DNA of 40,910 bases from a virus (IMGVR_UViG_3300035698_016077:1-40910), one strand, 5' to 3'. Positions 1 to 40,910 are shown, counted from the stretch's first letter. The notes: generated by a model not told the origin, from the sequence alone. Numbers and translations: made by a program.

Positions 1-1
1 G

Positions 2-1171
2 TCCGGTACTTTGAATAACTACGGAATAGAAGTAGGAGATATGTCTTCAGGTTCTAATAGTAATTATGCTATTTATACTGGAGTTGGCGATGTCAGATTT
101 GGCGATACGGTAACTATTGATCCTGGACATTGTAATCCAGGCTTATTGATTAATGCGTATTATGATGGAGCTGCTTCTACTCAGCAGGTATTAGGATTAA
201 GTATTGATACTGATCCTACCGTTACAGGTACAGGTCATTCGTTCTACGGTATTTCAATAGATCATTTGTCTAGCGCAAGTTATGCAAATATTTATGGCAT
301 ATACGTAGGAAACATGTCACAAGCTACGTCTGTTAATTATGCGATCTATACTGAATTAGGTCTTGTTCATCATGGTGATACATTGCTAGTTAGTGCTATT
401 GGAGATAGTAGTGTTGGTAAAACAGGTGTATCAGTTACTGTTACTGGAGATTATGTTACTAGCGGCACCGATCTGATAGGTGTTGATATTGATTTTGCGA
501 CAAACGATGGAGACTCATACGATTGTTATGGTATTAAGGTAGGTACTCCAGCTACTCCCTCAGACGTTACTAACGCATACGGTATTTACGTCGAAGACCT
601 TAGTGGAGTATACGCTGGAAGTTATTCGATTTATACTAATGGTGGTGCTCAAAGCTTCGGAGGAGACACGATACTTAGAAATGGTGATCTAGATATAAAT
701 GATGGCTTTTTTACTGTTACTAGAGACAATAGTGGAACGGCTAATGTTATTGGAGTAGCAAGCTACAGAAGAGATGTAACTGCCGCCGTCACTCCAGCCG
801 CTGGAGTTGGTGGGTTTAATAGTTATTACAGTGTAGATAGTGCTAAGAGTCAAATTGAAGTTGCAAGAATAACTTGGAAAACTTCTGATGTGTCTCCTGC
901 TGCTGACTTTGGTACTATGACGTTTAGTTTGTCTCAGACTAGTACAATTAATCCGGTTATGTGGCTAGAATCAGTAGATGGCGAACCAGTTATGAATTTA
1001 GATCAAAATAATGCAGGCTCTCCTTTGGTTAACTTTTTAGGCACAGAGGCAGGAAGTGATACCGCTTCGATCAGTACTTACACTACTCCTGGTTCTGTTG
1101 TTGGATTTGTACAAATTGAGATCAACAATACGACTAGATGGATGCCTTATTATGATACTCCTACTGCATAA
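2..1171 (+). CDS. Repeat-containing phage structural protein, probable tail fibre (5' partial)
   Basis: The reading frame is already open at the left edge (S-G-T precede the first possible start, a TTG at 11), so the N-terminus lies outside the window. The visible 389 residues carry three loose copies of a unit of the form YGI-V-(about 12)-NYAIYT-(about 4)-G-(about 5)-GDT, near residues 7-37, 95-130 and 190-225. The composition is rich in G, S, T, N and D, with no Cys-rich or enzymatic motif. The protein ends in a short hydrophobic stretch plus TTRWMPYYDTP, similar to the ends of many phage fibre and appendage proteins. Such beta-rich repeats are typical of elongated virion appendages, so a tail or surface fibre is inferred. 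No receptor-binding or chaperone domain can be named. The stop codon overlaps the next start (TAATG). Confidence 0.6.
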   Translation, partial: SGTLNNYGIEVGDMSSGSNSNYAIYTGVGDVRFGDTVTIDPGHCNPGLLINAYYDGAASTQQVLGLSIDTDPTVTGTGHSFYGISIDHLSSASYANIYGIYVGNMSQATSVNYAIYTELGLVHHGDTLLVSAIGDSSVGKTGVSVTVTGDYVTSGTDLIGVDIDFATNDGDSYDCYGIKVGTPATPSDVTNAYGIYVEDLSGVYAGSYSIYTNGGAQSFGGDTILRNGDLDINDGFFTVTRDNSGTANVIGVASYRRDVTAAVTPAAGVGGFNSYYSVDSAKSQIEVARITWKTSDVSPAADFGTMTFSLSQTSTINPVMWLESVDGEPVMNLDQNNAGSPLVNFLGTEAGSDTASISTYTTPGSVVGFVQIEINNTTRWMPYYDTPTA

Positions 1172-1815
1172 TGAGAAAAGCAGTAATACAATCTGCTTAC
1201 GGTGAAGAACATGTGCGACTCCTAGAATTAACTAGGAGTCGTCATGAGTCTTGGGCTAAGAAAAATAAGTATGAATATTTTTGCTTTTCAGAGCATCATG
1301 CAAAATGCAAATTAAATGGAAGAACTTCATACTGGGACAAGTTGTATTATATTTATGATTTTCTCCAACAAGGATATGATAGAGTTGTTTGGCTAGATAA
1401 TGATTGCGTAGTCTGCGACACTAATATTCCGTTAGATAATATCTTCTTAGAATTTAATAATGATGATTTTTTGGGTGTAGTGAAGATAATGAGTAGAAGT
1501 AGTAATCCATATTACAATGTAGGAGTCATAGCTGTACTTAATAATGGTATTGTGTTGGAATTTTTAAATGCTGTTTTTGACAGCAGACCAATTATGAATT
1601 GTATACATGAAGAAAAAAACTTTAATAAAATATCTCAAAAGCCCATGTGGAGACGTCATATCAGTGCATTGTCTGAGAGATGGAATAATTGGTCACGTTC
1701 AAATGATTGTGAAAACCCAATAATAAATGGATACCATTGCAAATCGTTTGAAGAAAAAGAAAAAAGCATTAGAAATGACTTGATAGAAATAAACAATAAG
1801 TCTATAATACAATAG
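1171..1815 (+). CDS. GT-A type glycosyltransferase (GMA12/MNN10-like)
   Basis: A 214-residue putative sugar-nucleotide-dependent glycosyltransferase. The N-terminus (MRKAVIQSAYGEEH) starts a Rossmann-like first strand. A conserved-looking SYWDKLYYIYDFL segment lies near residues 53-65. VVWLDNDCVV at 72-81 supplies the D-x-D metal and nucleotide motif (D76, D78). A late GYHC near residue 187 could provide the C-terminal His seen in GT34-like enzymes. No signal peptide or membrane helix is visible. Its start overlaps the stop of the fibre-like gene by one base, so the two are probably co-translated. That suggests, but does not prove, that the virion fibre is the substrate. The last 36 bases hold a strong promoter for the next gene. 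Family membership is fairly secure, the acceptor sugar unknown. Confidence 0.7.
   Translation: MRKAVIQSAYGEEHVRLLELTRSRHESWAKKNKYEYFCFSEHHAKCKLNGRTSYWDKLYYIYDFLQQGYDRVVWLDNDCVVCDTNIPLDNIFLEFNNDDFLGVVKIMSRSSNPYYNVGVIAVLNNGIVLEFLNAVFDSRPIMNCIHEEKNFNKISQKPMWRRHISALSERWNNWSRSNDCENPIINGYHCKSFEEKEKSIRNDLIEINNKSIIQ
1780..1808 (+). promoter_or_regulatory. Sigma70-type promoter P1
   Basis: TTGATA at 1780-1785 and a perfect TATAAT at 1803-1808 are separated by exactly 17 bases. It lies inside the 3' end of the glycosyltransferase gene and 30 bases before the ATG at 1838, whose ribosome site AAAGGAG is at 1826-1832. The bases after the -10 box (ACAATAGAGACAAAT) recur almost unchanged after promoter P3. 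Confidence 0.8.
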
Positions 1816-1837
1816 AGACAAATAAAAGGAGAGTTAC

Positions 1838-2233
1838 ATGAAAGTAAAGAATTCGCAAATTAATCCGGAAACATCAGAATCAATGAAGGCATTGATGAGT
1901 ACCAAGCTTCCCGTGGCAATTTCATTTAGAATGGTTAAGATTGCAAGAAAATATGATGAGTTGGCTGTAGATCTAGACGAAGCTATGAAGATTGTTCGTG
2001 AAGAATTTTTCGAAAAAGATGAAGAAGGAAAATTTGTACATCCTTTGGACGAAAATGGTGAAGCAGTGACTGATTCTGTTAAAATCACTGATCCTGAAAA
2101 GTTCAAGGCTAAAGTTGAAGAATTGCAAACAATCGAAAACGATATTGATCTTGAAGCCGTAAAGATTGATGAACTTGGTGACATTGAGATTAAGCCTGAA
2201 ACGTTGCTGAGACTTGACTGGCTGATAGCTTAA
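1838..2233 (+). CDS. Unknown acidic 131-residue protein
   Basis: I do not recognise a family. The protein is soluble, Lys- and Glu-rich and probably mostly helical, with a long segment (residues 32-70) that looks amphipathic. It has no Cys and no obvious catalytic motif, signal peptide or membrane segment. The start is well supported: AAAGGAG lies six bases before the ATG, and promoter P1 lies directly upstream, so it begins a transcription unit. It is followed by a strong stem-loop and then the papain-like gene. It could be a small structural or head-completion protein, given its position beside the virion gene, but that is position only. Confidence 0.65.
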   Translation: MKVKNSQINPETSESMKALMSTKLPVAISFRMVKIARKYDELAVDLDEAMKIVREEFFEKDEEGKFVHPLDENGEAVTDSVKITDPEKFKAKVEELQTIENDIDLEAVKIDELGDIEIKPETLLRLDWLIA

Positions 2234-2247
2234 TCAAAATTTCAAAG

Positions 2248-2276
2248 GTAGCTCTCGTATCGTATACGGGGGCTAC
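2248..2276 (+). other. Intergenic stem-loop with 13-bp stem
   Basis: The arms 2248-2260 (GTAGCTCTCGTAT) and 2264-2276 (ATACGGGGGCTAC) pair over 13 positions, two of them G-U, around a CGT loop. The hairpin sits 15 bases after the stop of the acidic protein. It is followed by TCGTATTT rather than a clean U-tract, and the ribosome site of the next gene (TAGGAGAG) comes right after. It could be a weak intrinsic terminator or an mRNA-stabilising or processing element. Confidence 0.6.
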
Positions 2277-2294
2277 TCGTATTTAGGAGAGAAA

Positions 2295-2957
2295 ATGAAA
2301 AGCAAACCTCAATTCAATGCAAACATTCTTAGTTATGGTGGTAAAACAATACTAGAATTCGACAATTGGAAAGATTTCGTCAAGTATGTTCCTACCGGAA
2401 CTGTGGCTCTAATTAAACCTAACAAATATGCTACCTTTAAGAATGATCTTTTTGGCAAAATAATCACAATGTTTCAACCCAAGTATGGTCATGAAGAAAT
2501 AGTTATCAGCAGCGGTCATGATTATAGGGGTAGAATAAATGATTATACAGCTAGTGCAGAACCTTCTGGATTTAGGCGTTGCAGACTAAGAAGATTCCTC
2601 AAAAGATATTACACAGATATGGATCTTTATTTCAATATTAAATGGACTCCTTTTCATGTTCAGCGTGTTTTAGACGAGGTTTTCCATATCATGGGTGAAA
2701 AGCCTAGCTATGATTGGTTTGGTGTCATGAGATTAGCCTATCTAACCGTAACAGGCGAAGAGTTAGGAGAGGATGACAAAGATAAGTGGTATTGCTCAGA
2801 AGCCGTAGTTATGGCCCTATTAAGAGCAAGATTTAACACTGTTCCTCCTGATATGAAGAAATCCTTGATAAGTCCTGGTGCTCATGGAAAATGGTTGGAC
2901 TCTGATGAGATGCATAGGTATGGCTGGTTCAAGCTAGGAACCGTTACTTGGAAATAA
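2295..2957 (+). CDS. Permuted papain-like (YiiX / NlpC-P60-related) protein
   Basis: A 220-residue protein with the order of catalytic residues found in permuted papain-fold amidases. A His comes first, in KYGHEEIVISS (H66), and the Cys comes later, in KWYCSEAVVMAL (C167), followed by the usual E-A helix. The His lies in a strand motif equivalent to the GHVGIY type, and C-S-E matches the nucleophile motif of YiiX/C92-like proteins. The early segment TGTVALIKPNKYAT (residues 34-47) resembles the strand before the His in this fold. No signal peptide is visible. Members act on peptide, amide or lipid-linked bonds, and in a phage the natural guesses are cell-wall hydrolysis or virion processing. 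The substrate cannot be inferred. The ribosome site is AGGAGAG. Confidence 0.6.
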   Translation: MKSKPQFNANILSYGGKTILEFDNWKDFVKYVPTGTVALIKPNKYATFKNDLFGKIITMFQPKYGHEEIVISSGHDYRGRINDYTASAEPSGFRRCRLRRFLKRYYTDMDLYFNIKWTPFHVQRVLDEVFHIMGEKPSYDWFGVMRLAYLTVTGEELGEDDKDKWYCSEAVVMALLRARFNTVPPDMKKSLISPGAHGKWLDSDEMHRYGWFKLGTVTWK

Positions 2958-2977
2958 AAGATATTCTTAGATATCGC

Positions 2978-3006
2978 TTGATGAAAGTGTTGTATTCAAT
3001 TATAAT
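2978..3006 (+). promoter_or_regulatory. Sigma70-type promoter P2, directly abutting a start codon
   Basis: TTGATG at 2978-2983 and a perfect TATAAT at 3001-3006 have a 17-base spacer. Only five bases (ACAAT) separate the -10 box from the ATG at 3012, so a transcript starting at the usual distance would begin at or next to the start codon. It heads the recA-dnaB-dnaG-ssb operon. Confidence 0.75.
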
Positions 3007-3011
3007 ACAAT

Positions 3012-3602
3012 ATGGCAAAGATTACTTATAAACTATTCACGTATAATGATGGAGCAGGGAATGTATCGAATTATAACACTTCCCTGCTTTCTTATCTGGG
3101 GTCTATCAGTGAAAATGCTATTTCAATATATATTTTCCTGAGAGAAATATCGACAAGAATAAAAAGTTTAAAAAACGTAGATTTAAGCAAGGTTCCCAGT
3201 TTCGAGTTTACATCTTTAATTGAGCTAAGAGAAAATGATTTGATAGGGTTTAAGAAGATAGGCTCTGCGTTTCACATCAGGGTTAAGGGAGTTTCCCCGA
3301 AAGATTCAAAAATATACATAGATTTCCCACAAATAGCAGAAAGAGCAAAGACTACACTAGATAGTCAAATGATGAAAAGACTTCATGTAACTGTAAATGA
3401 CATATATAAAGTACATTTAAAGCGAAGCATCTCCCAGGCAGAAGTAAAAAAAGAAATATTTGTATTGAAAAAATTCATAGATGATGGGAATACGTTCTCA
3501 GATGTGAATAGAGTAATAAAGTTTATGATGGCAAATAAACTAGCGTTAAACAAGGTAGGCGATATACTATATAGATCTTATTGTTTAGAAGAAAGAGGAT
3601 AG
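3012..3602 (+). CDS. Unknown first gene of the replication operon
   Basis: A 196-residue protein of no family I recognise. The first half looks mixed alpha/beta (IYIDFPQIAERAK near residues 100-112). The second half is rich in basic helices (residues 120-185) and might bind nucleic acid. There is no Cys cluster, Walker motif, signal peptide or membrane helix. The ATG has no ribosome site in front of it and lies almost on the predicted transcription start of promoter P2, so it may be read as a leaderless message. A later internal start cannot be excluded, but none has a good ribosome site. It ends one base before recA, so a role in recombination or replication is suggested by position alone. 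Confidence 0.6.
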   Translation: MAKITYKLFTYNDGAGNVSNYNTSLLSYLGSISENAISIYIFLREISTRIKSLKNVDLSKVPSFEFTSLIELRENDLIGFKKIGSAFHIRVKGVSPKDSKIYIDFPQIAERAKTTLDSQMMKRLHVTVNDIYKVHLKRSISQAEVKKEIFVLKKFIDDGNTFSDVNRVIKFMMANKLALNKVGDILYRSYCLEERG

Positions 3603-3603
3603 A

Positions 3604-4638
3604 ATGGCAAAAAGAAAGAAAAAAGAAGAAGAAGAAGAAGTTGATGAGTCTGTAAGTAATGAGGCGAAACTAGCAATCATAGAGGCTCAGATAGCTAAAG
3701 AATATGGAATCAATGTTTCGAAAACATTAAATGATGAGGACGCAAAATTAACTGGTATTACCACAGGGTTTATAGGGTTAGATTACATTTTAAATAATGT
3801 TGGCATCCCAAGGGGAAGAATAACCGAGGTTATAGCAGAGGAGACAGTAGGTAAGACAAGTCTTGCTCTTTTTGTCGCAAAAGCCGCACAAGAGTTGAGT
3901 GGTACAACGTATTATATCGATGCTGAAAATGCCTTAGATATATCATTGGCGAATATTATTGGTGTTGACACTGAAAAAATGAAAGTGTTACAGCCGGGAT
4001 GCGGCGAAGATGTATTTGATATTTGTGAGTCACTTATTAAAAGTAATTGCGTAGATCTAATCGTTATTGATAGTGTGGATGCGTGTGTTCCTAGATCAGT
4101 TATCAACGATAAGGTAGGGGAAGGTGCAATTGGAACTCTACCACAAATGCTATCAAAGGGAATTAGAAAAATGAATAATTCTCTAACTGGTACTAAAACG
4201 GCGGTTCTTTTCATTAATCAATTTAGAGAAAAGATTTCAATGGGTGGTTTCGGCAGTTCGGGCAAACAGGGTAGTGGTGGAAAAGCTTTGAGATATTATG
4301 CGTCTCTACGTTTGCAACTGGAAAGAATTGAAACGTTAAGGGTCGCAGAGGGACAGCCCCCTTACGGACATAAAGTTAGAGTTACGAATATTAAAAGCAG
4401 AATATCCAATCCTCATCAATCTACGACACTTGATTATATCTATGGAATTGGGTTTTGCAAGGTTCGTGAAGTGATAGAGTTGGCTAAGGTTAACGATATT
4501 ATCGTTCAGGGCGGATCATGGTACAGTTATGAAGATAGGACGGTTTGTCAAGGTATGTCTAAATTGGCAGCAATGCTGTACGAAGATGAAAAGTTGTACA
4601 ACGAAATTAGAGATAAGGTAAAGGAGTTGTATTCGTGA
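3604..4638 (+). CDS. recA: RecA-family recombinase
   Basis: A 344-residue RecA, close to the usual 350. It would form ATP-dependent filaments on single-stranded DNA for strand exchange and recombination-dependent replication. Visible landmarks are GLDYILN-GIPRGRITEV, Walker A AEETVGKTS at 78-86, YYIDAENALD with the catalytic Glu at 107, Walker B DLIVIDSVDA at 151-160, FINQ with the sensor Gln at 206, and the L2 region ending GGKALRYYASLRL (226-238). The Walker A first residue is Ala rather than the usual Gly. The first 15 residues are a Lys/Glu-rich tail encoded by purine repeats. The ribosome site AGAGGA precedes the start. Its stop overlaps the next start in GTGA, so the VSR-like nuclease is translationally coupled. 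It is more bacterial RecA-like than T4 UvsX-like. Confidence 0.93.
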   Translation: MAKRKKKEEEEEVDESVSNEAKLAIIEAQIAKEYGINVSKTLNDEDAKLTGITTGFIGLDYILNNVGIPRGRITEVIAEETVGKTSLALFVAKAAQELSGTTYYIDAENALDISLANIIGVDTEKMKVLQPGCGEDVFDICESLIKSNCVDLIVIDSVDACVPRSVINDKVGEGAIGTLPQMLSKGIRKMNNSLTGTKTAVLFINQFREKISMGGFGSSGKQGSGGKALRYYASLRLQLERIETLRVAEGQPPYGHKVRVTNIKSRISNPHQSTTLDYIYGIGFCKVREVIELAKVNDIIVQGGSWYSYEDRTVCQGMSKLAAMLYEDEKLYNEIRDKVKELYS

Positions 4639-5132
4639 AAGCTTCTCTAGATTTATTGCGAAATATAAAGACTATGGGAGAAGAGGGTAAAACTGTAAAT
4701 GAGATCTCTTCTACGGTTAAAATTCCTGTTAATGAAGTAAAAAAGCACTTAAGAAAAATGGGTTTGCCAGTTATAAAAGAGATAAGGCATGGTAGCAAAG
4801 GCGGAGAATCAGTATACAAGTGTCTGAAGGGAATCTTTCCAGGATTTAACATTGTTCAAGAATATAATGTCGGAAACAGATTGAGGGTAGATTATTTTAT
4901 TCGAGAACTGGATTTAGCGATTGAATTTGATGGGGTACAGCACGATCAATACTCTCCACATTTCCACAAGTCAGAAGAGAACTTTAAAAAGTCTCAGTCT
5001 AGGGATAGCAATAAAGAAGAGTTATGTGAGTTGCAGGGGATTAGCTTGGTCAGGATTAAGGCCAATGAAGAAAAAAGTTTAACTCCAACATATCTAAAGG
5101 ATAAAATACTTACAAAACTAAAGGAAGGTTGA
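4635..5132 (+). CDS. HTH plus VSR-like PD-(D/E)XK endonuclease
   Basis: A 165-residue protein with two parts. Residues 5-45 look like a helix-turn-helix (EEGKTVNEISSTVKIPVNEV). Residues 58-145 follow the VSR/DUF559 nuclease pattern: LRVDYFI (D86), AIEFDGVQH (E97, D99, H103), a charged helix with R123 and D124, and the final GISLVRI strand. Members are DNA nucleases such as very-short-patch repair enzymes and some phage homing endonucleases. The GTG start has AAGGAG eight bases upstream and overlaps the recA stop by four bases. Coupling to RecA suggests a recombination, branch-cleavage or repair role, but a free-standing homing nuclease next to recA is equally possible. Confidence 0.72.
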   Translation: MKASLDLLRNIKTMGEEGKTVNEISSTVKIPVNEVKKHLRKMGLPVIKEIRHGSKGGESVYKCLKGIFPGFNIVQEYNVGNRLRVDYFIRELDLAIEFDGVQHDQYSPHFHKSEENFKKSQSRDSNKEELCELQGISLVRIKANEEKSLTPTYLKDKILTKLKEG

Positions 5133-5133
5133 C

Positions 5134-5766
5134 ATGAAATTTAATTCAGATGGAACTCCTGTGGAAGAGACGGAAACACAGGTTGCGCAAGAGGAAACCG
5201 TCAAAGATGAGATTTATATAGAAAATGATATTTTAGATTCAGATTCAGATTCTGATCGTTCTACTCAAATACTTAAAAATACTTTGGTAGATTTAGGCTT
5301 GTTAAACATTAATAAATCTCCTATCATAGACGAGATTATGGATACGTCTCAGACACTTGATGCGTTGTCACGAAAAGATATGGGTCAATTGGCGAAGTAT
5401 TTAATTTCAATGGGACAGTACATCGTGTTTACTACTGGAAAATACAATATGAGCAGCATTCGTTACAATAGAATGTTTCGCAAGTATGAAACTGCTATTA
5501 GTCAAAGAACGGCATCAATGGACCATAGCAAAATTAAGACAGTGAAGGAAAGAAGAGCTAGAGCAGAGTTGCTAGATGATAAGATTAGAACGTTTGGTGT
5601 AGAGTTAAATCACGCCAGAGACGTAATGGATATGTTGAAAGATGTGGTTGATTCTATTAAAGAATATAACAATAACATCAAAAAGGTTTTTGATCAAGTG
5701 AAAGATGAAAAGATGATTCAGAACAGAGAAGAAGGTATGCAGGGTCAGTATGATCACAATCGATAA
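5134..5766 (+). CDS. Unknown coiled-coil protein between recA and dnaB
   Basis: A 210-residue protein not assignable to a family. The first 45 residues are strongly acidic and look disordered (ETETQVAQEE, then a DSDSDSDR run). Residues 50-120 are mixed, and residues 125-200 are a long charged helical stretch likely to form a coiled coil. There is no nucleotide-binding or metal motif. GGAAGG lies just before the ATG, and its 3' end overlaps dnaB by 17 bases. Helicase loaders and replication mediators often sit directly before dnaB in phages, so that role is possible, but nothing in the sequence proves it. The N-terminus FNSDGTP resembles FNTDGTP in the SSB tail. Confidence 0.6.
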   Translation: MKFNSDGTPVEETETQVAQEETVKDEIYIENDILDSDSDSDRSTQILKNTLVDLGLLNINKSPIIDEIMDTSQTLDALSRKDMGQLAKYLISMGQYIVFTTGKYNMSSIRYNRMFRKYETAISQRTASMDHSKIKTVKERRARAELLDDKIRTFGVELNHARDVMDMLKDVVDSIKEYNNNIKKVFDQVKDEKMIQNREEGMQGQYDHNR

Positions 5767-7144
5767 AAACGATTATAAGAAAATTAGCAATATAGGAATT
5801 GAACGATCAATCTTATCTTGTATTTTCAAAAAACCAGATAATGTATTTGAATTAAGTTTTAGATTGTCAGATGACGATTTTTCAGACTTGTCAAACAGAT
5901 TTCTATTTCAACTATTGAAAGCTATGGCTTCAGATGGAATAGGCATTACTCCGTTGGCCGCGCTAAACGAAGCCAAGAAACAAGGGTTAGATCAAGCTAT
6001 TGGTGGTGCTCAGAATCTGAAAGATATCAGTACGATTGCAGCAGATCCTATCCAATTACCATATTACGAGAAAGAGTTAAAGACGGTAGCGTTTAGACGC
6101 AAAACATATATTACTGCTTCTGAAGTTATGCAATACTCGCTAATGGAAGAAAAGTCAAGTATAGAGGATGTAGTAAAATATCAAGAGTCGAAATATCTTG
6201 AAACAAGTTCCTTACTTGGAGAAGATCAAGCATTTTCAAAGTTCGATGATGGGGATAGGATACTCACTGATCTATTAAATAATCCGCAAGAAATGTTTGG
6301 TATTCCTACTGGGTTTCCAGTGATTGATAGATTGCTTTCAGGATTAGCGAGAGGCTCCCTTACAATAGTTGGGGCAAGACCCAAAAGAGGCAAGTCTACA
6401 ATCCTGATGAATTGGGCCACATATATTAGTGTGGTATTACAAATCCCAGTTCTATTTATAAGCACTGAGATGAGTGACAAAGAGGATTGGTTCAGAGAGC
6501 TGGCAATGCTTAGTGGCGTCAAGGAAAGAGAAATTAAGAATGGTCAATTCGAAGGATCTGATGATACGTTTAAAAAAGTGCTAGACACTAATAAAATGTT
6601 GCATGATTCTCCGTTTTATCATACTTACATTCCTGAATTTAGATTTGAATCAATTCTTTCATTAGTGAGAATGTTCTTGCTCAAGAATGTCGGCAAAGAG
6701 ATGTACAATGACAAGGAGAGATATAAGGATTGCGTAGTATTTTTTGATTACATCAAAGTTGGAGATCCATCTGATATGACTACTCAAGAATATCAGCATT
6801 TAGGATTCACCACTTCTGGACTTAAAAACATCATAGCAGGATCTTATGATATCCCGGTTGTTAGTGCGGCTCAACTGAATAGAGATGCTGTTAAGAATAA
6901 CAATCCAGATTCCTTGGAGTCATGTGTTGCGGGTTCAGATAGATTGCTCATGTATTGCAGCAATTTGTTAATGCTTAGACGTAAAAACTTTGACGAAATA
7001 GAACAAGACGGAAGAGGCAATGGAAATACCAAACTGCATGTAATTGCTGCTAGAGCCGGTGGAGAATGCATAAATGGAATCAACCTGGAATTCAATGGTG
7101 AGATAAACAAATTTGAAGAGCTTCCGGTAATCGTTGGGGAATAA
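5750..7144 (+). CDS. dnaB: Replicative DNA helicase, DnaB family
   Basis: A 464-residue helicase of normal DnaB length that would unwind DNA 5' to 3' ahead of the fork as a hexamer. Residues 14-125 match the DnaB N-terminal helical domain (IERSILSCIFKKPD, SDDDFSDLSNRFLFQLL). The RecA-like motor follows: TGFPVIDRLLSGLARGSL, Walker A GARPKRGKST at 208-217, FISTEMSDKE at 236-245, Walker B VVFFDYIKV near 326, and the AAQLNRDAV sensor motif near 370. The ATG at 5750 overlaps the previous gene by 17 bases, and dnaG follows with a one-base TAATG overlap. This is the standard helicase-primase pair. Confidence 0.93.
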   Translation: MITIDKNDYKKISNIGIERSILSCIFKKPDNVFELSFRLSDDDFSDLSNRFLFQLLKAMASDGIGITPLAALNEAKKQGLDQAIGGAQNLKDISTIAADPIQLPYYEKELKTVAFRRKTYITASEVMQYSLMEEKSSIEDVVKYQESKYLETSSLLGEDQAFSKFDDGDRILTDLLNNPQEMFGIPTGFPVIDRLLSGLARGSLTIVGARPKRGKSTILMNWATYISVVLQIPVLFISTEMSDKEDWFRELAMLSGVKEREIKNGQFEGSDDTFKKVLDTNKMLHDSPFYHTYIPEFRFESILSLVRMFLLKNVGKEMYNDKERYKDCVVFFDYIKVGDPSDMTTQEYQHLGFTTSGLKNIIAGSYDIPVVSAAQLNRDAVKNNNPDSLESCVAGSDRLLMYCSNLLMLRRKNFDEIEQDGRGNGNTKLHVIAARAGGECINGINLEFNGEINKFEELPVIVGE

Positions 7145-8148
7145 TGGGAAGATTGATTGACATAGACGGAATATCGTCCATTATAGATATGGATGATTTC
7201 TTTTCTGAATTCATTGATTTAAAATTTATGAAGTCAGTAGCAGGTACTATCAGAGGTGCTTGTCCGATACACGAAAATGCAGATAATCAAACCGCATTTG
7301 CTTATTATACTGAGAATTCTAATTGGGTGTGCTATTCGCATCATTGTAACGAGACTCATGGATCTGATTTGTTGGGATTGGTATGTGGAGTACATAATTG
7401 TTCTAGAGATGAATCAATTGAAAAAATTGAGAAGTTTTTTGGATTAACACTTGACAATATCACTGAATCTGAGCTATATATTAGTAGGAGAGATAAGAAA
7501 TGGGTCAATGATCTTAACCTCCTATCATCTGCTGACGAAGAAAATGAAGCACTGGATGATAACCTAGTTCAAAAAGTAACACAAGGAGATTCAGATTACT
7601 TTATAAATCGTGGTTTTTCACCTGAGACAATGAAGTTTTTCGGAGTTGGATATTCGAACTTTGGGCAATTAGAAGGAAGAGTAGTGATTCCTATTAAGGA
7701 TGAGACAGGAAAGGTAGTATGCGTTTCCGGTAGGGCAACCGAAGATATAGATATGAAGTATAAGATTTGGGCCAGTACCAAAAAAAGTAAAATACTTTAT
7801 AACCTAGACAAAGTTTTGGAATTAGGATTTAAGGACGTAATAGTTGTTGAAGGCTTTGCTTGTGTATGGAGAGCTAGACAATACGGCGTTCATAATGTTG
7901 TGGCATGTATGGGTAACAAAATATCAGATGATCAAGTTACTCTTTTGCAAAAATATTTTTATGATGTTACATTAGCTTTAGACAATGACAAAGCAGGGAT
8001 AGCAGGACATATCAAGGCTTACAAGAAATTACGGTATAAAGTCAATGTACACAAAATAAGCTATGGAGGTCTTGACAAAAAGGATTTAGACGATTATAAA
8101 ACATTAGATGAGTTTAACAAATTAATGAAAACAAAAGAGAGAATATAG
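7144..8148 (+). CDS. dnaG: DNA primase, DnaG type, short form
   Basis: A 334-residue primase that would make RNA primers for lagging-strand synthesis. The N-terminal zinc-binding region has CPIH (C40, H43) and CYSHHC (C63, C68), a variant of the CHC2 finger with extra His. The TOPRIM core shows GRVVIPIKD (178-186), VVSGRAT-like CVSGRAT (193-199), VVEGFACVWRARQYG with E236, and LALDNDKAG with D280 and D282. The usual C-terminal helicase-binding domain of bacterial DnaG is absent, so contact with DnaB must use another surface or protein. The gene starts inside the dnaB stop and is followed by ssb after a short gap. Confidence 0.9.
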   Translation: MGRLIDIDGISSIIDMDDFFSEFIDLKFMKSVAGTIRGACPIHENADNQTAFAYYTENSNWVCYSHHCNETHGSDLLGLVCGVHNCSRDESIEKIEKFFGLTLDNITESELYISRRDKKWVNDLNLLSSADEENEALDDNLVQKVTQGDSDYFINRGFSPETMKFFGVGYSNFGQLEGRVVIPIKDETGKVVCVSGRATEDIDMKYKIWASTKKSKILYNLDKVLELGFKDVIVVEGFACVWRARQYGVHNVVACMGNKISDDQVTLLQKYFYDVTLALDNDKAGIAGHIKAYKKLRYKVNVHKISYGGLDKKDLDDYKTLDEFNKLMKTKERI

Positions 8149-8163
8149 TAAAAGGAGAAATGG

Positions 8164-8877
8164 ATGACGTACAACAATCAGAATCAGGGCGGTGGACACC
8201 AGAATCAGAATCAGAATCAGAATCAAGGTGGCTATCAGAATCAGGGCGGGAATGGCGGAAATGGTGGAGGACAGAGAGTAGTCCCTCAACGAGCAGGAAC
8301 TAATGAATTGGTATTGGAAGGTCAGATCTTTGATTTGAATCCTAAATATACTAAGAATGGTACGCCTGTCATGAGTGGAAAAATCTTAGTTCCTTTCCAG
8401 AAGAAAGATGGCGGATGGATCGGTTCTCAGTTCAATTTCACAGCTTGGAATGATATTTGTGAACAACTGAATGGTATGGTCGGTGATGGTGGATGGGCAG
8501 TATTGAAGGGTAATATCAAAAACTCTTCTTACGAATCCAGAGAAGGTAAGAAATGGAAAACCGAATTAGTAGTTCAATCTTTCCAATCTGATAATTCTGC
8601 TGATGCTCAACAACAAAATCAACAGACATATCAAAATCAAAATCAAAATCAGAATCAGAATCAAAACCAGGGCCAACAAAACCAAGGCCAACAGAATCAG
8701 GGTCAACCAGTTCAACCACAAGGTCAGAATGAACCTGTTCAACCAAATGGCCAACAGGGACAGCAAGATCAGCAGGAACAACAAACTCAGAGACAATTCA
8801 ATACTGATGGAACTCCTCTTAATCCTCAAATGAACGATGGGGTTAATGAGGGTGGTAACGGAAACTTTTCGCAGTAA
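8164..8877 (+). CDS. ssb: Single-stranded DNA-binding protein with two Q/N-rich tails
   Basis: A 237-residue SSB. The OB-fold runs from about residue 47 to 141 (NELVLEGQI, NGTPVMSGKILVPF, NFTAWND, WAVLKGNIK, KKWKTELVVQSF). Ahead of it is a 45-residue Gln/Asn/Gly-rich low-complexity segment, which is unusual because SSB normally begins with the OB-fold. After it comes a 95-residue Gln/Asn-rich tail. The end (GGNGNFSQ) lacks the acidic D-D-I-P-F tip that recruits partner proteins in most bacterial SSBs. AAAGGAG at 8151-8157 fits the ATG at 8164. An ATG four bases earlier opens only a 47-codon frame. It would coat single-stranded DNA for the RecA, DnaB, DnaG and DnaE encoded nearby. Confidence 0.9.
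   Translation: MTYNNQNQGGGHQNQNQNQNQGGYQNQGGNGGNGGGQRVVPQRAGTNELVLEGQIFDLNPKYTKNGTPVMSGKILVPFQKKDGGWIGSQFNFTAWNDICEQLNGMVGDGGWAVLKGNIKNSSYESREGKKWKTELVVQSFQSDNSADAQQQNQQTYQNQNQNQNQNQNQGQQNQGQQNQGQPVQPQGQNEPVQPNGQQGQQDQQEQQTQRQFNTDGTPLNPQMNDGVNEGGNGNFSQ
8200..8226 (+). repeat. Hexanucleotide CAGAAT run in the SSB N-terminus
   Basis: Four consecutive CAGAAT units plus CAA encode alternating Gln-Asn. Such runs are prone to slippage, which would add or remove Gln-Asn pairs without shifting the frame. Confidence 0.85.
8632..8706 (+). repeat. CAAAAT/CAGAAT hexamer tract in the SSB C-terminal tail
   Basis: Diverged six-base units of the form CARAAY, followed by related CARGGCCAA units, encode Gln-Asn and Gln-Gly repeats. 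It matches the N-terminal run in unit and frame, so both tails probably arose by the same slippage process. Confidence 0.8.
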
Positions 8878-8885
8878 CGATTAAC

Positions 8886-8909
8886 GGCATGGGGAGAAAT
8901 CCCCATGCC
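8886..8909 (+). other. Perfect 10-bp hairpin with GAAA tetraloop
   Basis: GGCATGGGGA (8886-8895) pairs perfectly with TCCCCATGCC (8900-8909) around a GAAA (GNRA) loop. It lies nine bases after the ssb stop and just before the ribosome site of the next gene. No U-tract follows, so a stabilising or processing hairpin is more likely than a terminator. Confidence 0.75.
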
Positions 8910-8928
8910 ATATCAAAGGAGAGAAACA

Positions 8929-9336
8929 ATGGTCAAAGAGAAAGTAAAGGGCGTAAAGGCCAAGAAAGAATCTACAGATTTCATTCGTATTGGTGATTCT
9001 AATTATCGTTTCAGAACTGACAATTATAACTGGATCTTAGAAAACGAAAAAGAGACTAAGGTCGTTATACGTAAAGGCGTAGAATATGAGGCTGGATCTA
9101 AGGTTTATGTTATAGGATTCTTCCGCACATTTGCTGACTTGGTTTCTCATCTTATCAATAATGAAGTCAGAGATCAATCTAATACTTCCAGTGATTTATT
9201 AGATTTTTTAGAAAGATATGAAAAAGTATCTTTGTCTGTATTGAACAGATCTGAACAAATCATGAGAGAACTTAATGAGGATCGTCCTGTCGGTAATATA
9301 TCAGATTCTGTTAAACAGTATTCGTTAAAAAAGTAA
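8929..9336 (+). CDS. Unknown basic 135-residue protein downstream of ssb
   Basis: No family recognised. The first 15 residues are Lys-rich. Residues 16-80 look like a compact beta-rich domain (FIRIGDSNYRFRTDNYNWIL, then EAGSKVYVIGFFRTFADLVSHLI), and the rest is helical and charged. I chose the ATG at 8929 because AAAGGAGAG stands five bases before it. The frame is open back to 8905, but that start would lie inside the hairpin arm. Similar short proteins with a Y-N-W-I-L-E core are common in phages, and I cannot give their function. It closes the replication operon. Confidence 0.65.
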   Translation: MVKEKVKGVKAKKESTDFIRIGDSNYRFRTDNYNWILENEKETKVVIRKGVEYEAGSKVYVIGFFRTFADLVSHLINNEVRDQSNTSSDLLDFLERYEKVSLSVLNRSEQIMRELNEDRPVGNISDSVKQYSLKK

Positions 9337-9356
9337 ACTTAAAAAGAAATGTAGTA

Positions 9357-9398
9357 TTGTCCGGTTTTCAGTTATATATAAGATAGCCCACCTATACT
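9357..9398 (+). promoter_or_regulatory. Possible promoter region before nrdJ
   Basis: The 83-base gap before nrdJ holds TTGTCC at 9357 with TAAGAT 16 bases on, and separately a good -10-like TATACT at 9393-9398 without a convincing -35. The gap itself, unusual in this compact region, suggests a promoter. Which pair is used is unclear. GAGGG precedes the ATG at 9420. Confidence 0.4.
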
Positions 9399-9419
9399 AG
9401 ACAGAATCAAGAGGGAAAA

Positions 9420-12400
9420 ATGCCAGAGGAAATAACAAAAAAAATTGAACTAAGTGACTCCGCTATAAGTGTCCTAGAAGAAAGATATTTATTAAGAAAT
9501 AAGAAGGGTGAACTATCGGAAACCCCAGAACAGATGTTTCGAAGAGTGGCAAAATTTGCCGCATCAGTAGAAAAAGACAAGAAGCATTACGAAGAAGAAT
9601 ATTACAGAATTATGTCGGATTTGAAATTTATTCCGTCAAGTCCTGTATTAATGAACGCGGGAACAAAGAATCCAATGGTTTTTGCTTGCTTCGTTCTGAA
9701 TCCAGAAGATTCTATGGATTCAATATTTGGAAGAGTAAAAGATGTAGCAACAATATTTAAACTTGGTGGAGGAGTAGGACTATCGTTTAGTAAATTGAGA
9801 TCTAGTGGTTCTGGCATAGCGACTACTGGTGGAACTAGTTCTGGACCTGTTTCATTTATGAAAAATTTTGATATGGCCGCAGATTCAGTCAAACAAGGCG
9901 GTAAACGAAGAGGTGCGCTTCTAGCTACTATTCGTGTTGATCATCCTGATATTCTAGAGTTTATAAAATGTAAAAACGATGACTTTTCATTTCAAAATAT
10001 GAACATCTCTGTTGGCATTACGGATGAATTCATGGAAGCCGTGGCAGAAGATGAAAAGATTTGGTTAATAGACCCAAAAGACAATAAGAAGATTAAACCT
10101 AAAGTAAGTGCAAAGATGATCTGGAACAAGATTGTAGAGAGTGCTCATTCCACAGGTGATCCAGGTATCCTTTTCTTAGACAATATTAACAGAGATAATA
10201 AAGTCCCAGAAGTTGGAAGCATTGAAAGTACTAACCCATGCGCTTGTAAGGGATCTTTGTTGCTAACAAAAAGTGGATACAGAAAAATAGAAGATTTAGT
10301 TGATGTTGATGTTGAAATTTGGGATGGGTTAAAGTGGACGCTTGGAACAGTTATTTATACTGGCATTAAGCCTGTTTATAAGAGCAAGTTTTCTTCTGGC
10401 CAAGAAATTCTAACAACAGATAATCATAAAATATCTATAGCAAATAATGATTCTCGGTTTAATGATACAATTCATAATACAGATGAGAGATCAGATATAG
10501 AAGTAAGTGATTTACAGCCTGGAGATGCACTTTTTGAAAATTATATGCCATTATATTTTGGAGATAAAAAATTAGAAGATAATATTTCTGTTTTTCTAGG
10601 CTTCATGCAAGGAGATGGTACATATCATAAAGAGTCCCAAAAGTGGAAACATGTCAATATCGGCAGACGAGATAGTGATGTAATAGAGTATTTTAACGAT
10701 AATTTTGAAACTGAATTTGATGATGATCAAAATAGAAGAGTGTATGTACTCCCCAGCTCTTTGTCTAAAATTTGTGACGATTATTTATTTGGTAACATTT
10801 TGCCCGAAAGAAATTTATCTGATGAAGTTATGCAGATGGGCAGTGAAGATTTGAAAATGTTCTTGAGAGGTCTGTATTCTGCTAATGGGTCTGTGATATC
10901 TAAAACCAGAGTCGAGTTAAAGACTACCAACAAAAAATTGTCAAAACAAGTTCAAATTTTATTAAAATCTTTCGGAATAAGATCATATATCACAACTAAT
11001 AAATCTAAGGATGTTGAATTTGATAATGGGACTTATAAATGTAAAGAGTCTTATGATTTAGATATTAGTACAGTTGATAGTCTAAATATTTTTAGAGAAA
11101 ATATAGGGTTTATTCATTCTTATAAAAACGATAATTTAGACATGGCTTGCGATAGAAACCCTGGAAGGTTGTTGCCGTCGGTTTTTGTAAACAAAGAATT
11201 GATTGGTGAAAATGAAGTATATGATTTTATTAGCCCAGAAACGAGGCATGGGGTTATCGATGGGATAGAGGTACACAACTGTGGTGAAGTACCTCTACTG
11301 TCCGGTGAATCTTGTGTGCTAGGTTCTACTAATGTTGCTAAATATGATGATTCAGGTAGCGATAGTGGATATGATTGGGAAGGTCTTAGAATAGATTCAG
11401 CCTTGGCCGTAAGAATGTTAGATGCACTCATAGATTTAAATCAGTATCCCCTAGAAGAAATTAAAAATAACACTCAAGCCAATCGAAAAATTGGATATGG
11501 AATTATGGGACTTGCTGACCTTCTTATTCAAAAGGGAATTCCTTACGGATCAGAAGAAGGAGTTTTATTCACACAACAATTAATGGGAAATATTTCTGAG
11601 TTTGCTAAGTCAGCCTCATACGCATTAGGAGAAGAAAAGGGATCATTTCCTAATTTCAATAAGAGCGTTTACAAAGATGGTAAACCCGTTCGTAATTGCA
11701 ACACTATGGCTATCGCTCCTACTGGCACGCTATCTATTATCGGTGATTGTAGTGGTGGTGCGGAACCTGTCTTTGCCTATTCGTATGTCAGGACTGTGAT
11801 GGATGGAAAAGATTTGATTTTTGTTCAGCCCGGTCTTGAAAAGTGGTGTAAGGAAAACAAGACAGGGAAAAGAGCTTACAATAATTTCTTGAAGAGCGGA
11901 AACGTAGATGAGTTGGATCTTCCAGAGGATATGAGAAAAGTGTTTCAAAACGCAGAAGAGATTAGTTCTAGTTGGCACTTAAAAATGCAAGCTGCTATTC
12001 AACACTATGTAGATCTTTCGGTTTCAAAAACCGTAAACTTACCTAGTAGTGCTACGGTACAGGAAGTGTCAGACGTTTATATCGAAGCAAATAATTTAAA
12101 ATGTAAAGGCGTCACCGTATTTAGAGATGGGTGCAAGCGTATGCAAGTATACACTAAAGGCACAGACAAGAACAGAGCCAATGGTGCTGATGGATCGGTT
12201 GTAACTAATGCAGAATTTGTAAGACCTAAAAAGCTAAAAGGTGAAACTGAAGAGTTTGAAACAGCGAGTTGTGGCTCAGTGTTTTGTACAGTTAATTGCA
12301 TGGAAGGAAAACCAGTTGAGACTATCGTTGAGATGGGCAATAGTGGTGACTGTGTAAGTGCGTTTTTGGAGTGGGGTGGAAAATTGGTTAGTCTTTTGCT

Positions 12401-12683
12401 TCAGAATGGAATTGATCCAGCAAAGATCATCAAGAAGTCTAAAAATATTAGATGCTCTCATCCTACTAAAACATTTGGAAAAGATCCTAAATCGTATTTG
12501 TCTTGTCCTAATATTTTGGCTCAGTGCCTAGAAGAAGCCGCCAATCAAAAAGTTGAAGTTCAAAAAATGAGTGAGGCTCATCCTGCCATGACTTGCAAGG
12601 ATTGTGGTTCAAGAATGCAGCTAAATGGGTCTTGTCTTAAATGCGAGAATCCTAGATGCGACAATGGATCTTGTGGAGATTAG
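9420..12683 (+). CDS. nrdJ: Class II (B12-dependent) ribonucleotide reductase with intein
   Basis: A 1087-residue precursor that becomes about 740 residues after removal of a 347-residue intein, the normal NrdJ size. It would reduce ribonucleotides to deoxyribonucleotides with an adenosylcobalamin radical and needs no small subunit, and none is seen here. Landmarks are FIPSSPVLMNAGT (residues 70-82), FKLGGGVGLSFSKLR, KRRGALLATI, the split ESTNP/CGEVPLLSGESC active-site loop, MAIAPTGTLSIIGDCSGG, the TSCPD-type region from about residue 940, and a C-terminal Cys cluster (CKDCG, CLKC, CDNGSC) of the kind that shuttles reducing power. The Cys immediately after the intein (C621) corresponds to the thiyl-radical cysteine of the family, so no activity is possible before splicing. 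Two downstream thioredoxin-fold genes may serve it. Confidence 0.93.
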   Translation: MPEEITKKIELSDSAISVLEERYLLRNKKGELSETPEQMFRRVAKFAASVEKDKKHYEEEYYRIMSDLKFIPSSPVLMNAGTKNPMVFACFVLNPEDSMDSIFGRVKDVATIFKLGGGVGLSFSKLRSSGSGIATTGGTSSGPVSFMKNFDMAADSVKQGGKRRGALLATIRVDHPDILEFIKCKNDDFSFQNMNISVGITDEFMEAVAEDEKIWLIDPKDNKKIKPKVSAKMIWNKIVESAHSTGDPGILFLDNINRDNKVPEVGSIESTNPCACKGSLLLTKSGYRKIEDLVDVDVEIWDGLKWTLGTVIYTGIKPVYKSKFSSGQEILTTDNHKISIANNDSRFNDTIHNTDERSDIEVSDLQPGDALFENYMPLYFGDKKLEDNISVFLGFMQGDGTYHKESQKWKHVNIGRRDSDVIEYFNDNFETEFDDDQNRRVYVLPSSLSKICDDYLFGNILPERNLSDEVMQMGSEDLKMFLRGLYSANGSVISKTRVELKTTNKKLSKQVQILLKSFGIRSYITTNKSKDVEFDNGTYKCKESYDLDISTVDSLNIFRENIGFIHSYKNDNLDMACDRNPGRLLPSVFVNKELIGENEVYDFISPETRHGVIDGIEVHNCGEVPLLSGESCVLGSTNVAKYDDSGSDSGYDWEGLRIDSALAVRMLDALIDLNQYPLEEIKNNTQANRKIGYGIMGLADLLIQKGIPYGSEEGVLFTQQLMGNISEFAKSASYALGEEKGSFPNFNKSVYKDGKPVRNCNTMAIAPTGTLSIIGDCSGGAEPVFAYSYVRTVMDGKDLIFVQPGLEKWCKENKTGKRAYNNFLKSGNVDELDLPEDMRKVFQNAEEISSSWHLKMQAAIQHYVDLSVSKTVNLPSSATVQEVSDVYIEANNLKCKGVTVFRDGCKRMQVYTKGTDKNRANGADGSVVTNAEFVRPKKLKGETEEFETASCGSVFCTVNCMEGKPVETIVEMGNSGDCVSAFLEWGGKLVSLLLQNGIDPAKIIKKSKNIRCSHPTKTFGKDPKSYLSCPNILAQCLEEAANQKVEVQKMSEAHPAMTCKDCGSRMQLNGSCLKCENPRCDNGSCGD
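10239..11279 (+). mobile_element. Intein in NrdJ with degenerate LAGLIDADG endonuclease
   Basis: A 347-residue intein, precursor residues 274-620. It begins with Cys (CACKGSLLLTKSGY) and ends VHN before a Cys. Joining the flanks restores the NrdJ motif S-T-N-P-C-G-E-V-P-L. Splicing blocks are visible: TTDNH (block B) and the final IEVHN. Two LAGLIDADG-type motifs are present, FLGFMQGDG (Asp codon at 10614) and FLRGLYSANG. In the second, the catalytic Asp is Asn (AAT at 10884). Splicing should be intact, but DNA cleavage and homing are probably lost. Confidence 0.9.
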
Positions 12684-12911
12684 ATGCGACGAATAAATAT
12701 TCCATTTTGGTTAAAGAAATTCATTAGAAAAATATCAGGTGTTTCGATTTATTCAATTAGGTGCAAGGTATGTGGCGATGAGTTGAGATGGATCACTAAG
12801 GATGATATTAAATTTTTTCATTGTTTTGATTGTAAGACTTGGTATAATACAAAAATAGAACGAGTTATATTCAGGAAAGGGAAAGCGATATGTGTGGAGA
12901 AAATAAAGTAA
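12684..12911 (+). CDS. Small zinc-ribbon protein
   Basis: A 75-residue basic protein with two C-x2-C knuckles, CKVC near residues 27-30 and CFDC near 47-50. The spacing is typical of a zinc ribbon. The N-terminal 25 residues are Lys/Arg-rich and amphipathic. It starts immediately after the nrdJ stop (TAGATG), and its 3' end overlaps the following gene by 22 bases. Nucleic-acid or protein binding is the usual job of such domains, and no specific partner can be inferred. The next gene also begins with a Cys-rich segment, so the two may be related accessory modules. Confidence 0.6.
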   Translation: MRRINIPFWLKKFIRKISGVSIYSIRCKVCGDELRWITKDDIKFFHCFDCKTWYNTKIERVIFRKGKAICVEKIK

Positions 12912-15841
12912 ATAGAAATTCACTCAACAAAGGAAAGACTTGCTGGAATTGCCCCGCTGCAAAACTTCAAGGGAATGTAGACTTTAGAGCTTGCGGTCAA
13001 AGCCTGAATAGCCATGATGACATGGATGGATCTGGCGAAAATTATATAGTCATTGAATGTTCACGAAGAGAAGATTTAGGATTCTTTTCCCCTGACATTA
13101 CTTTCGAAGAATGCTCAGAGTGGGAATTAACAGAATATGGATACATGCTGAAAAATATGCGTGTAATGATTCTTGGAATTGACGGATACTTGGGTTGGCC
13201 TTTAGCATTGAAGCTAGGTAAGCTAGGTTGTGAAGTGTCAGGTGTTGACAATTACAATCGCAGAAAATGGGTCAAAGAAAGAGGAAGTCATACCGTAGTG
13301 CCGATTGAACCGATGACAGAGAGGCTACACGCCGCATCGGAAATGCTGGGCATTAATATAAACTACCGTGAGATGGATATTCTTGACAAAGATAGACTGG
13401 ATGAGTTTATTCAAGAAGTAAAACCAGAAGCTGTAGTTCATTACGCTGAAAATCCTTCCGCTCCCCATTCCATGATTGACTTTGAACATGCCAAGGATTG
13501 CCAGTATAACAATATTATTGGCTCGTTGGGGGTATTGTACTCCGTGAAAGAGAATTGCCCAGAAGCGTCAATTTTGAAGCTTGCAAGCACAGGTGAGTAT
13601 GATAGTCCGGTATCTCAAAGACCACTATTTGAAGGAATGTTCCCAGGTGATGCCATATTAAAATGGAGAAATGAGGAATGGTCCCTTGGTGGTGAAATGG
13701 TTCCTAAAGGCGTAACAAGTCTTTACCATGTTAGCAAAACAGCAGACTCCCAAAATATGTATGCCAGTACTAAGTGGTGGTGGCTAAGAGGTCATAATAT
13801 CTATCAGGGAGTTATCTTCGGCAATTATACTGAAGAGACTGCAATAGACCCACGATTAAGAACCAGAGCAGACATTGATTCGTGTTTTTTGCCCGGTGCA
13901 GAAGTTCTTATGGGTGATGGTACAAAAAGGAATATTGAAGACATAGAAGTTGGAGACAATGTTATATCTCATAAAGGGGTAGAAAAAAAAGTAGAAAAAG
14001 TTTTCAACAGAGAGTCTGAGAGCGACATTTATTCAGTGGATGTATTGGGGGTTCAAAAAAATATTCTTTGTACTGAAAATCATCCTTTTTTGGTGGCGAA
14101 AAAGAACAGAACATTGAGAGATGGAAATAAAAAGGCAGAAATTGGATTTAGTGAATTAGAATGGGTCACGATAAGTGAACTTTCTGATAAATGTCATAGC
14201 TATAGAGGGAGATATTATGACATTGGTAAGAAATACGATTATGCAAAAAAAGAAATTGGAAATGGAAGAAGTTGTTCTGAGATTGCCAGAAAATTAGGGC
14301 TTGACCCGTCTACGGTTCAGAAATGGAAAAATAGAGACACAGCACCAAGAGGGTGTAAAAAGGATAGTTTTGGACTTTATTATTTACTGATACCCAAAAA
14401 CAAGATTAATGATTGCGTTCCCGAGCATTATATAGATTTAAATAAAGAGACATATTATGGGGTATTGGATGGAGACTTTTTGTATTCAGAAAATTCTGTT
14501 GACAACAATAAAAAAGGGTGCAAAAAAGTAAAAAATAAAATTCCTATAAATAAATATTTTTCTAGAGTTATTGGATACTATTTAGCAAAAGGATGTTGTG
14601 ATGATTACCAGACAAGGTTCACGATGGGAATTAATGAAAAAGATGGTTTGGACGATTTAACTAATTCCCTAGATGAATTAGGTATAGAGTATTCTAAAAC
14701 TTATGCCAGAAAAATTTGCAATGTAACTATAAGCTCCAAACCCATTTCATTGTTATTCGGCAAAAATTTTGGGCATGGATGTAGAGAAAAGTGTTTGTCT
14801 TATAAATTTATGAATTTGAGCATTGATAATACCAAAGAAATCATTAAGGCTTATTGGAGAGGTGATGGGAATAAGACTAAAAGGATGTGCTCGTTTAGTT
14901 CTGTTTCTTATGATTTATTGAGTCAAATTAGATTTTTGCTTTTGAGATTTGGAATATTTTCTTATGTTAAGGAATATGACAGAGTTCAAACTCTAGACTT
15001 TTCCTCCGAAGGAAGAGAACCTTATGAGTTTGAAAGCAAAAGAAAAGAACTGATCATCACTGGCAAAAATTTTGATTTGTTCTGTGAAAATGTTATTGAT
15101 TATGAATATGAAGAACAGGGCGTTTGTCAGGACAGAACTTATGATATAGGTGATTATTTCGCACTGAAGATTAACAACATTTTTGTTGATAAAAATTACG
15201 GAAATAAAAATGTAGTTTACAATTTAGAAGTTGAAGAAGATCATTCTTATTGTGTTAATGATGTAGTAGTGCATAATTGTTTTGGAACTATGTTAAACCG
15301 ATGGATCAGTCAGGCTGTAATAGGCCATCCAATCACTGTATATGGAAGCGGAGAGCAGTATAAAGGGTACATCTCTTTGCAGGATGCTATGCAATGCATG
15401 ATTAGGTTGATAGCTTCTCCTCCAGAACCTGGAGAATACTCCTCATTAAATCAGATAAGTGAATACTCTCAAATCAAAGCGTTAGCTCTTAGGATAGCTA
15501 AGATTGCGAAAGAGTTTGGAATCGATGCTAAAGTTGCTCGTTATGAGAATCCTCGCACAGAATCTGAAGTTCCTTTTGAGATGGTATATGAAAGATTGGA
15601 GAAAGAATTTGGATTCAAATCCATCCAATCAGTAGATGATGAAATTAGAAATACATTTCGTTTATTTTTGGAAGATGAAGTGAAGCAACGCATCATTGAA
15701 AAAGAACATATGATTGTTCCCAATGAGAAATGGGATGGAACGAAAAAGAAGAGTGAAGTTCTAGAGTATTTGGAAATAGAAGAAGAAGCTTCAGAAGAAG
15801 ATTTAATAGAAAAAAGATTAGAAGATTTGGGGTATGTGTGA
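12890..15841 (+). CDS. sqdB: UDP-sulfoquinovose synthase-like SDR with intein and Cys-rich N-terminus
   Basis: A 983-residue precursor, 518 after removal of a 465-residue intein. From about residue 90 it follows the SQD1/SqdB family of extended short-chain dehydrogenases, which make UDP-sulfoquinovose from UDP-glucose and sulfite. The NAD site is GIDGYLGW (96-103). Other landmarks are VDNYNRR, the family-like SAPHSMID and NNIIGSLGVL segments, ASTGEY with T234, YHVSK with Y279 and K283, and, after the intein, FGTMLNRW and GHPITVYGSGEQYKGYISLQD. Residues 1-89 are an extra domain with Cys at 2, 18, 21, 35, 57 and 75 (CWNCP, ACGQ, IECSRRED), unlike known SqdB. Exact product specificity is not proven, since related SDRs could accept another donor. 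It overlaps the zinc-ribbon gene and is followed by thioredoxin (TGATG). Confidence 0.8.
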   Translation: MCGENKVNRNSLNKGKTCWNCPAAKLQGNVDFRACGQSLNSHDDMDGSGENYIVIECSRREDLGFFSPDITFEECSEWELTEYGYMLKNMRVMILGIDGYLGWPLALKLGKLGCEVSGVDNYNRRKWVKERGSHTVVPIEPMTERLHAASEMLGININYREMDILDKDRLDEFIQEVKPEAVVHYAENPSAPHSMIDFEHAKDCQYNNIIGSLGVLYSVKENCPEASILKLASTGEYDSPVSQRPLFEGMFPGDAILKWRNEEWSLGGEMVPKGVTSLYHVSKTADSQNMYASTKWWWLRGHNIYQGVIFGNYTEETAIDPRLRTRADIDSCFLPGAEVLMGDGTKRNIEDIEVGDNVISHKGVEKKVEKVFNRESESDIYSVDVLGVQKNILCTENHPFLVAKKNRTLRDGNKKAEIGFSELEWVTISELSDKCHSYRGRYYDIGKKYDYAKKEIGNGRSCSEIARKLGLDPSTVQKWKNRDTAPRGCKKDSFGLYYLLIPKNKINDCVPEHYIDLNKETYYGVLDGDFLYSENSVDNNKKGCKKVKNKIPINKYFSRVIGYYLAKGCCDDYQTRFTMGINEKDGLDDLTNSLDELGIEYSKTYARKICNVTISSKPISLLFGKNFGHGCREKCLSYKFMNLSIDNTKEIIKAYWRGDGNKTKRMCSFSSVSYDLLSQIRFLLLRFGIFSYVKEYDRVQTLDFSSEGREPYEFESKRKELIITGKNFDLFCENVIDYEYEEQGVCQDRTYDIGDYFALKINNIFVDKNYGNKNVVYNLEVEEDHSYCVNDVVVHNCFGTMLNRWISQAVIGHPITVYGSGEQYKGYISLQDAMQCMIRLIASPPEPGEYSSLNQISEYSQIKALALRIAKIAKEFGIDAKVARYENPRTESEVPFEMVYERLEKEFGFKSIQSVDDEIRNTFRLFLEDEVKQRIIEKEHMIVPNEKWDGTKKKSEVLEYLEIEEEASEEDLIEKRLEDLGYV
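13883..15277 (+). mobile_element. Intein in the SqdB-like enzyme, with inserted HTH and degenerate endonuclease
   Basis: A 465-residue intein, precursor residues 332-796, from CFLPGAEVLMGDG to DVVVHN, followed by Cys. Exteins join as R-A-D-I-D-S-C-F-G-T-M-L-N, restoring the family motif. Block B is CTENHPFLV. Near residues 450-485 of the precursor lies a helix-turn-helix (CSEIARKLGLDPSTVQKW). The LAGLIDADG motifs are VIGYYLAKG, where the usual acidic residue is Lys (AAA at 14588), and IIKAYWRGDG, with intact Asp. Splicing looks functional, while endonuclease activity is doubtful. Confidence 0.9.
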
Positions 15842-16146
15842 TGAGCGTAGTAATTTTAACAGATAAGAATTTTTATGATATAATTTTGAATAGTGAGAAA
15901 GCCCTGGTTGAATTTTGGGCTAGTTGGTGTCCTCCATGTAAAATGATGGCACCTATCCTTGAAGACCTATCGAATGAGAACACAGAAGTTATGGTGTGCA
16001 AGGTTAACTCAGATCAGAATCAATACGGTGCTCAGTCTAACAATGTTACTTCTATGCCTACATTCATTTATTACGAAAAAGGTCAAGAGGTTACTAGATT
16101 AGTTGGTGCTCAACCAAAAGCTAAGTTGGAAAAATTGATAAAATGA
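15841..16146 (+). CDS. trxA: Thioredoxin
   Basis: A 101-residue thioredoxin of standard length with the redox motif WCPPC near residues 30-34, the preceding ALVEFWAS strand, KVNSDQNQ, and the cis-proline motif SMPTFIYY. It would act as a cytoplasmic disulfide reductant. The nearby NrdJ has a C-terminal Cys pair that needs such a donor, so supplying ribonucleotide reductase is the likely main job. I place the start at the ATG overlapping the previous stop (TGATG). A GTG three bases earlier is possible. Its own stop overlaps the next start in ATGA. Confidence 0.92.
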   Translation: MSVVILTDKNFYDIILNSEKALVEFWASWCPPCKMMAPILEDLSNENTEVMVCKVNSDQNQYGAQSNNVTSMPTFIYYEKGQEVTRLVGAQPKAKLEKLIK

Positions 16147-16916
16147 AAGCATCGATAATTATAGTAAATTATAACAGACCAGAATATTTGGTGGATTTTG
16201 TATTGTATTCAATACTGAAACAGAAAGTAGACTTTAATTTTGAATTGGTTTTTGTAGATGATGGGTCTAAGAATTCTCCAGATGAACTAATAGAATCCTA
16301 TATAAAAAAAGGGTTAAATATAAAGTATTTTAAAACAGGCAGAGAAGAGGAATCTTCTCCTGCTTACAGTATTAATGTAGGAATTAAGAAATCATTAGGA
16401 GAAGTAATAGTAATTTGTGGTTCAGACGTAATATGGCGTGATCAAATTTTACAGGAATTAGTAGATACTACATACAACAATTCGCTTAAAAAAGTCGTAG
16501 GACCATATGTTTTTGGGTTAAATTACGAATCTAGCCAAATGATCAAAAAAAATAAGAAAAATAATTTATATGATTCTTGTAAACGTGCAAAAACGAATAA
16601 TGTCATAGTATATTCTGGGGGGAAAAAATTTTCAGGATTGCCAATATATTTTTTATGTGCTTATAAAAGGGAGTTATTGTTTAGTGTAGGGGGAATAAAT
16701 GAAAAGTACAAAGTTCCAGGAGCAGAGGACGATGATTTCAATGCCAGATTAGAAGTGTTTGGGTGTAAACCAATTTGGATAAACAGGACAGCTTATCATT
16801 ATTATCATTACAATGAAATTAAAATAAATAACAATTTCAAAAATAGAAAAATATTTAAAAATAGAGACAAAAATAAATATATTGCAAATGAAGGCATTGA
16901 ATGGGGAAAATTATGA
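16143..16916 (+). CDS. GT2-family glycosyltransferase (MKASI paralogue 1)
   Basis: A 257-residue inverting-type GT-A glycosyltransferase. It shows IIIVNYNRPEYL (5-16), LVFVDDGS (35-42), the donor-site motif CGSDVIW (92-98, in the place of D-x-D) and a late EDDDFNARLEVFGCKPIW segment typical of the catalytic-base region. No membrane helix follows, so it is probably a soluble cytoplasmic enzyme. It is one of three close paralogues in the window (with the genes at 16966 and 22227), sharing the MKAS start and the G-x-D-V-I-W and CxPxWI blocks. ATGA coupling ties it to thioredoxin. Sugar specificity is unknown. Confidence 0.82.
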   Translation: MKASIIIVNYNRPEYLVDFVLYSILKQKVDFNFELVFVDDGSKNSPDELIESYIKKGLNIKYFKTGREEESSPAYSINVGIKKSLGEVIVICGSDVIWRDQILQELVDTTYNNSLKKVVGPYVFGLNYESSQMIKKNKKNNLYDSCKRAKTNNVIVYSGGKKFSGLPIYFLCAYKRELLFSVGGINEKYKVPGAEDDDFNARLEVFGCKPIWINRTAYHYYHYNEIKINNNFKNRKIFKNRDKNKYIANEGIEWGKL

Positions 16917-16965
16917 TTCAATTATTCATATTGATTTCAAACATTTCACCTAAAGGACTTAATGA

Positions 16966-17862
16966 ATGAAAGCATCAATAGTTATGAGTAACTTCAATAG
17001 GCCAATACACTTATTGGATGATGTTTTATTTTCGATTTTAAATCAAAAAGTTGATTTTGATTTCGAGATTATTTTCATTGATGACGGATCAGATGAGTCT
17101 CCGTTAAAATTGATAAATTCGTATATCGAGCAAGGGCTTGCAATTAAATTTTACAGAACTTATAATAAAAAAATGACTTCACCGGCTTACGCTTTAAACG
17201 TTGGGATCAAAAAAACCAAAGGAGAAATAATTGTACTTTGTGGAGCAGATGTTATTTGGATAGAGCAAATTCTTCAACCGTTAGTTGACAGTTTCGAGGG
17301 TAAATCCATGGAATATGTGGCTGGATCTACTGTTATCGGATTAAGCCTTAAAGGAAATGAAACACTTAAAAATATATCCAGACAAAAATGGCCAAATATT
17401 TTACATGCAATGAAGTTCATTTCTAAAGAAGGAGAACAGATAAATTTAGATTCTCTTGCTCCTAGATCTCATGTCCCTAGAGAAGATTCAGATTTTCATA
17501 ACGTAAAGTCAAGTCCAAGAAAAATGCGAAAGGCTTTTTCTGGACTTCCTGTTTATTTTTTAAGTGCTTACAGGAGAGAATTGTTGTATGAAGTTAAGGG
17601 GATTAACGAAAAGTTTGAAGAACCTTGTGGAGATGATGACGAGTTTAATAGAAGACTTCAGATATTTGGGTGCATTCCTATGTGGATAGACAAAGTTGCT
17701 CTTCATTACTACCATTATAATGGAGAGGTTCAAGGATATAGACGATCAGATAAAAATGTCCCGTTTCTTAAAGAACAAAATACTAAAAAATATAAAGCAA
17801 ATGTAAAAACTGATTGGGGAATATTGTCGGACAAAAAGGAAACAGATGAGGTCAAAGAATAA
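16966..17862 (+). CDS. GT2-family glycosyltransferase (MKASI paralogue 2)
   Basis: A 298-residue paralogue of the preceding gene: IVMSNFNRPIHL, IIFIDDGSDESP, LCGADVIWIEQIL, FSGLPVYFLSAYRRELL and GDDDEFNRRLQIFGCIPMWI occur in the same order. It has an extra 25-30 residue basic insertion before the FSGLP block compared with paralogue 1. After a 49-base gap with no recognisable element, AAAGGA precedes the ATG. The three paralogues probably transfer different sugars or act at successive positions in one glycan. This is inference from duplication plus divergence. Confidence 0.82.
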   Translation: MKASIVMSNFNRPIHLLDDVLFSILNQKVDFDFEIIFIDDGSDESPLKLINSYIEQGLAIKFYRTYNKKMTSPAYALNVGIKKTKGEIIVLCGADVIWIEQILQPLVDSFEGKSMEYVAGSTVIGLSLKGNETLKNISRQKWPNILHAMKFISKEGEQINLDSLAPRSHVPREDSDFHNVKSSPRKMRKAFSGLPVYFLSAYRRELLYEVKGINEKFEEPCGDDDEFNRRLQIFGCIPMWIDKVALHYYHYNGEVQGYRRSDKNVPFLKEQNTKKYKANVKTDWGILSDKKETDEVKE

Positions 17863-17864
17863 GG

Positions 17865-18689
17865 ATGAAATCAATATTGATATTAGGTGGAGATGGTATG
17901 TTGGGATATCAAATGTTCAAACATCTTTCTAAACGTTATGATGATGTGTATTGCACAATAAGGGGATCATTAGAAGATCTTGAAGAATTTGAAATTTACA
18001 ATGAAGAGAATACATTGGATTCTATTGATTTGTATACAGATTTTAATTTGTTAAAAATAATAGTTAAAGAAAAACAAATTGACACAATCATAAATTGTGC
18101 AGGATTAATAAGGCAAAGAGATAATTTATCGAAATCTATGATGATTTTTATCAATAGTTATTTACCTCATCTTTTAGTGGAAACTTTTAAAGATTGTGTA
18201 ACATTTAATTTTGGTACAGATTGTTACAAAGATGATGATTTTTATGGCAGGACTAAAAATTTGGGAGAAGTTGTAGCTGATAATGCAGTTTTTATTCGTA
18301 GCTCTATTATTGGAAGAGAGATAAAAAACAAGAAGTCTTTTCTAGAATGGATACTGGGTAGCGAAGGAAAGACAATCAAAGGTTACAAAAACTTTATGTA
18401 CAATGGCATTACTACTTTAGAAATGTCTAAGTTTGTGGATTGTGCATTGCGAAATCTAGATAAGTGTAAAGGACAATTTTTTCAAGTAGTAAGCGATCCG
18501 ATTTCTAAATATGATATAGTAGAAAAAGTAATTCGTATTTTTGATATAAAGGGTGTTGTTTTGTTGTCTGATGTGGACGTTGAAGAAGATAAAACTTTAA
18601 TACAATCGAAAACAGTAGATAAGCTCAATTTAGTAGTCCCGTCATGGGAAGAAATGATTCAAAGCGTAAAGGATGATGAAAATGCTTGA
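17865..18689 (+). CDS. fnlB: NAD(P)-dependent sugar reductase, FnlB/WbjC/CapF-like
   Basis: A 274-residue extended SDR of the RmlD class. The cofactor site is ILGGDGMLGYQ (residues 6-16), NCAGLIRQRDN marks the second strand, and YGRTKNLGE supplies the catalytic Tyr and Lys. The RmlD-type ending is shorter than in full CapF, which carries an extra C-terminal cupin-like domain that is missing here. With the two genes that follow it matches the three-enzyme route from UDP-GlcNAc to UDP-N-acetyl-L-fucosamine, where this enzyme reduces the 4-keto intermediate. On sequence alone dTDP-4-dehydrorhamnose reductase is an alternative, but no rhamnose-pathway partners are present. The pathway assignment rests on the neighbours. 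Confidence 0.72.
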   Translation: MKSILILGGDGMLGYQMFKHLSKRYDDVYCTIRGSLEDLEEFEIYNEENTLDSIDLYTDFNLLKIIVKEKQIDTIINCAGLIRQRDNLSKSMMIFINSYLPHLLVETFKDCVTFNFGTDCYKDDDFYGRTKNLGEVVADNAVFIRSSIIGREIKNKKSFLEWILGSEGKTIKGYKNFMYNGITTLEMSKFVDCALRNLDKCKGQFFQVVSDPISKYDIVEKVIRIFDIKGVVLLSDVDVEEDKTLIQSKTVDKLNLVVPSWEEMIQSVKDDENA

Positions 18690-19662
18690 TTTAAATGGAA
18701 AGAAAGTATTGGTAACTGGAGGGACAGGTTCTTTAGGCAAAATTTTATGTAAAACTTTATTGTCTAATTTTTCTCTTGATATGTTGCGTATTATCTCTAG
18801 AGACGAAGCTAAACAATATTTTATGAAAATGGATTTACCTGAAATTGATTATATGATTGGTGATATAAGAGATATAAGATCAGTTGAAAGAGCTATGAGA
18901 GATATAGATGTTGTGTTTAATGCGGCAGCTCTAAAACAAGTCCCTTCCTGTGAAGAGTTCCCATATGAAGCAGTTTGCACTAACGTAAAGGGAGCACAAA
19001 ACATTGTAGATGTAGCTAGTAATTTTAAACCTCAAGTTGTTGTTGGTATATCTACAGATAAAGCGGTGAAGCCTGTCAATGTTATGGGCATGACTAAATC
19101 GATACAGGAAAGAATATTTACCAATGCTAACAAGGCTAATGAGAGTACTAGGTTTATTTGTGTAAGATACGGTAATGTATTGACTTCAAGAGGATCTGTT
19201 ATTCCAGTGTTCATGGAACAATTGAAAAATAATAGGGATATTACTCTAACAACAGAAGATATGACTAGGTTTTTGTTGACATTAGATAGAGCGGTTCAGA
19301 CGGTATTGGACGCTATTAAAATCGCGAATAAGGGAGAAACACTTATCCCTATCATAAAATCTACCAAGGTTATCGATATGGCGAAAACGATGATTGAGAT
19401 ATTTAATCCGAAATCAAACATAGAAATAACAGGTATTAGACCTGGCGAAAAAATACATGAGATATTAGTAAGCGAAGAGGAATGTAACAGGACGTATAAA
19501 GTGTCAGATGATTATTACACTATTCTTCCTGTGAATTTTGAATCAACAAGAGAGATAACTTTCGTTAATTTGGATAAAGAATATTCTTCAAAAGATAATA
19601 TGATGAACGAAGAAGAGTTGAAGCAGTTGATAGCTAACAATAAGTTCGAAGGAACAGAGTAA
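18682..19662 (+). CDS. fnlA: UDP-GlcNAc 4,6-dehydratase (5-inverting), FnlA/WbjB/CapE-like
   Basis: A 326-residue extended SDR. VLVTGGTGSLGK binds NAD. AALKQVPSCEEFPYEA and GISTDKAVKPVN are signature segments of the FlaA1/CapE group. VMGMTKSI shows Met in place of the usual catalytic Tyr of the Y-x3-K motif, a hallmark of the inverting dehydratases. RPGEKIHEIL is the family's C-terminal motif. It would start the UDP-L-FucNAc route. The frame is open to 18673, but I prefer the ATG at 18682 because AAAGGA (18668-18673) is then correctly spaced. It overlaps fnlB by eight bases. Confidence 0.83.
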   Translation: MLDLNGKKVLVTGGTGSLGKILCKTLLSNFSLDMLRIISRDEAKQYFMKMDLPEIDYMIGDIRDIRSVERAMRDIDVVFNAAALKQVPSCEEFPYEAVCTNVKGAQNIVDVASNFKPQVVVGISTDKAVKPVNVMGMTKSIQERIFTNANKANESTRFICVRYGNVLTSRGSVIPVFMEQLKNNRDITLTTEDMTRFLLTLDRAVQTVLDAIKIANKGETLIPIIKSTKVIDMAKTMIEIFNPKSNIEITGIRPGEKIHEILVSEEECNRTYKVSDDYYTILPVNFESTREITFVNLDKEYSSKDNMMNEEELKQLIANNKFEGTE

Positions 19663-19663
19663 C

Positions 19664-20743
19664 GTGAAACTAGTCACAATATTGGGAACCAGACCTGAGA
19701 TCATAAGACTTAGTTGTTTGATCCCAAAGCTTGATGATTTTTTTGATCATAAGCTCATTTTTACTGGACAAAACTACACTAGAAATTTGTCTGATGTTTT
19801 CTTTGAAGAACTCAATGTGAGAACTCCAGACATTTCTTTAAATTGTAAGGTCAATACGACTATGGAACAAATCTCTATAATATTGAAAGAATCTGAAAAG
19901 TTTTTCAAAGAGATTCAGCCTGATAAGGTTTTAGTGCTAGGAGATACCAATAGTGGGCTGTCGGCTTTTGTAGCTAAAAGAATGGGCATCAAAGTGTATC
20001 ATATGGAAGCTGGGAACAGATGTTATGATGACAAAGTACCAGAAGAAGTCAATAGAAGAGTAATAGATCATAGTAGTGATGTGTTAATGCCATACACAGA
20101 AAGAAGTAAGTCCAACCTAGTTAGAGAAGGCATTAATCCGCATAACATATATGTTACTGGAAATCCTATCAAGGAAGTTCTAGATGAGTATAGTGAAGAA
20201 ATTAATGGAAGTAAGATCAAAAAAACATTAGGAGTTAATAGTGGTGGATATTTTTTGGTAACGGCTCATCGTGCAGAAAACGTAGATATAAAAGATAGAT
20301 TGTTGCAGATAGCAGAATCATTAAAGAGAACATATGACAAGTATAAGTTACCCATTATATTTAGTACTCATCCAAGAACTAGAGACAAATTAATGGATGA
20401 AGGAATTGACAGTATTGAAGGCGTTAATTTTATTGAACCTTTAGGATTTTTTGATTTTGTTAATTTAGAGAAAGATGCTTTTTGTGTGTTGACTGATTCT
20501 GGAACAGTTCAAGAAGAAACTTGTATTTTCAAGGTTTCCTCAGTCACCATTAGGGATACCACTGAAAGATTGGAAGCAATTGAATGTGGTAGTAGTATTT
20601 TGTCCGGAGTTGATCCCGAATCTGTGATGTCTTGTATAAATCTTTCTTTATCTATGAAAAATGATTGGAATTCACCATCGGAGTATGTAAAAACAAATGT
20701 AAGCGATACAGTCGTTAATATTCTAGGCAATGCAACTAATTAA
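19664..20743 (+). CDS. fnlC: UDP-HexNAc 2-epimerase, FnlC/WbjD/CapG-like
   Basis: A 359-residue GT-B-fold epimerase of normal length. LGTRPEIIRLS opens the family. FTGQNY, VLVLGDTNS, YHMEAGNRCYDDKVPEE, NRRVIDHSSDV, YVTGNP, TAHRAENV, THPR and LTDSGTVQEE follow in order. M-E-A-G-N-R-C is the version seen in WbjD/CapG rather than the V-E-A-G-L-R-T of WecB/MnaA, so the last step to UDP-N-acetyl-L-fucosamine is favoured over UDP-ManNAc formation. The GTG start is two bases after the fnlA stop, with AAGGAA upstream. It ends the three-gene sugar-nucleotide cassette. Confidence 0.83.
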   Translation: MKLVTILGTRPEIIRLSCLIPKLDDFFDHKLIFTGQNYTRNLSDVFFEELNVRTPDISLNCKVNTTMEQISIILKESEKFFKEIQPDKVLVLGDTNSGLSAFVAKRMGIKVYHMEAGNRCYDDKVPEEVNRRVIDHSSDVLMPYTERSKSNLVREGINPHNIYVTGNPIKEVLDEYSEEINGSKIKKTLGVNSGGYFLVTAHRAENVDIKDRLLQIAESLKRTYDKYKLPIIFSTHPRTRDKLMDEGIDSIEGVNFIEPLGFFDFVNLEKDAFCVLTDSGTVQEETCIFKVSSVTIRDTTERLEAIECGSSILSGVDPESVMSCINLSLSMKNDWNSPSEYVKTNVSDTVVNILGNATN

Positions 20744-20758
20744 AAAGGTTGGGATATA

Positions 20759-21662
20759 ATGAATAAAGAAATAGCCATATTCTATTTCATGTATACTGGT
20801 AGGTGCAATTTTAACTGTCCTTATTGTGCAGGAGAAGATTCTGGTGCTAAAAAACGTATATCAGATTTTGATCCTGTTATCAACAAGCAAGTCGTAAAAA
20901 AAAATAAAGAATTTACCATACGACATAAACATTAAGGTGGCTGTCAATGGAGAGCCTTTTGTGTCTACGGAGGTTCTTGATACTGTACTCAAATTTAATG
21001 ATAGCTTAAACGTTAAAACAATTGGTTTTGATTCCAATATTGGATGCAACTGGTCAGTTATAAAAGATTTTTGTTCAAAAGTAAATAAGGATAAATTTTT
21101 TATGTGTTGCTCTTATCATGAATCTCAAATAGACTTTGATAAGTATTTGAAAAGAATGATAGAACTAAATGATATGGGAATAAATCTTAGATCTGTCTTG
21201 ATTATGTATCCTGATAAAATAGATACCATAATAAAAATTAGTAATGACTTTAAAAATATGGGAATTAGATCTAGAATTCATCCTTTATTGGGAAATTACA
21301 ATGGTCTTAGTTATCCGTCTTCATATAATAAGGAAGATTTAGATAAGATAGAGAAGATTTGTGATTCTAAATTTTATTTCAACACAATGTTTAAAAGTAA
21401 GTCAACTAAAGGCAAGGAGTGCTGGGCAGGAGAAAAGGCAGCATTTGTAAAATCGGATGGTGAAGTTACCACATGTTGGGAGAAGGAAAGTTTAGGTAAT
21501 TTGCTAGATACTGGATTGAAGTTAAAAAAACATGGTAGAATTTGTAATACTAAAAACGATACTTGTCCAGATACTTGTGTTTGGTTAAAGGAATTGGATT
21601 TAAGTTGTGATAGGGAAATTTTTCCTTGGGGAAGTTTTTACGCTGAAAAGATAGGGAATTAA
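20759..21662 (+). pseudogene. Radical SAM protein with a frameshift at an A9 run
   Basis: The ATG at 20759 begins a frame with FMYTGRCNFNCPYCAGE, giving the C-x3-C-x2-C iron-sulfur motif (C16, C20, C23). That frame stops at 20935. The same protein continues in another frame, open from 20898, and runs to 21662 with DINIKVAVNGEPFVSTEV, a TIM-barrel-like middle and a SPASM-like C-terminal Cys region (KECWAGEKAAFV, DGEVTTCWE, CPDTCVWL). The break is a run of nine A at 20896-20904; eight A would restore one 300-residue protein. This may be a sequencing or assembly error, a real inactivating insertion, or slippage. Such enzymes modify peptides or sugars by radical chemistry, and the substrate here is unknown. 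Confidence 0.8.
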
Positions 21663-21663
21663 A

Positions 21664-22230
21664 ATGAAGAAGATATTTAAAAAGATAATAAAAAAATTAG
21701 GACTAAATCCAGATCAAAAAAAGATGGTTGAGACTGTTCAATCTTTCGTGAGCGAAGATGATAGCGTAATAGATATTGGATGTGGGATAAAACAATTTAC
21801 TAGACATTTAAAATGTGGCAAGCTGATAGGGGTTGATATCTTTGAAGACTACTTAGAAGAAAATGACATATGTTGTGACCTCAAAGATATTAAAGACCAT
21901 ATAGAAGAAAAATCTTTTGACGTTTGTGTGGCTATAGATTTAATAGAGCACTTGAAGAAAGATGACGGATTTAAACTGTTGGAAAATTTAGAATCAATAG
22001 CCAAAAAAAATGTCATTATATTTACTCCTAATTTTTGGATTGAAAACAAGCCAAAAACAAATGAAGTAGATGCTAACAATCCTAGTACATGGGGAAATGG
22101 CAATCCTCATCAAACGCATATTAGTTTTTGGGAAGAAAAAGATTTTGACAACTTGGGATATAAAAAATTGGAACTTAGTGATGGGTTGAAAAACGATTAT
22201 ATTTTTGTAAGTAAAACACTAAGTAAATGA
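21664..22230 (+). CDS. Class I SAM-dependent methyltransferase
   Basis: A 188-residue methyltransferase: VIDIGCGIKQF (35-45) is motif I, LIGVDIF holds the acidic residue that contacts the SAM ribose, and VAIDLIEHLKKDDG resembles motif IV of the UbiG/Methyltransf_11 type. IIFTPNFW follows the strand after it. It is probably cytoplasmic. The first 20 residues are Lys-rich. It starts one base after the radical SAM stop and its own stop overlaps the next glycosyltransferase (ATGA). In glycan clusters such enzymes often methylate a sugar, but O-, N- or protein methylation cannot be told apart here. Confidence 0.8.
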   Translation: MKKIFKKIIKKLGLNPDQKKMVETVQSFVSEDDSVIDIGCGIKQFTRHLKCGKLIGVDIFEDYLEENDICCDLKDIKDHIEEKSFDVCVAIDLIEHLKKDDGFKLLENLESIAKKNVIIFTPNFWIENKPKTNEVDANNPSTWGNGNPHQTHISFWEEKDFDNLGYKKLELSDGLKNDYIFVSKTLSK

Positions 22231-23069
22231 AAGCGTCCATAGTCATATGCGCATATAATAGAACTTTAGATTTAATCGATAAAGTTATGTGGTCCATTAG
22301 CAAACAGGTTGCAAACTTTCCATTTGAGATAATTTTCATAGATGATGGTTCTGAAATATCTCCTAAAGAAGCTGTTTCAAGATACAACACAAAAAGCAAT
22401 ATAAGATATTTTGAAACCTTTAAATATGGGCCAACCTCTCCTGGCATTGCATACAATATAGGAATCAAAAAGGCCAAAGGAGAAGTCGTTGTTTTGTGTG
22501 GAGCAGATGTTATATGGTCAGAACAAATGTTACAAGAAATAGTAGATATCACATGCAGCGTAGACGGGATGAAGTGGGTAGTTGGACCATTGGTTTATGG
22601 ATTGAACTTACAAGGAAATAAAGTAATAGATGAAACTCCTAGAGAATTGTGGAAAAATCTTCCTAATAAAATAAAACACCCTTCCTCAAGAAAGAAGAGA
22701 TCAGAGCATTGTGTACTAACTTATTCTGGACCATTGAGAAATGATGAAGTACCTCATGGATTGCCATTGCATTTCTTGAGTGCTTATAAAAGAGAATTAT
22801 TACGTAAAGTCAGAGGTTTTAATGAAGACTTCATAGGTCCAGAGTATGATGATACGGAGTTCAATAAAAGATTAGAAATGTTTGGATGTAAGCCAATATG
22901 GATTAATAAGACAGCATATCATTATAATCATCACAAAATAAATAATTATGGTAGCTGGATAGGTTCCATTGATATGGAACACAATAAAAACATATTTAAG
23001 AATCAGAAGCAGTGCGTAGTTAATTTAAATAGGAAATGGGGAGTTTTAAATGACGAAAATAAACACTAG
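22227..23069 (+). CDS. GT2-family glycosyltransferase (MKASI paralogue 3)
   Basis: A 280-residue paralogue of the genes at 16143 and 16966. IVICAYNRTLDL, IIFIDDGSEISP, LCGADVIWSEQML, HGLPLHFLSAYKRELLRK, EYDDTEFNKRLEMFGCKPIWI and a closing KWGVLND are shared in order. Like the others it has no membrane helix. Its 5.3-kb separation from the pair, with the sugar-nucleotide genes between, suggests block insertion or rearrangement within the island. It overlaps its upstream neighbour by four bases and the downstream gene by 20 bases. Confidence 0.82.
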   Translation: MKASIVICAYNRTLDLIDKVMWSISKQVANFPFEIIFIDDGSEISPKEAVSRYNTKSNIRYFETFKYGPTSPGIAYNIGIKKAKGEVVVLCGADVIWSEQMLQEIVDITCSVDGMKWVVGPLVYGLNLQGNKVIDETPRELWKNLPNKIKHPSSRKKRSEHCVLTYSGPLRNDEVPHGLPLHFLSAYKRELLRKVRGFNEDFIGPEYDDTEFNKRLEMFGCKPIWINKTAYHYNHHKINNYGSWIGSIDMEHNKNIFKNQKQCVVNLNRKWGVLNDENKH

Positions 23070-24006
23070 TTCTAACAACATCTCAAATTGGCATTTGCAA
23101 AAAATTCCTAAAATAGCCTATTTTTATTGGGGAAAGCAACCTCTTTCTTTTTTGAGATGGTTAACCTTGTATTCTTTCAGGAAGTATAATCCTGATTGGA
23201 AAATAAAACTATATGTTCCAAGCAAGCCATCTTCATTTAGAGCGTGGAAAACTTTCGAACAAGCAGGGTATGATGGAGAAGATTGGTTCGAAAAAATATC
23301 CTTGATACCAGGGATTGAGATAGTTAGTTTTAATTTTAAAGACATAGGACTAGAAAATGATTTATCAGAAGTACATAAGTCTGATATTTTGCGTTTATAC
23401 TTATTAGCTAATTTTGGTGGGTTGTGGTCGGATATGGATATATTATATTTTAAGTCACTAAACGATGCTTACTTTAATAAGAGAAAAAATAAAGATATGG
23501 ATACTGTAATTTCATATACTTTAAGAGATAAAACAAATGCAAAAATAAAATCGAAAGGATACTATTCAATAGGGTTTTTAATGTCTTCAAAGGATAATAA
23601 TTTTTATTCAAGTTTATACACTGTTGCTAAAAATACAAGTTTAGATTTGACTGACGTTGATAAAAATAGAAATGGTAAGAATTATCAAATTTATGGTTCT
23701 ATTGTGTTCCATCGGGTATATCCTGACCCTCCTTCTAGTTGTCATAGTATTCGTAAAAATCTGGTATATTATATTGGAGCACAAAAAACATCTTTAAAGA
23801 AAATGTGCGAAAAACACATAAAGCATCCCGAAGATGCAATTGGTATTCATTGGTACGGGGGAAGCCCAATCAGTAATTATTGGGAAAGAAAAGTTAAGCT
23901 CAACAATATTGATAAGTTGACTAATAACACCATAGTCAATTATGTCAAAGAGATCAGAGATTTACATGGATTACCATTATTAATAGATGAGGATATAAAA
24001 TTTTGA
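23050..24006 (+). CDS. GT32-like glycosyltransferase with DXD motif
   Basis: A 318-residue protein of the sugar-binding DXD (GT32, Och1/capsular) type. IPKIAYFYWGKQPLSF (19-34) is the family's opening motif. HKSDILRLYLLANFGG followed by LWSDMDI gives the D-x-D at 128-130. IGIHWYGGSP near 270 supplies a conserved His region. Such enzymes are metal-dependent and use nucleotide sugars. No membrane segment is visible, so it is presumably cytoplasmic in the infected cell. GGAG precedes the ATG inside the previous gene, and its own stop overlaps a TTG start. Acceptor and donor are unknown. Confidence 0.8.
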   Translation: MTKINTSSNNISNWHLQKIPKIAYFYWGKQPLSFLRWLTLYSFRKYNPDWKIKLYVPSKPSSFRAWKTFEQAGYDGEDWFEKISLIPGIEIVSFNFKDIGLENDLSEVHKSDILRLYLLANFGGLWSDMDILYFKSLNDAYFNKRKNKDMDTVISYTLRDKTNAKIKSKGYYSIGFLMSSKDNNFYSSLYTVAKNTSLDLTDVDKNRNGKNYQIYGSIVFHRVYPDPPSSCHSIRKNLVYYIGAQKTSLKKMCEKHIKHPEDAIGIHWYGGSPISNYWERKVKLNNIDKLTNNTIVNYVKEIRDLHGLPLLIDEDIKF

Positions 24007-24938
24007 AAATATTATGGCTTTCAATTGATAGATCTAGTAGAGTAGCAAAAATATTTGATCCTCTTCAAGAAGAAATTTGTAAAATTTCTGAAACTGAAAT
24101 TATGAAAGTTAAGCTTCCGTGTCAACCAGGTAAATGGCAAAGAGAATATAGAGAAAGAGATATGCCCAAAAGACTAGATATTGATTACGTTAACCAATTT
24201 GATACGGTCATTGTTGATGCACCATTTGCGTATAGAGATGATAATTGGAAAGACATAAAAGCAAAGAAGGTAATGATAGTAGAAGATTATCATGGTATGG
24301 TTCCTGAATTCACTAAGATATATTCAGATAATGGTTTTGAAACTTTCTTTTATCGCTATCAAGGATTTAAAAAATCGCATACTCATGTTAGTCATAGGAA
24401 CTTGGTGTGGTTTCCTCACAGTTTTGATCCAAATGTGATAAAGGATTATGGATTAAAAAAAGAAAATGATGCCCTGATGGTTGGAAGAATAGATAAATAT
24501 TTTTATCCGTTAAGGAACATGATAGTGAATAAATTAAACGGTAAATCATACTTCAGAAAAGTTAAAAGACCAGAAGATGGATCTGATAAGGCTTGGCCAG
24601 TAGGCTCTGATTATGGGAAATTATTGAATCAAAGTAAGATATCTTTTTGCTGTGTTAGTAGGTTTGATTATTCGTTACTTAAATTCATGGAAATTCCAGG
24701 TTGTAATTGTTTATTGTTCGGGGAAGTAACCAAACAAATAAGAGATTTAGGATTCATTCCAGGAGAAAATATGATAGAGATGAAACAGGGCAATGATATA
24801 CCTGATCTTGTTGAGTATTGGTTGGAAAGAGATGAAGAAAGAGAAGTAATATCTAGAAGAGGATATGAAATGGTGCAAAGTAAACATACGGCCAAGATAA
24901 GAGCAAAAGAATTATTGAAAGAATTGGAAAAAATATGA
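24003..24938 (+). CDS. GT-B glycosyltransferase, CgeB-like
   Basis: A 311-residue protein resembling CgeB and related GT-B enzymes. The N-terminal half has alternating strands (MKILWLSIDRS, DTVIVDAPFAYRDD, KVMIVEDYHGM). The C-terminal half has VWFPHSFDPNVI, DALMVGRID, the SKISFCCVSRFDYSLLKFMEIPG donor-binding region with its conserved Glu, and GFIPGENMIEM. The start is TTG, overlapping the previous TGA, with GAGG upstream. No other start gives a complete first strand. Its stop overlaps a small remnant gene. Substrates are unknown. Confidence 0.75.
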   Translation: MKILWLSIDRSSRVAKIFDPLQEEICKISETEIMKVKLPCQPGKWQREYRERDMPKRLDIDYVNQFDTVIVDAPFAYRDDNWKDIKAKKVMIVEDYHGMVPEFTKIYSDNGFETFFYRYQGFKKSHTHVSHRNLVWFPHSFDPNVIKDYGLKKENDALMVGRIDKYFYPLRNMIVNKLNGKSYFRKVKRPEDGSDKAWPVGSDYGKLLNQSKISFCCVSRFDYSLLKFMEIPGCNCLLFGEVTKQIRDLGFIPGENMIEMKQGNDIPDLVEYWLERDEEREVISRRGYEMVQSKHTAKIRAKELLKELEKI

Positions 24939-25075
24939 ACTTTGTATATGCAGTAGATCACAAACATAAATTTATATGGTACAGGGCAATCAATAAGGTA
25001 AGGAAATATTGGAGAATGAATGAAGACAAAAATAATGTTCTTCCACAAAAGACTTCCATAGACATTGAAAAATAA
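24935..25075 (+). pseudogene. Truncated sulfotransferase paralogue
   Basis: A 46-codon frame starting in the ATGA overlap. Its first 22 residues (MNFVYAVDHKHKF, then IWYRAINKV) match the start of the intact sulfotransferase at 26372 (MNLTYAIDHKNKF, then VWYRITKV) nearly residue for residue. The similarity then stops at the phosphate-binding A-S-S-S segment, and 24 unrelated Lys/Asn-rich residues follow. No 3'-phosphate-binding motif is present. I read it as the leftover 5' end of a second copy after an internal or 3' deletion. It might still be translated, but cannot be an active sulfotransferase. Confidence 0.7.
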
Positions 25076-25089
25076 TAGGAGAAAATAAA

Positions 25090-25641
25090 ATGCCAACTTC
25101 TTTTCCTCAAGCTTTAGAAGAGATATGTATAGCCATGATAAAAAATAAACCTAAAAGCGTTCTTGACATAGGCACAGGTTTTGGAAAGTTAGGATTTTTA
25201 GCTAGAGAGTACTGTGATGTATGGGGAGGTAAGAATTGGAACGGAGAAAAATTTGAGTTTAAGACTAATATTGTTGGCATAGAATTCTTTGAAAAGTATA
25301 TAACATCTTTACATAAAATGATATACAATAAAATTCACATTGGAGATTGCGCATCCATTATTGATGAACTTGGAAATTTTGATATGATATTTTTTTGTGA
25401 TGTACTTGAACACTTACCAAGAAAAGATGGATATAAAGTTTTGCAATGGATAAAAGACAATACAAATATGGTATCTTTTGTTGTTACTCCAGTTAATTTA
25501 GGGAAACTAAATCAAAGGCAAAATGGTAAGTATGGAAACAAACGAGAGGCGCACATCACTCAATGGTCTAGAGAAGATTTAGAAAAATTTGGAAATGTTA
25601 AATCAAAAAATAATCAAAATATTTTGATAATAGGAAAGTAG
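25090..25641 (+). CDS. Class I SAM-dependent methyltransferase
   Basis: A 183-residue methyltransferase not closely similar to the one at 21664. SVLDIGTGFGKLGFLA (23-38) is motif I, NIVGIEFFEKYI holds the acidic ribose-binding residue, DMIFFCDVLEHLPRKDG is motif IV, and FVVTPVNLG follows. A 14-base gap after the sulfotransferase remnant contains TAGGAG, a good ribosome site. The sequence between the strands includes an insert (WGGKNWNGEKFEF) seen in sugar- and small-molecule methyltransferases. The target is unknown. Confidence 0.8.
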   Translation: MPTSFPQALEEICIAMIKNKPKSVLDIGTGFGKLGFLAREYCDVWGGKNWNGEKFEFKTNIVGIEFFEKYITSLHKMIYNKIHIGDCASIIDELGNFDMIFFCDVLEHLPRKDGYKVLQWIKDNTNMVSFVVTPVNLGKLNQRQNGKYGNKREAHITQWSREDLEKFGNVKSKNNQNILIIGK

Positions 25642-25651
25642 GTATAATGAA

Positions 25652-26371
25652 ATGTTAAATGCTTGGTCATATTGGGAAGATAGTCCGTCAACAAAAAAAT
25701 CAGAATATTTAGATTTATGTTTTGAACTCATAGAAAAACATTGCAGCAGAGATTTCAACATAATACTATTAAATAAATATACTATATATGATTATTTACC
25801 AGATTTGCCAGACGCAGTTATGAATATGAAAAAATTAGCGCATAAAGCAGATTATATCAGATATGAGCTACTCTATAGATATGGTGGGATGTGGATAGAT
25901 AATGATACAATAGTAATGCAACCATTGACTGAAATATTAGGTAATTTAGATAAAAATAAATTCGTTTCTTGGACAAGAAATGAGGGAGAGCCAACACCTG
26001 CATTTTTAGTTTCAGTCCCTAAGCATCCAATGTTATTGAGTCATGTACAAGAATCTAGAAAACTAGTTTCTTCTGGCAATTATAGACCATCAATTTGGGC
26101 AGGATTAGGTGGAGATATTTTATTTAAATATAGCAAAAAATATGATTGGTATCAGTATGGGCCTGAACGTTTTGCTCCTGTACGTGCAAAAGATAAGAAA
26201 AAGTTTTTTTCTATCGATATAAATGAAAATATATTGCCTAAAGACGCTTTAACGGTGTGCTTGTTCAATAATGGATTTCCTGATTGGTTTAAGTCGATGA
26301 GTAAAGAAGAAATTTTACAAAAAGATTTTTTGATTAGTAAATTTTTCAGAAGGTCTTTGGAGGAATTGTAG
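25652..26371 (+). CDS. GT32/capsular-type glycosyltransferase
   Basis: A 239-residue enzyme of the capsular-polysaccharide DXD class. MLNAWSYWEDSP opens it. KADYIRYELLYRYGG followed by MWIDNDTI gives the family's classic block, with the metal-binding D-N-D at 83-85. AGLGGDILF lies near residue 150. It is shorter than the GT32-like gene at 23050 and only distantly similar. The TATAAT three bases before the start is not a credible promoter for it, and the ribosome site is weak (AGGT). It is followed directly by the sulfotransferase, with GGAGG inside its 3' end. Confidence 0.78.
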   Translation: MLNAWSYWEDSPSTKKSEYLDLCFELIEKHCSRDFNIILLNKYTIYDYLPDLPDAVMNMKKLAHKADYIRYELLYRYGGMWIDNDTIVMQPLTEILGNLDKNKFVSWTRNEGEPTPAFLVSVPKHPMLLSHVQESRKLVSSGNYRPSIWAGLGGDILFKYSKKYDWYQYGPERFAPVRAKDKKKFFSIDINENILPKDALTVCLFNNGFPDWFKSMSKEEILQKDFLISKFFRRSLEEL

Positions 26372-26974
26372 ATGAATCTAACTTATGCAATAGATCATAA
26401 AAATAAATTTGTATGGTATAGAATAACTAAAGTTGCTTCATCTAGCATATTGAGAGCGTTGATACAAAATAGCAGTTTGGATGAACAAAAAAATAGAATT
26501 AATAAACCAATCGATTTCATTTTTAAAGGAGATGATTTCAATGAAAGCACCAAAGACTATTATAGATTTGCTTTTGTTAGGAACCCATGGGATAGATTAG
26601 TTTCTTGTTATTCGAACAAGATAAATGGCCATGGTGGAGCTAAATTAGTGTTTTATAAGAATTGTTTCAATAGAAATTTCAAACACTTTGTAAAGTTTGT
26701 GTCAAAACAAGATGTAAATTCAAAAATAGAAAGGCATATAAAATCTCAAACCAGTATGATGAGATTTAAATCTGTGAATGGAATTTATCGTTTTGAAAAT
26801 TTAAGTGATGAATTTGATAGATTGTGTGATGATGTAAATATAAGAAAAGTTAAATTACCTCATAGAGTAAAATCAGAACACAAACATTATAGAGAATACT
26901 ATGATAGTGAAAGTATTGAACTTGTTGCGAAAATTTATGCAAATGATATTAAAAATTTCGGATATGAGTTTTAG
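26372..26974 (+). CDS. PAPS-dependent sulfotransferase
   Basis: A 200-residue sulfotransferase of the carbohydrate (Sulfotransfer_2) type. WYRITKVASSSIL (residues 15-27) is the 5'-phosphosulfate loop, with K20 and the Ser cluster. YRFAFVRNPWDRLVSCY (64-80) is the 3'-phosphate-binding motif with R70 and S78. YRFENLSDEF lies near residue 133. Such enzymes move sulfate from PAPS to a hydroxyl on a glycan. Eukaryotic relatives are Golgi-anchored, but this one has no membrane helix and would act in the cytoplasm. PAPS must come from the host, as no synthesis gene is visible. A truncated copy lies at 24935. Confidence 0.82.
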   Translation: MNLTYAIDHKNKFVWYRITKVASSSILRALIQNSSLDEQKNRINKPIDFIFKGDDFNESTKDYYRFAFVRNPWDRLVSCYSNKINGHGGAKLVFYKNCFNRNFKHFVKFVSKQDVNSKIERHIKSQTSMMRFKSVNGIYRFENLSDEFDRLCDDVNIRKVKLPHRVKSEHKHYREYYDSESIELVAKIYANDIKNFGYEF

Positions 26975-27622
26975 ATGAAGCAAGTAAATAAATTAATATT
27001 CACACATACAACTGGCAGGAGTGGAACTGCTTACTTGTCACGACTGTTTATGGTTGGTCACGAACCAAATCCAAATTTTTGGTCATTAATGAGAATGTTG
27101 GCAGAAGGCAAACAAAATAGCTTTGTCAAGACATGGCTAGTAAATAAGAAAATCCCGTCAATGTTAAATAATGAAAGTGTCTTTAATCATACTTATATGG
27201 AGACTTCTCATTTTTGTTGTAAGGGATTTTTAAGTATGATCATAGATGAGTTTGATGGAGAAATTAAAGTCATTAGATTAAGAAGAAATAAGAACGATGT
27301 AATTGATAGTTTGGTAAGATTGAAATCAATGGAAATAGCTACAAAAAGTTATTTAATCGGAACTGATGATATATGTATAAATAAAGTAGAAGATAACAAA
27401 TGGAAAAACATGAACTTAAATGATAAGAGTTCTTGGTATGTGGATGAAATAGAGAGTCAGTGGATAGAGGTAGTTAAGCCAAAGCTGAATGACGAAAACA
27501 TATTTGAAGTTGATCTTTATGATATTCAAAAGTATAATTGTACATTGAAAGATCTTGAAAATTTTGTAGGCAAAAAAGCAGATAGATTAGTGATTGGAAA
27601 AAAGATGAACACAAAACAATGA
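26975..27622 (+). CDS. Second sulfotransferase-fold protein
   Basis: A 215-residue P-loop protein. LIFTHTTGRSGTAYLSRLF (7-25) is a 5'-phosphosulfate loop of the T-G-R-S-G-T type, and VIRLRRNKNDVIDSLVRL near 98-115 matches the 3'-phosphate-binding region, with Arg in place. It is not closely similar to the neighbour at 26372, so the two probably have different acceptors. A nucleotide-binding kinase is the main alternative, but no second kinase motif is seen. It starts right after the previous stop (TAGATG), and its stop overlaps the next start in ATGA. Confidence 0.68.
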   Translation: MKQVNKLIFTHTTGRSGTAYLSRLFMVGHEPNPNFWSLMRMLAEGKQNSFVKTWLVNKKIPSMLNNESVFNHTYMETSHFCCKGFLSMIIDEFDGEIKVIRLRRNKNDVIDSLVRLKSMEIATKSYLIGTDDICINKVEDNKWKNMNLNDKSSWYVDEIESQWIEVVKPKLNDENIFEVDLYDIQKYNCTLKDLENFVGKKADRLVIGKKMNTKQ

Positions 27623-28485
27623 AAGACATAGCATTTGTAATTGTCACAATAAGAGATTTCAAGGTAGCCAACGCATGCATTGATTCTATAAAAACTCATT
27701 CTAAAGATTTGTCTTATGATATATATATATTGTTCAATGGTATTCCTTTGCCAGATAAAATACCAGAAGACGTAATAGTGAAGAGACTGGATAAGATGAA
27801 GTATCCAAGTGGTGCGAAATTGTATATGGAAGATTTTTTGTGCGATAAATCGTATAAATATATTTTCATGTTAGATGATGACATAGAGATTGTAGATGAG
27901 GGTTCTAAAAAACTTTTTGATTTTATGGAAAGCAATGAAACCGTAGGGCTATGCAGTGGAAGCACAAAGGATCATGGGTCAAGCAAGATTAGGTCAGGTG
28001 GACAATTAATTGTAGATGATTATTTTCTTCTTCGTAAAAAATGGGAAAATGGAGGAAGTAAAGGATTCAGAGAGACTCCTTTTGTAATAGGTGGCTACTA
28101 CATAATGAGAAATAGTATTTTAAAAAATGGGGTGAGAAGTGATGACAACATTTCTTACGGATTTTGGGATATAGATTTACCAATGTCTGTCGCTAAAGCA
28201 GGATACAAAATAGGAGTATATTCTAAAGCCACGTCAATACACAGAAGGCTTGTTAAGCCAAATCAAGAATCTGAAAAGATCAGAAAACTTCAGTGGAGAA
28301 ATAGGAAAAATTATGGAAATTCAGCAATATATTTTTACAAGAAATGGGGATTGATCCCTTATTGTGGTGGAGTCTTGTTTACAGGCAATATTGGGTTAAG
28401 TATAAATAGGGACGGGAAAGACAAAATAAAGAAAACATTTGACAATTGGAAGAAAAAATACGATTTAGAATTGGATAGCAAATGA
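27619..28485 (+). CDS. GT2-type glycosyltransferase (KDIAF paralogue 1)
   Basis: A 288-residue GT-A enzyme, the first of four tandem paralogues. KDIAFVIVTIRDFKVANAC (2-20) is the opening strand and helix, YDIYILFNG the second strand, and FMLDDDIEI with D86-D88 the metal site. FVIGGYYIMR and SYGFWDIDLPMSVAKAGY hold the probable acceptor and base region. KATSIHRR supplies a late His. Compared with the MKASI set it lacks VDDGS, so it belongs to a different GT2 branch. It has no membrane helix. ATGA overlaps join it to both neighbours. Confidence 0.82.
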   Translation: MKDIAFVIVTIRDFKVANACIDSIKTHSKDLSYDIYILFNGIPLPDKIPEDVIVKRLDKMKYPSGAKLYMEDFLCDKSYKYIFMLDDDIEIVDEGSKKLFDFMESNETVGLCSGSTKDHGSSKIRSGGQLIVDDYFLLRKKWENGGSKGFRETPFVIGGYYIMRNSILKNGVRSDDNISYGFWDIDLPMSVAKAGYKIGVYSKATSIHRRLVKPNQESEKIRKLQWRNRKNYGNSAIYFYKKWGLIPYCGGVLFTGNIGLSINRDGKDKIKKTFDNWKKKYDLELDSK

Positions 28486-29312
28486 AAAATATAGCATTTG
28501 TTATAGTAACTATCAGGGATTTTGAAGTGGCAAAGGCTTGCATAGAATCAATAAAAGATAACGTAGGAAATTTGTCTTATGATATATATGTATTATTTAA
28601 CGGAATCGATATACCAGAATGTATTCCAGATGATGTAATATCTATGAAATTAAATAAGAGAATGTATCCTAGTGGTGCCAGAAAACATATGGAAATGTTT
28701 TTATCTGACAAGCCATACAAATACATTTTTATGTTGGATGATGACATAGAGGCAATGGAAAATGGTCCTTTGAGATTGTTCAGGTTCATGGAAAATAATG
28801 ATGATGTTGGGATGTGCAGTGGAACCACCACAGAACATGGAGATGGACGTGTTAGATCTGGGTGTAAACTTTTGGTTTCAAAAGATAAAATGAACAAAAA
28901 AAGATGGAACAAAAATGACGAAAGAAAATTTAGAGATACACCATTCGTTGTAGGTGGGTATTACATAATTAGAAAATCTATAATAGAATCTGGAGTTTTG
29001 AGTGATGATAATATCTCTTTTGGGTTTTGGGATATAGATCTGCCAATTACGGTAGCTAAATCTGGGTATAGGGTAGGAGTTTTTGTTAGAGCAAAATCTT
29101 TACATAGAAGAATGGTAAATAAAAAACATAACTCAGAAAATATTAGGGAGAACAATTGGAGGACTAGAAGTAATTATAGGAATTCAGCGATATATTTTTA
29201 CAATAAATGGGGTTTATTACCTAGTGATGATTTTAAAAGATTTAAGAAAAGTATAAATTTTGGAAAAATAACTGATACAGCAAAAAATATAGAAAGTTAT
29301 TTTAATATTTGA
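28482..29312 (+). CDS. GT2-type glycosyltransferase (KDIAF paralogue 2)
   Basis: A 276-residue protein, the closest paralogue of the gene before it. KNIAFVIVTIRDFEVAKAC, YDIYVLFNG, FMLDDDIEA, FVVGGYYIIRKS, SFGFWDIDLPITVAKSGY and SLHRRMV align without large gaps, and the MYPSGARKHME segment matches KYPSGAKLYME. The C-terminus is about a dozen residues shorter. Such close tandem copies point to a recent duplication followed by divergence, probably for a different donor or acceptor. Confidence 0.82.
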   Translation: MKNIAFVIVTIRDFEVAKACIESIKDNVGNLSYDIYVLFNGIDIPECIPDDVISMKLNKRMYPSGARKHMEMFLSDKPYKYIFMLDDDIEAMENGPLRLFRFMENNDDVGMCSGTTTEHGDGRVRSGCKLLVSKDKMNKKRWNKNDERKFRDTPFVVGGYYIIRKSIIESGVLSDDNISFGFWDIDLPITVAKSGYRVGVFVRAKSLHRRMVNKKHNSENIRENNWRTRSNYRNSAIYFYNKWGLLPSDDFKRFKKSINFGKITDTAKNIESYFNI

Positions 29313-29341
29313 TTTGTTTGAAAAATTTTAGGAGTAACGCG

Positions 29342-30211
29342 GTGAAAGATATAGCATTTTACATAACCACAATTAGAAAGTTCAAAGTTTTATCATCAAC
29401 TATTGGGTCTATAATAGAACATTGTAGCAATTTTGACTACGATATATATATTCTATATAATGGAATAGAAGAGAACAAAAAAGTTAAAAAGAATTATCCT
29501 AATGTAATTTCGTTAACCAATAAAAATTTTGTCACCACTTGTGCAAAAGGAAGAGAAATACTTGAGAGCCATATCGTAAATCAAAATACAAAATATAAAT
29601 ACATGTTTAGTTTAGATGATGATATGGAATTGAAATATGAATGCGTTAGTGATATGTATAATATCATGGAAGATGATAACGATATAGGCATATGCGGTGG
29701 AACGTATATTAGAATTAAAGATAATAAATTTCCTCATTTTGGACACAAGGAAATAACTTGTGGAGATAATATAGTTGGGTATGAGGCATTGGAAAGAGGA
29801 AATTCAAACGTGAGGGAGAGTGCCTATTCTCCAGGTGGAATATCTATGATTAGGGCAGAGCTGATATACGAAGGAGTTAGAACCGATGGGAGGTATCCTG
29901 CTGGTTTTTCTGATATAGATTTGTCAAAACAAGTAAAAGCTAAAAAAATGAAAGTAGTTATGGCTCCAAATGCTAACGCAATTCATAGGAAAACTCCTGG
30001 ACTTGGAAGATGGAGAACCAAAGACAATATAGCAAAATCTGTGGCTTTATTCGCTAAAAAATGGAAAGAATATCCGGCTAATGAAAATTGGTTCAAATCT
30101 GCGTTTAATGAGTTTAAGAGATTCGATTTGAATACTGGTAATGGTAGGGAAAATACGATTAAGAAAATAGATGAGTGGATAAAAATTTATTGGGATGGTT
30201 CAGATGATTGA
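29342..30211 (+). CDS. GT2-type glycosyltransferase (KDIAF paralogue 3)
   Basis: I choose the GTG at 29342 because GGAG stands seven bases upstream and the protein then begins KDIAFYITTIRKFKV, aligned with its paralogues. The frame is open to a TTG at 29309, which lacks a ribosome site and adds 11 unmatched residues. The 289-residue protein has YDIYILYNG, FSLDDDMEL, an AYSPGGISMIR block in place of GGYYIMR, FSDIDLSKQVKA and NAIHRKTPG. It is more diverged than copies 1 and 2. It overlaps copy 4 by 17 bases. Confidence 0.8.
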   Translation: MKDIAFYITTIRKFKVLSSTIGSIIEHCSNFDYDIYILYNGIEENKKVKKNYPNVISLTNKNFVTTCAKGREILESHIVNQNTKYKYMFSLDDDMELKYECVSDMYNIMEDDNDIGICGGTYIRIKDNKFPHFGHKEITCGDNIVGYEALERGNSNVRESAYSPGGISMIRAELIYEGVRTDGRYPAGFSDIDLSKQVKAKKMKVVMAPNANAIHRKTPGLGRWRTKDNIAKSVALFAKKWKEYPANENWFKSAFNEFKRFDLNTGNGRENTIKKIDEWIKIYWDGSDD

Positions 30212-31526
30212 TCTTAAAAAAAATAATGAAAATAATAAAAAGGATATAGCTGTTTCAATCGTTACCGTTAGAGACGTAGACGCATGTAAAGCAGCGGTTG
30301 ATTCCGTGAAAAGATATAGCGATGGGTTCACATATGATATATTCATATTGGTGATGACAAAAGATAAAAATAGGGTATCTAAGTTTAAGAGTACGTTTTC
30401 TAAATATGAAGATGTTAATTTAATTTTTAATGAAAAAACTATGTGGTGTTCAGAAGCTAGGAATTTTCTTGATGAAATAATCGTCGAAAAAGAGTATGAT
30501 TATGTGCTTGGTTTGGACGATGATATGGAAATAGTTGGAAATGCTATCATTACGTTGAAGAATGTTTTGGACAAAAATAAAGACATAGGAATATGTGGAG
30601 GGGCATTTAGTAACTATCCATTGACTTGTTTTGATAAAAGAGGCACATTAGGCAATATGGATGAAGAATTTTTAAACTTAGAAAGAGTTAAAGGTACAGA
30701 TCCAATAGTTGATGTGTATTTAGTGCCTGGTGGATTTTATCTAATAAGAAACAGCTTAATGAAATTAGGATGTAAAAATGATCCAAAAATGATCTACGGA
30801 TATTCAGACGTTGATTTGACTATATCAGTATTGAAAACAGGGTTTAGGGCTGTATCTGTTTTTCTCGCAAAAGGTATTCACAGAAGAAAAACTCACGATA
30901 AAAACAGTAAAGACTCTCACAGAGGAAAGGTTTGGAGAACACATAAAAATCTAGAAAAAACAACAGTTGAGTTTTATAATAAATGGGGAATAAATTTATG
31001 TGGAGGGTTATTTCCTAAAGGAGATAAAGCGATAGAAGACAAATCATTATTAAGAAAAAAAATGAAACAGTTATTGTTAAAATACGGTTATGAAGATAGG
31101 GCTTGTTGTTTAATTTTTGATGATGTAAAATCTAATTTCATAAATAAATCGGTAGAATTATATTTAGAAAGTTATGATTATGTTATGTTGGTGTTTTTGG
31201 GGTTTGAAGAAAATTCTATCAAAGAAGCAAAAAAAGATAACAATACTGGAACCAGGGTAAGAAAAGGTAAAGCAGTAAGATCCGTAATAACTCCTCAAAG
31301 ATTGAAAAGGAACGCATTAAAGTGCACCGTTAAGCCATGTTATAATTTTATGTATGAAAACGAAAAGATCATTAATGTGATGTTTCTAAAAAATAAGATT
31401 GATGTTGATAAATGTAAAAGCATAATATTGAAGGATCATGAACGCGATAGTAGTACGGTAGATTTTTTCGCGTGTAATTATGATAGTGATTATGAAGAAA
31501 ATATCAAGTTAGGTAAAAAAATATGA
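30195..31526 (+). CDS. GT2-type glycosyltransferase (KDIAF paralogue 4) with extra C-terminal domain
   Basis: A 443-residue protein. Residues 14-285 are a fourth KDIA-type copy: KKDIAVSIVTVRDVDACKA, YDIFILVMT, LGLDDDMEIV, VPGGFYLIRNS, YGYSDVDLTISVLKTGF and GIHRRKTHD. A further 150 residues have no counterpart in copies 1-3. They are basic in places (TRVRKGKAVRSVITPQRLKR) and contain C-x-V-x-P-C. I do not recognise this domain; it could bind an acceptor or be a second small enzyme. Two starts are possible (30195 and 30204), and neither has a strong ribosome site. It is the last gene of the island. Confidence 0.78.
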   Translation: MVQMIDLKKNNENNKKDIAVSIVTVRDVDACKAAVDSVKRYSDGFTYDIFILVMTKDKNRVSKFKSTFSKYEDVNLIFNEKTMWCSEARNFLDEIIVEKEYDYVLGLDDDMEIVGNAIITLKNVLDKNKDIGICGGAFSNYPLTCFDKRGTLGNMDEEFLNLERVKGTDPIVDVYLVPGGFYLIRNSLMKLGCKNDPKMIYGYSDVDLTISVLKTGFRAVSVFLAKGIHRRKTHDKNSKDSHRGKVWRTHKNLEKTTVEFYNKWGINLCGGLFPKGDKAIEDKSLLRKKMKQLLLKYGYEDRACCLIFDDVKSNFINKSVELYLESYDYVMLVFLGFEENSIKEAKKDNNTGTRVRKGKAVRSVITPQRLKRNALKCTVKPCYNFMYENEKIINVMFLKNKIDVDKCKSIILKDHERDSSTVDFFACNYDSDYEENIKLGKKI

Positions 31527-31555
31527 AGATAACAACAATTATTTAAATATATCCC

Positions 31556-31584
31556 TTCACTTAAATCACTTACACGGTTATAAT
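31556..31584 (+). promoter_or_regulatory. Sigma70-type promoter P3
   Basis: TTCACT at 31556-31561 and a perfect TATAAT at 31579-31584 have a 17-base spacer. It lies in the 89-base gap that ends the glycan island and drives the next block. The following bases ACATAGAGACAAAAC closely match those after promoter P1. Confidence 0.75.
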
Positions 31585-31615
31585 ACATAGAGACAAAACA
31601 AAAATTGAGGAATTA

Positions 31616-31945
31616 ATGGTAAGAGAATTAACATATTGTGGATTGCAAGCCCTAATGAAAAGGGAGAAATCGTTTCTAGTCTACTTTTTTGAGACTGACT
31701 GTCCTGAGCATAGCAAAGTTTTAGAAACACTGAATAAGATAGCTACGATTAAGCGTAACGCCAGGATATTCACGGTTAACACTACGAAAAGCGTAGCAGC
31801 CATCAAAGATTATGGGATATATACTGTTCCAACATTTATTTCATTCAACAGAAAAAAAGAAATTTCAAGAATATTAGAAGAGTACAGCGCTACTAGTCTA
31901 ATGAATATGATGAGCGAAGCAGAAATAAGGAGCAAATTGGGTTAA
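31616..31945 (+). CDS. Thioredoxin-fold protein lacking the second active-site Cys
   Basis: A 109-residue protein with the thioredoxin order: FLVYFFETDCPEHSKVLETL (20-39), a RIFTVNTTKS strand and YGIYTVPTFISF with the cis-proline. In the redox position it has DCPEHS, so only one Cys remains instead of C-x2-C. It cannot work as a normal dithiol reductase. It may act as a binding subunit (as T7 polymerase uses host thioredoxin) or use a monothiol mechanism. It lies upstream of the polymerase gene. GAGG precedes the ATG. Confidence 0.7.
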   Translation: MVRELTYCGLQALMKREKSFLVYFFETDCPEHSKVLETLNKIATIKRNARIFTVNTTKSVAAIKDYGIYTVPTFISFNRKKEISRILEEYSATSLMNMMSEAEIRSKLG

Positions 31946-31962
31946 AAGGTCAAGGATTTTAT

Positions 31963-32088
31963 ATGAAAATTGAAAAAGATGGATATCCGAAAAATTTGGG
32001 ATTAAGAGTTCTTTGTCATAGTTGTAACTTAAAAGAAAGAATAAGGTATTTAAAGAATAAGATGAGGTATAAATATGGATCTGAATAA
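31963..32088 (+). CDS. Small 41-residue protein, likely HNH endonuclease remnant
   Basis: A short frame with GYPKNLGLRVLCHSCNLKERIRYL. The L-R-V-L-C-H-x-C-N segment is what the second half of an HNH nuclease looks like, but the preceding H-H motif and first Cys pair are absent. It may be the surviving 3' part of a free-standing homing nuclease or a small zinc-binding protein in its own right. CAAGG lies before the ATG, and the end overlaps the amidase gene by 14 bases. Confidence 0.5.
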   Translation: MKIEKDGYPKNLGLRVLCHSCNLKERIRYLKNKMRYKYGSE

Positions 32089-32782
32089 AACTTTGGTAGT
32101 TATTGATGTTGGTCATGGCATGTATTATAACGAAAAAATGAAAAAAAATACTTATCAAAGGTCTAGTTATAATGGATTGATTGAAGATGAAATCGTTACC
32201 GATATTTCAAATTTTACTTATTCTATTTTAAAAGATAAAGTAGGACATGTTGAATGTACTAGGTCACTAAATAAGGCAAGAGGTGACAAATGGAAAAAAT
32301 GCGCATTAGATTACTTAAAAGAAGGTTATAATTGGATACCGAAAAACATTTTTAATACTGGCAGTACAAATTTAAAAAGGGATCTTAATTGTAGACCTCT
32401 TTTTGCTAATTGGCTAATGAATTATACTCATAATAAATACGACAATTGTTTATTGGTGTCTATTCACACCAATGGATCAAATAGTAGTAATGCAAATGGG
32501 TTTGAGATGTGGTACAAAAAAAATTCAGGAGAATCTAAAGAATTGGCACGCTATGTCAATGAATCTTTCGAACTTAATATTGACACAAAAAATAGAGGAA
32601 TAAAAAATTCTAATGGAGCCTATGCTATATTGAGAATGTCTAAAATAGAATCGTCTATTGTGATAGAGCCAGCATTTCATAGCGGCCAACACGACAATCA
32701 ATTGCTCCAATCCATGTCATATAGGACAAAGATGGGCAAAGCGATAGCAACGGGAATTATCAAGTATTTGGAGGGTAAGTAA
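32075..32782 (+). CDS. N-acetylmuramoyl-L-alanine amidase (Amidase_3), endolysin
   Basis: A 235-residue zinc amidase that would cut the bond between muramic acid and the stem peptide of peptidoglycan. LVVIDVGHG supplies the first zinc His (H14), the IEDEIV segment near 35-40 the zinc Glu, LLVSIHTNGSNS the second His, and SSIVIEPAFHS the catalytic Glu. The N-x2-A-N-G-F-E-M segment after SIHTN matches the Amidase_3 family. No signal peptide or cell-wall-binding domain is present, so export would depend on a holin not seen in this window. Lysis is the likely role. Confidence 0.88.
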   Translation: MDLNKTLVVIDVGHGMYYNEKMKKNTYQRSSYNGLIEDEIVTDISNFTYSILKDKVGHVECTRSLNKARGDKWKKCALDYLKEGYNWIPKNIFNTGSTNLKRDLNCRPLFANWLMNYTHNKYDNCLLVSIHTNGSNSSNANGFEMWYKKNSGESKELARYVNESFELNIDTKNRGIKNSNGAYAILRMSKIESSIVIEPAFHSGQHDNQLLQSMSYRTKMGKAIATGIIKYLEGK

Positions 32783-33912
32783 TGTTCAGACTAAGTTACA
32801 GTAGGTCAGAGGTTGCGAAGTGCATGTGGAGATATAACCAGGTTTATAACGAAAAAGATCGAGGACCACAACACGAAGCAGCAATAGTTGGTACGCTGTG
32901 TCATGGCGCAAAAGAAGTACAGGGAAATTATGACATTGAAGGCAAGGTAGTAAACACCATTGACTGTCTTAAAGAGTTTTGTGAAACGTATCATGAATTT
33001 GATTTGAAAGATTATACCGACGCGAAATACATTCTGGAACAACACGATACCACAAATCAATTGAAATCAAATATCGTTCATAACGAATTAGAAGCAAATT
33101 TTTTCTTGAACAATGGTGTTCCTGTAACGATGAAGATTGATCAGATTAGACAAAGAGAAAATGGGAATGTTGAGATCGTTGACTTCAAAAGTAACAACAG
33201 TGCATTCACAGATGGAGAAGTAGAGCACAGTAAGCAATTAGGATTATATTCTATTTGGGGTAAGAAAGAATATCCAGGGAAACGAATCTTCGGAATTTTT
33301 GATTTCTTTAAACATGGAAGAAAACAAATAGAATTTTCAGATGAGGAACTAAAAGACTTTGAGGATTATTTCGAAATTACATATACCAGAATTTTGAATT
33401 GCAATAACAACACAGCAGAGAAAGATCTAACTAAAAGATTTCCAGCATCACCCAATAATGAGTGTAGGTTTTGTCACATAATTGATGGTTGTCCAAAAAA
33501 AGATCAAGCATTAAAAATGGAATCCAACAAGTACAAAGAAATTTCTAATAACGAATTACTTCAAACCAGACTTATTATGGATGCGGTTCAAGCCGATTCC
33601 AAAAAGAAGGTAGACATACTTAAGAAAGAAATCAAAAGTAGAGCCAAAGGTGTTATTAGCTGCGTAGATTCCGAAGAATATGAAGCCGTAGGTAAGACTA
33701 TTGAGAAAACGTTCATTCCTTCTGGTATGGTTATCGAATATCTAATAAAGAATGGTATGGATGATCCTAATGTTTTTGATAAGATCTTTGAGGTTAAACC
33801 TAGAAACATAGCTAAGATTCTTGATAAGGATCTTTACGCAGAGATTAAGAAAATGGAAAAATCATTCAAGATAGGTCCATTCCTAGAAGTAAGAGCAAAG
33901 GATAAGAAATGA
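32782..33912 (+). CDS. RecB/Cas4-like PD-(D/E)XK nuclease with Fe-S-type Cys cluster
   Basis: A 376-residue nuclease. LSYSRSEVAKCMWRY (4-18) is the PDDEXK_1 opening. H41, D120 in MKIDQI and D134/K136 in EIVDFKS form the RecB-type active site, and KQLGLYSIWG gives the Q-x3-Y helix. C14 plus C228, C231 and C237 (ECRFC and DGC) have the arrangement that holds an iron-sulfur cluster in AddB and Cas4. It could resect or trim DNA ends for the RecA and polymerase encoded nearby. There are no cas genes around it. TAATG couples it to the amidase, and ATGA to dnaE. Confidence 0.82.
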   Translation: MFRLSYSRSEVAKCMWRYNQVYNEKDRGPQHEAAIVGTLCHGAKEVQGNYDIEGKVVNTIDCLKEFCETYHEFDLKDYTDAKYILEQHDTTNQLKSNIVHNELEANFFLNNGVPVTMKIDQIRQRENGNVEIVDFKSNNSAFTDGEVEHSKQLGLYSIWGKKEYPGKRIFGIFDFFKHGRKQIEFSDEELKDFEDYFEITYTRILNCNNNTAEKDLTKRFPASPNNECRFCHIIDGCPKKDQALKMESNKYKEISNNELLQTRLIMDAVQADSKKKVDILKKEIKSRAKGVISCVDSEEYEAVGKTIEKTFIPSGMVIEYLIKNGMDDPNVFDKIFEVKPRNIAKILDKDLYAEIKKMEKSFKIGPFLEVRAKDKK

Positions 33913-36900
33913 GTCGATTCGTTCATCTGCATAACCACACCAAATCAGGATCAATGCTTGATGGATTGATTAGTATTGAGGATCTGGTTCTATGTGCAAA
34001 AGAAGATGGGGCAGAAGCAGTTGCAGTTACTGAACATGGAAACATGTTTAGTTTTTACAAGTTCGCAACAATAGCAGAGGAACACGGTATCAAGCCTATC
34101 TTTGGTCAAGAGTTTTACATTTGCAATGATATGTATAGACATGACTTGGACGAAGAGGTAAGAGAAAAGGTAAAGAAAGAAAGTTCAAACTACAAGAAGG
34201 ACATAGATGAGCTACGAAAAAAAGAAGGCACATCTAAAAGAAACCATCTAGTTCTTTTAGCTAAGAATCAAGAAGGATTCAAGAACTTGATGAAACTAAG
34301 TTCAATGGCTTACATGGAAGGCTTCTACATGTTTCCTCGTATCGACTATGATTTACTTGAGAAATATGGCGAAGGCTTGGTATGCACAACGGCATGCATC
34401 TCTGGTGACCTACATAGAGAATGGGAACGTGGAAATGTCAAGGCAACGGTTGAGAGATACCTCAAGATTTTTGGCAGAGAAGATTTCTATGTTGAACTAA
34501 TGGAACATGGAGATCCCTCCAAAAAATATAGAGAAGCTATGGAAGGCGTAGCCAAGGAATACAATCTTAAGGTTGTAGCAACAAATGATGTACACTATAA
34601 AAGCAAGGAAGATTCTTACACTCAAAAAATATTGATGGGAATTAATCGTAATGTTGGTGCGTCAATAAAAGTAACAACAAAAACTATCGCTGAGGGAAAG
34701 CTTTTTAATTATCCTCCAGAATTGTATTACAAAACTTCCACAGAGATGGAAACTGCGTTCCTTGATTTACCTGAAGCTATTGCCAGCACGATAGAGATAG
34801 CAGATAAATGCAACGTAGAGATAAAGAGTGATAGAAAATATCCAAAATATGAAGTACCAGAAGGTTGCACACCATTTGAATACTTAACTAAGATAACTCA
34901 AGAAGGTTTCTATAATAGAAAGCTGCCTATCACTAACGTATACATAGATAGATTAGACCATGAGTTGAACGTGATTAAAGAGACTGGCTTTGTCGAATAT
35001 ATGCTAATGGTTTGGGACTTGGTCAAGTATGCAATTGATAATGGAGTGTATGTAGGGGCGGGACGTGGCAGTGGTGCGGCTAGTCTGGTAGCTTACTGTC
35101 TTGAGATAACCAATATAGAACCAGTTAAATTCAACCTTCCATATTGGAGATTTCTAAATATTGCCAGAATCTCACCTCCAGATTTTGATGTTGACTTTGC
35201 AGATGATCAGAGACATATCGTCATTCAATATCTTAAGGATAAATACGGTGAGGATAAGGTTGTTCCTATCTGTAATATCGTTGAGATGCAAGCCAGAATT
35301 GCGATAAAAGATGTTGCTAAAATATTGGAAAAAGATTTTGAAATAGCCAATGAGATCACTGATACCATTGTTAACTCTCTTGAGGGACATCCCATGGAGG
35401 ATGAACATAAAGATCTATTCAAATATGCCAGAGCAATTACTGGATGTATGAGACAATTCTCTACTCATGCTAGTGGGATCTTGATTAGTCCAGACTCTAT
35501 TGACAATTACCTTCCAATGGCTTACAGACCGAAAGATAATAATACGTATTCTCAACTTGACAAAGATGATGTTGAGGATTACGGCATGTTAAAAATGGAT
35601 GTGTTAGGTCTGGTAACTTTGAGAGTAATGCGAGAATCAGTAGAAGAAATCAAAAAGATTCATGGGGTTGAAGTAGATATTAAAAATCCTAATTGGGAAG
35701 ATGAACTTGTATGGTCTAAATATATAAGTGGTGAAACCATAGGCACATTTCAGTTTGAGTCAGATATGATGAGAGGGCTATTGAAAGATATTGGACCTAA
35801 TAGTGTGGCCGAACTTGCCGACATAAATGCTATTGGTCGTCCTGGCCCACTCCAATCAGGATTCAACAAGATGTATGCTGACCGTAAATGGAAGAGAGAA
35901 GAATCGTTATGTCCTGATCCTTGTTTGAAAGGAATTCTTTCAGAGACGTACAATCTTCACATTTATCAGGAACAGCTTATGGAGACTAGTCAGGTATTTG
36001 CAGGGTTCACCTTGGGAGAGGCAGACGATTTAAGAAAAGCTGTTGCCAAGAAAAAGACGGATAAGCTACCAAAGATCAGAAAGATGTTTTTGGATGGTGC
36101 TAAAAAATTAGGTAGAGATACGGATCTAGCCGAATCATTATTTGATGACTTTGAGAATTTTGGAGAGTACGCGTTCAACAAGTGTCAAAAATTTGACACT
36201 AAAATAATAGATGCCGATACTGGAAAGTATGTAATGATAGGTGAAGAGTATGAAAATAGAAACATATCTAATACCTATAGTTTAAATGATGAATATGCAA
36301 TTGTGAAGAATAAAATAAAGGATATTCACTTTAACGGAGTCAAAGACATATATGAGGTAATGCTAAATTTTGGCCACAAAATAGAGACTACAGATAATCA
36401 TAGATTTCTAACTGTTGATGGATGGAAGCAACTTAAAGAATTGAAAGAAGGGGATAAAATAGCTGTTCCTTCACGGATACCTAATCCAAGCAAAAAGAAA
36501 ATGGATGATTACAAGTTAATTGTTTTAGGTCATTTATTGGCAGAAGGAAATACATGCCATCCAAATGGTGTTTATTTTTACAATAACGACCAAGATATGA
36601 TTGATGATTACATCGAAAATTCTATTAAATTTGAGAACACTGGTTACACTTTGACTAATGATAGAAAAACAGAAAAGAAAACAGTTTATTCTAAAACGAA
36701 AAAGAAAAGCAAAGGAAATAATCAGCACGTTAAGAAGACATCAGAAAAAAATGTTAGTGGATTAAAAGAATGGTGCGTTGAAATAGGAGTCGATAGTAAA
36801 GACGCAAGAGCTAAGACTATCCCAGACTTCATTTTTGAATTAAGTAACGATTCGACGGCTTTATTGCTGGGCAGAATGTGGTCAGGTGATGGGTTTGTTT

Positions 36901-38498
36901 CAAGCTCTAAAGAAAAAAATGTAGGAACCCCTTATTATGCTACTTCTTCTTCTGAAATGGCGAAGCAGATACAGTCATTGCTTTTCAGATTTGGCATTTT
37001 TAGCAATTTTTCCGAAAAAACTTTTAGATATAAATATAATAACGAAAAAAAAGTAACAAATGGATTTGTGGTTACGCTGTTCGGCAGAAGCAGTATCGAA
37101 AATTTCATAAACAAGATATGTAAACATATTATAGGAAAAAATGATGATATATTCGTATTGAAAGAAAAGCTAGATAGGATTGGCTCAAATTCTGAAACTT
37201 ATGATACCGTTCCTTCTGGCATAAAACTTTTAATTCAAGAAGAAAAAAATAAATCAGGCATGACATGGAATGAGTTTGAGATCAGGAGCGTGATTTCTTC
37301 GAAAGAATTGTGCGGCGGACCAAAGGGATACAAGAAGGGATTTAGAAGATCCACAATAGAAAGAATTCAAATATTTTTTAAGTCTGAATCATTGAAGAAA
37401 TATTGTAGTAATGACGTTAAATGGGCGACTATAGAGTCCATAAAATATACGGGAAAAGAAAAGACATATGACTTAGAAATGTTTGATAACCATAATTTCA
37501 TTGCTAATGATATCGTCGTTCACAATTCTCATTCAGTGTCTTATTCAGTTCTTGCTTATCAGACTATGCTATTGAAATCTCATTATCCAGTAATCTATAT
37601 GAAGAATTTGCTCAACTCAAAAATTGGTGAATGGGATAAGATGGAAAAGTACATCAAAGAATGCAGAAGATTAGACATAGAAGTTTTACCTCCAGATATC
37701 AATCGTTCAGATGAGTTGTTTAAAATTGAAGATGGAAACAAAATTAGATTTGGCCTCAGAGTAATCAAGGGCACAAGTAGAGAGTCAATCAGAAAAATAA
37801 TAGAAATACGTCCATTCTCATCTTTTAACGATTTCTTGCTTAGAACTTTTAAAGCAGGAGTAGAGAAAAGAAGTCATGACGCATTAGCAGAATCTGGAGT
37901 TTTGGATTCGTGTGGATACACTAGAAGACGTATCATAAATATATTTAACATAGCAAGACCAGAGCTTAGGAAAGAGAGAGATAAAGCTAAGAAAACAGAG
38001 GGTCAATTAGACATGCTAACAGAGGGTCAATTAGACATGCTAACAGGGAAAGATTACGTTGATATAGTTATGGAAGGAGTAGTAAAGGGTGCGATAGAAG
38101 GGGCTGATAAGGAAGAGTATTGCTTGAGCGATAGAGTAGCGAAAGAACAGGACAGACTAGGTACAATTTTAGATACCAAAACATTTGATAAGTTAATTAA
38201 ACGTTTCGGAACAGAGACTATCATGGGTAGATTAAATTCTTACAATGATGATCATTCAGATTATGCAAGTGTTTTCGGAGTTATATCTAATATCAAGGCT
38301 TTCAAAACTAAAAAGACAGGGAAGAAAATGGCATTCTTCGATTTATTTGATGGGAAGTCTGATGTTAAATGTATTCTATTCGCAAAGAACTATGAGCAAT
38401 TTGGTTTGAAGTTATCAGAGAACGCTCCAGTGATAGTGAGGGGCAAATTAGACGAGAAAAGTTTTAAGATTTCTTCGCTTGAGAGAATTCGAGTTTAG
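33909..38498 (+). CDS. dnaE: DNA polymerase III alpha subunit (DnaE) with intein
   Basis: A 1529-residue precursor, 1081 after removal of a 448-residue intein. The PHP domain begins VHLHNHTKSGSMLDG. The polymerase core has GRGSGAASLVAYCLEI, PDFDVDF with metal-binding D427 and D429, and KMDVLGL with D564. The fingers motif F-N-K-S-H-S is rebuilt by splicing. After about spliced residue 910 come two copies of EGQLDMLT, the position of the internal clamp-binding motif in the E. coli enzyme. The last 90 residues are an OB-fold (SVFGVISNIKAFKTK). It would be the phage's replicative polymerase. No clamp or clamp loader is in the window. The start overlaps the nuclease stop (ATGA). Confidence 0.94.
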   Translation: MSRFVHLHNHTKSGSMLDGLISIEDLVLCAKEDGAEAVAVTEHGNMFSFYKFATIAEEHGIKPIFGQEFYICNDMYRHDLDEEVREKVKKESSNYKKDIDELRKKEGTSKRNHLVLLAKNQEGFKNLMKLSSMAYMEGFYMFPRIDYDLLEKYGEGLVCTTACISGDLHREWERGNVKATVERYLKIFGREDFYVELMEHGDPSKKYREAMEGVAKEYNLKVVATNDVHYKSKEDSYTQKILMGINRNVGASIKVTTKTIAEGKLFNYPPELYYKTSTEMETAFLDLPEAIASTIEIADKCNVEIKSDRKYPKYEVPEGCTPFEYLTKITQEGFYNRKLPITNVYIDRLDHELNVIKETGFVEYMLMVWDLVKYAIDNGVYVGAGRGSGAASLVAYCLEITNIEPVKFNLPYWRFLNIARISPPDFDVDFADDQRHIVIQYLKDKYGEDKVVPICNIVEMQARIAIKDVAKILEKDFEIANEITDTIVNSLEGHPMEDEHKDLFKYARAITGCMRQFSTHASGILISPDSIDNYLPMAYRPKDNNTYSQLDKDDVEDYGMLKMDVLGLVTLRVMRESVEEIKKIHGVEVDIKNPNWEDELVWSKYISGETIGTFQFESDMMRGLLKDIGPNSVAELADINAIGRPGPLQSGFNKMYADRKWKREESLCPDPCLKGILSETYNLHIYQEQLMETSQVFAGFTLGEADDLRKAVAKKKTDKLPKIRKMFLDGAKKLGRDTDLAESLFDDFENFGEYAFNKCQKFDTKIIDADTGKYVMIGEEYENRNISNTYSLNDEYAIVKNKIKDIHFNGVKDIYEVMLNFGHKIETTDNHRFLTVDGWKQLKELKEGDKIAVPSRIPNPSKKKMDDYKLIVLGHLLAEGNTCHPNGVYFYNNDQDMIDDYIENSIKFENTGYTLTNDRKTEKKTVYSKTKKKSKGNNQHVKKTSEKNVSGLKEWCVEIGVDSKDARAKTIPDFIFELSNDSTALLLGRMWSGDGFVSSSKEKNVGTPYYATSSSEMAKQIQSLLFRFGIFSNFSEKTFRYKYNNEKKVTNGFVVTLFGRSSIENFINKICKHIIGKNDDIFVLKEKLDRIGSNSETYDTVPSGIKLLIQEEKNKSGMTWNEFEIRSVISSKELCGGPKGYKKGFRRSTIERIQIFFKSESLKKYCSNDVKWATIESIKYTGKEKTYDLEMFDNHNFIANDIVVHNSHSVSYSVLAYQTMLLKSHYPVIYMKNLLNSKIGEWDKMEKYIKECRRLDIEVLPPDINRSDELFKIEDGNKIRFGLRVIKGTSRESIRKIIEIRPFSSFNDFLLRTFKAGVEKRSHDALAESGVLDSCGYTRRRIINIFNIARPELRKERDKAKKTEGQLDMLTEGQLDMLTGKDYVDIVMEGVVKGAIEGADKEEYCLSDRVAKEQDRLGTILDTKTFDKLIKRFGTETIMGRLNSYNDDHSDYASVFGVISNIKAFKTKKTGKKMAFFDLFDGKSDVKCILFAKNYEQFGLKLSENAPVIVRGKLDEKSFKISSLERIRV
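36183..37526 (+). mobile_element. Intein in DnaE with apparently intact LAGLIDADG endonuclease
   Basis: A 448-residue intein, precursor residues 759-1206, from CQKFDTKIIDADTG to DIVVHN, followed by Ser. Exteins join as E-Y-A-F-N-K-S-H-S, the conserved polymerase motif. Block B is ETTDNHRFL. Both endonuclease motifs keep their acidic residue: VLGHLLAEG and LLLGRMWSGDG. Of the three inteins here, this is the one most likely still able to home. Confidence 0.92.
37995..38042 (+). repeat. 24-bp in-frame tandem duplication in dnaE
   Basis: Two identical 24-base units (37995-38018 and 38019-38042) each encode TEGQLDML. Each contains Q-L-D-M-L, close to the Q-L-x-L-F type beta-clamp-binding motif. 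Confidence 0.95.
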
Positions 38499-38509
38499 TA
38501 TTATATAAT
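38479..38509 (+). promoter_or_regulatory. Probable sigma70-type promoter P4
   Basis: TTGAGA at 38479-38484 and a perfect TATAAT at 38504-38509 are 19 bases apart, slightly long. It spans the dnaE stop and precedes the small gene at 38525 by 15 bases, with AAGGGG between. Confidence 0.55.
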
Positions 38510-38524
38510 AGTAAGGGGATTGAC

Positions 38525-38779
38525 ATGGAAGGAAAAGAAATGGAAAGAGCATTGTGTTGGGACATCGGTTTACTAAAGATCGAGAAGGATGACATGGCTG
38601 TTATCAAGTTGGGAAGCGAAAATTAACCAGTAACAGACAATGAGATAAACAAAGTAAAAGATGAAGTAAAAACGCGGAAAATTGACAATAAGGTTTGGAT
38701 AACGAATCACTTAACAGATGTAATTATAATGAGTAAAGTTGAATTAGAAGAAGAAAGAAAAGGAGAAATTGATGAGTGA
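38525..38779 (+). pseudogene. Small unknown gene interrupted by an in-frame TAA
   Basis: The ATG at 38525 (AAGGGG upstream) gives 33 residues ending LGSEN, then TAA at 38624. The same frame continues for 50 protein-like codons (PVTDNEINKVKDEV, VWITNHLTDVIIM) to TGA at 38777. A CAA-to-TAA change would explain it, turning an 84-residue protein into a fragment. No family is recognised. A functional 33-residue peptide with a coding-like leader after it is the alternative. The 3' end overlaps the ribosome site and start of the next gene. Confidence 0.55.
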
Positions 38780-38806
38780 AGCAAAGGAGAAATTGATGAG
38801 TGAAGC
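38759..38806 (+). repeat. 24-bp tandem duplication of a ribosome site plus start codon
   Basis: Two identical 24-base units (38759-38782 and 38783-38806) each contain AAAGGAG, a six-base spacer and ATGAGTGAAGC. The frame is kept, so the protein may start at 38772 or 38796. Confidence 0.95.
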
Positions 38807-39809
38807 AAAGGTGGCGCAACTGGCCAGTGAAAGACAGGATTTAATTAGGGATCACATCATCCCTGCACTAAAGGATCGTGGATTAATTGTTCAAGAAAAT
38901 GATATGAATAAACCGTATCTTATGGTTGATGGGCGCTTGATGGCGTTACATATCTTATATCCTAATCCTATTGAATTAGAAGTCAAAACAGTTTCACTTC
39001 CAGAAACTAAAGATTTCTATATGACGCAAACCACTGTCATTATCGTATATAAGGATGATGATGGAAATATTTGCAAGAAGGTTGGACAGGACGTTTCAGG
39101 AGTAAACAAAAATTCGCTGAATTCGTTTGAGATGAGTTCTCCTACCGAAACTTGTTCTACGTCTTCTCTAGGTAGAGCATTGAAAAATGTTGGTATTCTA
39201 TCTGAATGGGGAGCAACGGCTGACGAGATCGTCAAGGCTCAAGCAACAGAGAAAGCGAACAAAAGAGTTACTGATACTGAAGATGAGGAAGCTCCTCCGC
39301 AAACTGCCACGACAAAAGAAGTGGTTAAGCCTGTAGTTGAAACTGAAACTGAAACTGTGTCTGAGACTGTAGTTGAAACAGAATCAGAAACAAAAACAGA
39401 ACCAGAAGTAGAAACACCTAAAGAAGAAAAGCCTAAGCGTAGAGGCAGACCAAAAGGCCCTTCAAATACAAAGAAGAGCAAAGATCCAGCAGAGACAAAA
39501 GAAGACACTAAAGCTGATGTTGAAGCTGAAAAGATCAATGAAGAGCTTGACACTGAAGCCACAGAAAAAATTGATGCATCTGATGCAGAAGAGAAAGCAT
39601 TGGTTAGTCCTGGTGGGATTAGTCCAATTCAAGTCGGAGCTGTTCAAGAACTGGCAAATGGTGTAGATATTCTTGTTAGTGATTTGTTGCCAGGCGGGAT
39701 AGAATTAGAAGGTCTTAATCAGAAAATGGGTGGATATCTGATTAACGTTCTTCAACGAGATGAGATTGACTTGGTAGCTACCAAGAAACATATCTCGGAT
39801 AATCTGTAA
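38772..39809 (+). CDS. Unknown protein with AT-hook-like motif and acidic repeats
   Basis: A 345-residue protein from the ATG at 38772 (or 337 from 38796). Residues 15-160 form a domain with IIPALKDRGLIV, LMVDGRLMALHILYP, TVIIVYKDDDGN and STSSLGRALKNVGIL, the last resembling the S-x-A-x-G-R-A-L-x-x-L-G segment of some phage DNA-metabolism proteins. Residues 165-290 are low-complexity, rich in Glu and Thr with E-T-E-T repeats, and contain KRRGRPKGP, an AT-hook-type DNA minor-groove motif. The last 50 residues are a small helical domain. A DNA-binding accessory in replication is plausible. Function is not established. Confidence 0.65.
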   Translation: MSEAKEKLMSEAKVAQLASERQDLIRDHIIPALKDRGLIVQENDMNKPYLMVDGRLMALHILYPNPIELEVKTVSLPETKDFYMTQTTVIIVYKDDDGNICKKVGQDVSGVNKNSLNSFEMSSPTETCSTSSLGRALKNVGILSEWGATADEIVKAQATEKANKRVTDTEDEEAPPQTATTKEVVKPVVETETETVSETVVETESETKTEPEVETPKEEKPKRRGRPKGPSNTKKSKDPAETKEDTKADVEAEKINEELDTEATEKIDASDAEEKALVSPGGISPIQVGAVQELANGVDILVSDLLPGGIELEGLNQKMGGYLINVLQRDEIDLVATKKHISDNL

Positions 39810-39819
39810 GGAGATATAC

Positions 39820-40242
39820 ATGTCAGGGATCAAGTATAGAAAACTGAAAAATATCCTTAGCGTTGAACAGGGAATCAAGTCAATGAAAGAGCTTGGACCT
39901 GTTAGGCATCTGATTGAACCTGTTGATATGGGGGATAGGCCAGAAGAAATTCCTGTTTCAATCAATGTGTTGAATGGAGACAAAGGCAACGTAGAGGATC
40001 AAATGGGAAAGTTGACCGTTAATGTTTTTGAGTCAGCTTATAAAATTGCTGAAAGAATTAACTCATACGATGACAATGAGATTATCAATGTTGATGTTGG
40101 TGGTGGATATAAGGTGATCATACCAAAGGATGGTAAGATAGGAATTGTCTACATAACTTATATCAAGGGAGAATCTCCCGTAGAGAAGATAGGGTTTGGA
40201 ATTATTATATTGCCAGACAGTTTCAAAGTATTAGAAAGGTAA
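39820..40242 (+). CDS. Unknown 140-residue protein
   Basis: No recognised family. The first 40 residues are basic and helical. Residues 45-140 look beta-rich (IPVSINVLNG, IINVDVGGGYKVIIPKDGKIGIVYITYIKG, IGFGIIILPDSF). There is no Cys, no signal peptide and no membrane helix. AAGGAGATATACAT before the ATG is a very strong ribosome site, so it is probably abundant. It sits between the AT-hook protein and the HAD gene in one tight run. Confidence 0.65.
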   Translation: MSGIKYRKLKNILSVEQGIKSMKELGPVRHLIEPVDMGDRPEEIPVSINVLNGDKGNVEDQMGKLTVNVFESAYKIAERINSYDDNEIINVDVGGGYKVIIPKDGKIGIVYITYIKGESPVEKIGFGIIILPDSFKVLER

Positions 40243-40246
40243 TTAA

Positions 40247-40837
40247 ATGTTTACGATTTCTGTAGATGTAGATGACACAATCGCTGAAAACAGTAAAATG
40301 TTGGACGATGTATTTGAAGAAAAATTCGGTAAAAGAAGAGATCCTCAAAATTATTCATATGAAGAACAATATGCAATAACAAAAGAGGAAGCAAATGAGA
40401 TCATTAGTGGAGCAGTTGCTAGTGGATTATACAAAAAATTAGAACCTGTTTTTGGAGCGGCACAATTCCTTCGTTTCGCACAGAAGAGTTCAAAGAAGAT
40501 TGTATACATTAGTAATAGAGCAGCTTTCTACGATGACACGGAATCAGCAGAGAAGGAGTTGCGCGATTGGTTGAAAAGCAATAACTTCCCCAAAGGTCAT
40601 GTAAGAGTAGTGGGATCTGAAAAAGAAAAAGCAAAAGTTGCTATGGCACATAACTCTGAATTCATGATCGATGATAATCCTTTGTCAATTAAAGCATTGA
40701 TGAATTTTACCGATGTAATACCAGTAATGTTTGAAAGAGAACACAACTCATATTACAAACATGGCAAAGTTTTCAACTTGAAGAGATGGGATCAGTTTCC
40801 TAAATTTCTTGAAGATGAATATAACGAAACTATCTAA
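40247..40837 (+). CDS. HAD-family phosphatase (5'-nucleotidase-like)
   Basis: A 196-residue haloacid-dehalogenase-fold hydrolase. SVDVDDTIAEN near residues 5-15 holds the nucleophile and acid Asp pair, VYISNRA is motif II, a Lys follows in EKEKAK, and FMIDDNP is motif IV with the metal-binding acids. A helical cap of about 65 residues lies between motifs I and II. Phage members are often nucleotidases or polynucleotide phosphatases. Near a replication set, a deoxynucleotide phosphatase role fits, but the substrate is not shown by sequence. Confidence 0.8.
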   Translation: MFTISVDVDDTIAENSKMLDDVFEEKFGKRRDPQNYSYEEQYAITKEEANEIISGAVASGLYKKLEPVFGAAQFLRFAQKSSKKIVYISNRAAFYDDTESAEKELRDWLKSNNFPKGHVRVVGSEKEKAKVAMAHNSEFMIDDNPLSIKALMNFTDVIPVMFEREHNSYYKHGKVFNLKRWDQFPKFLEDEYNETI

Positions 40838-40853
40838 GGAGGATATAAGTTAA

Positions 40854-40910
40854 ATGAAACCAGTTATTAAAAGTACGATCATGATGTTAAACAATCCTGG
40901 TCAAATCGAA
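40854..40910 (+). CDS. Start of an unknown gene (3' partial)
   Basis: Nineteen codons (MKPVIKSTIMMLNNPGQIE) run off the right edge. AAGGAGG just after the HAD stop supports the ATG, although the spacing is a little long. Too short to classify. Confidence 0.6.
   Translation, partial: MKPVIKSTIMMLNNPGQIE

Follow-up and report, generated by a model that had tools for sequence, protein, structure and literature searches.

The giant viruses Moumouvirus australiensis and Cotonvirus encode a three-enzyme UDP-6-deoxy-L-HexNAc pathway together with a sulfotransferase, an APS kinase, and glycosyltransferases (PMC10117803). The giant-virus pathway to L-RhaNAc and L-QuiNAc employs a 270-aa reductase (PMC10117803, PMC9614988). 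Mycobacteriophages encode glycosyltransferases that decorate capsid and tail subunits of the virion (Freeman et al. 2023, as cited in PMC12619734). For a Mu-like virus from the Cariaco Basin, a virus-encoded UDP-sulfoquinovose synthase has been reported (PMC7785012). Giant-virus glycan clusters with the three-enzyme pathway and a sulfotransferase, phage virion glycosylation (as far as the citing review covers it), and a viral SqdB homologue are already known. The initial annotation of the present locus named no described phage system combining these functions; the view that comparable viral systems are lacking is not supported, given the giant viruses (PMC10117803) and the Mu-like virus (PMC7785012). 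The authors of the Agl3 study call it unknown how UDP-glucose acquires sulfur at C6 in vivo (PMC4388408).

Here, we describe a glycan island in a bacteriophage contig, the surprising part of which is a module of a SqdB homologue and a thioredoxin. Near-complete rare amino-sugar pathways and sulfation appear to be carried by bacteriophages and not only by giant viruses, and with the conserved SqdB-thioredoxin module, the in vivo route of sulfur to C6 of UDP-glucose can now be tested.

Genomic context and layout of the island

IMGVR_UViG_3300035698_016077:1-40910 is a linear IMG/VR virus record of 40,910 bases from an uncultured bacterial virus. This whole stretch, hereafter called the window, is probably a fragment. 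It has the look of a lytic phage with its genes on one strand, and no integrase or other lysogeny gene was seen in the window. The island (12684-31526, about 19 kb) is preceded by a likely tail-fibre ORF and genes for RecA, DnaB, primase, an SSB-like protein, and an intein-containing ribonucleotide reductase (RNR), and is followed by genes for an amidase endolysin, a PD-(D/E)XK exonuclease, and an intein-containing PHP-type DnaE. The island is real and phage-borne, located between the phage RNR and the phage lysis and replication genes. It contains 21 ORFs, all on the + strand and mostly overlapping or abutting, with a coding fraction of 98.4%, as expected from the earlier description of about 19 kb of consecutive, overlapping genes. 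Synonymous codon usage in the island correlates with that in the flanks at 0.95, and the GC content is slightly lower in the island (0.32 versus 0.36). The codon correlation, the coding density, and the contiguous + strand genes speak against a chimeric insert, and together with the replication, RNR, and endolysin genes that flank the island on the same strand they bear out the earlier assignment of this segment to phage DNA.

The island encodes ten glycosyltransferase-like ORFs, two methyltransferases, one PF03567 sulfotransferase with a remnant of another, and a cassette of a reductase, a 4,6-dehydratase, and a 2-epimerase. These family matches agree with the functions in glycan assembly that had been proposed. 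The features are as follows.

2-1171, +: likely tail-fibre ORF with repeats
1171-1815, +: GT8-like glycosyltransferase candidate outside the island (weak PF01501 match, E 0.016)
12684-12911, +: zinc-ribbon-like protein, 75 aa (PF13453 E 0.0045, under the cut-off)
12890-13156, +: five-Cys N-terminal domain (CWNC..RACGQ..EC.RR..EEC) fused to the SqdB homologue, conserved across the subfamily
13157-13882, +: SqdB-like N-extein, NAD-binding half (SQD1 E 1e-62 over both halves; NF041015)
13883-15277, +: intein with a LAGLIDADG domain, Cys1, and C-terminal HN/C junction (PF14890, PF05203, PF14528, TIGR01443/1445)
15278-15841, +: SqdB-like C-extein (sequence match)
15838-16146, +: thioredoxin (CPPC), overlapping the SqdB gene (PF00085 E 8e-29); the pair also occurs in cellular genomes
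16143-16916, +: glycosyltransferase family 2, set A (PF00535 E 1.2e-17)
16966-17862, +: glycosyltransferase family 2, set A (PF00535 E 1.8e-17)
17865-18689, +: RmlD-like 4-reductase, 274 aa, predicted UDP-6-deoxy-L-HexNAc pathway (PF01370/RmlD; 30-33% identical to Aminicenantia cassette reductases)
18673-19662, +: CapE/FnlA/Mg534-like UDP-GlcNAc 4,6-dehydratase/5-epimerase, TDK..MxxxK (PF02719 E 2.5e-90)
19664-20743, +: WecB/WbvD-like UDP-HexNAc 2-epimerase (PF02350 E 8e-93; TIGR00236 over the cut-off)
20759-20935, +: radical SAM gene, N-terminal part with CxxxCxxC, in another frame (break at an A9 tract)
20937-21662, +: STM4011-like radical SAM/SPASM protein, C-terminal part (NF038073 E 1.8e-19)
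21664-22230, +: SAM-dependent methyltransferase (PF08241 E 1.2e-7)
22227-23069, +: glycosyltransferase family 2, set A (PF00535 E 8e-17)
23050-24006, +: Caps_synth / DXD sugar-binding glycosyltransferase (PF05704 E 6.5e-9)
24003-24938, +: GT-B glycosyltransferase, Glyco_trans_1_2 (PF13524 E 4e-16)
24935-25075, +: sulfotransferase N-terminus remnant (translation like the start of the 26372 ORF)
25090-25641, +: SAM-dependent methyltransferase (PF13489 E 5.6e-7)
25652-26371, +: Caps_synth / Gly_transf_sug glycosyltransferase (PF05704 E 2.8e-12)
26372-26974, +: PAPS-dependent sulfotransferase (PF03567 E 1.7e-20; phrog_3347 E 1.7e-19)
26975-27622, +: possible second sulfotransferase (motif TGRSGTAYL only)
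27619-28485, +: GT2-like glycosyltransferase, set B (PF00535 E 5e-4; alignment with invariant LDDD)
28482-29312, +: GT2-like glycosyltransferase, set B (60% identical to the 27619 ORF)
29309-30211, +: GT2-like glycosyltransferase, set B (paralogue comparison)
30195-31526, +: GT2-like glycosyltransferase, set B, with a C-terminal extension (paralogue comparison)
31616-31945, past the island and before the endolysin: degenerate thioredoxin-like protein with one active-site Cys only (CPEH)

Several of these had been overlooked earlier, namely the SqdB intein (13883-15277), the five-Cys domain, the thioredoxin at 15838, the degenerate thioredoxin at 31616, and an eleventh glycosyltransferase-like gene at 1171-1815. 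The start codon of the latter overlaps the stop codon of the tail-fibre ORF (2-1171), and the two genes are a candidate pair of acceptor and dedicated transferase. The 41-kb contig holds three inteins, in RNR (9420-12683), the SqdB homologue (12890-15841), and DnaE (33909-38498).

No close phage relatives were found among the viral contigs with the whole SqdB protein, two alignments of glycosyltransferase paralogues, or an alignment of the SqdB subfamily as queries. The DnaE relatives reach 37% identity at best, and their loci have no noteworthy genes in common with the island. Signals of the host differ. The phage is placed beside Omnitrophota sequences in the SqdB tree (support 94/90, long branch), whereas the 2-epimerase is nearest to Aminicenantia among the three groups searched (58% versus 40-42% identity).

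Sugar-nucleotide cassette

The dehydratase at 18673 matches Staphylococcus aureus CapE (E 6e-68) and Megavirus Mg534 (4tqg; E 1e-53). Its STDKA..MGMTK segment aligns with STDKA..MGISK of CapE, and MxxxK replaces YxxxK in both proteins. The 2-epimerase at 19664 scores 266.8 bits against TIGR00236 (cut-off 210). The reductase at 17865 matches nothing in the S. aureus cap locus and did not retrieve CapF from the PDB. The same order of reductase, dehydratase, and epimerase is found in two Aminicenantia loci (L250 and L251), with identities of 30-33%, 49-53%, and 56-58%, respectively.

These family matches bear out the three-gene sugar-nucleotide cassette (17865, 18673, and 19664) proposed in the initial annotation. 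Its assignment to a UDP-6-deoxy-L-HexNAc pathway of the WbvB-WbvR-WbvD or Mg534-536 type is well supported by the gene families, because the cassette has a dehydratase with TDK and MxxxK, a short RmlD-like reductase, and a 2-epimerase of the WecB/WbvD family. The fit also sustains the expectation of an amino-sugar glycan. The three enzymes would convert host UDP-GlcNAc to UDP-6-deoxy-L-HexNAc, with good grounds for predicting UDP-L-RhaNAc and then UDP-L-QuiNAc as the most likely products. UDP-L-FucNAc, the product of CapE-CapF-CapG and FnlABC, was also considered and became less likely, because the 274-aa reductase does not resemble CapF, which has about 370 aa.

SqdB homologue

The SqdB homologue matches NF041015 (E 1e-103) in two stretches with 347 bits (cut-off 575), interrupted by the intein. 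Its nearest solved structure by sequence is SQD1 (E 1e-62), and the SqdB-like nature of the enzyme claimed before is evident from both matches. The intein occupies residues 332-796, with Cys1 and HN/C at its junctions, and lies at a conserved SqdB site. An intein within a sugar-nucleotide enzyme is unusual. The in-frame position of the intein at this conserved site speaks for maintenance of the enzyme.

Ten proteins from genome contigs, retrieved with a SqdB alignment, are 57-66% identical, and the next matches drop to 45%. In the tree, this subfamily including the phage protein forms a clade with support of 100/100 and a branch length of 1.19, in which the phage branch is long. Members occur in Chloroflexota, Gemmatimonadota, Aminicenantes, Omnitrophota, Thermoplasmatota, Asgard archaea, and other archaea. 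By these alignments, the SqdB homologue is a member of a distinct subfamily that is scattered over several archaeal and bacterial phyla. For one cellular member (L024), a model built from 21 sequences has a pLDDT of 77 and a pTM of 0.83, and SQD1 is the closest structure by a wide margin (1qrr, E 2e-33).

In Agl3, the H95A, R101A, M145A, Y182A, and K186A mutants are inactive (PMC4388408). Tyr182 and Lys186 (YxxxK) are kept in the phage protein and the subfamily. Arg101, the arginine of EQRSAP, is Pro in the phage and in all 21 of the 21 subfamily members; this replacement is also common among other SqdB-like proteins. Met145 is Thr in the phage and Met or Leu in the cellular subfamily. Because of the substitutions at positions 101 and 145, the phage enzyme should not be filed as a UDP-sulfoquinovose synthase. 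The earlier reading that it places sulfur on the sugar is not supported on these grounds, nor by its place in a separate subfamily. The homologue may nevertheless work like the synthase, in that a UDP-sugar would be oxidized at C4, a 5,6-ene formed by dehydration, and sulfur added at C6.

Cys-domain SqdB and thioredoxin in cellular genomes

The five-Cys domain has no match in the PDB, and a search with this domain alone retrieved it almost only fused to SqdB. There are eight clear matches and a weak, broken one in 227 genomes of the Lokiarchaeota phylum; the domain was also found in 1 of 400 Chloroflexota, 2 of 398 genomes of the Geothermarchaeum phylum, 4 of 285 Omnitrophota, and 5 of 142 genomes of the Aminicenantes class. 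Sequence downstream of the gene is available in 21 of the 23 genomes with the subfamily. A thioredoxin gene overlaps the subfamily SqdB gene or sits within about 80 bases of it in 19 of these 21 testable genomes, which were chosen without regard to thioredoxin and span bacteria and archaea, the loci being related so that the counts are not independent. Both exceptions lack an intact Cys domain: the protein at L026 is devoid of it, and that at L215 has lost RACGQ and has CRNC for CWNC. At canonical SqdB loci, no thioredoxin was found within 300 bases (0 of 70).

Directly upstream, 13 genomes have a PF01663 phosphodiesterase gene, and four more have one at most 3 kb downstream. The trio of phosphodiesterase, Cys-domain SqdB, and thioredoxin is common to archaea and bacteria (L024-L033 and L207-L219), with a different gene order in one Aminicenantes clade. 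The phage keeps the Cys domain, SqdB, and thioredoxin without the phosphodiesterase. Near the module, an Omnitrophota glycan locus (L029) encodes a PF00685 sulfotransferase as well as a fusion of a pyruvate-kinase barrel with an ATP-sulfurylase-like domain (5311-6861), and another locus (L030) has ATP sulfurylase and APS kinase. Among the viral contigs searched, no other virus turned up with the SqdB-thioredoxin pair, and a search of open-access literature yielded no description of the module.

The Cys domain, served by the thioredoxin, would be the sulfur or redox partner of the SqdB homologue. The fused enzyme would then produce a UDP-sugar altered at C6, with a 6-sulfo or another 6-sulfur sugar nucleotide as the likeliest product. 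With low confidence, we suggest that the pair is an unrecognized two-protein sulfur-sugar synthase, often accompanied by the PF01663 gene in archaea and bacteria, in which C6 of the UDP-hexose 5,6-ene would receive a sulfur species from the thioredoxin-recharged Cys domain, in place of free sulfite bound at Arg101. The phage would have captured this pair for a sulfur-bearing 6-deoxy-L-HexNAc glycan on its virion. The subfamily enzyme, which travels with its own thioredoxin, may show how sulfur joins sugars.

Glycosyltransferases and modifying enzymes

The ten glycosyltransferase-like ORFs fall into four types, consistent with the earlier count: three GT2, four of a GT2-like set, two Caps_synth/Gly_transf_sug, and one GT-B (PF13524). 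The GT2 proteins of set A (16143, 16966, and 22227) match PF00535 at E about 1e-17 and are 42-46% identical to each other. Those of set B (27619, 28482, 29309, and 30195) each match PF00535 weakly (E 1e-4 to 0.02) and have no match in the PDB, and their membership is based on these matches and on clear mutual paralogy (E 1e-27 to 1e-114, 30-60% identity). Judging from the paralogy, both sets are expansions by duplication.

Two sulfotransferases plus a remnant had been claimed. The 26372 ORF is confirmed as one by its PF03567 score (74.6 bits versus a cut-off of 22) and has the 3'-PB motif RNPWDR..S, while the PDB yielded nothing meaningful for it; the remnant at 24935-25075 was likewise confirmed. 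The 26975 ORF has a PAPS-loop-like TGRSGTAYL motif but no match in Pfam, PHROGs, the PDB, or phages, and AlphaFold run on the sequence alone gave an uninformative model (pLDDT 33), so that the second sulfotransferase is a candidate by motif only. No gene for making PAPS was found in the window. The PF08241 and PF13489 matches confirm both methyltransferases. The radical SAM gene is STM4011-like, as had been thought, but it is not intact: the frame changes at an A9 tract, and the CxxxCxxC motif and the body, which share one frame in an intact member of the radical SAM/SPASM STM4011 family, are in different frames. The split at 20759-21662 might reflect decay, a homopolymer error, or slippage. 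The broken frame and the sulfotransferase remnant indicate that decay may be under way in part of the island.

No island protein has a TM-like segment (maximum Kyte-Doolittle mean of 1.6 over 19 residues), and the island ORFs include no initiating or lipid-carrier transferase, flippase, polymerase, ligase, oligosaccharyltransferase, or membrane protein.

Related viral loci

Among 50,697 phage records, the uncultured huge phage LR745206 (634,780 bp) is the only one with homologues of both the dehydratase and the reductase. Its glycan island of about 15 kb (L184, LR745206.1 412000-458000) contains glycosyltransferases, methyltransferases, the dehydratase, and the reductase. In IMG/VR, the reductase was found in 15 contigs, and in several of them it is accompanied by glycosyltransferases and either the dehydratase or the 2-epimerase. 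Viral neighbourhoods with homologous genes are recovered as combinations of the reductase and the dehydratase, or of the reductase and the 2-epimerase, with glycosyltransferases in IMG/VR and LR745206. GT2 genes over the cut-off are present in 16 of the 22 viral records bearing SqdB, the reductase, or the sulfotransferase. Sulfotransferases of the PF03567 type occur in at least 446 viral contigs, and at 50 of the 80 best loci more than one lies within about 10 kb, some beside glycosyltransferases. Phage glycan islands with sulfotransferases recur.

Some environmental viral contigs carry up to seven sulfotransferase genes in about 20 kb, in part interleaved with glycosyltransferases (L269, L290, L291, L310, and others). 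In four viral contigs (L017-L020), a ribonucleotide reductase gene follows closely downstream of a SqdB homologue. Cassette matches in 'Staphylococcus phage SA 1298/1306 Kay' were discarded, as they look like host cap-locus DNA inside phage records. A record labelled Staphylococcus phage (L185, OR849864.1) contains an apparent host capsule locus with CapE and CapG homologues and is probably bacterial DNA.

Proposed function

Homology shows the capacity to make precursors, to transfer glycosyl and methyl groups, and, with one enzyme, to sulfate. We propose, at roughly even confidence, that the island is a phage glycan-assembly operon that would draw on host UDP-GlcNAc for UDP-6-deoxy-L-HexNAc, add a sugar altered at C6 by the SqdB homologue, and build a cytoplasmic chain capped with methyl and sulfate groups on a virion protein. 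Ten soluble glycosyltransferases would assemble the chain in the cytoplasm, with caps added by both methyltransferases and by one or more PAPS-dependent sulfotransferases. Most simply, a virion protein such as the tail fibre encoded nearby would itself be the site of glycan assembly. Because the island has no convincing TM segment and no lipid-carrier transferase, flippase, polymerase, or ligase, cytoplasmic assembly and a virion-protein acceptor are favoured, and the glycosyltransferase-like gene at 1171, which abuts the likely tail-fibre ORF, fits such an acceptor. The island thus probably coats one of the phage's own proteins with a sulfated glycan. The window is a 41-kb linear fragment, so that carrier and export genes could lie elsewhere, or the host could supply them.

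The initial annotation had left the choice between a virion coat and the host surface, and the missing lipid-carrier, flippase, and ligase genes favour the virion. A capsule, LPS, or S-layer glycan might instead be added or altered through the host lipid carrier and flippase, blocking other phages or hiding infected cells. Surface-polysaccharide-type loci (L029, L250, and L251) do hold the nearest cellular relatives of the cassette and the SqdB-thioredoxin module. We consider such remodelling rather unlikely, as the island is also devoid of an initiating transferase, a polymerase, and a membrane-anchored protein, and the window shows no lysogeny gene. Serotype conversion is typically a trait of temperate phages. 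Decoration of modified bases by the glycosyltransferases and the sulfotransferase against restriction appears improbable. DNA is a frequent target of phage glycosyltransferases (reviewed in PMC12619734), and the island adjoins RNR and replication genes, but no base hydroxymethylase, thymidylate-synthase homologue, or TET/JBP oxygenase was seen in the window, no DNA-glycosyltransferase family was matched in Pfam or PHROGs, and ten glycosyltransferases with a dedicated 6-deoxy-HexNAc pathway exceed the needs of base modification. It is also very unlikely that the island is a captured bacterial polysaccharide locus, now unused, or part of a chimeric contig. The broken radical SAM frame, the sulfotransferase remnant, and the lower GC content would fit this explanation, whereas the uninterrupted phage genes on one strand on both sides, the codon correlation, the 98% coding density, and the in-frame SqdB intein with further inteins in RNR and DnaE do not.

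For the SqdB step, an ordinary UDP-sulfoquinovose synthase that provides the phage with sulfoquinovose is somewhat unlikely. SQD1 is the nearest enzyme by sequence and, for the cellular member, by predicted fold, and Tyr182 and Lys186 are kept. The R101P replacement across the subfamily, M145T in the phage, and the extra Cys domain with its thioredoxin partner, absent from canonical loci, argue against such a synthase, although R101P is also frequent in other SqdB-like proteins.

Comparison with known systems

The LR745206 island is likewise a + strand run of about 15 kb with a dehydratase, a reductase, and several glycosyltransferases, but its cassette genes are not adjacent, and no homologue of the 2-epimerase, sulfotransferase, or SqdB of the window was found in that stretch. 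To our knowledge, sulfation has not been described in mycobacteriophage virion glycosylation. As far as the citing review describes it, that system also differs in having few glycosyltransferases and no sugar-nucleotide pathway. The Mu-like virus from the Cariaco Basin also encodes a SqdB homologue, as a lone gene for which no glycan operon was described (PMC7785012).

The clusters of Moumouvirus australiensis and Cotonvirus japonicus are similar in bringing together a 4,6-dehydratase/5-epimerase, a 4-reductase of about 270 aa, a 2-epimerase, a sulfotransferase, and glycosyltransferases (PMC10117803). They differ in that these eukaryotic giant viruses coat capsid fibrils and encode an APS kinase (PMC10117803). 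The SqdB-thioredoxin pair is not listed for their clusters (PMC10117803), whereas the bacteriophage described here has it together with ten glycosyltransferases. The UDP-L-RhaNAc/UDP-L-QuiNAc pathway of Megavirus chilensis (Mg534-Mg536) uses the same three families with the same sizes (PMC9614988); the phage order of reductase, dehydratase, and epimerase differs from it, and the phage product is predicted from the genes. The SqdB homologue resembles SQD1 and Agl3 in the SDR fold, the NAD site, and Tyr182/Lys186 (PMC4388408). Unlike these enzymes, it has Pro at position 101, Thr at position 145, a five-Cys domain, an intein, and an adjacent thioredoxin.
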